This document shows positions 1-64,000 of a stretch of DNA of 64,000 bases, piece by piece. The stretch is from Odontocerum albicorne (Eukaryota; Arthropoda; Insecta; Trichoptera; Odontoceridae), in the NCBI GenBank assembly GCA_949825065.1, contig OX463841.1:18670479-18734478 (forward strand), read 5' to 3'. Each line of letters begins with the position of its first letter. The first letter of the stretch is position 1. Below the pieces are notes generated by a model. It searched no databases. It was not told the DNA's origin and saw only the letters and a list, made by a program, of their open reading frames with translations. Both the position numbers and the translations under genes were made by a program.

Positions 1-862
1 TCTCTTGCAATGTGTCGCTTAAACGGCGATTTTAGAGAACGCCGAAATGATAGAAAAACATTGAGATGGTAAGTAATATCTTCGAAATAGGAAACTGGTG
101 ACTCGAGGTATAAAATATACGGTTAACAATATTTGTACAAAAATAGGAATGGGAGTCAAACATTTCAATTTCTGAAGTCAGAGTTGGAGTCTGGAGTCGG
201 TTGGTTTCTATATCAGCGTAAAGGAATTTTGGGGCGGATCAAGATCCATACAGGATAATACTATCCAAGGTGTTGATAATATTTGTACTTGACTATATCA
301 AGATCTGACAACATTTTTGGTTTCAAAATAGTTTTCGTTTCATCTTTTATGTAGGAATAAAACATCGACATGGAAAGAGATTCAAGAGGCTTTGTAATAA
401 AAAAAACTGGTGGATCTTCCGCTTCTACCACCATCCAAAGGCAGCGACTACTAAAAATTTGTTCGAAACTTTCTTTAACAGTTCCCCATTATCTCTCCTC
501 CATTTGGATGATATTGGATTTAACTTCATCATATTTTTTAGCTTTACTCTTCCTTATTCTTTAGGGTCGGGGTATCAATTCTTCCACTGTATACCACGAG
601 ACGAATCTATTCGGGACCATCTCAGAAATAGTGACCCAATGTTGTCTATCCTTGCACAGTTATTTTATCTGCGAATTCCAAATTTAGGTCTTCTGACTGG
701 ATGTATTTCTCTATGTGTTGCCCTAAAACCTCTTATTGAGTCATTTGGCATTCTCAAAAAGAGTAAGGATTTCAACTACTAGTTCCATGCTTATTTTCCA
801 CGTGTTGGCATATATGGTGACTGCTTTAATGTGGGGACCTTGACCACAGAATAGGAGCAGCA
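1..862. other. unassigned AT-rich sequence
   Basis: No recognised gene or repeat. A 107-codon open frame at 459-782 (+) has no motif I know, no codon pattern that sets it apart and overlaps a second short frame at 370-564, so I do not call it a gene. Confidence 0.5.
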
Positions 863-920
863 AAACGTAAGATCAGGCCACTTCCTATACTCCTCCGTGA
901 AGTGGCCTGATCTTACGTTT
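863..920. repeat. perfect 22-bp inverted repeat (hairpin)
   Basis: The arms 863-884 and 899-920 are exact reverse complements (arm starts AAACGTAAGATCAGG) around a 14-base loop. RNA from either strand would form a stable stem. It could be a small MITE remnant or a precursor-like hairpin; no target duplication is visible. Confidence 0.85.
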
Positions 921-1860
921 AAAACAAAATAAAAATATTTGATTCAAAGGCAAATCCTGTCATACGGGCACGAGCACTAAATATTCACTTAAAGGGTGAG
1001 GTGAAGAACTCAGATAAATGAATTATCTTAGTGGAATATTGGACCGACCGAACTTGAAATCCGTTAAAAAATTGGTGTTCAGAATATATTATTTGATCTT
1101 ACTTTATCATTGTTTAGTAAGTGACAATTATTACGAGTACAGTAATCCGTCCATTTACGCAAGTAATTTGTTCCAGAAAAAAGCTCGTAAACGAAAACCG
1201 CGTAAATGGAACTATTGAATGATATGTAACATAGGCAATATTTTACATTTTTGCAGATATTCTATTCTTTCTTAGATTTAAAAGCTTTAGATATATTTTT
1301 AATAAGTGTACATAAGTGGTTAGTGATAACTAATAAAACACACATTTTGGTTAGAGCTACACGATTTGTTTATACGAAAAAAAAATACTGAACTTACAAT
1401 TAATATTGCTGTACCTATCCATTTGAAATTATGCTTACGTTTTCTACTATATTGTTACTTTTGTCGGTCTTTCAATTGTAGCTCTGACAATTGTCGGTGT
1501 TGACGGCATAATCTATCTCAAACTTGCTGCTTGGCTATTCTCCGTTCCTCTGGTTCCGTTATAAACCGCGTTAATTTAAATTCGCGTAAATTGAGAGATT
1601 ATTTTATAAAATCATGCACAAAAGACCCTTAAAATGTATATCAAAAAAGCACTTTTCAAATCACGTGTTTATTAAATTGTATTATCACTTGAAGGTGTAT
1701 GGATAGGGGACGCAGAGCGATAAATAATAGTGATGGATAAATATTTTGCTATATTCTTTTTTCTATCTGAATAGTGAAATGACATAGTAATATTTCAATT
1801 GTACGCGTGCACCTGTTAAAAATATTGAAGAAACTATTTATGAATTGATTACACTATCGT
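921..1860. other. unassigned AT-rich sequence
   Basis: Only short open frames (longest 66 codons at 1018-1218). One TACGAGTA motif lies at 1132-1139. Nothing else recognised. Confidence 0.5.
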
Positions 1861-1864
1861 TATA

Positions 1865-1945
1865 TACGAGTATGTCATTATGCAACCTGGTAGAATTATT
1901 GGCAAATAACACTTTCTTCCAATCAACCAGAAAGATTTTAAATTG
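1865..1945 (-). mobile_element. SINE/LINE shared 3' tail fragment
   Basis: Read on the minus strand this stretch has the sequence CTGGTTGATTGGAAGA followed by a CAATAA..ACCAGGTTG segment. That is the tail found on the tRNA-headed SINEs (for example 10872-11050) and on the LINE copies at 30.3 and 52.2 kb. Only the tail is present, so it cannot be assigned to the SINE or the LINE. A TACGAGTA motif sits at its edge. Confidence 0.6.
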
Positions 1946-2984
1946 CCGCGTTAAGAAAAATACAAGTTATGATACTTTATTTTTTTGTATATGATACTTC
2001 ATTTTTTTGTATAGACTATTCTACGAGTACTGCTGGCCAACACTGGTCTACGTGTAATGTTTGAGAATATGAAAAAATGTAACAGTATGTTTTGGATAAT
2101 TTATGTTGCGTCCAGTTGGCAAAAGGAAGCGAACATCATAGGCGGTCATCGACACTTCTGGTGGCTAACATCTGGCATCCTAGACCCCTCATCTGTCCTC
2201 AGTTTATAGTAAATAGATAACGTTTTAAAAAGCAAATATTTTCACTAATTTTTAAACTTTTAAGTTAATTTTATTCATTATTTCATATGGTCGTGCAAAG
2301 CGCAAGCAAACATATATTTTTGGTGAAAATTTGTTGTTTCTATTTTTACAAGCAGCTTCTTGTGTTTATATTTCCACAAAAGGGAATTTGTCAATTCCTT
2401 TTAATTCCCCATTTATTTAAAAAAAACCGTGACATTTGAAGAGTTAAAATTTAAGGCTCTTGCATATCAACATACCATAGATAAAAAAGCTTTTTTAAAA
2501 GTCTTGTCATGTCCCATAAAGAAAAACCATCAATATGGATACCGTCTAAGCAAAATAACATAAATATCATTTGCAAATTTTATATATGGGACAAAAACTA
2601 TAATTTGAGATGAAAATCTATGTGTTTTGGTTGTGTTATCCAGCTTTACAATCAAAACATTATTTACAATTTATATATGATATTGTTCTATTAACTTATA
2701 AACTTCATATTTTACATTTTTGTACTCTCTATTATTTCCTTTTATCTGGACGGTATCGATGCATATTTTAGATGCAAGTTTTTATTTTTTTAGAACACGC
2801 TTCTTTAGAGTTTAAATAACAATATATTATATGTTATAAGTAAAAAAACTTCAAGGGAGCCTCCAATTCATTGTAGATACCTCTCAGAAAGTGTCAAGGT
2901 ATTTTATCATCGACTGTCTCACTAGGCAAAGTGTATGTTTTGGGGAGGCAAGTACAAATTAACGCAATGTACTAAGCATTACGT
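1946..2984. other. unassigned AT-rich sequence
   Basis: Contains a short direct duplication of a TGATACTT(T/C)ATTTTTTTGTAT segment (about 1968-2014) and one TACGAGTA motif at 2022-2029. No gene seen. Confidence 0.5.
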
Positions 2985-3140
2985 TAATATGTACTTACAC
3001 AAGCTAAGTATCCAACCCGCATTTAACGAGAATTGAGGAAGCATAATGTCGCTTTGTATGAAATGAACTTTCGTTAAGACGGATTTCAACCGCGAAATAT
3101 TGTTTAACTATTTAGATATGTTTCATATAAAGTTTCACAG
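2985..3140 (+). repeat. unclassified dispersed repeat, copy 1
   Basis: Segments such as CCAACCCGCATTTAACG, AATTGAGGAAGCATAAT and TTGTATGAAATGAACTTT match, with scattered changes, a stretch at 14250-14400. The second copy is bounded by an inverted AACCAACCCACA, so both may be non-autonomous DNA elements. This copy has lost its right terminal repeat. Confidence 0.5.
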
Positions 3141-3304
3141 CGAATGCTCAATTGATTTTTGAGATATATAAAAAAGAATATTTGTTATATGTCGAACCCT
3201 GTTTATATATATAGTCCAAATTATCAAATGACTATAAATAATTATGTCAACATGTAATAAGTACATACATACTAGTATACTTACAGTTAAAAGAAGATGT
3301 GAAG

Positions 3305-3458
3305 GAGAAAAGGAGAGGAAAATGGACAAAACGGGTGCTGCTTCTGCATGACAATGCACCCGTACACAAAAGCAATTCTGCATTGGCTACTCTTCACAAC
3401 TGTGACTTTCAAACATTAAATCACTCTCTCTACAGCCCAGACCTGGTTTCGTCTGAGG
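3305..3458 (+). pseudogene. DD34D mariner transposase fragment A (C-terminal catalytic part)
   Basis: Mariner transposase cuts and pastes its element at TA sites in the nucleus using three acidic residues. The translated frame shows LLLHDNAPVHKS, which carries the second catalytic Asp, then the SLYSPDL segment. Counting from that Asp, the third catalytic position comes after 34 intervening residues, which defines the DD34D group. In this copy that codon reads Glu because the coding sequence runs straight into a mariner 5' terminal repeat at about 3457-3459. The same region is present at 6078-6215. No N-terminal domain is attached, so the piece cannot be functional. The junction does not look like a normal TA insertion and is more likely a rearrangement. 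Confidence 0.85.
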
Positions 3459-4028
3459 GGAGGTCAATAAATTCACGGAATGAAGGGAATAAGGAGAGGG
3501 CGGTAGTGCGCATGCACATGTTCCAATAATATGAATCATTAGCATATTCGCCAAATTTTAGTCTAATGTTGACAGTATTATTTAAGATATCGTCCGGAGG
3601 GTATGTCAAACGTTAATAACATTCCAAGTATAGAAAATTTGAGTATCGCGTTGTCTTTAAGTTTCTCACAATACAAGGAAAAAAACCTCAAATCATTTTG
3701 GAAGAAATGTTAGGGGTTTACGGAGACCATTGCCCTGGAAAAACGATGGTTTACAAGTTTCATAGTATTTTTAATCAAGGGAGAAAATCGATTGAAGTCG
3801 ACTTCCAACCAGGACGGCCTGTTGAGGCCTTCTTCAAACATAGTCAAAAGAGTAGAAAAGCTTGTGCTGGAAGATACCCGCCTAAACAAACAACAGCTTG
3901 CAGAATGTTCATGGCAGTTTTTGGACCTCTGCAGAAACAACAAAGATGATATTTTGAGCCGAATTGTTACTGGAGATGAAATTTGGGTTCATCATTATGA
4001 ACCTGAGTCAATGCAGGAGTCCATGTAG
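3457..4028 (+). pseudogene. DD34D mariner fragment B (5' terminal repeat and N-terminal half)
   Basis: Starts with GAGGGGAGGTCAATAAATTC, the terminal inverted repeat of this mariner minus its first bases. A degenerate coding region follows. Frames 3698-3850 and 3792-4028 together show helix-turn-helix features (YGDHCPGKTMVYKFHSIF), the linker GRPVE and, at about 3975, VTGDEIWVHHYEPES, whose Asp is the first catalytic residue. A frameshift lies near 3830. The sequence stops at the codon after the ESMQ segment, where a minus-strand LINE 3' end begins. It therefore lacks the second and third catalytic residues. The family normally makes a protein of about 340-350 residues; this is a dead copy. 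Confidence 0.85.
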
Positions 4029-4029
4029 T

Positions 4030-4500
4030 GACATAAAAGGTCAGTGGCTTATACTCTATGACCATGCAATGGCGTATACTCGTACATATCATCACGCCGT
4101 GTCCCTTGCTGGGTAAGCAGAGAGAACATATACCCATACTTCTGTACCCAACGATACAATTTCCGCTTCTTCCAGATTCATCCATCTCATCATGCACAAC
4201 TACCTCTTCCACGCACACCTTGCACTTGTGACTTGTATATTAGCTTAGTCATTCTTTCGTCATTCATTCTCTCCACATGTCCAAACCGTCTTAAACCTTC
4301 TTCCTTCATTTTACGTAAAACATCCATTTTATCCATTTCTGATGTATTCTCCCCTCATCCCTCGGCACTAAGTTTTTCTGAGTTAACCCATACATCCCAC
4401 ACACTTTTTACCACACTTCTTTCTATAACCATAACCTTTGATATCACTTCATTCATTTTTAAATATTTTACTATTTGTAATATGTTGAGTTTGTAGTTTA
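4030..4500 (-). mobile_element. non-LTR retrotransposon 3' end (LINE family B), truncated
   Basis: On the minus strand the broken frames read LRRFGHVERMNDERMTKLIY, then GVRGRG, then a Trp-rich segment and a tail that includes CTCTGCTTACCC and GCGTGATGATATGTA. This is the C-terminal end and 3' tail of an endonuclease/reverse transcriptase LINE with at least seven other copies in the window (37.9, 38.8, 40.5, 49.2, 50.0, 56.2 and 60.4 kb). Stop codons and frameshifts show it is inactive. It abuts mariner fragment B at about 4029 and probably inserted into it. A TACTCGTA motif lies in the tail at 4077-4084. Confidence 0.8.
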
Positions 4501-4594
4501 TACTCGTAAAATAAAGTAAACACATTTTTTTTACCTTCTTTACTGTTATATTATTTGAGTTCACTGCCGGTTTCAATGTTCTCTAACTTCTTAT

Positions 4595-4695
4595 CAGTTC
4601 CTCATCACCTGATGAAAAAGACAAAGGCCTTTGAAATAGGCTGTGAACTCAATTACTAAAACAGTGACGTATACAAAGAAAAATAGTGTTTAATT
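4595..4695 (+). mobile_element. retroelement 3' tail with CTGATGA..GAAA core
   Basis: Shares an ordered set of segments with 30870-30950: CCTGATGA, then CCTTTGAAA, then an A-rich stretch and AGTGTTTAATTTATT. The other copy ends in AAACAGTGTTTGATAAA. The spacing CTGATGA-stem-GAAA resembles a hammerhead ribozyme core, as found in Penelope-like elements, but the flanking helices are not convincing here. Confidence 0.45.
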
Positions 4696-5098
4696 TATTA
4701 TCAAACTAAAAAATCAATTAACATGACAACACAGGGAAAACATATATTTATTAAGATTCAAGGTTTATTTATATAGCAAGTTTCTATCTACCGTGCTTAA
4801 AATATTATGTTGTCCAGTGCATAATTTGGTAGCCCTATTATAATGTAGGTACCTACCCTTGCCCGGCTGCCCTAGGAAAGACGCTGGAAAGGGAGATTAA
4901 AGGCCGCCAGTGCGAGCCGAGCGGTCAGCTGAAAGCCGCGGGAGGAATAGAGGAGATAAGGAGAGGATGATACCACAGGAGGAATTTCGACCTTATTGCA
5001 ATATTTTTCTTTTTAATATTACTACAAATAATACAAAACACCCATTGAAACCAGTTAATCATTCATAGCTTGACATCATTTCATTTTATTTATTTTTC
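4696..5098. other. unassigned sequence with a G+C-rich patch
   Basis: A short G+C- and CpG-rich patch lies at about 4858-4980. No coding or repeat match seen. Confidence 0.45.
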
Positions 5099-5445
5099 AT
5101 CTCCGTGGCCTAGTCGGCTTGTCTTCCATCCCGGGGTTTCAGGTTCAATTCCCAATGGTAATTAAAAAAAATACAATATAATGTGGTCCCAATCTGGTAA
5201 GAGTTCGTCAGGTAACAATACTCGCACCCGCCGAGTACGTATACGATTGTTGTTGCCTTTCACGTACGGTAGTGTCACCAATATGTGAAATGACCGCGAG
5301 TTCCGTGCCTACTACAATGGTTGTAAACCCGAAAGCTTGATTACTGTAACTAAAACAGTATTGTCTCCCGACCACGCTCTTCAATAGTCCGAATTGCCAA
5401 TTCGGATAAGTTGAAGTGTGCCATATGAATGAAGAACTTATTTTT
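5099..5445 (+). mobile_element. tRNA-headed SINE, family 2, copy 1
   Basis: The head has RNA polymerase III promoter boxes: an A box TGGCCTAGTCGG (5106-5117) and a B box GGTTCAATTCC (5142-5152). A body follows that recurs at 11.6, 29.9, 33.0 and 34.7 kb: GTCCCAATCTGGTAAGAGTT, GTAACAATACTCGC, TGTTGCCTTTCACGTACGG, TTGTCTCCCGACCACGCTCT. Near the 3' end lies a hairpin TCCGAATT-GCC-AATTCGGA (about 5389-5408). The element encodes no protein and must use LINE enzymes. This is the most complete copy. Confidence 0.8.
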
Positions 5446-6066
5446 TAAATTTTGCGTGACTGATTATAGAGTTACCGCGCAATAATTTCCAGCGTTGAAA
5501 AAATGGTCAGTAAATAACAGTCCCATGTTAACTGACTAATATTTTATGTCTTCCCTCACACATTAGTCACTTCTGACTTTATTAACTCACATCGACAAGG
5601 TAGTACAATCAATTTGTGTAGTCTGGCTCAAATGTCACAATTGGGTAAATTCGTGCCTGGCTAGGTGGACATTTTCATTGTAGACGTTGTTGAGTTTGGG
5701 AAGGTTCTTCTCCGGAATTTTTTCAATCTTAGTGCTACTACAAGTGATGGATAGCTTGTTCGGAGTTTAGTGCTATACTGGGAGGCTGATTCAACAATTT
5801 TGTCGAAGTATTTTTATGTGTACAATGCCCTGTAATTTCATTTCCTCGATTTCCTTGAGAGATATTTTGTTTTTTATTACTCAAGTCTTGTATTGTTAAT
5901 TGAGTTTAAATTCGTTGTATTTAATTTTGTTTCTTTCTGTGTTTTACTGCGAATATACGAGTACATTGGTATTTTCATGCATCATATTTTGAAAGACGTG
6001 TATCCTAAATTGTATTTTTTGGAAAATGTTGATACGTTATGTTTTGTTTTATAATCGTTACTGTAA
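5446..6066. other. unassigned AT-rich sequence
   Basis: No gene seen. One TACGAGTA motif at 5956-5963. Confidence 0.5.
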
Positions 6067-6068
6067 TA

Positions 6069-6449
6069 CGAGAGAGAGGAGAGGAAAATAGACAAAAGGG
6101 GTGCTGCTTTTGCATGACAATGCACCCGTACACAAAGGCAATTCTGCATTGGCTGATCTTCACAAGCATTAAATCACCACCCCTACAGCCCAGACCTGGC
6201 TATGTCTGACTATTATTTGTTTCCAAATATGAAAAAAGAACTTCGAAGGAAGAAATTTACGGACGATGAAGAAGTTAAAAGTGCAATTTCGGCTTATTTT
6301 GAGGACCAAAGCAATTTTTTTCGTGGGTATAAATAACCTTATTAAAAGATCTGAAAAACGTATTCGAGTTAATGGTGAATATATTGAAAAAGAAAAATAA
6401 ATAATAGTTTTTTTGCCCTTCATTCAGCGAATTTATTGACCTCCCCTCG
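6069..6449 (+). mobile_element. internally deleted DD34D mariner between TA dinucleotides (fragment C)
   Basis: The element starts TA-CGAGAG (TA at 6067-6068) and ends CCTCCCCTCG-TA (TA at 6450-6451); the right end is the terminal repeat CGAGGGGAGGTCAATAA on the minus strand. The left end seems reduced to its first few bases and is fused to the catalytic C-terminal coding region. The coding part reads HDNAPVHK, then after a short deletion and frameshift, the segment MSDYYLFPNMKKEL with the third catalytic Asp, and KKFTDDEEVKSAISAYFEDQ. It lacks the DNA-binding domain and the first catalytic Asp, so it cannot move by itself, but both ends keep CGAG/CTCG next to TA. Confidence 0.82.
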
Positions 6450-6451
6450 TA

Positions 6452-7145
6452 TGTAAAGAACACGTAAGTGTCGTTTACTTTCTCAATAAATAAATAAATT
6501 TCATTTTCGAGAATCCGTCCTCTTCACTTTATACGTTGGATCCATGGAGAAAATGTTGTCAAGGTTGGTTTACATTTAGGAACATGAGAAAAAATAATTA
6601 AGTGCACGCATGTAGATATATTAAAATATATCATCAACGTGTTTGTATCAATACTATCTGAAAACAACCAGGTTTCATCTAGTGTCTGTTCGGTCTTCCG
6701 GGTCTTAAATTAAAGTGGTAATATTTAGTTTGCTCTTAGGCCCTTATATTATATTCTAGCCTTAAAATTTCGTTATTTTGATTCAAAATTGCACCTCCTA
6801 CGCTCCAAACTTTAATGGGAGGTATTGAAACCACGTGACTTCCTCATTCAATGAAGATACAACAAAATTATGCGGAATTCAACTTTAAATCCTATTTTTT
6901 TCAGTATAAAAAATGGTTGAGATTTACTATTTAATGCTAAGGTCATGCTACAAATTTCACCCACCTTTCGAACAATTTCAGATTGAATAAAAAATTGCTA
7001 AAATTTTGAACCATTTAAAAATTGATTTATGGTTTAGTTTAGTAGAAAAGACGTTATTCTTATTAAGGGTGGTCCCACTTTTATATCAATCAATTTTCCA
7101 AAATCTCAATCTTTACTCATATATGTACAAACCGTAAGCTTCAAT
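6452..7145. other. unassigned AT-rich sequence
   Basis: No gene, repeat or motif recognised. Confidence 0.5.
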
Positions 7146-7148
7146 ATA

Positions 7149-7575
7149 GGGTGTCCCAAAAAAAACTATACACACTTTTACACCGTACCGTTTACTTGAA
7201 TTTGCTATAGAAATGTATCATATCATGCATTCGTGAGAAGTTTAAGAATAAAGAGGACTTTCATTTCCAACAAGAGGGTGTCATTTCTATTATACTATCA
7301 TCGCGATGTGAGCACCTATCTTGAAAATTTGCCGAACAAATGGATTGGGTGTAGAGGTAGCATTGAATACCCCCTCACGCTCCCTAGATCTAACGTCAAT
7401 GAACTTTTTTTTTTTATGATGACTCATCAAAGATAAAGTTTATGACACAAAACATTTAATGGATTGAGAGCAGCCATTGAAAGAGAATACGCCGAAATAC
7501 CAAAACAAATTATTCGTGAAGTTTGCGATCCCACGTTATTAGCAGTGCATGGATCAGAACGGTCATTAATTTGAG
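7149..7575 (+). pseudogene. relic of a second mariner/Tc1-type transposase
   Basis: A terminal-repeat-like GGGTGTCCCAAAAAAAACTA at 7149 precedes broken coding sequence. In pieces the frames show FQQEGV (where the family has QQDGA), HRDVSTYLENLPNKWIG, CRGSIEYP and a degraded segment where SPDLTPLDFFLWG is expected, then VYDTKHLMD and REYAEIPKQ (the last only by joining frames). These are the usual marks of an insect Tc1/mariner-superfamily transposase with an N-terminal DUF4817-type domain. The catalytic second Asp reads Glu and there are several frame breaks. Only the C-terminal half is present. Confidence 0.65.
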
Positions 7576-9065
7576 CATTTACGGTAGTTAAAACAAATAT
7601 ATCTTCTTTAATTTAAAGCTTTTATATTATATATACTTTAATAATTACTGAATTTATAATCATTCAACTGTGTGTATACATTTTTTGAGACCTGTAGTTA
7701 CGCCAGAAAAATGCTTACTCTTTTTATCAAACAATACAAAGACTTTATTGCCTAAGAAACTAAATTGGTCCTACTCTTACTTTAATAATGCTATTCCGCC
7801 TATCGTGGTGTATTGAACAAAAATTGTAATACATTTTCAAATAAGTCACGCGTATTCTGCATCAATGGACGATGTCTCAAATACAACTTTTTCACCATAT
7901 CGTATTCCTTGCGATCCGGTTAGTCTCGAGTACCTGCAGTATATTGCGAGAAACCGACAATTCCCGTGGCCCTCCAGGAAACAAGAGGATCGAACAGCTG
8001 TCCACGGAGTGATTTGTGGTCTGCAACTCGCCGCAGCGCGCTGAGTCTCCGCCATTCCCCACTCGCCACTTCCCACTCGGGCATTGAGCGTTAAGTCTGC
8101 GCACTGTCCTCGACCACACCTTACACCACGCGGAGTGGCCCAAAACTTTCTCATTAGTAACAATTCACATTGGATTTTTATGAATTCAGTAACAGATTTA
8201 ATACACACTTCTCAATTAACCATAAGCTTCATGTAGGCAAAATAAAATTGGTTCTACGTAGTATGGTCCAAAAGGGTCCAGCCCATGGATATACAAACAG
8301 TGATAGAATGGAACAAAAAAAACATTTTTTCAATACAGATTCCATGCAGTTCAGTAGATATCTTAGAACGATAAATAAATTTTTCAGTACCTCTGAAAAA
8401 ATATTCTGAAGTTTCTAAAGTGAGTGCTTCTGCCGGTCTGCCTTGACGAAGGTCATCTTCAATAGATGATCTGCCTAGGTGAAACTATTTAGTCAATCTT
8501 TCACTGGGAAATATAACGGAGAATATTCTCCGCAGTCAGCATCTTAATGCTGTTTAAATTCATGCCGACATTTTCCCTTCTTTTGAAATAAACTTGATAA
8601 CCGCGTGATATTATATTTTTAATAATTTTAATATAACGAAACAACACGTCGTATATCTACTCTAATTGACATACTACTGAGGGTAGGGGTTTCAAATTGT
8701 ATATGTAATATCGGCTGACTACGCCATGGACGTGCCTGGCGTGGTATATGTCCATACAAGCTTTAACTTGTTCAGAACGGAAACTTTTAGACCTTACTTA
8801 TAATTTATTAATTTGTTTGTTTATTTTTATGCTAAACGATATATCAGGATATAATAGACTTTGGATCAATTTCCATGGCTTTCAATGGTGTTAATATCTA
8901 TCTCATAAGTGTGACTATATATCATCTATAATAGTAAGTGTAGGTGTTCTTTAAGTTGTAGTTTATGACAATTACAAGATAATTCTCATTAACAGAAAAA
9001 CATCATCGACTAAAAATTACTCATCTCTTTCATTCCAATATTTCTTTATTTCAAATTTTAAAGTG
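7576..9065. other. unassigned sequence with a G+C-rich patch
   Basis: A patch at about 7910-8140 is richer in G+C and CpG than its surroundings and has overlapping open frames on the minus strand (120 codons at 7846-8208). The translation has low-complexity Arg/Ala/Gly runs and no motif I know, so I do not call a gene. The rest is AT-rich. Confidence 0.4.
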
Positions 9066-9069
9066 ATAT

Positions 9070-9245
9070 TGTGGAGAATCACGGCGGCGAGTGTGGTCTG
9101 GATGATGAAACTATAGACCATGTATTTTTCGGTTGTCCTTCGCGAGACGGATTTGTTTTACTAAACGCCATATCTTTATCACGTCCAATGAATGTTCCAT
9201 GTCTTCTTTCTTCGAGGAACTTTGCCGCTTTATAGAGCGATTGTT
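9070..9245 (+). pseudogene. LINE C-terminal Cys/His segment, plus copy
   Basis: The frame from 9077 reads HGGECGLDDETIDHVFFGC, then PSRDGFVLLNAISLS and later LLSSRNFAAL. The CG..TIDHVFF.C pattern is the Cys-Cys-His-Cys segment that follows the reverse transcriptase in many Jockey-group LINEs. The first Cys of the CxC pair reads Gly here; the minus-strand copy at 9.7-9.9 kb keeps it. The copy ends about at a stop after the Phe-Ala-Ala-Leu segment. No upstream reverse transcriptase is visible. Confidence 0.65.
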
Positions 9246-9689
9246 ACATTTTGGAGCTTAATCAGTTGAAACTTGAATTTGTCTAGAATTGACATATTTT
9301 TACTATATTGACTCATATAATTGTATAGTGACTCTAATTTGTTGACACAAATCATCCTAGTTTAGGTGGATTGCCTATTAAAAAAATATATGTGTCAAAA
9401 TACAGTCTCGTCAAAATTTCCCTAATTAATCACTTAATTTTTGTTTTACCCTCCGATTTTCTTGATGAATCAAAAATTCAAATAAATTATTTATATTCAA
9501 GCAATTGCTTTGTGGCAACAATTTTCATTAGTTTATAAAGGTAACCCATACACACCAGGATGATTTGTGCCACCATATAAAAGCCAAAAATTATATCATA
9601 AAAGTAGATATAATAAATGAAATTTAAAAAAATGTTTAGACAATTTAAAGCTTCAACTGATAAAAGTTCAAAAATTTAACAATCGATTA
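9246..9689. other. AT-rich spacer between inverted LINE fragments
   Basis: About 450 bp without recognisable coding sequence. Confidence 0.45.
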
Positions 9690-9885
9690 AATTAAGCGGG
9701 AAAGTTCTTCGAAGAAAGAAGGAACACAACATCCATTGGCTGCAGAAAAATATCACATTTAATCAATCTAATATGTCACGTAAAAAGCAACTGAAAAACA
9801 CATGATCTATAGTATCATCATCCAGGCCACACTCGCAGCCGAGATCTTCTCCAATATCAATTCTGTAAAGGTGAACACTTTGAGT
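9690..9885 (-). pseudogene. LINE C-terminal Cys/His segment, minus copy
   Basis: On the minus strand this reads LGCECGLDDDTIDHVFFSC and, further on, a segment ending LLSSKNFPA. It is the same domain as 9070-9245 in the opposite orientation, with the CxCG motif intact. The two could pair over about 150 bases if transcribed together. Frame breaks lie between the two conserved parts. A region of AT-rich DNA follows on both sides; the rest of the LINE is missing. Confidence 0.65.
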
Positions 9886-10870
9886 TATTTCAAAAGCTGT
9901 ATTTTATTATTTAATATTTTTTTACATATCGCCGATTATTTTTGAGAATCGCCTCTCGTTCTAACTATCCATCTTAGTATACAGATTGCCTTGGCAGTGG
10001 CAAACTATTTTCGAAACTAGTAGACAAAATATATAAAAAAATATTGAGTGGTTAAAAATATATTTAATGTATGAATATATAGAACCATCCTGTAAATATG
10101 AAACACTAAATAACAAAATATATCAAAGTTTTTACTCTCCTTAATCTTGAGGCAATATTTATTTGATTAACGACAGAAGTAAGTTTTTAGATCATGGGTT
10201 TATGTTTGTTCCAACTTCAACTGAATTGAATTTATCATCAGTGACAAATTAATTGATGAAGTATTTAATATTTAGATTAAAAACATTTATTTTACTTATT
10301 GGATAATGCATAAATGCAACTTCAATTATATACTTCAAATTTTATCAGGTCTGGAACAGCGCAGATTAATTTGTAACCATATTGCATAGCTTCCGGTAGG
10401 CGTGTTAACTATCAAATGCGTACTGTGCAAATACTACGAGAGCAAATTATATTGACAATTTTTTTCAAGTTTGTCTTACTTCATCTATCCTTTATCTTGA
10501 TAACACTTGGGATTGCATCACACATGCATTTTAATTTAATAAACTTTTCATATGCCCGGTGTATTGGCATGTAGTAATTTGTTACCAACCAGAAAATGGC
10601 TTTGAGTTATAATCCAAACTTGAACATTTTTTTATCGCGCAATATCAAAATTGGAACCTGAAACTCCCGGGTAGAATAAAAGCATTCTACCGATTAAATC
10701 ACCGAAGATGTGTGAAAACGTTTTTTTTTATGTTATAAAAATCTGCGACATATCTCAAATTTTTAGATAAATACACCAGCCCATTTTCCTAGTAAAATGA
10801 GACATTCCCGTAAACAAGTACCATATAGTATATCTGGAATGCAAAGTCAACTTGAAACTGTTAATAATTA
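9886..10870. other. unassigned AT-rich sequence
   Basis: No gene or repeat recognised. Confidence 0.5.
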
Positions 10871-10871
10871 A

Positions 10872-11050
10872 ACCTCCGTGGCCCAGTCTATAAGACGCCG
10901 GTATTCCAAATTGAGGATCGCGGGTTCAATTCCCGTTCGTACCAGATTTTTTTTTAAATGTGACAGTCTAGTTTTTACTTAAGGCTTGATATCTTTCGGG
11001 CTGGTTGGAGATTGTCACATGACAATAAACCTACCAGGCTGTATTTTATA
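10872..11050 (+). mobile_element. tRNA-headed SINE, family 1, copy 1
   Basis: The head has TGGCCCAGTCTATAAG (A-box-like) and GGTTCAATTCC (B box, 10923-10933), then a T-rich linker, the body AGTCTAGTTTTTACTTAAGG and a 3' tail GGCTGGTTGGAGATTG..CAATAAACC..CCAGGCTGTATTTTATA. The tail is shared with LINE family A (52.16-52.24 kb on the minus strand). No target duplication was identified by eye. Confidence 0.82.
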
Positions 11051-11604
11051 CAGCAAAAGTGTAACTCAAACAATAATTGAGGTTTATTTCACAGAATTCG
11101 AAAATTTGTTAATTCATTTCAGATTTGAAAATAGTCGTACGTTTAAGGAATTCAATAAATAGATATTTGAAAAAAAAAGTTAAAAGAAAACTGTAAATAT
11201 CAAAGGGTATATTTTTTGAACGTGCAAACTCATCAAACAGATATTGGAACATTACTGGTATCCAGGGTAAATATCAACGACTTCAATTTTGAAATTTTCC
11301 TAGCATACTTTTATGCTAGGCGCGTTACACACACAGATGTCTACAGTATTGAGTACCGACCTCAGGCACGTAGAAAGAAACAGTGATCGATGGCACAGGA
11401 TTTATTGACAGCTCCTGGGAATATTTGACGCCAACATCTAAGGACCCAGCCGTGGCGTGCTGAGGCTCCACTCCACCCTTCACCACGCTCGATGTTTCTT
11501 TTTCTTTGAGAATATACAACGCATATTTCTCAAACTTCTATTAAATACTTAAAAAATGGAATAATAAATATTTTAGGTATAATGTAATACATTTAATAGC
11601 CATG
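11051..11604. other. unassigned sequence
   Basis: A 64-codon frame at 11325-11519 (-) has no recognisable motif. Otherwise AT-rich. Confidence 0.45.
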
Positions 11605-11930
11605 ATTTGTGTTTTTATGACTTCATCTTATTTCGCATGGTACCACTATTCATATCCGAATTGATGATCTGGACATATTGAAAGGCATGGATGGGAGACA
11701 ATTCTGTTTTCGGTTCCAGTGATCGAGCGTTCAGGTTTAGAACCACTGGAGTAGACATAATCGCACGTGTTAGCAATACTACTGTACGTGAAAATGCAAC
11801 AACACTCGCACACATTAAGCGCGTGAGTATTGTTACCACACGAACTCTTTTACCAGACTTGGACTCTTTTATTTTTGTAGGCACCATCAGAAATTTAATC
11901 CGAAGCCCCTGGGTGGAACGTAAGCAAGAC
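11605..11930 (-). mobile_element. tRNA-headed SINE, family 2, copy 2
   Basis: Minus-strand copy of the family at 5099-5445. Shared segments include AAGTCTGGTAAAAGAGTTCG, GTAACAATACTCACGCGC, TGTTGCATTTTCACGTAC, AGTAGTATTGCTAACACG, TTGTCTCCCATCC and TCAATTCGGATATG. It keeps the TAGTATTGCTAAC site where the copy at 29.9 kb carries an insertion. The tRNA-like head is degraded. Confidence 0.78.
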
Positions 11931-12845
11931 AATAATAAAATGAAAGTAATTATTAATCGGATAGAATTATGTCTATAACGATAAAATCATAACAGAATTG
12001 TGCAATAATTATGAACTAACTTTATATCAGACTAAATGTTATGGTGGATATCAAGAGCATTTAGCTTGAAAAATTATGAAAAACTGTTATAAATATTTGT
12101 TTGATAACTCGATCTCATCTCTTTTGTTTATTTCATTTGTCTTTTTCTTACGTAAATTTCTCTCAGGCAGTTCAAAAAACGCCTATTTGTTTACATACCT
12201 TTTTCATCACGATAACGAGTAATATTGGAAAATTTCTGTCGAGACAATATTTTTGATTAACATACGAGTATACTCGTATTGCCTCGCAATCTCGCGTTAT
12301 CTTACAAAACACTCGTAGCTTCTATAGAAATTTTCAATTAAACATAAAAATGCTTGAGTTTTGCTACGAAATATTGTACACATACTTGTTTTTTGCTAGC
12401 CAACTTTTAGCAATTTCAAGACAACTTTCTGTAGGTGACAAGAAAAATCATTGAATAAAATTAATGATTTTTAAAAACATTTTTCAAACGAATTTCAAAT
12501 TAAATTTGCCAGTTACATCCTGTTTCAAATACTTATGCATTAAATTTCAACTATTTTCGCGAATAATGTAAAACTGAAAACGCTTATCTGGCTAGCAATT
12601 GTGTAAATACTACATCATTCTTAAAAAAACTTTTTACCTGTATTCTGATAATTTTTTGAGGAATAATTTAAGTGAAAGACGTCTGAAGTCATTTATTTGA
12701 AGACTCAGCCATCAAGTCATCGAAGTTGCCATTTGCGTCAACACCAACAGATTATCGCCATGACAACCGTTGGTATCCGAAGGGTAAGATTGAAACGATA
12801 GCTTGAACTGATTTTTGATGATTAGTCACAGCCGTTTTTGTCACT
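11931..12845. other. unassigned AT-rich sequence
   Basis: Contains the palindrome TACGAGTATACTCGTA at 12263-12278, two abutting copies of the over-represented 8-mer. No gene seen. Confidence 0.5.
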
Positions 12846-12849
12846 CAAC

Positions 12850-13530
12850 CGTGGGTGCCGAGTGGCAGCATATCGGCGACAATACCCAACCAAGGCTCGG
12901 ACAGCACACGTAAGGTTATCTCTCATTATCTGTTCTTCTCAGCCTTTATCTGTAATTGGGTTGAGGGCGTCGCGCCGAGTCGGACGTGCGCGATAAAGAA
13001 GAAGCTCCTCGGCGCTCAGTGCTGCGGAGAGAGTCCTCCTGGGCAGCCGAGTGTATTGGTCCGCAGTACGGCGGCGCGAGAGGGCGGGGGCCGGCCTTGG
13101 TGTTATGCTCGCCTTTTGCCTGTGTACCGTGTACGCTGTGCCCGCTAGCGTGGCCGCTGTAACCGCTCTGTTCTGCTCTGCGTTCTGTACTCGTAGTTCT
13201 GTTTGTCCCGGGCCCGTGCGACAACCGCTCGCGCTACACTTATCGCCGAGCTGCATGCCGCCCCGCGACTTATCGGCTGCCGATGCGCATACCACCGCAT
13301 CGCAGAATTGACGGTATGACATTTTTCTATTTTTATACTATTAGCCTGGATGAAGCTCCTCTATCCTCGGGGTGTTAAGCATACGCGATACGTTTGCCAA
13401 GCATTCATTTTGTTACCGTGACGGTCAACCCCCGGGGGCGCGCCTCTTGAGTATCTCGGTGGTATCGATGGCACGTCACGTGCTCGCCGTGCGCCCACCG
13501 CCCGTCATCGCTTGGGAAAACTACATATAC
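12850..13530. promoter_or_regulatory. CpG-rich island, possible promoter or first exon
   Basis: About 600 bp much richer in G+C and CpG than the surroundings. An arthropod initiator-like TCAGTG sits at 13016. A frame from 13105 (+) begins MLAFCLCTVYAVPASVA, which resembles a signal peptide, and stays open to 13311. Longer minus-strand frames overlap it and are Arg/Ala rich, as expected by chance in CpG-rich DNA. Without a transcript I cannot say whether either strand is transcribed. Confidence 0.35.
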
Positions 13531-14265
13531 TCGTATATCAATTGTAACTCGCACTACCAAAACAAAAAAAAATCTTCGCTTTTTGACATTTTCAGCTTTA
13601 CAAAGACTGATTATAATGTTTCGTATTGTCTTAAACCACTTTATTTCGAAGCATCTTCGTTAACGCCAATTGTGCTAACTTCACCTTGAGTAATATTATT
13701 TTATTTAAAACTGCGACCGTGGCCTTACAACTAAAAAAATATCTTAATGTTAACAAATTTATAATATTGTCTTTCGTTTGCTTAAGTATAAAGTAACACG
13801 CATAAAAATATGATTTGAGCAAACCAGTTAAAGTATTTTTATAATTTTTTTATTATTGCAAAATTTGCACTTTTCTTATCTCGATTTAAATGTTAATATA
13901 TTATATTAAAAAATATTTCCTGTTAAATGTTATGACTATAAAAATTTAAAAAAATCAATATTGTAAAATACACATTCGATAACTTACCATTTTATGTCTA
14001 CAATTTTTTTTATTTGTTTTGTTTTTTTTCTTCGCATTTAAGCCTTTTAACACATTTCTGGCCAGTTAAATTAATGGATTGACATTTTAATTATTATTGT
14101 GGAAGTCTTAACTGAGCCAAGTATTCTATAAAAACTGTATCACACATTGAAAATATCCGCCCCTGAAAACACTGCGCCTAATTTGAAACGCGTTGTACAG
14201 TGTATACTCCTATGACAGCCCTGAGATTAAATCGCGACTCTCAAATGGACGTTAATATGCATAAA
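13531..14265. other. unassigned AT-rich sequence
   Basis: No gene or repeat recognised. Confidence 0.5.
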
Positions 14266-14268
14266 AGA

Positions 14269-14453
14269 ACCAACCCACATTTTACCTGTTCTCAGATAAT
14301 TGAGGAAACATCATTCCGATTTTGTATACGCTTGTATGGAACTTTTTTTCAGTACGGAATTTAACGATGAAATGATCATTTCACTGATTTAATATTGAGG
14401 TACTCGTATGTATATTTGATATAAACTAAAAAAAAAGTTTTGTGGGTTGGTTT
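14269..14453. mobile_element. short MITE-like element with AACCAACCCACA ends
   Basis: AACCAACCCACA at about 14269 and its reverse complement TGTGGGTTGGTT at about 14441 bound some 185 bp. The interior matches the dispersed repeat at 2985-3140. One TACTCGTA motif lies inside at 14401-14408. A target duplication is not clear. Confidence 0.5.
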
Positions 14454-14615
14454 CATTATACATATATACAACCAAATTTGTTAGGGTAGAAATTTAATGT
14501 TCTCAAAATGTTTTAATCGCGCTTTAACTCACTTGTTAAGTCAGTTTCAAGGAGTCGTTGTTTACATGGTTCAAGTTTTAGACGATTTGGTATTTAATAA
14601 AGATAGTAATTTTCC

Positions 14616-14985
14616 GGATTTCATTGCGTTCGTTACCACAATATAAACATCTGTTTCACATCTAAATATTATATCGTTACTACAATATAAACATATGTTT
14701 CACATCTAAATATTATGTATTTCTTTTACCTTTACGTTATGTTTACAGCAATTAACATTCATTGCGTTCGTTACTACAATATAAACATGTGTTTCACATC
14801 TAAATATTATGTCGTTACTACAATATAAACATCTGTTTCACATCTAAATATTATGTCGTTACTACAATATAAACATCTGTTTCACATCTAAATATTATGT
14901 CGTTACTACAATATAAACATCTGTTTCACATCTAAATATTGTCTTTCTTTTACCTTTACATTATGTTTACAGCAATTAACAGAAA
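14616..14985 (+). repeat. tandem repeat, 44-bp unit with longer nested period
   Basis: The 44-bp unit (GTCGTTACTACAATATAAAC, then CATCTGTTTCACATCTAAAT, then ATTAT-type ending) occurs six times. Two runs of units are separated by the same non-repeat segment, CTTTTACCTTTACGTTATGT followed by TTACAGCAATTAACA, at about 14717-14757 and 14948-14982. This suggests that a block holding units plus the segment was duplicated and that units then expanded in the second block. Confidence 0.85.
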
Positions 14986-15795
14986 TTTTAGTTCTCTTTA
15001 TTGGGTTCCAAAATATTGTGTATTTTTGGTTGGATATTTTTTGCATGTATATGGACATACATCCATTCAAAAGTATTAAGCTTTCAATGTACATTTCTGA
15101 TTGAAATTTTGGTGTGTTATCTTCTAATATGACTCATTATCGAGTCAACTGGTAATGTATCTATAACGGCCAGCGAGTATCAAAAATCCTCATGATCAAG
15201 CTCTGTAAGTGATCCAATACATTGAAGTGTCAAAAGAACCAAACACTACACAAAGCGCTGCATTGCGCATCCAACACGTCAGTGGCCTTTTCAAGTGTAT
15301 AAGAAAATGTTGTGCTAAACCTAAAGGTCGAGTCTACCAGCGACACGAGTTGAGTGTTTCAACACGTTTACCTATAACAACTATATACCATATGTGTATA
15401 TATAATACATAATTATTGTCGTTCGTGTGTCAAATTGCAGCCGCCAGAACCAAAAGAAAGTGACTCACGTATTATATTTTTCCTGACTCATTTGCACAGG
15501 TCGTCGAATAATCCAATTCCATACGTATATATGTACATACGTGTAATCACAATATATTAACTATCGTGCAATGATTGTTTAGCTAAAATAATGTTTATCT
15601 TCTAAAACTGCGTGGCCAAAAGTTAATTTTACAACTTAAATCGGTCGTCATTTTAATTTGTTTCAATGTTGATAGTTCACATATCATATATTTGATACTC
15701 AAATAGTGTACCTATATATAGCAAATTTGTAGTGGAGTACTTTACAATTTAATGCGTTGTTATGATTAAAACATACTTTGAAAGTAAATGTTCAA
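14986..15795. other. unassigned AT-rich sequence
   Basis: No gene or repeat recognised. Confidence 0.5.
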
Positions 15796-16155
15796 TTTTT
15801 ATGGGAAAATCGTAATGAGGGACGAAACCCACTTCGAGCTCAGCGGTTGTTAACAAACAAAATAGCCGCTATTGGGGAACAGAAAATAAGCAAGTGATTC
15901 ATCAGCGAGCATTACAACCCCGCAGATTAACCGCGTGATGTAAAATTTACTCACGAGATGTGATTGGACCTTATTTCTTCAAAGACGCTGCAGGTAACGC
16001 TGTAACTGTGAACGACACCAGCCTTTCTGTAAAACCAATTGAATGACCTGAGTTTGAAAAACATTTGGTCATAGCCACAATCGAACTTGTGAAGATAATG
16101 TTTCCAGTACGGTTAATCTCCAGAAGCTGAGACATCGGCTGGCCGCCAAGATGAT
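15796..16155 (+). pseudogene. Tc1/mariner-type transposase relic
   Basis: In order on the plus strand: MRDETHFELSG at about 15810 (first catalytic Asp segment of the family, typically DEAHFHLNG), NKQ, YWGTEN-like and VIHQRAL-like pieces, then VIGPYFFKDAAGNAVTVN at about 15960, and finally FPVRLISRS and DIGWPPR at about 16090-16150. This order is that of insect Tc1/mariner transposases with DUF4817-type N-termini. The frame is broken by several stops and the segment with the second catalytic Asp is missing. A CR1-like LINE in the opposite direction follows at once and probably cut the element off before the third catalytic residue. Confidence 0.72.
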
Positions 16156-16164
16156 AATAAGAAT

Positions 16165-17000
16165 AATAGAAGGACAATTTATACAACGCTCTTTAGAGAG
16201 CAAACTCTCCTCAAGGGCGCTCTAACTCAGGAGTCTAACCCACTCATAAATTTTAATAAGACTTCCCAAAAAGGATTGTATTTAAGTGTATGTTATCATA
16301 AAGCTGCACACGCCACCCATATCTCTGACACTAGGAGGCAGACTATTTCAAGCCACATGACCTGCAACGACAAAAGCTCTATCATAATACTTCGCCCTAT
16401 TGGATTGATTTGGAACAACCAATGTATTAGTTGAAAAAATTGATCTCAAAGTTATTCTTCTCTCCAAATGAACATCCCTCAGAAATATATTCGAAGGATA
16501 CAATGGAGACATCCCATTAAGGGACTTGAATACAAAGAGAGAAAGTTTGAAATCAATCCGTTCGCGCCACTTAAACCAGTGTAGACATTTTAGAAATGGA
16601 CCATTATGACAATATTTATGACTATCATGCCCTGCCCAGCAGCTGCATTGAAAACATACTGGAATATAGAAATTTGTGAATCAGGCAAACCACAACAAAT
16701 AGAGTTACAATCGTCCAGACGCAACACAACAAATAAATTAAAAAGAGTTCTTATTTCCCTTGTTGGAAGGCATCAACGTACAAAATTTAACTCTCTAAGA
16801 CTATAGAAATCTGAAGATCTCCAGATTTAACCGTTCCATACTTTTTTCTATGCATTATCTTAAAAAACATGTCTATGCCAACAAGCCAATGTCGATTGAA
16901 CTGCCAAAAAAATATTCGAGCAGTAATAGTAACATAATCGCCTGAAATTTGTGTAAATGTTATGAGAAATTCCTCTTGAAAGAGCTCGCTTTTGTGTGGC
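16165..17000 (-). pseudogene. CR1-like LINE reverse transcriptase C-terminus and 3' tail (LINE family C)
   Basis: Minus strand, broken frames. LDDCNSICCGLPDS at about 16720-16680, then FQYVFNAAAGQG, then HWFKWRERIDFKLSLFVFKS, LNGMSPLYPSNIFLRDVHLE, RITLRSIFSTNTLVVPN and YYDRAFVVAGHVA, then NSLPPSVRDM at about 16330. This is the classic C-terminal part of CR1-group reverse transcriptases (DYCNSLLYGLP..LQ..QNAAAR..LHWLP..RI.FK..RSFSVAAP..WN.LP..IR). The catalytic YxDD lies upstream and is not preserved. The 3' tail on the minus strand is GAGCGCCCTTGAGGAGAGT, a spacer, CTCTCTAAA(C/G)(G/A)GCGTT and an (A/T)-rich end. The same tail occurs alone at 23.2 and 52.9 kb. Confidence 0.8.
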
Positions 17001-18410
17001 ATAAAAAGGCGAGCAGACCATGTGGTCGAAATTATATTTTACAAATAATTACAAGGTTGAAATGAAACATTTATATAAAAATATTTGTGGTTTTGTATTT
17101 ATTATACGAATTATTTGAAATGAACACTGACTTAATTTTTTAGCCATTAGAAACGTGGTTAATAATGTTTGGCTATTTTTTTCGAGTCTTGCCCTTTATA
17201 CATGGTCGGCTTGTTAAATCCTTCCTCGCCTAAAAAGCCTTTTTATGAAGAAGATTTTTTGTCACTAACTCCCACTGCTTGGAAATTTTGCTATAGCCCC
17301 TATCTTCTCGTATAGATTTTCTCTATATCTCTTTCTTTCGAACTCCGACCCAAATAATTTTCAACCGACGTATACATTTTAGGTAGATTTTGATAGAAAT
17401 ACTACTTATTGCATGCACAACTTCATAATAGCAACAAAAATTATGTATTTATAAGTAACTTAAGACTCATAAAGTATTAATCACTTATTTAATTTATTTA
17501 TTACCTACATATAACGAAATGTTTCCAAAAGAATTATGCAATTTGTCTGAGAGAAATAATAGATAGAGTACCTAAAAGGTATCATACAACGGGAAATATC
17601 CTTTCATTTCACACACAGACGAAATCTACCTCATTTTTGGGACCAGTTCCGGATAACATTTTACTAACACTCAGAAAATCATATTATCTTCTTAACTTCT
17701 CTTCGAATTTCGTACGTCATTCACTTCATAATGGAACCTCTGTAACGTGTTCTTCATTCTACGCTGCACAACGTAACTGACCCCAAAATACTTACAGAGT
17801 GCATATTATACGACTTCAGACTTAAATTGCTTATATTTGTCACAAGTTATTTCACAGTATTCTCGGCACTCCATTTTAAGTTTAACATTTTGCAATCGAT
17901 CGATACCTATTAATGAAGATCAAAATCATTTTTGTCAAATTACAAACGTTACATATCCGATTAACCTACATGGGAGCTTTAACGGCAATCTTTTTAGCTT
18001 CAATTTGTCCCTTCGCCCTGTTGCAATTTTTGCAACCATTTGGATCAATCCACAGAGCACATTCTGCGGTACATAACGTACTGCGATGAAAATCGAGTCA
18101 GTAATTTCCGAAGGGAACTCCACTCAGCCTTACATCGGTTCATCTTCGGACCGATCGGCTACTCCGATCTAGTGGCGCCAAATGATAGTTTTGTTGCATT
18201 TGATTTTTTTTGTGAAAGTACTGGCAACTTGCTGGGCTGTTTGAACTGAGGGCCTGTAGCCAGTTTATAAAGAAAATCATTTCCCTTTTCCCGTGATGTC
18301 GGACCATAAGTCCGTCGTCGCTACTATTATTTTCACACTCAGGTGTGTCCCCCACCGGCGAAAGATTCCCTTTGGGCAGTTCCTTCGTCGTCACCATGTG
18401 ACGTCGTAAA
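17001..18410. other. unassigned sequence
   Basis: Mostly AT-rich. An 85-codon minus-strand frame at 18140-18397 (starting MVTTKELPKGNLSPVGD) and opposing plus-strand frames at 17837-18249 overlap each other; I recognise none of them. Could hide a repeat consensus that I do not know. Confidence 0.4.
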
Positions 18411-18478
18411 AAAAATAAAGATTTCGGGCTGTTTTCTCACAGAAGATTAGAATCGGGCTGTTTTCTCACAGAAGATCA
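18411..18478 (+). repeat. short tandem duplication
   Basis: CGGGCTGTTTTCTCACAGAA occurs twice, 29 bp apart, at about 18426 and 18455. Two copies only. Confidence 0.8.
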
Positions 18479-18724
18479 CATGATTGACGTGAAAGAGCAG
18501 CTCAAGACTCGATAAGGAGTGGCGAGGGGGCCTAGGCTACGAGGCCCAACAACGATGAAGACGATGCATCTTTTGTATGAAAAGCAAATATTGAATGAAT
18601 TTATGTTAAGTTGTGATTAAACTATTTACGTAAATCAATAAAATTCTTTAAACCAGAAAATGGAAAATATTTTAACTTCAAGTAACTCTACTATGAAATA
18701 AACTTTTCTGACATACGACTTTAT

Positions 18725-18866
18725 TAGTAGGAAGTATATATTTGTAGTCTTTACCCCTTTTCACCAGTCTAGCACTCCCCTTCCGCCTTCCAGCTCCCCT
18801 TATGAGGCTTATACCGCCCCCATGGGGGCGGTAGCACCCACTTTGGGAATCACTGCTCTAGAGGAA
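18725..18866. mobile_element. 3' end of a hAT-type element
   Basis: CACTTTGGGAATCACTG at 18838-18856 is a hAT-like terminal repeat (reads CAGTGATTCCCAAAGTG on the other strand), followed by CTCTAGAG, a typical hAT 8-bp target. Just inside is a perfect 22-bp palindrome centred on CCCCATGGGG (18812-18833). The matching 5' end was not found within a few hundred bases upstream, so the left limit is a guess. Confidence 0.55.
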
Positions 18867-18938
18867 GTATATTTCATAATAAAGGGCCAGTCTGGACAAA
18901 AGACCGATCATGATCTGGTACGTTTGTTTTATTCCCAC

Positions 18939-19125
18939 CACGATGGCCTATCGAACGTGGATAGTTGATAAGATACTTGTATTCCAACCCGAGGGTGCAG
19001 GTTCGGTTCCTACTGCAACCCAAATTAAAAAAATATATTTCAGTCTGGTTTTTACTTAAGGCTTCTTTAATATTATTCTGCTTGGTCGGAAGAGAGACTA
19101 TCAAATGGTAATAAACGAAATACGA
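18939..19125 (+). mobile_element. tRNA-headed SINE, family 1, copy 2
   Basis: Head with ATGGCCTATCG (A box interrupted by a short insertion), GTTGATAAGATAC and B box GGTTCGGTTCC (19000-19010). Body CAGTCTGGTTTTTACTTAAG and tail GCTTGGTCGGAAGAGAGACT, then ATGGTAATAAACGAAATACG. It matches the copy at 10872-11050 throughout. Confidence 0.8.
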
Positions 19126-19203
19126 CAGTGTTATTGCACTAATAATTCATTAATTCAATATAATTATTTTTTTTCCGTCTAATTCAATAAAATAAAGATG
19201 TTG

Positions 19204-19796
19204 AGTTATTAAGGCAGGTTATTTTCAACTGAATTATTAAGGCAGGTTATTTTCAACTGAATTATTAAGGCAGGTTATTTTCAACTGAATTATTAAGGCA
19301 GGTTATTTTCAACTGAATTATTAAGGCAGGTTATTTTCAACTGAATTATTAAGGCAGGTTATTTTCAACTGAATTATTAAGGCAGGTTATTTTCAACTGA
19401 ATTATTAAGGCAGGTTATTTTCAACTGAATTATTAAGGCAGGTTATTTTCAACTGAATTATTAAGGCAGGTTATTTTCAACTGAATTATTAAGGCAGGTT
19501 ATTTTCAACTGAATTATTAAGGCAGGTTATTTTCAACTGAATTATTAAGGCAGGTTATTTTCAACTGAATTATTAAGGCAGGTTATTTTCAACTGAATTA
19601 TTAAGGCAGGTTATTTTCAACTGAATTATTAAGGCAGGTTATTTTCAACTGAATTATTAAGGCAGGTTATTTTCAACTGAATTATTAAGGCAGGTTATTT
19701 TCAACTGAATTATTAAGGCAGGTTATTTTCAACTGAATTATTAAGGCAGGTTATTTTCAACTGAATTATTAAGACAGGGTATTTTCAACTGAATTG
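19204..19796 (+). repeat. minisatellite, 28-bp unit, about 21 copies
   Basis: The unit ATTATTAAGGCAGGTTATTT plus TCAACTGA repeats about 21 times with almost no change; only the last full unit differs (AAGACAGGGT instead of AAGGCAGGTT). Such uniformity points to recent expansion. No unit can hold a long open frame because of in-frame stops. Confidence 0.95.
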
Positions 19797-21580
19797 ACTC
19801 ATCATCTAAATACGAGTATTACAGATAACTGATAGCAGTTAAATGGAAAATAAGTCTTACAAGTTTTAAAATGAATGTAAAAATTAAATAAACATTAATC
19901 ATTACAACTTATCGCTAAAAGCATTAATATTCCTCATATGATAATATAAATATGTAAATCACAATTAATCTACTCATATTTTACGCATTTTTCTATACTA
20001 GTTCGCCATGCGTTAAGATAATACCGAGCCTCATATCTCCATTTTCACTATCTGCCCCTGCCTAGTTTCCGTGTATCACTTGATCGATTAGTTGCCCAAG
20101 AGTCGGGTTGCCCAGATGACCCTCCTCGTAGCCCCGGTGCTGCGTGCCAGCAAGCCCGGTTCCCTGTTCCCTCTTCTCTATTCCCCATTCACGGTGGCGT
20201 AGCTGAGATTTCACAACATCTGATAATGGCGGGTGTGTTCTCAAGCATACTCTTATCTCTTTACTCCTTGCCCTTGCCCTATACTTCAAGCTTTGCCCGT
20301 CCCTTCTCTGAGCTCTCGTCTTGGAGCGATTCTTCAAAAATGTTTCTGGGCGAGGTTTTTATATCTGGAGAAAAAATGTAGTCGTCTTCATTACTTGGCG
20401 GAAAATAAAATGTTTCTCTTTTATATTCAAAGGAATGTTATATTTTCGATAAAAGAAATTGTATCGTTAAAGTTGAATAACTCGTTAACCAAAAATTTAT
20501 ATATTTATGTTGTACTCGTACTCGTATAGGTGATCCATCATTCGCGCTCCAATTTAGAAAATTCATAATTAGTTTAATTATTTTTAATAAGTTTTTTTTA
20601 GATAATTTAAACCGTTCTTCCGTGTCTGATGAATTGTAGTTGTTAATATTTTGGCTTTTCACTCAATTGGCACTCGTCTCAATATTAGTTGTTTGACATA
20701 AACAGCTTTTATTGAGACAACAAATCCTAATGATTATGTCAGCAGAGGAACCGAAATATCGACATGTACAAGAAATCCCGAAAACCATAGCAATATGCTG
20801 TAAATCTGTGGCGTTATGGCACAAGTTGATATGTCAGTTTTACCTTAGTTTACAGGAGAAGAAATATTAACTTTGATAACCTGTTAAAATCAGTATAAAT
20901 AAGCATCTTTTAAGTTTTTCCAAACGATATATATTTTATTTGGATAATGACTGATACACCAAGTTTTGCCACAACACGCTGAGAAATATTTTCTATAAAT
21001 TGGGAGAATAAACACAAAATGACAAAAAACGGACAAATCAACTTCCGCTATAACACCACAGAAAGAATTCATTGTGAAAGGCTAAGCGCACATCTCCATA
21101 ATATTTCATTTGGTAATTTACATAAAACTAATTTGAACTGTTTTATTAAGATTTTTAATAATCGACAGCTATCAGGAAAATGTATACTATGCGCTCTTAG
21201 ATTGTCAATTTTTTTATTGCACCCTTCATGGTAATTAAGTTCCTGGTCTAAATTTTTATTTTCCAACTAAGACTCGAAGTAAAAGACAAAATATCAAGTA
21301 GAAAGCAAAAACTTGGTTACTCGGCCGCGCTCCCTTGTGGCGTTTACCGCTTGACCTGTATCTTCCGCTCTGTGCCTCTCTTGAAGCTCCCAGCAGATGT
21401 TCGCTGCCTGACTGACTATTCAAGCAAAAAATCCTTGACATATTCACATCGCGATTATCTGTATGGTCCTATGATCGCAGCGTAATCATTTCATTCCCGA
21501 GAATATTATACCAGTGTTGCTGAAAAATATTTCAAAAGATATTTCACGATCTATGTTATATCACACTGGATTTAATTATA
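19797..21580. other. unassigned sequence
   Basis: A moderately G+C-rich patch at 20040-20340 carries a 91-codon minus-strand frame (MKNRSKTRAQRRDGQSLKYR start) and a 98-codon plus-strand frame; I recognise neither. TACGAGTA at 19811-19818 and the serial TACTCGTACTCGTA at 20513-20526 occur here. The rest is AT-rich with overlapping short frames near 20.9-21.4 kb. Confidence 0.4.
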
Positions 21581-21581
21581 C

Positions 21582-21776
21582 ACGACGGCCTAGTTGATAA
21601 GACGCCTGACTATCTTCCAGTCCGGGGGTTAAGAATTATCGTCGAGTCCCATTGGAGCACTGATTTTTTTTAATAGAGTTCTAGTCTGGATTTCACTTAA
21701 GGGTTATTTAACACCATTCTGATTGGTTTGAAGGGATTTCCACATCGCATTAAACCCACCAGGTTGAACTGTTAAC
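21582..21776 (+). mobile_element. tRNA-headed SINE, family 1, copy 3
   Basis: Head CGGCCTAGTTGATAAGACGC, a degraded B box (GTCGAGTCCCATT), T-run linker, body TCTAGTCTGGATTTCACTTA and tail CTGATTGGTTTGAAGGGATT followed by CATTAAACCCACCAGGTTG. It ends where the foldback element at 21.78 kb begins. Confidence 0.8.
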
Positions 21777-21782
21777 AACGAA

Positions 21783-22066
21783 GTGTAAGTACAGTACCCG
21801 GTGGTAAGTAATACACATCGGGCTTAAGAAAGAGACTATCGGCCATAATCGGCTTTGTAGAGCGTCGTCTCTGTCATTCATACACGTGTTCCGTCGCGAT
21901 TTGTCAGCCGTTTAGCTGCTCTTTCTAGATACCGGACTGTTAGCGCATCATGCGACAGAGACGACGCTCTACAAAGCTGAAGTTAGCCGATTATGGCCGA
22001 CAGTCTCTTTCTTAAGTCCGATGTGTATTAAGTACCGCCGGGTACTGTATTACACTCCTTTAACGT
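21783..22066. mobile_element. foldback element with long terminal inverted repeats
   Basis: Left arm (21783-21895) and right arm (21950-22066) are inverted copies. The outer part reads AGTGTAAGTACAGTACCCGG on the left and GAGTGTAATACAGTACCCGG on the right (complement); both continue with TAATACACATCGG, CTTAAGAAAGAGACT, CGGCCATAATCGGC and TTTGTAGAGCGTCGTCTCTG. A short unique centre holds CGCGATTTGTCAGCCGTTTA. No coding sequence. The target duplication is unclear; TTAA occurs just outside each end (GTTAAC left, CTTTAACG right). Confidence 0.85.
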
Positions 22067-22829
22067 TAAGAAGTGCCGACTGAAATAGAGTATAACTCAA
22101 GTTTTGGGTTAATGGTAGAAAGAAGCATTTGGCTAGGTTAAGCTTTGAAGATACGAAGATAAAGTATTATAACTAACGAAAGTTTTACATGTTCGAAGAT
22201 TTTTACAGTTGTTTCAATTTGTTAAGAAGTAATAAGTATTCATATTCGGTTATGTTTTTTGACATAACCTTGATCATAAAAATGTCAACGCCTATGAAAC
22301 TTCGGCCATAATTTAAGCCAACTGAACGTGGCATAAACTCCGTAAAACATTTTAAACTCACGATAGTTTTATTAGAATTACTGTGCAAGAAACTAAAATT
22401 TGATCAAGTATAAAATAAAATAATATATTTATTCAATAATTGTTTCAAAACTACGATAATTTCTTAAATTGCTTTTGCATACTATCTAGCTCAGCCTCAA
22501 GCAGGTATAGCGAAATGGATTGTTCCTTTATTTGGTCGGGATGTTATAAGCAAACGAGAAAAAGCAAAAAAAATATTTTTAAAATATGTACAAAAAAATA
22601 TTATGTGACTAACGAAATTTGGAATGTTTGTGTAAATGTATCATATATAATGAATTGAATTCTATTAAAATGTAATATTAACAAAAATACGACGATTGTA
22701 TTATGTAAAATAAGATATCAGTTGACACAGTAGCAAGCTTTCATTCTCACTAAATCTTGTAATTGAAGTCGTACTAAATGTTTTTAGTTCTTTGTTAGTA
22801 TTACATGTTTACATATCATTAATAATTTA
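22067..22829. other. unassigned AT-rich sequence
   Basis: Only short open frames. No gene or repeat recognised. Confidence 0.5.
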
Positions 22830-22970
22830 GTCTTTATACATCCACCGCAGGACATAGGTCTTTCCATTCCTCCCAGTGTTGTATGTCCTTCATCCATCGA
22901 TCCCCGGCAAACCGCTTGATTTCATACATCCATCTTGTTGAAGAACGTCATTGTACCCTTTTAGCGGTTC
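22830..22970 (-). pseudogene. LINE 3' coding end (DRW..W.EWKDL type)
   Basis: The minus-strand frame reads WMYEIKRFAGDRWMKDIQ, then HWEEWKDLCPAVD and a stop. This matches the C-terminal signature of a large insect LINE group, (T/S)RWxxDIxxxAGxRWxxxAQDRxxWxxLxEA, at the end of its second reading frame. The conserved Arg-Trp, Gly and Trp positions are kept. Only about 45 codons remain; upstream sequence is not recognisable. Confidence 0.62.
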
Positions 22971-23228
22971 ATTGCCTTCACTTTAATATACGCTTTATTC
23001 ATATATCATTTTAAATGCGAACAATACTCGTATTACCACTCCTTTTTTCGCTTCAACTCGGCAATCCTTTCCACTACATTCCACACTTAAGTTTAACACA
23101 TTAATCAAACAAACTATTTTTCATAATTTTCCCTTATTTTTGTAAAAATGTCGATATTTTACGATTTAGTACGTTAATTTTAAAATATATAATTTCTTGT
23201 GGCATTAATAATAATAAAATAAGGATAA
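22971..23228. other. unassigned AT-rich sequence
   Basis: One TACTCGTA motif at 23025-23032; otherwise nothing recognised. Confidence 0.45.
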
Positions 23229-23362
23229 TTATAACGCCGTTTAGAGATCACTCTCCTCAAGGGCGCTCTAACTAGAGAATCGAACCCACTATTAATTATA
23301 ACGCCGTTTAGAGATCACTCTCCTCAAGGGCGCTCTAACTAGAGAATCGAACCCACTATTAT
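23229..23362 (-). repeat. LINE family C 3' tail, duplicated in tandem
   Basis: Two nearly identical copies of about 67 bp, each holding AACGCCGTTTAGAGATCACT, CTCCTCAAGGGCGCTCTAAC and GAATCGAACCCACTATTA. On the minus strand this is the 3' tail of the CR1-like LINE at 16.2 kb. No coding sequence is attached. Identical copies in direct repeat suggest either a tandem duplication after insertion or a second insertion at the first tail. Confidence 0.85.
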
Positions 23363-25276
23363 ATTGAAAGATTAAAAATATTACAAAAAAAATACAAAAA
23401 GTTTAGTGTCAGGATAGGAAGCTAGTGACTGCAGCCATTAAAAGAGTTAAACGTTACTTGAGCAAAATATATAAATATACACTCTCAATCATCTCTAAGC
23501 ATATTAGAATAACACGTGTTTATAGCTGATAAGTTACACTATGAATAATTCGAAAATCATACGAGTATAATAAAAAAATTAAAACACCTGCAAGGAAGTT
23601 AAATAACGCTGAAGTAAATGGGGGGTTCCTCATTACCTGAAGCTATTAACGCAATACAATTGAACAAAGCTTTATCAATTAACGAAATGTCTAATTTGAA
23701 CTTTCCTTGAGCCGCAATGTACCTATATCAGGTCACATGGAAAAGGCTTCAAATAAGGTTCGTTGGTAAGATAAGTTACGCAAGAAATACTTAAAGGAAA
23801 AGAGTTTTAGTTAGGCGCAACTCAAAAATAACATACAGGTTAAATTGGTCAAAATTATCTCAAAATGTAATTAAATAAAATGTTATACTTAAAGACTTCT
23901 GGCGAGTTATGTTTAAGAGCTATAAATAAAAAAATCAGAATCTACTTAGTGGTTCAAATTGTGGAATCAGAAACGAATGGATAAATATGCTAGAGGAACT
24001 TAAGAATTTATCGTTTGTTCAACTGCATTCAAATTGAACAAACCTCGCTCAATAACTCAACGTCTAATTTAAACTCTTTTAGTGCCGAAGACTCGTCTAC
24101 CTACCCACAGATCCAATGGGAAAGGCCAAAATGAATGTACGCATGAGTCATCTGGATCGTCTGCCCCGATTCTATCTAAGCGTCGTCACTCCTCGCTCCT
24201 CAGTGGCGTGGCCAACTCGCAGCCGAGCCGATAGTAAAATACCACGCCGCGCCTAGCCAGCCTATTCGGGGATTTGCCAAATCATTAGTTTCTATCAAAC
24301 TTGACACATCGCCACACAGCCTGGAAGCAGTTTGCCATTTCTTTGAAATGGAAAATCGTCGTTTTAATATGTCTGTTCTTTTACAACAGGTAAAACTATA
24401 ACAGTTATAGTATATGATTTATCCGAGTATTCCTTGAAAGCTACAATATTTTACCATTTGTTATAATCACATGTACTTCTAATCAACTTTTAAATTAAAA
24501 AGATATTATTTTTATTAAATAAAAATACGGAATGTTAAATAGACAATTTGATGTTTTGTTTGAAAAGAAAACGTAAAAGCCTGCCTAATAATAATGATCG
24601 ATAGCTTGTTTTATTTTTCCCTTTTAACCTAAGACAAAATAAAATCTCACCCAAATTCTGTCTTAAATAGATTTCACAAATGACAAAGTCAACAAATTTT
24701 AACGAAATTCAGCTGACAACTGTGATTATTAGTTGCGTACTATTTTATTAATTATTGATCTTGGTCATTTAAATCAAGCATTCGATCAATCCAATTTCGT
24801 AGACAAGATTAATTTTATTATTGATGCGCAACAACAAAAAGAAGCAATTATTCAAAACCTTTTACTATGGAAAATGTCTCATGTGCATATATAATAATAG
24901 TTGATCAAACGTTTTCTTATTGCCCCCAACTAATAAATGCCTCGTATTTAAATTTAACAGATTTAATGAAAATGTTGTCACTAAATAAATAATAATTGTA
25001 ACCTGCAAAATTGACTTCTTTTTAGTCCCATGACCCTCTAGATTCTGTCAATTTAAACATACTTTCACCATCTCGTCACATGACATGACGTATCGGTCAC
25101 CTAATATTTCTATGATTGAGGTTACACGACTATGTCTGTTAACTTCTACAATCGATCTTCAGAGCAAGTTTGAGATCTTTTTCAGACGATTCAATGGCGC
25201 CTTAATGTTTTGTTGATCCTCAAGACAATCAGTATGTATGTAAATTTTTACTCTTTCTGTAACCTTCTTTAAGGAG
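23363..25276. other. unassigned AT-rich sequence
   Basis: A G+C-richer patch at about 24150-24300 stands out but has no long open frame. One TACGAGTA motif at 23560-23567. No gene seen. Confidence 0.45.
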
Positions 25277-26727
25277 CACATTTCTGCTGTGTAAACGTAA
25301 TTAATACATCTCTTCAGGAGAAAATATTTCCATATGTTTGGGAGTCTGCTCTAGTCGTCCCAATTCTAAAGAAACAAAACGTCGTTGAATTTAAGGATCT
25401 ACGCCCAATAAGTATTCTCCCAGTCATATCAAAGATTTTGGAGAGATTGGTGTTCCTCCAGATATCGGATTATCTTATATCCAATGACCTATTGCCCAAG
25501 TATCAATCTGGCTTCAAGCCTAAATATAGCACAACGACGGCACTGAGCTGTGTGGTGGATGACATATTACGGCAATCAGATAAGGGAAAGGTTACTGCTC
25601 TGCTTCTGCTGGATTATTCAAGAGCTTTTGATACTGTCAATACAGATCTCCTGGTCTCTAAACTATCCTTTTTGGGGTTCTTAAAGAGTGCATGCCAGTG
25701 GCTAAAGAGTTTCCTAACTGGTAGGAGTCAACGAGTTACCACTAAAAATCAGGCTGGACTACGGGTGTTGTCCCACCCCACGAGCCTTAAAAATGGATGC
25801 CCCCAAGGGTCAATACTGAGTCCCCTACTCTTTAGCCTATATACATCCGATCTTCCAGATGTGATAAGGAACTGTAGCTACCACATGTATGCGGACGATA
25901 CTCAAATTTATTATTCATTTGGAAGTGATGAGGTTCAGTCTGCCACTCAACACATAAATGATGATCTCGAGCGGCTGATGATATGGTCTAAGAGGCATGT
26001 GCTTCTCTTGAACCCTTCGAAATCGGTTATGATTGTTATGGGTACAAGACAACAAGTCGAAAAGTTGAACGAGCCTTTGGAAATAAAGATTGGTAACTCG
26101 ACTGTGCCTATAGAAAGCGTGGTGCGCAATTTAAGTGTGTATATGGAATATGACTTAAGATTCGAGACTCACGTTAAAACTAAATTACAATGGGCTTTTT
26201 CGCGACTTAAAAATATTTGTCGCATCCGTCAAAACCTGTCGATTGAGGCTAGACGTAGAATAACCGACGCGCTCATTATCCCAATAGTCGAGTATGGTGA
26301 TTGCATCTATGGGCCGTGCCTTTTAAAGAAAACCGAAAAAAGTTGCAAAGATTACAAAATGCTTGTTGTAGGTATTGTTTCAACATTCCCCCCAGAGGAC
26401 GCATCTCCCCTTTTTTGAGAGCTTTTAAAACTATTAACATGAAACAAAGACGGTTTATTCACTTAAGCGTACTCATGGATAAAATTACCAGTACAAAAAT
26501 GCAACTTTATCTCTTCGAAAAACTGAATTGGGCTAGAAACTTTCACGGCTGTGAAACTAGAAGCAGAGAAACTCTTTTACTTATCCCAAACCATAATCTA
26601 ACACTATTCAAGGGATCCTTCTCATACTCCGCCAGCAAATGCTGGAATGAGTTGCCCCAGGCCTTGAAGGAGCGGGTGAATAGTTGTACCTTCAGATATG
26701 CTCTAAAGTGTTATCTTCTGGGTGGTT
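25277..26727 (+). pseudogene. reverse transcriptase, CR1-like, one frameshift
   Basis: About 480 codons of reverse transcriptase and C-terminal domain, kept open except for the frame change near 26330. All three core motifs (Asp in LDYSRAFD, the two Asp of YADD, and the PQGSILSP loop) are intact. Since only one lesion and a 5' truncation separate it from a functional domain, the insertion is younger than the other LINE fragments here. A full-length relative would add an apurinic-type endonuclease upstream. A recent chance insertion is more likely than a domesticated gene, because no start, promoter or splice site is evident. Confidence 0.85.
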
Positions 26728-27087
26728 AATAGGTTTCTCAGTGGTTAATGGGTCTCTTATTTGCTTTTTTTTTTCTTTCTTTTCTCTCTTTTCTGTGCGT
26801 GTGTGTTTGTGCGTAATCTTCTCATTCATTCTTATAAAACTGCTTAACTATTTCAATGTATTACTGCCTAACTATTTCAATGTTGTTTCAACTATTTCAT
26901 TTCCCATTTGTCATTCTACTTTTATAAAATTTGGACTCCTTTGAGGCTTTTCTTTTTTTCGTTCTTGCTGACAGTTAACCTGAGGTGGTATATGTGGGTT
27001 TACTTTTTATTTTGTTTTCTGCCATACGTTTTTGTTTTTTATTTATTTTTTAATCTAGATATGCGGGGGTGTGGGCCGGAAGCCAAA

Positions 27088-27147
27088 AAGAACACATTAA
27101 AAAGATAATACATGTTTTTTAATGTATTCTCTTTTTAATGTGTTCTT
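27088..27147. repeat. hairpin in LINE 3' untranslated region
   Basis: Arms of about 26 bp (AAGAACACATTAAAAAGATA on the left and its complement on the right, one mismatch) around an 8-base loop. It lies about 40 bp upstream of the presumed LINE 3' end and might be recognised by the LINE reverse transcriptase; that role is inferred. Confidence 0.8.
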
Positions 27148-27266
27148 GAAATGTGTCTAAATGTATTATGTACATACTGTGTTGCTATCAATAAACCTGT
27201 ATTTATTTAATTATTTTAATTAACTAGTAAACATCAAGTTATTTGAATAATGACCCTTTATATTGT

Positions 27267-27301
27267 ATTATCGCTTAGAATGCCAGATTCTAAGCGATAA
27301 T
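27267..27301. repeat. perfect 15-bp stem, 5-base loop
   Basis: ATTATCGCTTAGAAT, loop GCCAG, then the exact complement. It lies just outside the LINE 3' end. No T-run follows, so a terminator role is not supported. Confidence 0.85.
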
Positions 27302-28030
27302 GTTCTCGGCAAGATGGCCTTTTGATTTTCAGGCCATATTTTTCTAAAACTTTCGTTAAATTTAATTCTTTCTTTAGCTCCTTCGGAACAATTTAAGGAG
27401 CGCAATGAAGCAAGGAGTAACAGCGCTGTAATAACATTCGACGCGACGAAAGGCTATGACAGATTGAACCTTTCGATCGCCATGAATATTAGGTTTATGT
27501 ATGCAATTGGAACTTAGGGTTTCATCTTATAAAATTGTACACAGGAAATTTTCCCGATTGTGAGAAATTACCTATCAATATTGTCATTTTACATTAATAG
27601 TAAATTCCACTTCGAAATAAATTATGGATTATTCAACAATATATTCTAGATGAATTGAACGCATACGAGTTTAACAATATTTAGTTAATAATGTATTATT
27701 TTTTACTTTTTATAATACATATTTTGTAGTATTGAGAACGACTAGGTGCCGGTAGTTGAAGTTAACAATGTTATGGCTCGTTGCCATCCTTGAATTTAGC
27801 GAGACACGCTGCCCTGATCATTGGCGCTGATCGCCAAACCGAAACCCATCAAACTGAGAACTGCGTCCGAACTAACTATAGATAATATTAAAAACTTTCT
27901 GCAATCCGTATCAACATCATTTTTGATATCACACATTATTTTTACAGAGTGATTATTTGCCCTGCACGTTAAAAACGAAATAAAATTTAGGGCTCACCTT
28001 CATCATCTTCCCCTTATCCATTAAGACAAT
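27302..28030. other. unassigned AT-rich sequence
   Basis: No gene or repeat recognised. Confidence 0.5.
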
Positions 28031-28031
28031 T

Positions 28032-28190
28032 ACCCCCTGGCCTAGTTAGTAAGACATCTGTCTTTAGACAAGGAGGTTACAGATTCAATCCCCATCATTA
28101 CCCATTTATTTTTAAATAAGGCTGCAATCTGGTTTCCACCTAACACCTCTTTAAATATCAATAAACCCGACAAGTTATACTGTATACAAT
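28032..28190 (+). mobile_element. tRNA-headed SINE, family 1, copy 4
   Basis: Head TGGCCTAGTTAGTAAGACAT, B-box-like AGATTCAATCC (about 28081), body GCAATCTGGTTTCCACCTAA, and a shortened tail ATATCAATAAACCCGACAAG. The CTGGTTGGTTGG part of the tail is deleted. Confidence 0.75.
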
Positions 28191-28758
28191 GAAACCATAA
28201 TACGATACAATAATACAATTAGAAAAGTGGTTGCAGCGCTATTATGGTGCTCTTCCAAGTGAATCTGTCGTGAGTTCTCTGGGAAATGGCCTCGTTGTCC
28301 TGCTGAAGCCCATTTGAACACATTCATTTTCTCTCTCAATTCCACGTATTTCCTGGATGCTACGTTGAATAATATTTTCTCTTAATAAAAATGTGTGATC
28401 CTTCATTATGTTGATCGTAAATTAGTGAAATTACATTTATTCAATAAAATTTAAATTATAGCATAGTACTATTGTGCGAGTTAACTAAGATCTGGAGTTA
28501 TTTAATACCATGAAATATCAAAAGACGCCCTGTCTGATGTAGGTCAACTATTGAGAGGGGGAAAATACCACTTCGTAATACTAACATTGAAGAGCAAAAT
28601 CGAGGGTGGGCGGGAAATCAGCCCATCTTAGTTACGCAACCTTGGTAGGATTTTTGGCAGTTGAGGAATAAGGTATTTGCAGCCTACGTGTATATACGAG
28701 TATGTTATATTATTTATAGGTAAGGCATTAACATTGTGCAGGTTTAAAGACATTGTGA
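28191..28758. other. unassigned AT-rich sequence
   Basis: One TACGAGTA motif at 28695-28702. No gene seen. Confidence 0.5.
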
Positions 28759-28760
28759 TG

Positions 28761-28881
28761 TGTTTTATCAAACACTGTTTATTCCACTTTATGGGGATTG
28801 TATTCCACCATAAATTTAGATTGTATCACACCATGATGTGTATTCCATTATAAAGTGGAATAAACAGTGTTTGATAAAACA
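28761..28881. repeat. perfect 32-bp inverted repeat
   Basis: The arms 28761-28792 and 28850-28881 are exact reverse complements; the right arm holds GGAATAAACAGTGTTTGATA. The same sequence, with one change, ends the retroelement tail at 30.92-30.95 kb, so this is probably two tails of that element in inverted orientation. The loop of about 57 bases holds two further TATTCCA-type repeats. Confidence 0.85.
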
Positions 28882-29867
28882 AATCACTACGTGTAAATAG
28901 TTTTTAACCTTAACTGTCTATCCTTAACTGGCATACAATTCACATTCTTACCTTCCATGAGATTAATATTTTATTTTATTTTTTATTTGTTTTTTTCATA
29001 CACTAAGTCAAAGATGCGGTCATTGATGCAAATAATAAATCCACCTTATGTTTTTGCATGACAGTATTAAATAAACAAAATAAATAAATGTGAAATTACA
29101 TGATCTCGTCTGGAATACCACATTGAATTTTTTAAATATTTTTCCAATTAAATAAATCATTTTCAACGTTGCATGAAACCAATAATTGAAAACGCCCCGT
29201 GATTGACCGATGGCGTTGTGACGACATAACACCCGTCAAATTACTCACTCGGTGGCTAACAGTACATTGTTCGTTCATACTATTTCTGATAAATTTGTTG
29301 TAAACAACTAGTAAAAACATATGATAAATGTATCAGTTGATAAATCTATATATCATGATCGAGTGTTTTTTTCGCAAGCCCAATTGTTTTTTTGTGCATA
29401 TTTTCATAATATTACATTATTTAAACTTGTTTACTGTCATTTGTTTACTGTCAAGTATCTTGTTTAGGTAGTATTTGTGCATTTGGGCACTTTATATTAC
29501 TTTGTAATGCTCTCAGTAAAAATAAATGAAGACTAATGAAAAACGTAAAAAACTGTCACTAAAAACGTGAGCTTATGTATAAAATTGTGTGCGGTTCTAT
29601 GAACGCGTATAACTGTCAAATTTCATTAAAAGTTACGTGTATTAAATCACAAACTAAAACGCGCGCAAATTAGTGTTGCGATGGTTATTCAAAATTGTAT
29701 GGTAAAGTCAATATGATAAATCAATTGATATTTCATATCGTATCATAACTAGTAGAAAATAATAATAATATATTTCTAATTTTGACTTTATTTTATTATA
29801 AAAAAAAGTGAAATGGCGCTATTTTGTTCCGTACGATACAAGACAGCTTTCATCTCATAAAAAAATA
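28882..29867. other. unassigned AT-rich sequence
   Basis: Short open frames only (70 codons at 29020-29232, minus). Nothing recognised. Confidence 0.5.
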
Positions 29868-30155
29868 ATAAAAGTCCCAGTGTGGTAAAATAGTTCGTCT
29901 AGTAACAATACTGGCGTGCGCTAGACTTGTGAAAGTGTTGTTGCATCTTCACGTGCGGAAGTACGAGTACTCGTATTACTAACACGTGCGGTGACGAACT
30001 CCGAATTCCGTGCCTGCTCTAGGTGTTCTATACATCCAAGGCTCGATGAATGGGCTTGAAAATGAGTTTGCGTCCCGGCTACGCTCTTCTATATGTCCAA
30101 CGCCAGTTCAGATGTGTTGAACGGCACCATACAAATGAATGCATCTCCGGAGTAA
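29868..30155 (+). mobile_element. tRNA-headed SINE, family 2, copy 3 (head missing)
   Basis: Body segments AAAGTCCCAGTGTGGTAAAA, TAGTTCGTCTAGTAACAATA, GTTGTTGCATCTTCACGTGC and CGGCTACGCTCTTCTATATG match the family. Where the sister copies have a TAGTATTRCTAAC site this copy has a 12-bp insertion, giving TACGAGTACTCGTA (29962-29975). The 5' tRNA-like part is absent. Confidence 0.78.
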
Positions 30156-30254
30156 TCGTTAGTTCAGGGTGGCAGCAAACGACAGAAAGTAGAAAAAATA
30201 CCGCCCTCTTTCCTACGTCTAGTCTAGTCCAATCTTAACTTGTTATTTATTTAT

Positions 30255-30765
30255 TTCTTTATTATAATACTTCATTATAAAACAATCTGGCGTACTTATT
30301 GCCAGGTCGCAATCTCTTCAAACCAACCAGACAAAAGTAAATAAAGGAAGTTACATGGTCACAAAAAGTATTCAAATGATTATTCACCTTCAATCAGGAA
30401 TGAAACACGCTATACTATATTACTCGTACCAACTTGAAATGAAGAGTTTTTTCAATTCAAGTTAGTAATATAACATTTTAATGACGTAGCGAGTCTAATA
30501 TTGGTTTGTAACTAGTTCAAGAGTCTCACTGCATGGACAATAAAATATGACGTAAAATATTGTAGAAGAGCGGGGAACTAAGAAAGTCAATAAACAATCT
30601 TTGTTTGAACGTAACGCAAGTCCGTGATCCGAAAGATGCTGAATATTTTCGGCGAAATAAGAGGAGGTGGCGGGACAGTTAAGTATATTATACAACAGTG
30701 ACAATGTGTGAACTTTGCGTCTATTACTTATCAATGTTAATCTATTATTAATTTATTATGGATGT
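30255..30765 (-). pseudogene. LINE family A 3' end (C-terminal coding remnant and tail)
   Basis: Minus-strand frame 30734-30495 reads HTLSLLYNILNCPATSSYF, then AENIQHLSDHGLALRSNKD, then CLLTFLVPRSSTIFYVIFYC. These are the conserved C-terminal blocks (SLL..ILNCP..YL, H...LR....L..P..R.......F.......WN.LP) that follow the reverse transcriptase in a non-LTR group. The 3' tail at 30270-30340 on the minus strand is TCTGGTTGGTTTGAAGAGAT followed by GCGACCTGGCAATAAGTACG, shared with SINE family 1. A TACTCGTA motif at 30421-30428 lies inside. Sister copies at 47.7 and 52.5 kb. Confidence 0.75.
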
Positions 30766-30839
30766 TATGTTTCCTCCCTCCCTCCACCCACAGTCCCCAA
30801 CCCAAATGTTGACCGTTAGAAACGTGTATGTCGGTACCA

Positions 30840-30950
30840 GTTCGAACAGAAATCAGTCTTGTTTGTGCTCCCCTGATGATGAAGTGAAAGCCTTGAAACC
30901 GGTAGGGTAAACCGTTACAAAAAGTGAAATAAACAGTGTTTGATAAAATA
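30840..30950 (+). mobile_element. retroelement 3' tail with CTGATGA..GAAAC core
   Basis: CCCCTGATGATGAAGTGAAA, GCCTTGAAACCGGTAGGGTA and AGTGAAATAAACAGTGTTTG follow each other. The related stretch at 4.6 kb and the inverted pair at 28.8 kb show this is a repeated family. The order CTGATGA, short stem, GAAAC is that of a hammerhead ribozyme core; the three helices are weak by eye. Family identity (Penelope-like or other) is inferred. Confidence 0.5.
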
Positions 30951-32949
30951 AATAATATTTACGTTTTCTAGATCTTCGTCATACAAAAATTCAAATGCAT
31001 ATACGAGTAACTACTAGTATTTTATAATGTGACAACGTTCAAATTTAACTAGGCATTAACATTAATATTTTTAAACATTTCCATATGGTTACTGCATGTT
31101 TTATGCCAATCACTTAATACTCACGTTCTTTTAGTCATGGAAAGTCATGTGACAACGTCGCTTAGTTCACGGAGCTTGTCAGCCATTAACATCGCAACGC
31201 ATACGATTCAAGATTAATATATCCCGAAATGATAACACTTAAAAAGAGTTTTTGTCTTCAAAACTTGGTTAGTCATTAGTCGAACATGTTCAATTTATTT
31301 TATTATATTTTATAGGACGTCATCATCCCAGGACAGCCCACCGTCACAAACAGGTCATACGACCTAAACCAAGAGGAAGAAGAAGATGTTATATAGTTTT
31401 TTTATCAACTGGAGTGCATTACGCGACAGTCACAAAGCGCCTCGAAGCATCTCTTTGGACCGCCTGCTACCCTTATCAGATTTGTTTACCATAAGAATGT
31501 GAATATAAATCTACCAAGACTACCCATCAGCAGACTACCTGATTTCAGCAATCAGTGGAATGTTAACGAGAGATATGTGTTAATACAAGTATATTTTTAC
31601 TGATATATACGAATATCTCTGGTAATCTGAGACAAATTATATGTTCATAAAAGTCATACGAGTATTTGATTTTTAATCAGTCTTTAAGTAGTAACCTTAC
31701 ACCAGACTTCGTTATACGAGTATTGATCAGACTTTAAAATAGCAAGCTATATCTATGCCAAGTGATATATCGGGGGCCATGAACATAATTAACTTAAAGG
31801 GGGTCATTAAGTTAATATTTTTTTAAATATGCTGTAGTAAAATGGAATCGCTCTTAGAGTGACTTCGGTCACTAAACGATGCTATAAAATTAGAACATTA
31901 TTTTATTGATTGGTTTACAGCGTAAATATTAGCAAATCATCATGGGCAAAACACTAATTGTGAAATAAAAAATAACTGCAAATTCATTAACTGCAAAAAC
32001 ATTCAAGAAATTCATCAGCTTCTTTGAAATAAGATCTAAAAACCGAAGGTTATTGAATACCAAGACAGATTGGCACTATTCTGGCCGAAAACAAGATGCA
32101 GCAGGTGAACAATAGAAGCCGAAAAGCCGTGCAATGAGAACTTGATTACGAATGGAGCGACACGACAATAACTATTAATACTATTATATATGTCGCCAAT
32201 GTGCCTGCATAGATATTATCGCTTGTTTTTCCTGCGCCCAAACGGTTCGATACACGACGATATCTGTGTGGTCAATAACAAGTCAACAGTTGTAATACTT
32301 AAGAATGGTCCGGGCGTGTTTACTTGTATAGTGCATGGCGTTATTACGTTCTGTGCGGCTTGGCAACGTCCGGTAGACCGCAGCAGTGAGCTCTATGCGG
32401 AGGGACAGTACGGGTGATATCGCCTCCTCAGACTGATTGCTGATTGCCCTGGTAAGTTCGGCTTCGGCCGAGCGCGTCCGTATGCCGCGCCGTGACCTTA
32501 CTGTGACATCCAGAGGCGCGCCGCGCCAGTCCGCAGCGGGCGGCCGATACGATTCTTGCACCAGTGACGGATGAGACGTACCTACAACTCGGTGGACTTT
32601 ACTCGTATGTTCTTTGCCCACAAGTTGCTCCAGTTACTGACATATCACAGGGATATTTAACATTGAGATGGATGGTCAAGCAGTTAGTTGACAATTAGTG
32701 GTCTCGGTACTTAACCCTGCACCTTGATTTTATTTCAAAAAGGAACTGAGAAAATACGTTTCTTAAGTGGAGCATTTTTATCGTTAACTATTTTCACTTG
32801 ATTCTATTCACGCAAGCAAAGAAAACGCTAGTCGATGATATTTACGAATGAATCTGGGGCATATTTGATTTAAAAAACGCTTGTTTACCACACGTGGGTT
32901 TTAATAAACCCAATATAGTTAAGAACACTTGTAGGGTATTCACAATTAA
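30951..32949. other. unassigned sequence with a CpG-rich patch
   Basis: Three TACGAGTA motifs (31002, 31657, 31715) and one TACTCGTA (32600). A CpG-rich patch lies at about 32230-32600 with a 112-codon minus-strand frame of Arg/Ala/Ser-rich composition that I do not recognise. At 31315-31388 an acceptor-like TTTTATAG is followed by an open stretch translating to DVIIPGQPTVTNRSYDLNQE and an acidic end before TAG; this could be a terminal exon but support is thin. Confidence 0.35.
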
Positions 32950-33240
32950 CACGACCATTATGGCTTGATCGGTAGAACGCCGCGTTCCTACTGGTTCCCA
33001 AAAAGGGTCCCAGACTGATTAAAAGACTTTTATGGTAAAAATACTAGGAAACGCTAGACGTAACGTATGTACGTATTACCATCTCGACGCGCACAAGTAA
33101 TTACTATCACTAATACAGTGAACCGCGAGTAACTTTGTGCATTACAGTGATTTTATTAATGGAGCCGATTATCCGAAGGTTCGATTGGCGGGGCCCATGA
33201 CAAAGTTATCTCCTAGCCTAATTTTTAAAGATCCAATCAA
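32950..33240 (+). mobile_element. tRNA-headed SINE, family 2, copy 4 (diverged)
   Basis: A-box-like TGGCTTGATCGGTAGAACG, then GGGTCCCAGACTGATTAAAA, CCGCGAGTAACTTTGTGC, GGTTCGATTGGCGG and TTATCTCCTAGCC follow in the order seen in the copy at 5.1 kb. Divergence is high, so the limits are approximate. Confidence 0.55.
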
Positions 33241-33715
33241 AGTAGCGAAATGTTTAAACCAATGGTAAGACTTGACATAATTGTGCTTATATTTACACAT
33301 ATTATAATCTAACAGCTACATAGTTCATAAGTATACTTATGATGATAAAAAAATGTTATAACTTACAAGTTTCAAAATAATGATTCATCTCTATTCGTAG
33401 AATTTCCAGATTAATTACTAACAACTTTTTCCGTAATGGACAAGAGTTGCAGCCTCAATGTGATATAATATAAATTTAAATAAATGTAGAAAAGTGGATT
33501 TTTAACTCTGCGCAAATTCATGTTTTCAAACCAAAAGACGCTTTTAATACTCGTATGCTGCTTAAACCGATGATATTGCGTTAAGATTGCGGTAATTAAC
33601 ATAACATGATCTAATACACGTATTTAAATTACTGGTATCCCATTTTTTATATAATACTAGACCTGAGTTCACATGATTTTTATTCCGAATTTTCCTTACA
33701 ATACTTCTTTTTCTT
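33241..33715. other. unassigned AT-rich sequence
   Basis: One TACTCGTA motif at 33548-33555. No gene seen. Confidence 0.5.
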
Positions 33716-33719
33716 CCAT

Positions 33720-33965
33720 ATCGCGGTCCTCGTGGCCGAGGGTCGTGACCTTCCAATGCTATGCGCCTCGCTGTTCCCCTCCATCTCTCTCGACACACCA
33801 CTGTCCATAACGCCTCGACCACTGTTGAACCAGCCTCAGCCTTTCCTCGGTTGGTCCATCTTGTAGAGGACCTGTTTTTTCCCTCTGCTTCACCTCTACA
33901 ATTCTTGCAACGACCAACCACTCCAAGATGTTCTGGTCTCGTCTTGCAATTGACCCGAAGAATTG
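33720..33965 (-). pseudogene. LINE C-terminal end (RWTxxxxxxAGSTVxEAL type)
   Basis: Minus-strand frames read QFFGSIARRD at about 33960, then in the next frame SSTRWTNRGKAEAGSTVVEA, then LWTVVCRERWRGTARRIALE and GHDPRPRG. This is the typical C-terminus of an insect LINE: a FFGHI.RRD segment, a GR.PTRWTDQ segment and a final DR.RWR block. At least one frameshift lies between the first and second parts and the reverse transcriptase is gone. Confidence 0.68.
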
Positions 33966-34254
33966 GAAAATATAATTAATTATACATCAAAGCTTAATTT
34001 GCATCAAATCCAATAATTCTACAATACGTTTAGATAAAAAAAATAACATGAAGTTAACCAAATGCATATATACTACACAGGATTTATTTACCATTCGAAC
34101 AAAATTAATATCTTGGATTAATTTATCTGAATAACTTACTCGAAACTACGAGTAGTTGGCGTGTACTCGTATGTGTGTATTGCTACACGGCTCTCAATCT
34201 TGGCATATTATCAAGAGCAAATGAAAAAAACCCAGTTTTGAAAACAGATAGTTT
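33966..34254. other. unassigned AT-rich sequence
   Basis: TACGAGTA at 34147 and TACTCGTA at 34164 lie 9 bp apart. Otherwise nothing recognised. Confidence 0.45.
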
Positions 34255-34525
34255 CGAAGAATGATTAGTTTCATGTGGCGAGATCATATGACGAATGAGA
34301 CGGTTCGTCTTCGGACGCAACAGCAATCTATAACCACCACGATACGGGTGAGAAGCTGGCGATTATTGACTCACGTTTTAAGAATGTCGCCTGGTGGCTG
34401 GTTAAGATCTGTACCATTGTACCGAACCCAATCTTTGCACTATCCACAAGTATTATACGGAGATTCGTTGTCTCGGCTTAACATGGAAAGACGAGGAGTG
34501 CCAGGATGTGCACCTACATAGACGG
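34255..34525 (+). pseudogene. LINE C-terminal end (TNExxRxRTxQQxI type)
   Basis: Open frame 34261-34521: WRDHMTNETVRLRTQQQSI, then RVRSWRLLTHVLRMSPGGWL, then SVPLYRTQSLHYPQ. In a widespread LINE group this region reads ITNEELxRRTxQxPxxxxIxxRRxRWLGHxLRMxxxRxPxxAL, so the match is good up to the LRM segment. The last third is degraded. The copy is short and lies in the opposite direction to the fragment at 33.7 kb. Confidence 0.6.
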
Positions 34526-34634
34526 GGAAATTACTATATATAACATCCATGTGTTCCTGATAGAACGAAAAGAATGTTTGATAAAAAATACTTACCGATT
34601 ATAATTCATTTTACATACCTGTAGATATTCGTTA

Positions 34635-34915
34635 TTCTTCCGTGTGGTACCCTTCTAAATATCCGAACTGGTAATTCGGAAATATTAAAGAATGTGACCG
34701 GGAGACAATATAGTATTACGTTGGCACAGAATTTGCGGTTTATTATTGGAGGTGTTGATAATACTACCGCTCGTGAAAAGGCATCAGCACTCGAACACGT
34801 ACTCGGCGCGTGCGAGTTTTATTTCCAGATAAACTATTTTACCAAACTGGGATTCTTCTATTTTTTTTGTGTACCAATGGGAACCGAACCTGAATAATTC
34901 CGGTCGGAAATCAAG
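34635..34915 (-). mobile_element. tRNA-headed SINE, family 2, copy 5
   Basis: Minus strand: B-box GGTTCGGTTCCCATTGG near 34875, a T/A-run linker, GAATCCCAGTTTGGTAAAAT, CGCACGCGCCGAGTACGTG, TTTTCACGAGCGGTAGTATT, TTGTCTCCCGGTCACATTCT and a 3' hairpin TCCGAATTACCAGTTCGGA. The hairpin loop changed in concert with the arms in other copies. It retains the uninterrupted TAGTATTATCAAC site. Confidence 0.8.
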
Positions 34916-36065
34916 TGTATTACCAAATAGGCGACGTAGGGCGTTGTCATCAAGGATATTCGTTAATAATACTTATATTTGGCGTTTCTGCAAAATGTAC
35001 GAAATCAGTAAGTAACAGCCTTTAAAGTAAAAGATAATATTTTGATATTTTTTTGTAATAAAATTAACTTTTTTTTCTGAACTAGTAATAAACCGTCAAT
35101 AATGACGGAAGTCATATTTTGCTCAATATATCGCTATGATTGTCGCTGTGATTGTCTTTGTGTTGTTTCATGTTGTCGTCGCTTTCTCGTTGTGATTGAC
35201 GCAATCCTCTCTTCCTTTTAGCATCTATGTACAGCTCTTTTTACAGCAATCTTATCATTTTGATTTGAATACTTTAAATTAGAACTTTGTCTTGCAAAAA
35301 CAATCAAAAACTTACATTTAAAGCGAGTTAAATCCGTTGTCGGAATAAAACTGAATCTTTCTTGCTCTTGAATAATGTAGAATTTGAATTAAACGAAACT
35401 TATAATGGAGTATATATCTATTTTATCGATTTAAATTATTAATAACCAAATTCATTTATTTACATAGCAACAGTATAAAGTGAGTTAGAGTGAAATAACC
35501 AAATAAAATATCCCAAGTCCGTTTACAACATTCGATGAAGGAGTAAGATGCCCTTAAATCGGGCCGGGCCGATACTCCGAGCAAAAAACTATCAACAGTG
35601 TGAATCTAATAATGCGCATTTTCACTCATAAATTGCTTTCTTGGTTTAATATTTATATTTTTCTGTTCAACAGTATAGTAATTTTTTTATAAATACATTA
35701 TTTGCCATTGTTATTTAATGTCTTATAATCATATCAAGAGTGACAACTGATAATAATAAAAATATTCCAGACATTTATTAAGCAATAAATATTCAACTGT
35801 AATTATGACAACACCTGATGTTACATACGGATGTAAGTACAACTGATTTTATTTTGTTTGAGTGAATGAACCACGATGATTTTGATTCATAAGAATATTC
35901 ACCTAATCGAATTGGAACGAGCTAAAATATTAAATGAAATATAGACTTAAAAGAATCATCTACATTTGTCACATTTGTCACATTTGTCTACATTTGTCAC
36001 ACAGCGTACATATTTCATCATTATTCAATAATTCTTACTGTGAAAAATTTCTCGAAAAGCGTTAT
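34916..36065. other. unassigned AT-rich sequence
   Basis: A short CATTTGTCA repeat at 35965-36000. No gene seen. Confidence 0.5.
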
Positions 36066-36069
36066 TAAA

Positions 36070-36300
36070 TTTTCTATTTTCCAATTTCAATGATCTTACG
36101 CTTTATCCTTTTCAACGATCCCGCATTTCCCCCCCAGTTGTACCGTCCTGACCTTTTCATGTCTTCCAGAACGTTGTCGCTGTCTGGGCCGACCGCTTCT
36201 GTGGGTATTGCCATTGCCTCCCACGCTGTTGGCTTGTTGTTTGTCTGCATTGCAGATGTGTCCAATCCAGGCAAGCTGTTCATCTGATCTGAGACTATCG
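36070..36300 (-). pseudogene. LINE C-terminal end (W.GHI type)
   Basis: Minus-strand frames read LAWIGHICNADKQQANSVGG in one frame and, in another, WEAMAIPTEAVGPDSDNVLE, then DMKRSGRYNWGG and LKRIKRK. In the LINE family this resembles, the order is W.GHI.RMD, a Gly/Arg-rich linker, RP..RW.EDMK..G..W and R. It needs at least one frame change. I am less sure of this fragment than of the others. Confidence 0.48.
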
Positions 36301-37296
36301 GGCAGGAAACGGATATCGTATCTACTTATTTGTCTTCAAATTCCATAAGTTAGCATATCGTTATCCATGCAATATAAAAGTTTATCTTGTCTATAAAGTG
36401 TGGAAGTCTAGCTGCATTTCATGTTCATTTAATATCTTCTTCAAATTAATTCATCTAGTATCTCCACGTTTAACTATTCCAATAATATCATTTTATCTGT
36501 ATATTAATTATAACTCATGAGATTATATAATTCAATAAAGGCAAAAAAGTTCGAGATTCAGACAATGCATCAGAGCGCTGTTATTGTCACGACAAAAGTT
36601 TGCTCATTTGAGATTATAAATTATATCGAAAATAAATGTCTAAAATGTAATGTTTTTGATAAATGTGTATATTTTGTTAAATGAGCTACAATATTAATTT
36701 CTCCAAAATTATAAAATACGCGAAAAGTTGATTCACGTGTTACATACTTGTAAACAGGTCTCACGAATTATCAAGTTAATGCGAATTTATGACAGAGGTA
36801 TTAAATAATAATCAACAATCGAAAAAAAGCATCAAACTTTTTTTCATATTTATATGCCCTCAGTAAGGTACAGGTAAAACCCTAGTTGATTGGAGACACG
36901 ACAAATAAAAGGTAACAAACCCCAGATCCATTTAAATTTAAAGTGTCCACTTCAGATCACCTGTTTTTTTTTGTTTTTCATATACTACGTATACGTATAA
37001 TTACTTGTGTAAATAAATAAATGTAATTCTAGGATTTATGATTTTTATTTCCCGTCCATTCCGACTAAATGGTGTGATACTGTGTGGGCTTCTGTGAGGG
37101 ATTCATTGGGAAGGAATCCACAAGAATGTATCCGCCCGGCCATCAATAATGTCACACATCTATAATATTTTGAGTTATGAGGGTTGGAAGATCTAAAATC
37201 GTGGATTATCCAGTCTGCATTCAATTTCAATCTCTAGTCTTTAAAAACACTGGTAAAACTGAAAACCTAGGTCTTCGCAGGGGGGTATTTAAAAAG
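36301..37296. other. unassigned AT-rich sequence
   Basis: No gene or repeat recognised. Confidence 0.5.
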
Positions 37297-37570
37297 ACAT
37301 TTAGGGAGCATTATTATATTTTGCATATATGATATGTTACGTAATTGGTTGTACTCAGTATGCGGCAGTTATTTATCGCCCATATTGATAAACATTTAAG
37401 GAGCATTATTATATATTGCATATATGATATGTTACGTAATTGGTTATACTCAGAATGCGGCAGTTATCTATCGCTCATATTGATAAACATTTAAGGAGCA
37501 TTATTATACTCGTATTTTGCACATATGATATGTTACGTAATTGGTTATACTCAGTATGCGGCAGTTATAA
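37297..37570 (+). repeat. tandem repeat, 95-bp unit, 2.9 copies
   Basis: Units start at 37297, 37392 and 37487. Each holds ACATTTAAGGAGCATTATTA, ATGATATGTTACGTAATTGG and CAGTATGCGGCAGTTAT. The third unit has CTCGTA inserted after CATTATTATA, so it reads TATACTCGTATTTTGC where the first reads TATATTTTGC. Apart from this the units differ at only a few bases. Confidence 0.92.
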
Positions 37571-37879
37571 TATTAATAAACAACATATTAGAAAATAAAG
37601 CCCTCTCCTAATAAAATTACATGTTTTTGTTTTATGCAATTCACGCTGCTGAGAGTGTTTTGTGTCTTTCAACTTTCTGGTCATCTGGTTTGAGGCATGA
37701 GGTAAATTATTAGAATCGTCTGACCCTTTAAGTGAATCAGTAATGATTTGGACATAAAACAACGCCCTAATTTCAGCTGTACTTTATCATACTTTGGAGT
37801 GATGTACTCGTAAAACCGCAATTCCGCCTAATAATGTATGTTATGGTATCTATTTATAATACATATACGAAAACCAAGT
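37571..37879. other. unassigned AT-rich sequence
   Basis: One TACTCGTA at 37805-37812. No gene seen. Confidence 0.45.
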
Positions 37880-38530
37880 ACATACATACCGTCACGCGAT
37901 TTCCCTGTCGGGGTAGCAAAGAGGACAGAGTCCTAGACTTTCCTATCTGGACACACATCCTTCGCCTCTTCTATATCCATACACCTTATAAAACTCCTAC
38001 GATTTCTCTGACTTTATACGTTTCTTTCATTCAAAATATCATTCACTTGATCCAACCATACTTTCTCTCTCACGTCTTCCACTCACATTTACACTGTATA
38101 CTTGTTTTGTTAATCTTTCTTAATTCATTTGTTCTCCGTGCCCAAATCTTAAGAGTGCTCTTCTTCGTCTTCCTCAACACGTCAGCCTTAAAAAATCAAA
38201 CTTATCTCTAATAACTTCATTCCGCATTCTGTCATACATTGTCACTCCATCCATTATTTTTAACGCCCACATTTCTACAGTAATTTATTCTCCTCGACTC
38301 CTCTTAGTCTTTTTCATGTCCACATTTCACTTCCATGCATCAAAGTTGGCACTAAAATACTGTTGTGGATTGTCATCTTAGCAGATTATGATACTGTCTG
38401 ATTCGAGTATATATGTTTTAGTACCCTGTTGACTTTGTTTTCTATTGCTTCGCGGCATTCGATATCCCTCTTAACTCTTCCATTGTCTGAGAAAACATTA
38501 CCCAAATAGCAGAACTCCTCAAATACAAAG
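37880..38530 (-). pseudogene. LINE family B 3' end, minus copy
   Basis: On the minus strand the broken frames read VEEFCYLGNVFSDNGRVKRD at about 38525, then IENKVNRVLK, KMTIHNSILVPTLMHGSEMW, then a segment ending in LRFGHGEQMN and KQVYSVNVSGR-like pieces, and finally a 3' tail CTACCCCGACAGGGAAATCG and GTGACGGTATGTATGTAC. This is the region from the last reverse transcriptase block to the end in a LINE common in insects. It is followed by a second copy in the opposite orientation, so the VEEFCYLG ends face each other. Confidence 0.82.
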
Positions 38531-38840
38531 CATTGTTGTTAAAGCTACTGTTAAAAATTACCACTATTACAGCTGCTTTTCAATATAAAGTAGCATGCTA
38601 GCAGCTAAGTAAAAAGTATTGTAATAACGGCATTAATTTAAAGCTAACATACTCGTACTAACGCTTGAACGAAGTGCGCTACTTGTAGCTCGTTATTTAA
38701 CAACACTGATACAAAGTTAATGGACGATATTTCGATCAAATAACAATTATACCAATCATCAAACAAAATATAATGGTTCGTATTTGAAAACCAAACCTTT
38801 CCATAAGTTGACGTAAGTATGACCATTTATTTAAAAAAAA
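38531..38840. other. spacer between facing LINE family B copies
   Basis: About 310 bp, AT-rich, with one TACTCGTA at 38650-38657. No coding sequence recognised. Confidence 0.5.
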
Positions 38841-39665
38841 TAGATCGAGTGGAAGAATTCTGCTATTTGGGAAGTATGTACTATATGTTCTCAAACGACG
38901 GGAAAGTGAAATGAGATATTTAACTGTGAGTTGCAATAGGAATCAAAGTCAATGGGGCACTAAAAGACATATTCTAACCAAATATCAAGATCTGCTAAAA
39001 TGATGGTTCACAACAGCGTATTAGTACCAACATTAATGTATGGGAGTGAAACATGGACGTGGAAAATGAGTGAAAGGAACCGAGTAGAGTATATATGTTA
39101 TGTATGACAGAATAAGAACTGTAATGATTAACAACGAATGTGAGTTTATTTTTCATTACTTGCAACCCTATATAATGTTATGTATTATTAAAATAATTCA
39201 AAGTTTGCTAAGTCCACAACAGTATTTTATTACTAACTTTGATGGGAGTGAAACGTAGTCTTGGAAAATACTGAAAGGAGTACAATGAATAATGTTGAAT
39301 TGCGTGCAATGAGACAAATAGATGGGATGACAATGTATGAGAGGATACGGAACGAAGTGATTAGGAATTAATATAAACCTATGTTTAATGTATTAAATAA
39401 GATGAAGAACACTCTGAGATTGTTTGGGCAAATAGAACGAATGAATGAAGAAAGATTAACAAAACAAATATTCAATACAAATGTGAGTGAAAGGTCAAAT
39501 AATTGATATTTTGAAAGAAAGAAATGGGAAATTTCATAGAAATCAGAGTAGTTTTATGATAAGGTGTATAGGTGTAGATGAGTCGAAAGATGTATATCAC
39601 GGTAAAAAAGTCTGACGCTCTGTCCTCTCTGCCTACCCGGACAGGGAAACTACGTGCTTTTTCAT
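38841..39665 (+). pseudogene. LINE family B 3' end, plus copy
   Basis: Starts RVEEFCYLGSMYYMFSNDGK and continues through KVNGALKDIF, a frame-shifted LVPTLMYGSETWTWKMSER, then from 39290 VELRAMRQIDGMTMYERIRN, LRLFGQIERMNEERLTKQIF, an AYP-type end and the tail CTCTCTGCCTACCCGGACAG followed by GGAAACTACGTG. Around 39130-39240 an inserted or duplicated segment separates two overlapping copies of the ETWTW/SETWSWK region, so this may be two insertions rather than one. Numerous stops make it inactive. Confidence 0.8.
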
Positions 39666-40540
39666 ATTACCAACGCTCACATTCTTTTTTGTTCATTGTT
39701 TTGTATTACGCTTCAGGCATTTATTTGTATTTAGATGTTTTCCGACAATATAATGTTTTACTTCAATGCTTACACTTTATATAACATATATAGTATGTTA
39801 GGTAGCTTGTGGTCATTTTATCTAGGAGATACAATATGTTTTGTGGTATTATTTGAAAACAGTGATATGTACTCGAATTTTTGTATCGCATTGTGTGAAT
39901 GGTTTGAAAACTCGAATTTGTCAATATTTAGCAATCGATAGCGATACTGTGGTCTACTGATGACGTCTCCATCAGCAAGGGAACACGAGGTACCTCATGG
40001 CGTGCCTCTGCACTGTTGCGCGTTCTCCTCTTCGGCCTTATCGCATTTCGAGTTATTTTTCTTTAATGCGCCTTATCTGTTGTCGCCATGAAGGTGCCCC
40101 ACAGCACTGATATACGGAACGCTATCTCTGACATCCACACACTCACGGCGTTCTTCGGCTCCTTATCCAATGCGTATCACGGCCGTTTTACAGGTGATCG
40201 ATGAAATAATTTTGATAAACGGAGCTGTTGTCTGATGCTCGCGATACAGATATCCGAAGCGCTGAAACAGACATGACAGTATTCATTACATATTGGCAAA
40301 TTAACAAAGAACTTCTACGCTCAGAATTGTGTGAGCTGTGCTCATCCGTTAATGTTTTGAAATTCTGTCAGGTTCTTGCTGTTCGTATACAGTATACAAT
40401 TCATTCTTACTGTTCGTATACATGATATACTGATGTTATTAAACCATAAATGGTTTTGAAATCAGGCATTAGAAAGAATGTACGTTGATAGTTTACAAAA
40501 CAAATCTGTAGCAAAAGAAGATAGTTTGAATGAACGGAAC
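39666..40540. other. unassigned sequence
   Basis: Moderately G+C-rich near 39960-40200 but no long frame there. Nothing recognised. Confidence 0.45.
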
Positions 40541-40544
40541 AATT

Positions 40545-40695
40545 TTTTTAAAGAAAAAAATTTCAATACTTGGAAAAACAGAGGGAGTTATATAAAATAT
40601 GTATGGGTGCTAAGGATGCGAAAGATGTTAGTAGTGAAACAAAAGTAGCGCATTGACTTTCTGCTTACCCCGAAAGGGAAGCAGAAAGAAGGTGG
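40545..40695 (+). mobile_element. LINE family B tail fragment
   Basis: NTWKNRGSYIKYVWVL followed, in a shifted frame, by DAKDVSSETKVAH and the tail sequence TCTGCTTACCCCGAAAGGGA. The C-terminal codons and the start of the 3' tail only. Confidence 0.6.
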
Positions 40696-41033
40696 AACAG
40701 CAGGAGGCAGTTGTATGTATAATATCAATGTATTGTATAAAAAGTAATTTTATAGAAAATATTCCGTAATATTTATTATATTTTTCTACATTTTTCTACA
40801 TACGAAATTGAAGAATACAGTGAAATATTTCATATTTCAATTAATTTCATAAACTTAACCTTTTGTTTGGATATTTATATTTTACTCCCCTCATACTTGA
40901 TATTAAAAAAAATGATCAGTTTATGGCCATCTAGTGACTTATATTTTCAAAACTATATATGTATTATATATATTTTTAATTTTCACTTTATTGTATAACA
41001 TCTGGGGTGCTCATTATCATATTATAATATCTT

Positions 41034-41063
41034 AAAACCTATCAGACAAAAGTAAATAAAGCA
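41034..41063 (-). mobile_element. LINE A / SINE 1 tail fragment
   Basis: AAACCTATCAGACAAAAGTA matches ACCAACCAGACAAAAGTAAA in the LINE family A copies at 30.3 and 52.2 kb. It runs directly into the 26-bp tandem array, so the array may have grown from LINE sequence next to the tail (CAAATGACATA in place of CAAGTTACGTG). Confidence 0.55.
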
Positions 41064-41256
41064 AATGACATATACATCGATAACAGGGAAATGACATATA
41101 CATCGATAACAGGAAAATGGCATATACATCGATAACAGGGAAATGACATATACATCCATAACAGGGAAATGACATATACATCGATAACAGGGAAATGACA
41201 TATACATCCATAACAGGGAAATCACATATACTATACATCGATAACAGGGAAATCTA
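41064..41256 (+). repeat. tandem repeat, 26-bp unit, about 7 copies
   Basis: Unit AATGACATATACATCGATAA plus CAGGGA, with CATC(G/C)ATAAC variants. The sixth to seventh junction has an extra CTATA. Two overlapping minus-strand frames (67-68 codons) exist only because the sequence is repetitive; I do not call them genes. Confidence 0.92.
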
Positions 41257-42277
41257 TAATTTATTCCTATGTCATAAATTTAAACACTTAGTCATAAAAA
41301 TAGAAAAAAAATTATTTGTTCAATGTGCTTCTATCTTATACCTTCTGCAATAGCCATTATTGATCAATAACAATTCGTATTTGGCTTACTAAAAGAGGCC
41401 ATTTCGAAGTCTTTTGACGGTAATATCGGGCCTTGTTTTCTACTAGATATAAAATCGCATCCTTGAATCGCACAAATTATCGTATTACCTCCCCGTGCTT
41501 TTGGTTATAGAAAAAACAATTTAACGATATTTGAAAACATGGCTCACCACACCGTATGCCTGAAATTGGATAACACTCCTCGTATCTGGAGTGGCCCGGC
41601 GGCGGCCGCGGCGGGCGGCGCTTGAGGATGTGTTGGTGTCGTTGGTGATGCGAGCCACCAGGCGCCAGCGGTCTGCACATGCGCGCCCGCGCCGCGCCGG
41701 CCACGATAAGTCGAGAGTAAAGTCTTACGTTCAAGGTGCCCAAGTCGTTGCACAATGTCGACAGTCAACGTTTATTCCCGAGAACGCCGAGCGAGGCAGT
41801 CGCCGTGTTTACCTAATTCCGTTGGGTGATAATGCGGCGTTATCTCGCGCTGCTTCTGCGTCCCATTAAAGTCAGTGCAGACTGGCGTCACCCGCAGTGA
41901 CATCAGCGCGGACGGCCCAAGATGTCCTCACATGGCTTGTAACGTGCGCCACTCCCGGTCGCATTTCATGAAAGCTCAATCAGCGCTGACGCAACCAGAA
42001 CAACGGAATAATTGTCCGGCTCCCGCAGGAAGACTGTATCCAGAGATGCGCATTACCTAACCCATCATTACGGAGGCTATCTGGCCAACTGAGTAAATCG
42101 CTCTTTGAGCTGACACAAATAAATCTCTCCGGGCAGTAGAACTCGTTCTCTTGGCTGGGCCGACGATTCTAATCGCTACCATATCCAAACATAACACTCG
42201 TCTTTGTGTCGTATGAAATTTACCATCCTGATGATATATAATATTTAATATATTATTATTTACTTGTTTTCTCACTA
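41257..42277. other. unassigned sequence with a CpG-rich island
   Basis: From about 41570 to 42060 the DNA is CpG-rich with overlapping open frames of 60-92 codons on both strands (Arg/Ala-rich). An initiator-like TCAGTGC lies at 41872. It may be a promoter or first exon, but there is nothing to choose between strands. Confidence 0.35.
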
Positions 42278-42348
42278 TTGATATTAAAAGTATTTATATC
42301 GAAGACACATCAGTGATGTGATTTCGATATAAGTATTTTTAATATCAA
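42278..42348. repeat. 71-nt near-perfect palindrome (hairpin)
   Basis: TTGATATTAAAAGTATTTAT at 42278 pairs with its complement at the far end with about three mismatches; the centre ACATCAGTGATGT leaves almost no loop. It lies about 200 bp before the large satellite. It could extrude as a cruciform. Loop size is too small for an ordinary miRNA precursor. Confidence 0.85.
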
Positions 42349-42557
42349 AAACCATTTTACGTTATTTTTAACAAAAAAAAATCGACAGCAAACATAATAA
42401 ACGTTAAAAAATCGTCAAAAACAGTTTGACCGATTTTTTTAAATAGTTCACCATTACACGCGAAATACTAAAATACCCTGTTATAAAAAATATATTGTCT
42501 CAAAGTGCGTTTGATATGTACCATACATATTATACTCGTATGTGGACTTGCATTAAC

Positions 42558-45557
42558 CATCTTTAGAAGTCCCACCTTGTATCACGTAACCGTCTCACAT
42601 CTTTAGAAGTCTCAACTTGTATCACACAACCATCTCACATCTTTAGAAGTCCCACCTTGTATCACACAACCGTCTCACATCTTTAGAAGTCCCAACTTGT
42701 ATCACGCAACCGTCCACATCTTTAGAAGTCCCACCTTGTATCACACTACCGTCTCACATCTTTAGAAGTCCCACCTTGTATCACACAACCGTCTCACATC
42801 TTTAGAAGTCACAACTTGTATCACAAAACCGTCTCACATCTTTAGAAGTCCCAACTTGTATCACACAACCGTCTCACATCTTTAGAAGTCCCAACTTGTA
42901 TCACGCAACCGTCTCACATCTTTAGAAGTCCCACCTTGTATCACACAACCGTCTCACATCTTTAGAAGTCCCACCTTGTATCACACAACCATCTCACATC
43001 TTTAGAAGTGCCAGCTTGTATCACGCAACCGTCTCACATCTTTAGAAGTCCCAACTTGTATCACGCAACCGTCCACATCTTTAGAAGTCCCACCTTGTAT
43101 CACACTACCGTCTCACATCTTTAGAAGTCCCACCTTGTATCACACAACCGTCTCACATCTTTAGAAGTCCCAACTTGTATCACAAAACCGTCTCACATCT
43201 TTAGAAGTCCCAACTTGTATCACAAAACCGTCTCACATCTTTAGAAGTCCCAACTTGTATCACACAACCGTCTCACATCTTTAGAAGTCCCAACTTGTAT
43301 CACGCAACCGTCTCACATCTTTAGAAGTCCCACCTTGTATCACACAACCGTCTCACATCTTTAGAAGTCCCAACTTGTATCACAAAACCGTCTCACATCT
43401 TTAGAAGTCCCAACTTGTATCACAAAACCGTCTCACATCTTTAGAAGTCCCAACTTGTATCACACAACCGTCTCACATCTTTAGAAGTCCCAACTTGTAT
43501 CACACAACCGTCTCACATCTTTAGAAGTCCCAACTTGTATCACGCAACCGTCTCACATCTTTAGAAGTCCCACCTTGTATCACACAACCGTCTCACATCT
43601 TTAGAAGTCCCACCTTGTATCACACAACCATCTCACATCTTTAGAAGTGCCACCTTGTATCACACAACCGTCTCACATCTTTAGAAGTCCCAACTTGTAT
43701 CACGCAACCGTCCACATCTTTAGAAGTCCCACCTTGTATCACACTACCGTCTCACATCTTTAGAAGTCCCACCTTGTATCACACAACCGTCTCACATCTT
43801 TAGAAGTCCCAACTTGTATCACAAAACCGTCTCACATCTTTAGAAGTCCCAACTTGTATCACAAAACCGTCTCACATCTTTAGAAGTCCCAACTTGTATC
43901 ACACAACCGTCTCACATCTTTAGAAGTCCCAACTTGTATCACGCAACCGTCTCACATCTTTAGAAGTCCCACCTTGTATCACACAACCGTCTCACATCTT
44001 TAGAAGTCCCACCTTGTATCACACAACCGTCTCACATCTTTAGAAGTCCCAACTTGTATCACAAAACCGTCTCACATCTTTAGAAGTCCCAACTTGTATC
44101 ACACAACCGTCTCACATCTTTAGAAGTCCCAACTTGTATCACGCAACCGTCTCACATCTTTAGAAGTCCCACCTTGTTTCACACAACCGTCTCACATCTT
44201 TAGAAGTCCCACCTTGTATCACACAACCGTCTCACATCTTTAGAAGTCCCACCTTGTATCACACAACCGTCTCACATCTTTAGAAGTCCCACCTTGTATC
44301 ACACAACCGTCTCACATCTTTAGAAGTCCCACCTTGTATCACACAACCGTCTCACATCTTTAGAAGTCCCACCTTGTATCACACAACCGTCTCACATCTT
44401 TAGAAGTGCCAGCTTGTATCACACAACCGTCTCACATCTTTAGAAGTCCCACCTTGTATCACGCAACCGTCTCACATCTTTAGAAGTCCCACCTTGTATC
44501 ACACAACCGTCTCACATCTTTAGAAGTGCCAGCTTGTATCACGCAACCGTCTCACATCTTTAGAAGTCCCACCTTGTATCACACAACCGTCTCACATCTT
44601 TAGAAGTGCCAGCTTGTATCACGCAACCGTCTCACATCTTTAGAAGTCCCACCTTGTATCACACAACCGTCTCACATCTTTAGAAGTCCCACCTTGTATC
44701 ACACAACCGTCTCACATCTTTAGAAGTCCCACCTTGTATCACACAACCGTCTCACATCTTTAGAAGTCCCACCTTGTATCACACAACCGTCTCACATCTT
44801 TAGAAGTCCCACCTTGTATCACACAACCGTCTCACATCTTTAGAAGTCCCACCTTGTATCACACAACCATCTCACATCTTTAGAAGTCCCACCTTGTATC
44901 ACACAACCGTCTCACATCTTTAGAAGTCCCACCTTGTATCACACAACCGTCTCACATCTTTAGAAGTCCCACCTTGTATCACACAACCGTCTCACATCTT
45001 TAGAAGTGCCAGCTTGTATCACACAACCGTCTCACATCTTTAGAAGTCCCACCTTGTATCACGCAACCGTCTCACATCTTTAGAAGTCCCACCTTGTATC
45101 ACACAACCGTCTCACATCTTTAGAAGTGCCAGCTTGTATCACGCAACCGTCTCACATCTTTAGAAGTCCCACCTTGTATCACACAACCGTCTCACATCTT
45201 TAGAAGTGCCAGCTTGTATCACGCAACCGTCTCACATCTTTAGAAGTCCCACCTTGTATCACACAACCGTCTCAAATCTTTAGAAGTCCCACCTTGTATC
45301 ACACAACCGTCTCACATCTTTAGAAGTCCCACCTTGTATCACACAACCGTCTCACATCTTTAGAAGTCCCACCTTGTATCACACAACCGTCTCACATCTT
45401 TAGAAGTCCCACCTTGTATCACACAACCGTCTCACATCTTTAGAAGTCCCACCTTGTATCACACAACCGTCTCACATCTTTAGAAGTCCCACCTTGTATC
45501 ACACAACCGTCTCACATCTTTAGAAGTCCCAACTTGTATCACGCAACCATCTCACAT
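42558..45557 (+). repeat. satellite, 40-bp unit, about 75 copies, with higher-order blocks
   Basis: The unit is CGTCTCACATCTTTAGAAGT followed by CCCACCTTGTATCACACAAC. Variant positions (CCACC/CCAAC/GCCAGC; CACACAAC/CACGCAAC/CACAAAAC/CACACTAC; and a 38-bp unit CGTCCACATC) mark individual units. In the right part the variant order repeats exactly every 600 bp (15 units): GCCAGC units at 44401, 44521 and 44601 recur at 45001, 45121 and 45201. In the left part the 38-bp unit recurs at 42711, 43070 and 43709. The first and last units are more diverged, as expected at array edges. No unit encodes a protein with any known motif. Confidence 0.97.
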
Positions 45558-45597
45558 TTGAAAAGACAACTTCCGTCATTGATTGCACAATATTATA

Positions 45598-45792
45598 TTA
45601 CTCTATCGTTGTATACAAAGTGGCAGAATTATTGCCATGTGGTATAATCTCTTCAAACAAAAATGTGTTAAAGAGGCCTGAAGTGACCAGAAATCATGCT
45701 GACACCCTTTTAAAAAAATCGATGCTATCGGCAATCGAGACCACAACCCTTGATTTGGATGACAAGTGTCTTATCAACTAGGTCATGGAGGT
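45598..45792 (-). mobile_element. tRNA-headed SINE, family 1, copy 5
   Basis: Minus strand: CCTCCATGACCTAGTTGATA (A box region), a degraded B box GGTCTCGATTGCC, body GATTTCTGGTCACTTCAGGC and tail TTTGAAGAGATTATACCACA, then TGGCAATAATTCTGCCACTT. It adjoins the satellite edge and has a second copy 70 bp away in the same orientation. Confidence 0.8.
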
Positions 45793-45861
45793 TGGTTGAA
45801 AAATAATGTCACATGTTATTGTACTGGAGCATTTCCTGGTCTCAGGTATTCTGATGTTATA

Positions 45862-46055
45862 TGTATGACTACAAGGTAGATTTATTTCTATGTGTCAATC
45901 TCTTTCAACCAACCATAAAGACGTTTAGATATCTTAAGTGGAAACCAGACTAGAACCTTTTTTTTAATGAGTTCCAATGGGAATCTAATCCGCAACCCTT
46001 GGGTTGACAGACAAGAGTCTTACCAATTATACCACGGAGGTCATCAATGACTTGT
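45862..46055 (-). mobile_element. tRNA-headed SINE, family 1, copy 6
   Basis: Minus strand: GACCTCCGTGGTATAATTGG (A box), TTAGATTCCCATTGG in the B-box position, body AGTCTGGTTTCCACTTAAGA and tail TGGTTGGTTGAAAGAGATTG followed by AATAAATCTACCTTGTAG. Well preserved along its whole length. Confidence 0.82.
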
Positions 46056-47158
46056 AACGAACTCTTTGAAAATGAGATTATTCATAGTTTCTCGTCACAA
46101 CCAATAGCTTTATGCGCGTTGCATAAGCACGTACCTATAAAGTCAACCGCCAATAAAGTTATTTTTTTTTAGTTCAAATATTTCTGTAATATAATCAGAC
46201 ATACTCGTACAATATAAAAGAACAATTTTGACCACCAAAAGGTGAAAATATGACTAAATATAAGACATGCATATGCATTGATAATAGAACATATAAATTA
46301 TTTCTGAACACTATTCAATATATTTCCTCTCCAAGGATAATATCGATTCACACATATAAAACATAACCGTGTATCATTAATTTGTTTACTGTATTTAAGA
46401 TTTTTCATTGCATCAAAATGAATACCATCAATGATACACGTAACGTAACATATTCAAGCCGTCCGTCCCATATACTCGTATGGCATATATGATAGAATCC
46501 TATCAAGAGAGGAATAGGATCGGCATACTGATCTCATTTACCTATAAGATGCAACCCAACCGTGAAGATATGATAATACTCGTGCATATGGTGCGAGTAC
46601 TCCATTCCTCTTCACGCAGCACCTACTTATACTATAGTTCATATCTTTCCATATTGGATATATAATATTCAATATTAAGTACTTGAACTTGAAGTGATAC
46701 AATTACACATATGATATTACTTGGAACGTCAAAGAAAGGTATGGCTTATTCTTGAATGACTTCCGTCTTCCGTTTAGTTTTAAAGTTTTATAATTCGTCA
46801 TTAGTTTTATAATTGTAAGAAGCTTTTCTTTCACCCTCGACTTTGATATCCACCCAAACCCCTACCAAAATAATAGTAAAGTCTACTTTAGTTTTTCAAT
46901 AAGGTTGTTTTTATATTTTTTTAATGTGGTTTTTTGAACAAAGTAATATATGGAACAAACATTTCCCAGAGGCTAAACCTATATACAAATTTATATCTTA
47001 ACTTAACTAATTTATACGTTATAATTATGAATTAACTTAGTTTTAATTTCCTACATAACATTTTATTTTTTAATAATCTTAATGTACGAGTATATTATAA
47101 TTTCTTAGAAATAGTTAACACCTACATACTATTTATAACTAGATAACAATTCTTACAA
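46056..47158. other. unassigned AT-rich sequence
   Basis: Three motifs of the TACGAGTA/TACTCGTA type (46202, 46473, 47085). No gene seen. Confidence 0.5.
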
Positions 47159-47159
47159 C

Positions 47160-47240
47160 TATCTACCGGCCGCACTCTTTAATATGTTCGCATTATCAAT
47201 GCGAATATGTTGAAGGACACAAAACGAATGAATGAATTGA
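47160..47240 (+). mobile_element. SINE family 2, 3' end only
   Basis: ACCGGCCGCACTCTTTAATA, then the hairpin TTCGCATTATCAATGCGAA, then ATGTTGAAGGACAC and GAATGAATGAA. The hairpin has the same position and form as in the 5.1-kb copy (AATTGCCAATT core) but with different, still complementary arms. Confidence 0.6.
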
Positions 47241-47489
47241 TTTTCATTTCATTCTTTGAACATAAAAACATGATCTAAGAAAAAATGTCAATTTTATTGT
47301 TGGAGATATCCTTTATGATAATGACATGATATAAAAATCGAAATCTTCGAATAGAAACTCATAAAATTTATTTAAATTTCATATTCTAGGAAAGTCATAG
47401 CGACTTTGGCCATACATATTCATTTTTGAATAAGTAACGCACTGCTTCAGCAAATCTGTACTATTCTACCAAGTACCCATTTCCCACCA

Positions 47490-48200
47490 ATTGCAAGAAA
47501 TTCTAGCCAGGGATGGAAGTGTATTTGTCAAAATAAACAATGAAAAACAAGTGTACTTTAGCCACTGTCTCAAATATATTTCATTGCATATTTATAATAT
47601 GTTAAGCAGTGATCTTATTTCTGATTTTTTTTTAAATAGTAAATTTAACCGAAGTCATAGGTTATACCCCCGAAATCTAAACGGAAAACAAACCTGTGCC
47701 ATTCGAGAGGAGTGCCACATATGGTCACTATTGTATACTATCCTTAACTGTCCCGCTACCTCCTTTTATCTCACCAAAAAAATTTTACTTGCCGATCATG
47801 GATTTTTGCTACGTTCAAACCGGATATTGTTTAGAGGCTTTCCCAGTTCTCCACCCTTCTTTTTTTACGTCATCCATTACTGCCCATGCAGCGAGACTAG
47901 AGCCAGTTACCAACTTATGTTAGACATGTTCCGTCATTAGCATGTTTTAATTTAAAAATAACATCATTCATTCATTTCGAGTCAATAATGTTACATGTTC
48001 CATTCTCAGTTTCCCTCTCCTGGTGCATTATTAATAGAACACCTTATTTTTCCTTTCATTTCATGATACTCGTATATCACTTTTACTGTGTTTATACTGT
48101 TCATGTTTTGTGTACAAATTAATAATAATTTTGAATAATTTTTGCAGCCATATAACTTCCTTTACATTTGTCTGGTTGGTTGGAAGAGATAGTTCTAAGT
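47490..48200 (+). pseudogene. LINE family A 3' end, plus copy
   Basis: Frame 47491-47940 reads near its end CHIWSLLYTILNCPATSFYL, then ADHGFLLRSNRILFRGFPSS and FFYVIHYCPCSETRASYQL. This matches the minus-strand copy at 30.5 kb (SLLYNILNCPATSSYF, DHGLALRSN, YVIFYCPCSET) in the same order. The 3' tail at 48130-48200 is ACATTTGTCTGGTTGGTTGG and AAGAGATAGTTC. The 5' part of the 149-codon frame has no recognisable motif, so its start is not meaningful. Large parts of the 3' untranslated region differ from the sister copies. Confidence 0.7.
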
Positions 48201-49164
48201 GATTGTTATATAATTGAGTGAATTAAACAAATAAATTACACAGGGCGAGGTTAGAACCAACGCACATAAGTCAAACGTTACTGCACATCCATACATCTCA
48301 TTAGCAAAAAATACGTTAAATTCATCTGATTTTCGTATTTTTTAAAAATAGATCTAATTTAATTAAATTTAATCAATGCAATCGTTCAAAAATATACTAT
48401 ATAAAGCCTAAACTTTTCAAATCAGAAATAACACTTATAAATCAAAATTGCAGATTTCTTTCTATATCGAGAAGAAACGCCAGATGAAAATAGAGTCACA
48501 GCGTCCCGAAATAATTCGGATCGGCAAAAGCAGTTAATCAATACCTACGGGTTTCTAGATGGCTGGTCCCTCAGAGATTCTCGAGGCAGTTCGATCCCAA
48601 CGGTCCGCGGTCTTGAGCCGGGGGATGCGAGCCTACGAGTATAGCCGGGTCGGACTAGGCGGCCTACCAGATAATCAATATGAGTTGTCAATTTCCAAGC
48701 CCGCTCTGGATACATTTTCTATAGGAAAGACGAAGTTTTCGTTCACATTTAATCAGTCATTTACTTGTTCTTTCTTCTTTTGTATATATAAAATGGTCAC
48801 GAAAATTACCTTTATTGGCAAACAACGTTATTTATTTCAATCCAAAAAATGTTCATCTTATGTATAGGAGCCTAATATGTCGGTACATAATACCACCTGA
48901 GTGCATTTTTACAAAAACCATCCAGAGCGGGCATTGTTACTCGTGTAATAACATAATTTATAGATAATCTGCTGAATAAACTATCAATCAAAAATGACTA
49001 CATATATCATACTATATGTTATGTATTGGCAAACACAGTTATTTATTTCCATCCAAAAAAGTTAATCATGGTCATATTGGATTGTCTTGTTGGATTTGTT
49101 TAACTTTTGGCGGCAGGAAATTCCAAAAACTGCGAATGTAAAACTGATATTTTTGTCATCGTAC
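48201..49164. other. unassigned sequence
   Basis: A small G+C-rich patch at 48550-48680 lies at the start of a 102-codon frame (48559-48867) that I do not recognise. One TACGAGTA at 48634-48641. ATTGGCAAAC(A)ACGTTATTTATT-type segments at about 48817 and 49026 look like a short dispersed repeat. Confidence 0.4.
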
Positions 49165-49290
49165 TTACGTACGAGTACATACCATCACGCAATTTCCTTG
49201 TTGGGATAGGCAGAAGACAGAACGCCAAACTTTCATATTAAGACATACAATCTTCGCCTTCTCAACATCATTCTCTTACTCCTTACATTT
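49165..49290 (-). mobile_element. LINE family B tail fragment
   Basis: Minus strand: a short stretch matching the C-terminal codons, then TCTGCCTATCCCAACAAGGA and AATTGCGTGATGGTATGTAC. A TACGAGTA motif sits at 49170-49177, at the very end of the tail. Confidence 0.7.
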
Positions 49291-50034
49291 TTTTTGATGA
49301 TTTATGATTATAGAATAAAACATGTTTTTTCGGCAATGTATCAAATTAACGTGATAATTTTAATGTAGATTACTTAAAAACATGCACAAGTAAAAGTCCT
49401 GTTTGATTACGAATATGCTCTGTAAAAACGGATCGGGCATGTCCTTGTTAAAACGAGAAGAAATGTAACCGATATTGCGAAGACATCTGCAAGTAGGGGT
49501 AGGAGTGATGACGTCAAAGGTCAATAAGGTTCGGAACTTCTTGACCTTACCATAGTTACGCCATTGCACCGTTAGAATTTCGTGAAAATACACCCTGAAA
49601 CCGACTATCCGGTGTATTTAAGAATGGTGTAGGTGGAATTCGTTGGAATATTTTCCCTCACCTTTCCCACCTTCCCACACATTGGTGAATGCTATTGGTA
49701 CTTAGAATCTGGATGTGGAGGTTGACATCGAAATGCAATTACAGTTTACTAATTGATCGAGATTTATGCCCCCCCCCCCCCCCCCCGTTTTCAATAATCG
49801 ACTCATGCTTTCTGTAAAAAACCACTCCGGACCTCTGTAATATAGCGGGGATTTCATTGCTGAAGCAACGAACTGAAGATATTATGGAACGAAAAAAGGG
49901 ATTGTGCATTATTCATTTGACCATAGGTCTTTTAATATTCGACTTTATTATATCATAACATGAAGTATCTTGTTTTTATAGGCATTTTTTACTATAACAA
50001 TTTAAATGCTACTTTATCTTATAAAATATTTAAA
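49291..50034. other. unassigned sequence with an 18-base C run
   Basis: An uninterrupted run of 18 C lies at 49769-49786. No gene seen. A 77-codon minus-strand frame (49360-49593) has no motif. Confidence 0.5.
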
Positions 50035-50450
50035 AAATGATGAAAATAAAGTATATGGAGTAGGAATGAGAGTGTTGCATAGAATGTGTGGCAAAACAAT
50101 GTATGGCAGAATAAGAAATAAATACATTAAGAAATAATGCGGCTTGAAATAAGGTGCATTACTTAAGATGAAGAATAAATTAAGAAGGAGCATTGAGATG
50201 GTCCGGCCACGAAGAGAGAATGAATGATGAAAGCTTCACAGAAATAATTTACACAAGTAGGAAAAATAAGGTATAAGAAGTTTGGAAAGGCCTAGAAAAA
50301 CGTGGTGCGACCAAATTAATTTGTAATAGGAGTGTATGCATTACGAGGTGTATTGATGTGACAGAAGCAAAATATGTTTGCCAGGATATAATGAAGTGGA
50401 CATCTGTTTTCTCCGTCTACCCCCAATAGGGGCAGGGCGTGATGGTGACA
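50035..50450 (+). pseudogene. LINE family B 3' end, plus copy
   Basis: Broken frames read GVGMRVLHRMCGKTMYGRIR, then IRWSGHEERMNDESFTEIIY, then RPRKTWCDQINL and RCIDVTEAKYVCQDIMKWTS, with the tail TCCGTCTACCCCCAATAGGG and GCAGGGCGTGATGGTGAC. The order and motifs match the 39.3- and 56.3-kb copies. Two or more frameshifts; inactive. Confidence 0.8.
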
Positions 50451-50699
50451 ATAGTGATAATCTTATAACGTAAGAAAATAGAAAACTTTTCTTGATTTTC
50501 GTTATTCGCTAACAGCACAAACACAAACAAATTAAAATAACGTTAAAACATTTAACATACCATAACATATATTCTATAACAATATTTTAAAATTTTATTG
50601 ATTTTCGGTTTAGTAAAAACTAAAGACCTCTTAAAAATTACATTACTATAGTGAAAATGGTATTTTTACTAAAAATCGAATAATTGTGTTTTTGCATAA

Positions 50700-51345
50700 C
50701 TCTTCTTCTTTCTCTTAACTTGACCTGTGGTCTATTATCATCAGGACCGTCTCCCACCCATCCTTTCATCTTTTTGGAGATATACTTGGGGGACGACTGC
50801 TGGCGGATAGTTCATGCATTGTCACGTAGGGAACCTTCGTGTTATCCATTCCTTCCATGTGGGCTCGCCAGTATTCTCTACTTCACATATACACACTATA
50901 CATCTGAAATATCTGACATGCATCTGAATACGGAAGTTTCGAAATATCTGTAGGTATCTTCTAGCTGGCATCATTTATGGTTAGAACAACAGCGGTATCT
51001 AATCGCCTTCGAACCTCTAACTTTCGATCTTGATTAATGAAAACACCTTTGGCAAATGCTTTCGCTTTAGTCCGTCATCTTGCCTACAATAACTCGGAGG
51101 GTTTTCTGCTCTAGAGTCTATCCCGTATCATGATTGGGCACATACATATATGCTTTGTATTTTTTTTTTGACCTTACTGTCTATTTTCATGTGTTTTCCG
51201 AAGACATCAACGGTTCCGGTTTTCGGAGACATCAGGCATCCGGCGACATCAGCTGTTTTATTTACTTGAGCTCTTATTTCTTTCTGGAGGACATTGTAGC
51301 TGAGCAAATTGATACCTAGATATTTCGATTCCTTCACTTATTCAA
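50700..51345 (-). pseudogene. LINE reverse transcriptase C-terminal region (SKYLGI type)
   Basis: The minus-strand frame 51337-51128 reads ESKYLGINLLSYNVLQKEIR, then AQVNKTADVAGCL. In a widespread insect LINE group this block is FKYLGVxISSxxxxxxEIRxQVNKAxxxAGCL. Further down the minus strand, broken pieces such as EWITRRFP and QKDERMGGRRS correspond to the EWNxHISRM and GRRSxGRPxxRW segments at the C-terminus. The block between is degraded. Frame breaks throughout. Confidence 0.6.
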
Positions 51346-52154
51346 TATGTTTGTCATCAATTATAAGTTGACATCTCGTTGTTAAATATTTATAATAGTT
51401 TTCTCTACAGATTTAATCATTCATCTACTGCTGAAATAATCATATGTGTGAATTGCATATAAAGCACAATTAGTTTGGAATAAAGTAGCTGAAAAAATAC
51501 ATCTTAAATACCATGTTTGCTTACTATATTTTCCTAACCACACATAAAATGCGTCTTCAGTACTGTTTAACATATGTAAACATATCCGAGTGTTTTATGT
51601 ATAATGCAAGGAAAACTTTCTTGTGCAGTCTTGTTTCTGTTTTGCAAATGTTTTGTTTCTGTTTTCTTTAGATTTTTATGTAATTTGAACTGGAAAGTTT
51701 GCATATCAAATTAGGTTTATTTTAAGATATTTTCGAATGTTAATCCTTAAACAAAATAATAGAAAGATATTTGTATACATAAAACGGTCGTCAAAAACAC
51801 TATTTTCGGTAACATCCTCGTTGGCTCCGAGGTCAATACGAAATGCTCAAATTGAGAAATAGCTAATGTGGTTAATTCTTTCAGTATTTCTGTACTGCAA
51901 AATAGAATGGGTTGCATGTACACCTACTCGTACCTATATGTTGTTGAGTGTTGGCAGATTGATGCTGATGGCATTCAATGGGATTCTTAAGTTCACACTA
52001 TTTGAGGGATGCTACATGGAAAGTAGGCTCTATAGTTAATCTATGGAAACTAAATAGCACCAGAAAAATTAATGAAAATACCAATTCCATGCTAACATGC
52101 ATGATTACCTACATTAAAATTAATCTTGAGTTTATTAAATATTTATTTTTATTT
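51346..52154. other. unassigned AT-rich sequence
   Basis: One TACTCGTA at 51925-51932. No gene seen. Confidence 0.5.
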
Positions 52155-52850
52155 ATTTATTTAACACTTTTATTGCAATACAATCTGGCGGGCTTATTGC
52201 CAGGCGGCAATCTCTTCCAACCAACCAGACAAAAGTAAATGAAGCAAGTTACGTGGTCGCATAAATCATTCAAATGACTATCCATCCCCACGAAATCAAT
52301 AAACATATATGTGAGAACATGCCCACAAACCCCACAAAGACGGACAATCACCCGAACATTATTTTTCATATAAAGTGAGATATCATCAATCAAAAGGAAA
52401 GGAAGGGATGGTGGAGAGGAAAGGAAAAGAAAAATCAGGAATGAAACACGTTATTTTACTGACTAGAAATTAAGAGATTTTTCAGTCGCTTCTTAAAGCA
52501 TGCCAAGGACGGAGCGAGTCTTATATTGGTTTGTAACTGATTCCAGAGTCTCACTGCATGGACAGTAAAGAAGAGCGGTGAACTGGAAAGGCCAATAAAC
52601 AATCTCTGTTTGAGCGTAGCGCTAATCCATGATTGGAAAGACGCTGAAAATTTTCGGCGAGATAAGAGGGTGCGGCGGGACAGTTAAGGATATTATACAA
52701 TAGAGACAGTATGGGAATTTGGCGTCTATTTCTAACATTCAACCAGTTCAATGCCTTCTGGTATGAAGTTATATGATCGTACTTTCGTAGGTTGAAAATA
52801 AATCTTAGGCACACATTTTGAAGACGTTTTATTTTTATATTTACTTTGAA
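52155..52850 (-). pseudogene. LINE family A 3' end, longest copy
   Basis: Minus strand, frame 52814-52551: RKYDHITSYQKALNWLNVRN, then RRQIPILSLLYNILNCPAAP, SYLAENFQRLSNHGLALRSN and RDCLLAFPVHRSS. These are the C-terminal blocks of the group. The untranslated region follows and ends in TCTGGTTGGTTGGAAGAGAT, then TGCCGCCTGGCAATAAGCCC and GCCAGATTGTATTGCAATAA at about 52165-52233. This terminal 60-70 bp is what SINE family 1 shares. A CAATAAA-type signal and an A/T-rich end follow. Confidence 0.78.
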
Positions 52851-52894
52851 AAAATAGTCGTATTAAATTGTTTTTAATACATTTTTAATATCTC

Positions 52895-52990
52895 TATAAC
52901 ATTAGGTTCGATTCCCGAGTTCGAGCGCCTTTGAGGAGAGTCTGCTCTCTAAACGGCGCTATATAAATTGTCATTTTATTATTATTATTA
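52895..52990 (+). mobile_element. LINE family C 3' tail, plus copy
   Basis: TTAGGTTCGATTCCCGAGTT, GAGCGCCTTTGAGGAGAGTC and CTCTCTAAACGGCGCTATAT, ending in ATTATTATTATT. It matches the minus-strand tail at 16.2 kb. The (TTA)n end is the presumed 3' terminus of the LINE and is followed directly by a mariner terminal repeat. Confidence 0.78.
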
Positions 52991-53020
52991 TACGAGAGGT
53001 CAGTCCGGAAGATTGATTTA
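52991..53020 (+). mobile_element. mariner terminal repeat, related family
   Basis: TA-CGAGAGGTCAGTCCGGAA at 52991 resembles the terminal repeat of the DD34D mariner at 3.46 and 6.45 kb (CGAGGGGAGGTCAATAA), with CGAG conserved. No transposase follows, and no second end was found in the next 2 kb. Confidence 0.5.
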
Positions 53021-53886
53021 TTTCACTGTATGACGCGTTGTTTCTCAAAGTAACCGTGCCTTGATTTATATTTTATGGTGTTAACACCGTGAAATATGAA
53101 TAAACGTTCGATTATCCCAGCGTGACTTTCTTATTATTTCAACAAGATGTTTAATTCTACTACTGTATAAACTTCAAGTTTGAAATCTCGTGATTACGTG
53201 AGAATATTTCTTTAACTCGAATCATTCACACTTAGAAAACTCTTATCAGAATAATACAGAATTGTTGGGAAATTGTATAATTGCTTTTAATTCCATAACA
53301 ACTTATTTGAACACACTTTTTACAGTTTTCTTCGTCCATACTTATATAATAAATATCTTATAGTACACCTTTTGTTTATTTTTAATTTTCCTCATTGATA
53401 TCCAAATCAATTTATTTTTTATTATACTTAAATTTCGTTTTCTTCCTTTCTCTACTGTTTTACGAGTATAATAACACGTTTCATTTCCGTCTACCTATTA
53501 TTATTGAATTCAACAAATCATTGTAACATATGACTTCAAGACATCTTCAGCCAATGGCGGGAGGCAGGGGCAGGGGCAGGGGCACGGGCTCTTGTAACTT
53601 TACTATCACGACATACTCGTACTTATCTATCCTCACAAATAAATATCTTCAATTTTATTTATTTTATGATTTCTTTGTTTTTTCTTGTAAAACCATGGAT
53701 TTAAACTGTGAGTTGACTACTTATTGAGATCAAATCATTCAGTTTTCTTTCAAACTCGTATATCAATACATTGTCCCATCCATAGAACCATATTTATCAT
53801 ATTAACACCTGAATGTGTTTTCAGTCCCTATATTCATATACTCGTATAGTAGAAGAAAACAAAGTTAAGTGTTTTACTTTATTTTA
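53021..53886. other. unassigned AT-rich sequence
   Basis: Contains a G-quadruplex-type run (53559-53588) and three motifs of the TACGAGTA/TACTCGTA type at 53461, 53614 and 53839. No gene seen. Confidence 0.5.
53559..53588 (+). repeat. G-quadruplex-type GGGGCA repeat
   Basis: Runs of G at 53559-53561, 53567-53570, 53573-53576, 53579-53582 and 53586-53588 with loops of 2-5 bases. It fits the usual G-quadruplex pattern on the plus strand. Context is otherwise AT-rich. Confidence 0.75.
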
Positions 53887-54062
53887 TATTAGGTGTTAAC
53901 ATAAGTTGTGTCCGTTTTTTTTTTCAATTTAAAAATTAGCACCAAAAGTAAAACAAAATGGTATATGTTATACGTCATTCGAAAGAACATTTTCTGCTCT
54001 ACAAGATATTGTATTTGCTTTTATGTTACATGTATTATTTTATTTGATTACAAGTCTTCAAA

Positions 54063-54356
54063 ATGGAATGTCAAGTAGACGAAAGGGAGCATTTTCGACA
54101 CCTCCTTCTGTTCGCGTTCAATAGAGGGAATAAAGCTGCCAAAGCTGCTCGCGATATTTGCGAAGTGTACGGTGAAGATGCTATGAATGAAAGGACAGCT
54201 CGTCGATTGTTTTTGCGTTGCAAAGACGGTAATTTCAATCTGAAAGACATGGAGCGTTCCGGACGACCAGTGGACTTCGACGAAGACCGCTTAAACCATA
54301 TTATTCATGAAGATCCCCTTCAAACATTTTTCATCACCATTTTTCATCACCAGTAA
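54063..54356 (+). pseudogene. mariner transposase N-terminus, left arm
   Basis: Open frame starting MECQVDEREHFRHLLLFAFN, continuing RGNKAAKAARDICEVYGEDA, MNERTARRLFLRCKDGNFNL, KDMERSGRPVDFDEDRLNHI and IHEDPLQ before running into the centre. It is the first helix-turn-helix of a mariner/SETMAR-like transposase (HFRHVLLF..KG.NAA...ICAVYGE.A), the GRPV linker and the start of the second helix-turn-helix. About 90 of the expected 340-350 residues. It may still bind terminal repeats, but this is not shown. Confidence 0.85.
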
Positions 54357-54892
54357 TGATGCGGTAAAGGAACCTTTGCTTGTGGCCATGCATAGCTCGA
54401 TGACGCGCGAGCCAACCAGCAGAAATTGTCGAACGTTGATTTTTGTTGTTTTCACTCAAAACATGTGGAACTCAAGCGCCGAACTTCTGGAGTTTTCCCA
54501 TTGATTTAAGATGGCGGTATACAGTCATGTGATTACAATTCATCTGCTGAGCCAATTCTACGGTGGTTTGAAGGGGATCTTCGTGAATAATATGGTTTAA
54601 GCGGTCCTCATCGAAGTCCACTGGTCGCAAACACAAAAACCATCGACGAACTGTCCTTTCATTCATAGCATCTTCACCGTGCACTTCGCAAATATCGCGA
54701 GCAGCTTTGGCAGCTTTATTCCCTCTATTGAACGCGAACAGAAGGAGGTGTCGAAAATGTCCTTTCATTCATAGCATATTCACCGTACACTTCGCAAATA
54801 TCGCGAACAGCTTTGGCAGCTTTATTCCTTCGATTGAACGCGAACAGAAGGAGTTGTAGAAAATGCTCACATTCGTCTACTTGACATTCCAT
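54353..54892 (-). pseudogene. mariner transposase N-terminal half, right arm
   Basis: Reading the minus strand from 54892: start codon, MECQVDECEHFLQLLLFAFN, then a junction at about 54770 where the N-terminal region is repeated (HFRHLLLFAFNRGNKAAKAA, DICEVHGEDAMNERTVRRWF). A stretch is missing before RPVDFDEDRLNHIIHEDPLQ. Then TTVELAQQMNCNHMTVYRHL (second helix-turn-helix), KSMGKLQKFGA, and in the next frame VPHVLSENNKNQRSTISAGW, LARHRAM and RIITGDEKW, holding the first catalytic Asp. The duplicated N-terminus suggests recombination between copies or template switching. Confidence 0.82.
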
Positions 54893-55071
54893 TTTGAAGG
54901 CTTGTTATCAAATAAAATAATATATGTAACGTAAAAGCAAACACGATATCTTGTAGAGCAGAAAATGTTCTTTCGAATGACGTATAACATTTAGCATTTT
55001 GTTTTACTTTTGGTGTAGGTACATTTTAAAATTGAAAAAAAAACGGATACAACTTATGTTGACACCCAATA

Positions 55072-56218
55072 CTTTGTTGATTACGAATTTTCACTCGAAC
55101 TATTTAAAAATATATTAACACCTTTAAATTTGCACATACTCATAGTCTAATAAAAAGTTAAGAGATAATTCAACGTTAGTTCTATCTCAAAAATTTGCCA
55201 CTGACAAAAGGTAAGAGATTTTTTAAATTCCAAGAACGACTGACACGCGACGGTCCCCGATAACTGGAGAGTACATTTCGCGATAAGCCAGAGAGTTGAG
55301 ACTGTCGGTAGTAATTGGATGTGTCATCTTCGTGAGATTGTTGACCGGCTGGAGACATTGTCACGTGTCTCTCGGGAGAGTGAGGAGCTTGGAGAGCGGC
55401 CCCTCGACAAGGTATGGACCAAGAGCGGCTAACGCAATCGGCATTGGGAGCGATGCCAAGTGTAATGTCTTCTGGCACCATTCTTTGTCTCCCGCAGTCG
55501 AGACCAACGAGAATAAAGCTGGCCGAAATCTTCTGAAGCACAATCAATTCTCTCCCTGGGAGACAGTCGGAATCTTCCGGGTGTCGAATTCTTGTACACT
55601 ATAAGTATTTGTAAATCTATTATAGATCAGAGATAAGAGTTCTTTGCTCTATATTTGCAACGGTAAAAAACAACTAGAAATATCAACAATATTTTCAAAT
55701 AGAAATTAATATATTCTTATACTAAACAATACTTAGTATTCTAATATAAAACTTCAGAACAGTCAAGATGAAACCTTTTATTTAATATAAGTTATTTTTA
55801 TTAACCTCTCATTGACGAAGCTTTCGGACTATGAGTACAAAACATATGTCGCAATAACGGCAGAACATTGCAAAGTAAAAAAAATGCGATTCTCATTTTT
55901 CATTAAATATACGCGTAGGTATATTGAAAGTATAATAATATTATATTATGACACAACATTAAAATGTAATAAAATCCAACAAATTGGCGAAAATTCATGT
56001 TTTATGCCGAATTTTCTCAACGTTACCCTAAATTTTCATTATTTCAACTTTTCCATTAATCAGCACATAAATTTATACAGTTATCTTTAAATATTTACTT
56101 ATTTCTAATCAACAGTAAAACAAAATATATTACGATTGTCCAATTCAAAGGGAATATGTTAATGATCCATTCACGAAATGTGAAATTGTGAATGTTCAAG
56201 TAAAATGAATGAGAATCA
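55072..56218. other. unassigned sequence with a G+C-richer patch
   Basis: A G+C-richer patch at about 55200-55590 has a 121-codon minus-strand frame (MIVLQKISASFILVGLDCGR start) and a 102-codon plus-strand frame. Neither has a motif I know; the two overlap fully, so at most one could be real. Confidence 0.35.
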
Positions 56219-56219
56219 A

Positions 56220-56720
56220 TATATTCAGAACAGCGTATTGGTGCCAACATGGAAGTGAATGGTATGAGAGTAAAACATGGACGTAAAACGTGAATGAAAG
56301 GAGCCGAGTAAATGCAATAGAAATGCATGTAATGAGAAGAATATGTGGTGTGTAGAATAAGATAAATTAAGAACTAGAATTATTATTATTAAGGATGAAT
56401 GTGAGCTAAACACTGATGTGTTAAGTAGACTGGGAAAGAATACGTTTGAGGTGGTTTGGACATGTTGAACCGATTAGTGACGAACATATTTATAATGTAA
56501 GCTAATTGAGAGCAGTAGAGGATGACCAAGAAAAAAAGGTTGGACCAAGCGAATGAAATTTTGAAAGAAGAAAATATTAGAAGTAAGCAAAACAGAAGGA
56601 GCTGTATGAGAATATGTATGGATATGGAGGAGGCGTAGGAAGTATGTCGGGATAGGAAAGTATAGTGATCTGTCCTATCTGCCTACTCCAACAGGGAATC
56701 TGCAATATGTGTATGTATAC
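56220..56720 (+). pseudogene. LINE family B 3' end, plus copy
   Basis: From ATATTCAGAACAGCGTATTG, the frames give NSVLVPTWK-like and VKHGRKT pieces, AIEMHVMRRICGV, then LRWFGHVEPISDEHIYNVS, GRPRKKRLDQANEILKEENI and MRICMDMEEA, followed by the tail TCTGCCTACTCCAACAGGGA and a GTATGTATA end. Nearly complete 3' third of the LINE with about four frameshifts. The hAT/MITE pair inserted in or just after its GTATGTATAC tail. Confidence 0.8.
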
Positions 56721-56746
56721 TTATAACTAATATCTATACCCTAGAG

Positions 56747-57051
56747 CAGTGCTTCCCAATTACTTTCATGTAACGGCCCCCTAAATCTGAAGTAATTAAT
56801 TCCCGGCCCCCCCCCAAAAAAACATTTTTTTATAGTTGAAGATTTATTTGGCAATAATTATTACAATTAAAATACACATATTTATATTCAACACAAAATT
56901 ATAGGAACTTGCTTAAAAACTTTTTTTTTAAATAGGTAAAAACTATACTCACATGAAACAATTTAATACTCACATGAGTATTTGTACTTTGTACTGAATA
57001 TTTTCGCGACCCCCACGAGAAATCCCGCGGCCCCCAATTTGGGAAGCACTG
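56747..57051. mobile_element. hAT MITE, 305 bp, with 8-bp target duplication
   Basis: Terminal repeats CAGTGCTTCCCAA (left) and TTGGGAAGCACTG (right) bound the element. The flanks CCCTAGAG at 56739-56746 and 57052-57059 are an exact 8-bp duplication, as hAT transposases make, with CTAG in the centre. The interior is AT-rich without coding sequence, apart from C-rich stretches next to each end. The target was the end of another MITE. Confidence 0.93.
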
Positions 57052-57487
57052 CCCTAGAGGATAAACCACGGGAGTCACATTTTACCCCAGAGTATAAACG
57101 ACGTTGCATCATACAATTCATGTATTTTATTTATTTTTTCAAAACAGGCTTAGCCCAATTACTTTGAAAAATACAAGACATTAAAAAAGGAGAAAAATTA
57201 CATAGAAAAAAATTATATAAAATAAAAAATAATGCATATGCATACAAACGAGTATATACACACAAACATATGATACAAATATATTCAGTCACTTAGGCAT
57301 GTTGATGAGTGCTTTCTAGTGCGCTCAATCTAAGAAGAAAATTTACTTTTGCATTTGGTAATGTGATATGAAATATGTCAATATCCGAAGCAGTCCCGTT
57401 CAGAAGAGTTAAGACCCTTCCACGTATGACGCATATGACGTTTATCCGCTAGGGTGCAAAGTGACTTCCGTGGTTTATCCTCTAGGG
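57052..57487. mobile_element. MITE with ~60-bp inverted repeats, TA-flanked, hit by the hAT element
   Basis: Left end CCCTAGAGGATAAACCACGG (57052) and right end, complement CCCTAGAGGATAAACCACGG (57468-57487), continue as inverted repeats for about 60 bp (AGTCAC, then TAAACG, then GCGTCATAC-like). If the hAT insertion is removed the flanks are TA on both sides (56737-56738 and 57488-57489), the duplication expected of a Tc1/mariner-type element. The interior (about 57120-57400) is A/T-rich with no coding sequence. Confidence 0.82.
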
Positions 57488-58690
57488 TACAGATATGTAT
57501 GTATACTAATAATTATAAATTTAACCACTAGAATTGATTTAAGTTCAGTGGTTCCCAAACAAAATGACCGAAATGCATTTATCAATTGAATGTGGTAAAT
57601 ATGTGTGCATGAACTTTGTTATAAATGAAGCGACATTTTAAAGTGCGAAGGTTCGGAGTAAAGGTCGTCATTGTTTCTAGTGAAGTTGTGACTTCATCCT
57701 ATTTATATTCCACACTCGACTATCCATCTTATAAGGTTTCATTATCAATATAATGCGTTTTTGAATAAATATATACACAAACATTAATTAATTAAAAAAA
57801 GATAGGAAATTACGCTTTCTAGTGCATATAGATGATTAAAATTAAACTTCGATTTAAAACAGTACCTACGAACTTTCTAGACAAGAGACATAACATTTCA
57901 AATTCTTCGATTGACAAGAACTAAATTATTCACTTTCAGGTCATTCAACTAAACACTTTGTAAATGCAGCTGGTATTGCACTATAGTAGACCATCAATGA
58001 AAGACCTCTACCTCGTCAACAATGCATCCCATGGTATGTGTAGTGTCGAGAACAGGGCGCCATACTGGCAATAGCAGCTGTCTTCTGCTTTTGGTCTCCA
58101 TTTATGCACCTACCTAACTTGCCGGCGCATCTGCCGTGTCCTGTTAGTGCACTCAACATGATTCACTGTAGCCCAAGTAATGGAAGGTTCGTTTCCGGCG
58201 TAAACGCAAGTTAAATTTAGGTCCATTCAGAAGATCGATTTTAGTTTCACACATAAATTATTTATTAGACATTAAAAATCGTAATGTACGAGTAGATAAT
58301 ACGAGTACATTATGGTTTAATGATCAAATATTTGTCCGTAAAGAGAGATTTGATATTTGAATACAACAAATAAGTAAGTAAATTAATTGTTGTATTATAC
58401 TCGTAATTAAACTCTTGAAACCTTTATTTTGTTAATTCACTTTTTACATGTCGATATACATTTCAAAAATGTCAGACATTGAAAACCTTTGTATTTCAAA
58501 GAAAAATAACTAGGTATATTCAAAAAGGGAAAGATAAAATATTCTTAAATATGGTAGCTACAAAACGCTTACAAAATACATGCAGTGAGACGCCGTCCTC
58601 GTTTCCTCCAACATCTTATCGGATGGCCACAATTCCGTCGAATACAAGGTCCTACTATCCTGGCTTCCGACATTCGGGAGTCACTTTTAT
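57488..58690. other. unassigned sequence with a lone hAT-like end
   Basis: CAGTGGTTCCCAAAC at 57546 is a typical hAT terminal repeat, but no partner was found nearby. Three motifs of the TACGAGTA/TACTCGTA type at 58287, 58300 and 58398. No gene seen. Confidence 0.45.
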
Positions 58691-58696
58691 TTTCTT

Positions 58697-58783
58697 TTAT
58701 TGACATACCTGATACTTTTATTGACATACCTGATACTTTTATTGACATACCTGATACTTTTATTGACATACCTGATACTTTTT
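58697..58783 (+). repeat. tandem repeat, 21-bp unit, 4 copies
   Basis: TTATTGACATACCTGATACT plus T, four exact copies. Both strands stay open across it because 21 is a multiple of 3; the resulting frames (FIDIPDT and GMSIKVS repeats) are by-products. Confidence 0.95.
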
Positions 58784-58835
58784 ACAGCACAATTTATTCA
58801 TAGCCAGCTTTGCCCGTGATTTAATTCGCATGTAT

Positions 58836-59275
58836 TTTGGTCAGGTAAAAGGATAAAACATATAATGGTTCTCAGTTCCAATTCTAACAATTCTCAGGCT
58901 ATGCAATTTTGGTCAGGTAAAAGGATAAAACATATAATGGTTCTCAGTTCCAATTCTAACAATTCTCAGGCTATGCAATTTTGGTCAGGTAAAAGGATAA
59001 AACATATAATGGTTCTCAGTTCCAATTCTAACAATTCTCAGGCTATGCAATTTTGGTCAGGTAAAAGGATAAAACATATAATGGTTCTCAGTTCCAATTC
59101 TAACAATTCTCAGGCTATGCAATTTTGGTCAGGTAAAAGGATAAAACATATAATGGTTCTCAGTTCCAATTCTAACAATTCTCAGGCTATGCAATTTTGG
59201 TCAGGTAAAAGGATAAAACATATAATGGTTCTCAGTTCCAATTCTACCAAATCTCAGGCTATGCAATTTTCAATA
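58836..59275 (+). repeat. tandem repeat, 72-bp unit, about 6 copies
   Basis: Unit TTTTGGTCAGGTAAAAGGAT, AAAACATATAATGGTTCTCA, GTTCCAATTCTAACAATTCT, CAGGCTATGCAA. Five copies look identical; the last has ACCAAATCTCAGG in place of AACAATTCTCAGG and then diverges. Recent expansion. Confidence 0.96.
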
Positions 59276-59308
59276 GTAAAAGCAAAACGAAAAATTTGCT
59301 TAATGTGA
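58865..59308 (+). CDS. open frame of 24-residue repeats, doubtful gene
   Basis: The 72-bp repeat is open in one frame, giving six copies of MVLSSNSNNSQAMQFWSGKR followed by IKHI, with the last copy changed to NSTKSQAMQF. Total 147 codons from 58865. Composition (Ser/Asn/Gln-rich with one Trp and a basic end) is not that of a known domain. The repeat unit is a multiple of 3 with no stop in this frame, so the frame may be an accident of expansion. No promoter, signal peptide or splice context is seen. I list it so that it can be tested, not because I believe it is translated. Confidence 0.15.
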   Translation: MVLSSNSNNSQAMQFWSGKRIKHIMVLSSNSNNSQAMQFWSGKRIKHIMVLSSNSNNSQAMQFWSGKRIKHIMVLSSNSNNSQAMQFWSGKRIKHIMVLSSNSNNSQAMQFWSGKRIKHIMVLSSNSTKSQAMQFSIVKAKRKICLM

Positions 59309-59406
59309 CTTGTTTATAAGATTTAGGTACAATATATACCATACTTCAGCTGATTTTTTATACAACTAATATATTGTAACATAATGGTACAATTTTTATC
59401 GCACAT

Positions 59407-59590
59407 CATTTTTATATACACACGAGTATATCTGACAGATTAGCCAGCGTATTCAATTTGAAATGCTGCGAGCGTGCATTTTCTACAACTTGCTTCACAT
59501 TTTTATATACACACGAGTATATCTGACAGATTAGCCAGCGTATTCAATTTGAAATGCTGCGAGCGTGCATTTTCTACAACTTGCTTCACA
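59407..59590 (+). repeat. tandem duplication, 91-bp unit, 2 copies
   Basis: CATTTTTATATACACACGAG, GTATATCTGACAGATTAGCC, AGCGTATTCAATTTGAAATG and CTGCGAGCGTGCATTTTCTA each occur twice, 91 bp apart, without visible change. Each copy holds CACGAGTA, a near-match to the common 8-mer. Confidence 0.95.
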
Positions 59591-59777
59591 TTGTTGCTAG
59601 CTGCTTAGCTTCTTTACGTAATATGTTATCATGATATAACTAACATACAACACTTCAGATGTATTAAGAAAAAAGTAATTAAAGTCACAATATATAGTAA
59701 TCGGTTCAATGGTTCATGAATTTTGCTATTCCAAAAAAAGCACAAACTCACAAGTTCTCTCTGTTTATATAATTATC

Positions 59778-59840
59778 ATATTATTATACGAGTATATCTC
59801 CCTATTTATATTATTATACGAGTATATCTCCCTATTTATA
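59778..59840 (+). repeat. tandem duplication, 30-bp unit, 2 copies
   Basis: TTATTATACGAGTATATCTC plus CCTATTTATA occurs twice in direct repeat; both copies carry TACGAGTA (59787 and 59817). Confidence 0.93.
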
Positions 59841-60364
59841 TAGAACTGTAGATATAGATTAAAGCGAGACATGAGACGCTAAAAATAGTTGATAAAGTTG
59901 ATAGTATTATTACCTAAATAAGAGAAGTCTTGAAACTAGAATCGCACTAATTTGAGGCCTCAATCTCCTTTATAAAAATCCTTTTAGAAACATTTTCTTT
60001 TTTATCTATTGTTCTTGTATACTTACTTATTTTAAGATGGATGGACAAGCTCCAGATTAGGTGGACATTCTATTTTTCCGCCCCTCCGAGTAACGCCATC
60101 CATCCCTGAGGGGGTCCGCTACCCCTGACCCTCCCCTGTACCCCTCTTCGCTCCACTCCTACTTAATCTGACACTGCAAGGACTCCACAGACTATATCGT
60201 CGGTAATGCTACCTACACAAGAAGGAGCCGTTACCGCTGCTAAACCAGTCCATCCCTTGAAATACAATAGATTTGGACGTAATATACTCGTATGTATGAC
60301 CCAACCTATATTTTACTTGATCTAAGATCATTTAATCAAATTCTGGCGTTTCGTTAGTCTCTAC
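59841..60364. other. unassigned sequence
   Basis: A C-rich patch at about 60080-60160 has no open frame of note. One TACTCGTA at 60285-60292. Confidence 0.45.
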
Positions 60365-60595
60365 AAGTAGTATAGAAGGTACAAGAAGTTTGGGTAGACC
60401 TGAAAAACGTGGTACGACCAAACAAATTAATTGTTGAAAGAGGGAAGAATGATTCTTTATAGTAGAAGATTATGCTTGACGAGGCGCATGGACATGGCAG
60501 AAGCGAAAGATGTATCCCAATGTAGGATGAAGCGGAGATCTATTATCACTGCTTACCCCAATAAAGACGTGGCGTGATAGAGAGGATTATGATGA
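60365..60595 (+). pseudogene. LINE family B 3' end, plus copy
   Basis: GTRSLGRPEKRGTTKQIN, then RRLCLTRRMDMAEAKDVSQC and RMKRRSIITAYPNKD from shifting frames, followed by the tail segment GCTTACCCCAATAAAGACGT and GGCGTGATAG. Only the last 70 codons or so and the start of the tail are present. Close to the 50.3-kb copy in wording and order. Confidence 0.75.
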
Positions 60596-60769
60596 CCAAA
60601 TTAAATAAAAATATATTGTGAATGAAAACGCACTGAGTAGGAACTCAATTAATTTAAAAAATTGTGAACTTAAAATTTAACAGAATACATAATCAGCAGC
60701 TTTAAGTAAAATTTGCAATTAAAATAACTCCAAAAACACTATTTTATTCATACGAAATCATATATCTTT

Positions 60770-60895
60770 CTTCGTTGTATACAATAAATCGAATACGTTG
60801 TTTGATAGAAATATATACAATATATCGAATACGTTGTTTGATAGAACTATATACGAGTACAATATTTCGAATACGTTGTTTGATAAATGATCGGA
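60770..60895 (+). repeat. tandem repeat, ~45-bp unit, 3 copies
   Basis: Each copy holds TCGAATACGTTGTTTGATAGA followed by an AT-rich stretch: 60788, 60828 and 60879 approximately. Between the second and third core the sequence reads CTATATACGAGTACAATAT, while between the first and second it reads ATATATACAATAT; the difference is exactly CGAGTA. Confidence 0.9.
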
Positions 60896-60954
60896 TATAG
60901 GACAACTGTTTGTTAAATACTCGTACATATTGGGAGTGCAATATACTCGTACTC

Positions 60955-61180
60955 GTAAGTAGAACTAAGAATAAAATATTGAGGTAATTCAGCCACATTG
61001 AGGGAATAAGTTGCGGAAGATTTACGAAACAAATACTCGTACATATGTCTGAAATGAATGCAGAGCGAGGAAGAAGCAGAACAAGAAACGAGTGGAAGGA
61101 GATAGTTGAAGAAATGTTGGCTGAGAGAAAGGAAGGAGTATGAGAAACAGGATAACATGTCTGACGCGATGTATGACCGT
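60955..61180 (+). pseudogene. LINE family B-like C-terminal fragment
   Basis: The frames give RIKY, FSHIEGISCGRFTKQI (with one stop), SEMNAERGRSRTRNEWKEIV and EEMLAERKEG. In family B this region reads LRWFGHVERMNDERLTKQIY..GRGRPRKTW.DQI.EVL. The match is fair. A TACTCGTA motif at 61034-61041 splits KQI from SEMN. Confidence 0.55.
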
Positions 61181-61198
61181 GGACAAGGCGAGTGTTGT

Positions 61199-61228
61199 GT
61201 GCATGGAGCATGGAGCATGGAGCATGGA
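61199..61228 (+). repeat. GCATGGA tandem repeat, 4 copies
   Basis: Four perfect copies of the 7-base unit GCATGGA. Confidence 0.9.
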
Positions 61229-61489
61229 GATACCCCAATGGAGACATGCCGTATTTTTAAGTATGTCGAACGCCCGTAAATCGGTTCTGGAATATTTAAT
61301 ACAAAAATCCTTAGTTTGTACGTTATTGCAAAAACTTAAATGATTCATTATTATGTACGAGTATACCCCGTCGATCTGGTTTATTATACGAGTATATGTT
61401 AGGAAATACCTACGTAATAAAAACAGTAAAAAAACCTTAAATATTATTAAATTTTATTTTATTATTTCCAACGATTGTCAAATTTCGTT

Positions 61490-61565
61490 TCCTAGGGCCG
61501 GCGCCCGTAACCGTTTCCTAGCCCTTTACTAGGGACGGCGCGGCGCCCGTAACCCTGTAAGAATC
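61490..61565 (+). repeat. G+C-rich partial duplication
   Basis: CGGCGCCCGTAACC occurs twice, at about 61498 and 61540, each preceded by a CCTAGGG or CTAGGGACGGCG segment. Its origin is unclear; it may be a diverged SINE head next to the tail at 61.57 kb. Confidence 0.55.
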
Positions 61566-61566
61566 T

Positions 61567-61640
61567 AGATTTGTTTAAAGGGTTTCAGTCTGATTTTCAC
61601 TTACGGCCATTTTAACGTTTTTCTGGTTGATTTATTTTTG
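61567..61640 (+). mobile_element. SINE family 1 body/tail fragment
   Basis: GGGTTTCAGTCTGATTTTCA, CTTACGGCCATTTTAACG and TTTTTCTGGTTGATTTA follow the SINE body order (AGTCTGGTTTTCACTTAAGG, then CTGGTTGGTT). The head is not preserved. Confidence 0.6.
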
Positions 61641-62490
61641 TACATATAATTATTTTGACTAAAAAATATGACATATAAACGAATCAAACTAAATGTTAAC
61701 CGTCAATTTGATGACACTCGTACATATGTATGAAATTCTGTCGTTTCTTCTAGTAACTATAAATAAATATAAGGAAACAAACATTAGGATATAATTTAAA
61801 ACAAAAAAAAAAGCTCATACTTACTAAATTATTCATGAATAAAGAAGCATGAGTTGTTACGAACGAAAAGAAAGTTTGATACAATTATTGATATTTCTGC
61901 AATGAAAAATCTTCTTGAGAAGTCATGAAATATGAACTAATTACAAAATATACTCGTAATATAATTATTTCATGCCTCGTAACTACATATTCATATTTTT
62001 AATATTCACGCGTACCTATTCAACAGTATAAATACTTTAATCTTTGAAAAACAATTAATAACGAAAAGAAATAATATAAATTTTTACTTTTCTTTTAAAA
62101 ACGGAAAGAATGTAAGGAAAATATAAAAAATATATTTATAAAGCTACAATATTGCATTGTAGGTATTCCATAACACATTCGTAAAACAGTATTTTTAGAA
62201 GCAAGGAGGGGTTCTTCTTTGAAGAGTAAAATGGAAACGTCCTTGAAATGATTTTGTTAAATAGCCGTTACCATATAAAATTATATTATAAACCATTGAT
62301 ATATTTGAGTGCTGACCTAAAGGTTCTAACCGTTAATGTGGTTAATAAAAACAGGTATTTGTTTTGCATGTCGATCATTACGTCAACTTCCAAGTCTAAA
62401 GAGTTACTTTAGGTAACATTGTAGTTTTATCAGTAGACATTTTTTTCAACCGTTCAGCTTTTGTACTCCTTCAGCTAGCCCAAATAACTC
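61641..62490. other. unassigned AT-rich sequence
   Basis: One TACTCGTA at 61951-61958. No gene seen. Confidence 0.5.
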
Positions 62491-62499
62491 ATGCCAATA

Positions 62500-63400
62500 A
62501 AACGTACTCCACCTCATGAACTCTCGCTAATATCACGTGGCCAAGAATTTGTTAAGTGTCCAGCAAGCATGGTCGGGCGAGCGAGTCGCTTCCTCGTCGT
62601 CGGGTACAAGAAACTCGCTCTTGCTCTTTGCTGCAAACCAGTACGAAGTACCTGCGCGGCTACCTACGCCGATGACTCGTAAAGAATTCCCGAAGCACGA
62701 TAGGTTTCGTGGTAAAGCCGAGCGACGCCCGCTGTCCGTGATCGATTTTTTGTGTCCGACCCCATCACCCTCGGGGAGCGGTCTTCCCGGGCGGTGGCGG
62801 CCACGGCGCGCTGCTCCGGAGCGGTGCGCAAGCGCCCCGAGCGGGACGTGCTTACCCGCGCGCCCGGGAGCGAGCGAGACGCGGTACGCTCGCCGTCCAG
62901 GATGGCCCCTCATCTTCTCTGACGGCCTGACATACCGAGGATAAGCCGGGATACATGCTGGAAAATGACATCCGAGCCGTTTACCAAATGGCAGAGGGGC
63001 AATTCACTAAAAGTTATACGACTCAAAATCGTTCGAGCAATATGTTTCAAGTCAGAGATCTTCCCTTTGTGCGAGTTGTCCGCTTTTACCGGACTTGAGG
63101 AATCGTATTTTGAGCATTGCGCTCGGGCCTCGAGTGTCGCCAGTGGCATAGCAGCGTACACATGCACACATGTGGCACGCAGACGGCAGAGGAGAGAGGA
63201 GTATGGAGTGTGGACAACCCGGTATTGGATCTCGGCTCTCCCGTGAGCTGCGGCTGTGCTGCGGATGCCACCCGTCCCTCAGTTGCTAGCCTCTACAGCT
63301 ACACGCTCCACTCCACACGTACTCAACACTCTGGGGGCGCTTCTTTTGTAGGATATACTAAAACATTTCAACACTTTGACCATTTACAAGAAAATCCCTG
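62500..63400. promoter_or_regulatory. CpG-rich island, possible promoter or first exon
   Basis: The densest CpG stretch in the window, strongest at 62700-62920. Open frames of 126-135 codons exist on both strands over the same DNA, which is common in CpG-rich sequence because stop codons are AT-rich. On the minus strand a splice-donor-like GTAAG (62851-62855) follows a G+C-rich open stretch, compatible with a first exon read leftward. No recognisable domain in any frame. The second half (63100-63330) is less CpG-rich. Confidence 0.35.
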
Positions 63401-64000
63401 ATTCGAGTATTTCGCTGACATTAGCAAATACGAAGGAATCCTGATTTGATTGAATACTTACTATTTTTTTAAATTTCAGAATGCAAAAGTCCACACATGT
63501 TATAAACAATAGGAATATTGGTTAATCAAACAGGAACATCTTCAAAATAAATCATCACTCAACTTAGGATACCAATTTTCATTGACGCTCATACATCATC
63601 ACTCACCATTTTCCCCTAACTATTTGTTTAGGTATATACTGTTATCACTTTCGTGAATACAATGGTGAAAAGATATAATTGGAAATGTTACCCACAATTC
63701 CTAAATTGGCACATCCCGTTAGCTACGAGTATTAACAGAACAGACATACTCGTACGAGTATCACCAGGTCCCGCGCTTTCAACAACAGCCCTAAGACTGG
63801 TACGAGTACTTGCCTCCATCACCGTTACCTTATTCTCATCGTAATGTGGGCACTTTCTTGCAAGCAATGCAGGTCCTTAGAAGAGCGCCAGGTAGAAGAA
63901 TCACTTGACCTTTCAGTATACCTATTCAAATCGATAATAACTTAATTTGTATTTTTTCAATATCTAGGGTAACAGTAAAATTTTACTTACGTGTATTTAT
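63401..64000. other. unassigned sequence rich in TACGAGTA motifs
   Basis: Four copies of the 8-mer lie within 85 bp: 63724 (TACGAGTA), 63747 and 63753 (the serial TACTCGTACGAGTA) and 63801 (TACGAGTA). No gene seen. Confidence 0.5.

Follow-up and report, generated by a model that had tools for sequence, protein, structure and literature searches.

The window, that is, the whole 64,000-nt stretch of Odontocerum albicorne DNA analysed here, is studded with an octamer that occurs in two orientations, TACGAGTA and TACTCGTA, and that we call a scar. By exact count it holds 59 of them (27 TACGAGTA and 32 TACTCGTA) spanning 1132..63808, as many as the approximately 59 estimated by eye in a previous sequence-only reading and including all nine positions cited there. 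TACGAGTA starts on the plus strand at 1132, 1865, 2022, 5956, 12263, 19811, 23560, 28695, 29962, 31002, 31657, 31715, 34147, 47085, 48634, 49170, 53461, 58287, 58300, 59787, 59817, 60852, 61356, 61387, 63724, 63753 and 63801, while TACTCGTA starts at 4077, 4501, 12271, 13188, 13528, 14401, 20513, 20519, 23025, 29968, 30421, 32600, 33548, 34164, 37507, 37805, 38650, 42533, 46202, 46473, 48067, 51925, 53614, 53839, 58398, 60285, 60918, 60944, 60950, 61034, 61951 and 63747. Several copies are compound: TACTCGTA lies twice around one common TA at 20513..20526 and again at 60944..60957 (both minus strand), TACGAGTACTCGTA at 29962..29975 and TACTCGTACGAGTA at 63747..63760 (both plus strand) likewise have one TA in common, and TACGAGTATACTCGTA at 12263..12278 (plus strand) is a back-to-back pair. 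The sole repeated flank among the 59 belongs to a 30-base tandem duplication at 59778..59841 (plus strand) with a scar in each unit. The window further carries the remains of a DD34D mariner at 6067..6451.

Markov expectations, from all of which the tandem array at 42558-45557 was left out, predict 1.52 (first-order) or 2.95 (third-order) copies in the window, which amounts to an excess of approximately 20- to 39-fold. Among TANNNNTA words of the window, TACGAGTA/TACTCGTA reaches a z of 46.6 and the runner-up 6.7; the window's top 40 enriched words otherwise derive nearly all from a 40-base tandem array. The excess first noted in the window extends to the whole 1.287 Gb genome, where 381,502 copies in both orientations (190,753 + 190,749) make the octamer 12.7-fold commoner than a control word of reversed letters (15,081 + 15,070 = 30,151), with a density in the window of 3.1 times the genome mean. 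Outside the window, a 140-kb sample drawn from contigs C1, C2, C3, C7 and C8 as 14 segments of 10 kb, each at a round coordinate, ranks it first among all 8-mers by enrichment (51 versus 3.3 expected), and with two more segments (160 kb) there are 57 copies and at least one in each of the 16.

The surroundings of the scars reveal what was added at these sites. On the minus strand at 37507..37514, TACTCGTA lies within one of the 95-base units of a tandem repeat; both sister units (37297..37467, plus strand) are empty and show TA, six bases fewer, at the same place, while the repeat pair at 30421 offers no clean empty site. Among 134 scars, 15 had a testable sister copy spanning the site, and five of these sisters are empty, none is filled and ten are neither clearly, whereas 192 control words with a spanning sister (from 1,000 of 2,409 words used, with one site countable as both empty and filled and a few words doubled because loci L011 and L024 share ca. 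1.4 kb) gave 7 empty and 139 filled (Fisher p 1.3e-6 for empty versus filled, scars against control words). The comparison dropped sites less than 60 bases from a locus end, the region 42400-45700 and also locus L001; loci L003-L005, L007 and L008 overlap L002 or L006 and were excluded from the CGAG end-pair search and later local counts, and L005 and L008 are still part of the earlier comparison of repeat pairs in the window. The empty sisters are exactly six bases shorter, just as the sequence-only reading had it with its proposal of an insertion at a TA. That reading would have been at odds with sisters devoid of TA at the site, and one such sister, a diverged copy, does exist among the five, with TA kept in the other four. 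A selected motif such as a binding site, or the spread of one repeat family, would make a word abundant as well, and part of the copies indeed sit in tandem arrays; yet the exactly six missing bases contradict such an origin for the copies with empty sisters and the 8+8-base flanks are all distinct for the 57 copies of the 160-kb sample, so that we consider this explanation the least credible of all.

Scar flanks follow the pattern R-TA-Y in 75 of 110 cases, compared to 29% for TAs overall. Among CGAG-end remnants at the local loci, enrichment is limited to the four-base one, and the shorter TACGTA (47 versus 54.4 expected) and TACGATA (29 versus 35.2) are not in excess; the sharing of sequence between L011 and L024 doubles one mariner end in this count. 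In an abundant repeat whose empty copy reads GTAACGGTATAACCCTACCGG, CGAG/CTCG is the top remnant at one particular site, with 8 occurrences among 100 insertions listed of 214 (control: 0). In fixed orientation these are 5 CTCG and 3 CGAG, meaning that both strand versions predicted beforehand are present at an unselected site. The same 100 insertions also include 2- and 3-base remnants, among them TGT/ACA six times versus the eight CGAG/CTCG, and other lengths are common, mostly as gained TA or TTA/TAA, so that the concern that insertions of other lengths might be equally frequent is borne out in part.

Taken together, we are confident that TACGAGTA is the excision footprint of a TA-transposon, whichever family it came from. 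A cut-and-paste element with ends of the form TA|CGAG...CTCG|TA would enter at a TA, duplicate it and depart later, and a cut of one strand four bases inside each end would leave a CGAG overhang on each flank. These overhangs could then anneal, with C:G pairs on the outside and two G.A mismatches between them, whose repair would give CGAG or CTCG between two TAs with a net gain of six bases. If the two mismatches were repaired independently, mixed products should appear as well; TACGCGTA (4 versus 2.1) and TACTAGTA (3 versus 2.6) are close to background at the local loci, a point against the excision reading. Since each jump would keep the number of elements about constant and add one scar, scars can greatly outnumber elements. 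Of the interpretation originally attached to the octamer, the six-base insertion at TA and its two forms stand, but the novelty of a four-base scar, the DD34D mariner as a demonstrated source and a complete element at 6067-6451 do not.

As to that source, we lean slightly toward a CGAG-ended Tc1-like family, whether of Minos type or another; something other than these or a DD34D mariner seems improbable. Minos itself, a Tc1-like element of Drosophila hydei, may be of the DD34E type. It is given as DD34D in a passage of PMC2874221. Its terminal-repeat primer begins TACGAGCCCC, i.e., with TA|CGAG ends, in the relevant part of PMC3680223, and an excerpt of PMC3386967 describes a "characteristic six bp" footprint on excision, which jointly would give TACGAGTA; remnants of Tc1/mariner elements are stated to be 2-4 bp long in a passage of PMC7913693. 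A four-base scar is therefore not new, contrary to what had first been suggested, though the number of scars here far exceeds that of laboratory excision. The exact 14-base D. hydei Minos end TACGAGCCCCAACC has zero occurrences in the genome, ruling out close relatives of that element only. A Tc1-like protein fragment lies at L022:9129, and no TACGAG ends were found locally nearby. A Minos excision allele reported in part of PMC6980720 gained four bases and shifted the frame, and we do not take it as support because its product is not the six-base one, and "footprints" in the text seen of PMC5953449 is a loose term for transposon content.

We rank second, though as plausible, the window's own DD34D mariner with its CGAG ends; as the source it would have to cut four bases in. 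Its right terminal repeat plus TA (GACCTCCCCTCGTA; 6438..6451, minus strand) is real; the rest of the element (6067..6437, plus strand, with an SPDL motif at 6187) is truncated, and by eye its left boundary falls at a point that is internal in fuller copies (L027, for example), so that 6067 is not the left end of a complete element as had been assumed. CGAG forms the first bases of the ends of this mariner family, a candidate link to the scars: exact TA|CGAGGGGAGGTC ends number 415 in the genome (control: 1), and five of ten fetched ends have an opposite end with at most three mismatches 972-1311 bases away (L024, L027, L029, L030 and L031). Against it speaks that Mos1 and Mboumar-9, DD34D mariners that likewise target TA and move by cut-and-paste, have three-base overhangs according to a passage of PMC4505599, compared to four here, and that TACGATA, the three-base scar matching CGAG mariner ends, is not enriched. 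Copies L027 and L029 look degenerate by eye, and mariner ends are few relative to scars, with about 850 excess scars per exact end genome-wide. Sleeping Beauty and Frog Prince also leave overhang bases flanked by TAs and resolved to one strand or the other, C(A/T)GTA according to an excerpt of PMC3878927, but with three bases instead of four. A search for TACGAG...CTCGTA pairs whose next 12 bases inward match at 9 positions found none in the 213 kb examined.

That scars far exceed the ends able to yield them would also fit a direct insertion of the six bases with no full element ever present, e.g., by a transposase joining tiny end fragments into a TA. However, we know of no such process and Minos excision, a single known step, ends in an identical product, making direct insertion quite unlikely. 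Many scars with few ends, together with one-mismatch forms of the octamer that are barely in excess, could alternatively mean that body cells lose their elements in a programmed way, as happens in ciliates or copepods, while the germline keeps them at the scars. Yet scars are inherited through tandem arrays: the array at L035 carries a TACGAGTA-type scar through 18 units of 50 bases, and the 45-base units at L036 carry one that appears in two units in the mutated form TGCGAGTA. Scars are thus copied and mutated like ordinary DNA. The best-matching named proteins of a reverse transcriptase in the window are insect ones, and we know of no programmed removal of this kind in insects. We consequently reject copepod-type chromatin diminution, an option suggested by the arthropod-like look of the sequence, and give programmed removal in general hardly any credence.

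With excision of a TA-transposon as the preferred reading, what stands out is the scale, since the type of scar is already known from Minos. The matches listed from one open-access library contained no report of footprints on this scale, and the titles listed for the letters of the octamer and of the mariner end were unrelated. Tentatively, a single family of TA-transposons may have left roughly 350,000 heritable scars of four bases, little decayed on average, while its own intact ends are very rare and the recorded jumps exceed visible elements hundreds to one; a four-base-cutting DD34D mariner, which would be new for mariners, may be the source. As read from its letters, the scar's six added bases create a stop codon in none of the six frames, so that it could enter coding sequence with the frame intact. 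Transposon activity is usually judged by the elements still present. Here, vacated sites far exceed the visible source ends, which would make departures countable, and roughly datable, across the genome.

The excess of the 8-mer TACGAGTA and its reverse complement TACTCGTA, which the sequence-only reading had put at about 59 copies in the window, is borne out by 27 and 32 copies, respectively (59 in total, against 1.5 expected from a first-order and 2.95 from a third-order model), and none of the other words of the containing class TANNNNTA comes close to it there. The enrichment is genome-wide: across the 1.287 Gb assembly (1,241 contigs; the window sits on one of 55.9 Mb) we counted 381,502 copies against 30,151 of the word with its letters reversed, and it tops the ranking of over-represented 8-mers (51 against 3.3 expected) in 14 segments of 10 kb placed at round coordinates of five large contigs. 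In 160 kb comprising these segments and two more, 57 scars have 57 distinct flanks, indicating that the majority of copies there are independent events. Tandem arrays do add some copies, and many scars at the start of contig C1 show regular 45-, 50- or 67-base spacing among the first 100 matches listed. The region at 1-81 kb of this contig is scar-rich, with several arrays whose scar-bearing units have these spacings. The top words of the window itself stem from a tandem array at 42558-45557 (40-base unit, 75 copies, 96% match), and TAGTTGATA (23 against 2.4 expected in 201 kb, i.e., the window and loci L009-L022) and TACACGTA (18 against 7.6 in 221 kb) are also over-represented. The window further contains a reverse transcriptase piece of 381 codons (25273-26418) whose highest-ranking named matches come from moths and butterflies (39-48% identity), with beetles and a fish lower among the best 120 of 995 matches, the majority of these 120 being without an organism name. 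This points to an insect, possibly close to moths and caddisflies.

Sister copies of scar-bearing repeats show that the scar is an insertion at TA. The six bases were deleted from each of 134 scars and junction-spanning sister copies were then sought, with 1,000 of 2,409 other TANNNNTA words treated alike as control; a sister was called empty if its alignment was gap-free and matched at 24 or more of 32 bases. Among the 15 scars with a spanning sister, five had an empty one, none a filled one and ten neither, compared to 7 empty and 139 filled for 192 control words that had a spanning sister (Fisher p 1.3e-6 for empty versus filled). The TA expected at the junction is present in the empty sister for four of the five scars and absent at the fifth, L010:6754, where the sisters are 76-82% identical. 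Likewise, a 95-base tandem repeat at 37297-37568 carries TACTCGTA in one unit and TA there in both sister units. The word was correctly read as an excision scar.

We also inspected an unselected site, in a repeat carrying GTAACGG-TATA-ACCCTACCGG, of which about a dozen copies occur in the sequence examined (e.g., L013:2418 and L017:3341). Genome-wide, 214 copies carry an additional 1-31 bases between GTAACGGTA and TAACCCTACCGG (control: 0), and the following breakdown covers 100 of these 214: one extra base in 5, two in 20, three in 19, four in 11, five in 16, six in 15 and more in 14. The two-base copies gained TA in 19 of 20 cases and the three-base copies TTA or TAA in 19 of 19 (eight clustered on contig C7), which slippage could produce. 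Eight of the 15 six-base copies are exact scars (five CTCG and three CGAG), seven of them located at the first TA and the remaining one at the second. Of the other seven copies, one has CGCG, two look like scars that have decayed and four, including one CTGG, are of different kinds. Four- and five-base copies contain further TA remnants with both strand versions present, namely TGT/ACA (6), CTA/TAG (4, or 5 if an ambiguous copy is counted), TGA/TCA (3) and CC/GG (4), and these weaker classes are perhaps footprints of other TA transposons. At this site, where CGAG/CTCG lead by just 8 to 6, insertions of other lengths are therefore frequent, whereas in the 201 kb the scar is far ahead: TACGAGTA reaches 110 against 5.8 expected, with TACCTA (105 against 73.5), TACTATA (78 against 50.7), TAACATA (96 against 73.7), TATCATA (87 against 70.4) and some plain A+T words, TAAATA and TAAAATA among them, only mildly raised.

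Of the 110 scars in the 201 kb, 75 lie in an R-TA-Y context, compared to 29% of all TAs (p 2e-17). New R-TA-Y sites arise at a scar's own edges, and compound scars in which two share a TA (20513, 29962, 60944 and 63747, all those of the sample being inside the window) are consistent with this. One-mismatch forms number 168 against 158 expected in 221 kb (about 150 after a control median of 0.95), beside an excess of about 110 exact copies; divergence would be 1-2% per site, with wide error. The scars are inherited as ordinary DNA. Locus L035 carries one in eighteen 50-base tandem units and L036 in 45-base units, two of which, 315 bases apart, share the mutated form TGCGAGTA; such carriage and mutation within arrays argue against the view that elements were removed in the sequenced tissue alone.

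In the proposed mechanism, the source end would read TA|CGAG and leave its first four bases as the scar. Cuts four bases inside each end would create CGAG overhangs; these would pair through their outer bases, with G.A mismatches at the two middle positions, and mismatch repair would give CGAG or CTCG. Such a joint would be favoured by the unusual stability that tandem G.A pairs have in DNA when they lie within CGAG. Mixed repair products are near background in 221 kb (TACGCGTA, 4 against 2.1; TACTAGTA, 3 against 2.6) despite the one CGCG copy at the repeat site, so that repair seems as a rule to follow a single strand at both mismatches, or else one overhang is lost. The remnants that shorter cuts of such ends would leave are not enriched in the same 221 kb (TACGTA, 47 against 54.4; TACGATA, 29 against 35.2).

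The sequence-only reading had proposed as source a DD34D mariner with terminal repeats at 6067-6451. Its right end (6438-6451) is real and the sole end of this copy, whereas 6067 is no left end and by eye matches the interior of the mariner copy L027. The ends, CGAGGGGAGGTC, occur 415 times exactly in the genome (control: 1), and five of ten examined have an opposite end with at most three mismatches 972-1311 bases away; by-eye inspection of two copies, L027 and L029, suggests that they are degenerate. At 3455-3485, a left terminal repeat of this mariner (GAGGGGAGGTCAATAAATTCACGGAATG) with altered first bases abuts the apparent interior of another mariner copy. Further mariner-like transposase pieces with an SPDLAP motif lie at L014:9468, L019:1776 and L028:2524, which suggests that the genome contains several mariner families. 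PMC4505599 describes Mos1 and Mboumar-9 as cutting three bases in, whereas the scar here would imply a four-base cut. An exact-letter search for D. hydei Minos ends, which bears on close relatives alone, gave none in the genome, and no TACGAG and CTCGTA end pairs with matching inner bases occur in 213 kb. We favour a Minos-type or other Tc1-like element as a reasonably plausible source over the mariner, which is a possible though rather doubtful candidate.

A four-base scar, which the sequence-only reading had considered new, is already known. A 1997 paper on Minos reportedly gives the footprint as TACGAGTA. Overhangs are given as 2 or 3 bp (PMC3878927) and Tc1/mariner footprints as 2-4 bp (PMC7913693), while a Minos terminal-repeat primer shows TA|CGAG (PMC3680223) and Minos excision leaves a characteristic six-bp footprint (PMC3386967). 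Taken together, the latter two sources likewise give TACGAGTA as the Minos footprint. The scar of Odontocerum albicorne is known in kind from Minos, and its signal, which is real, strong and genome-wide, is remarkable by its number.
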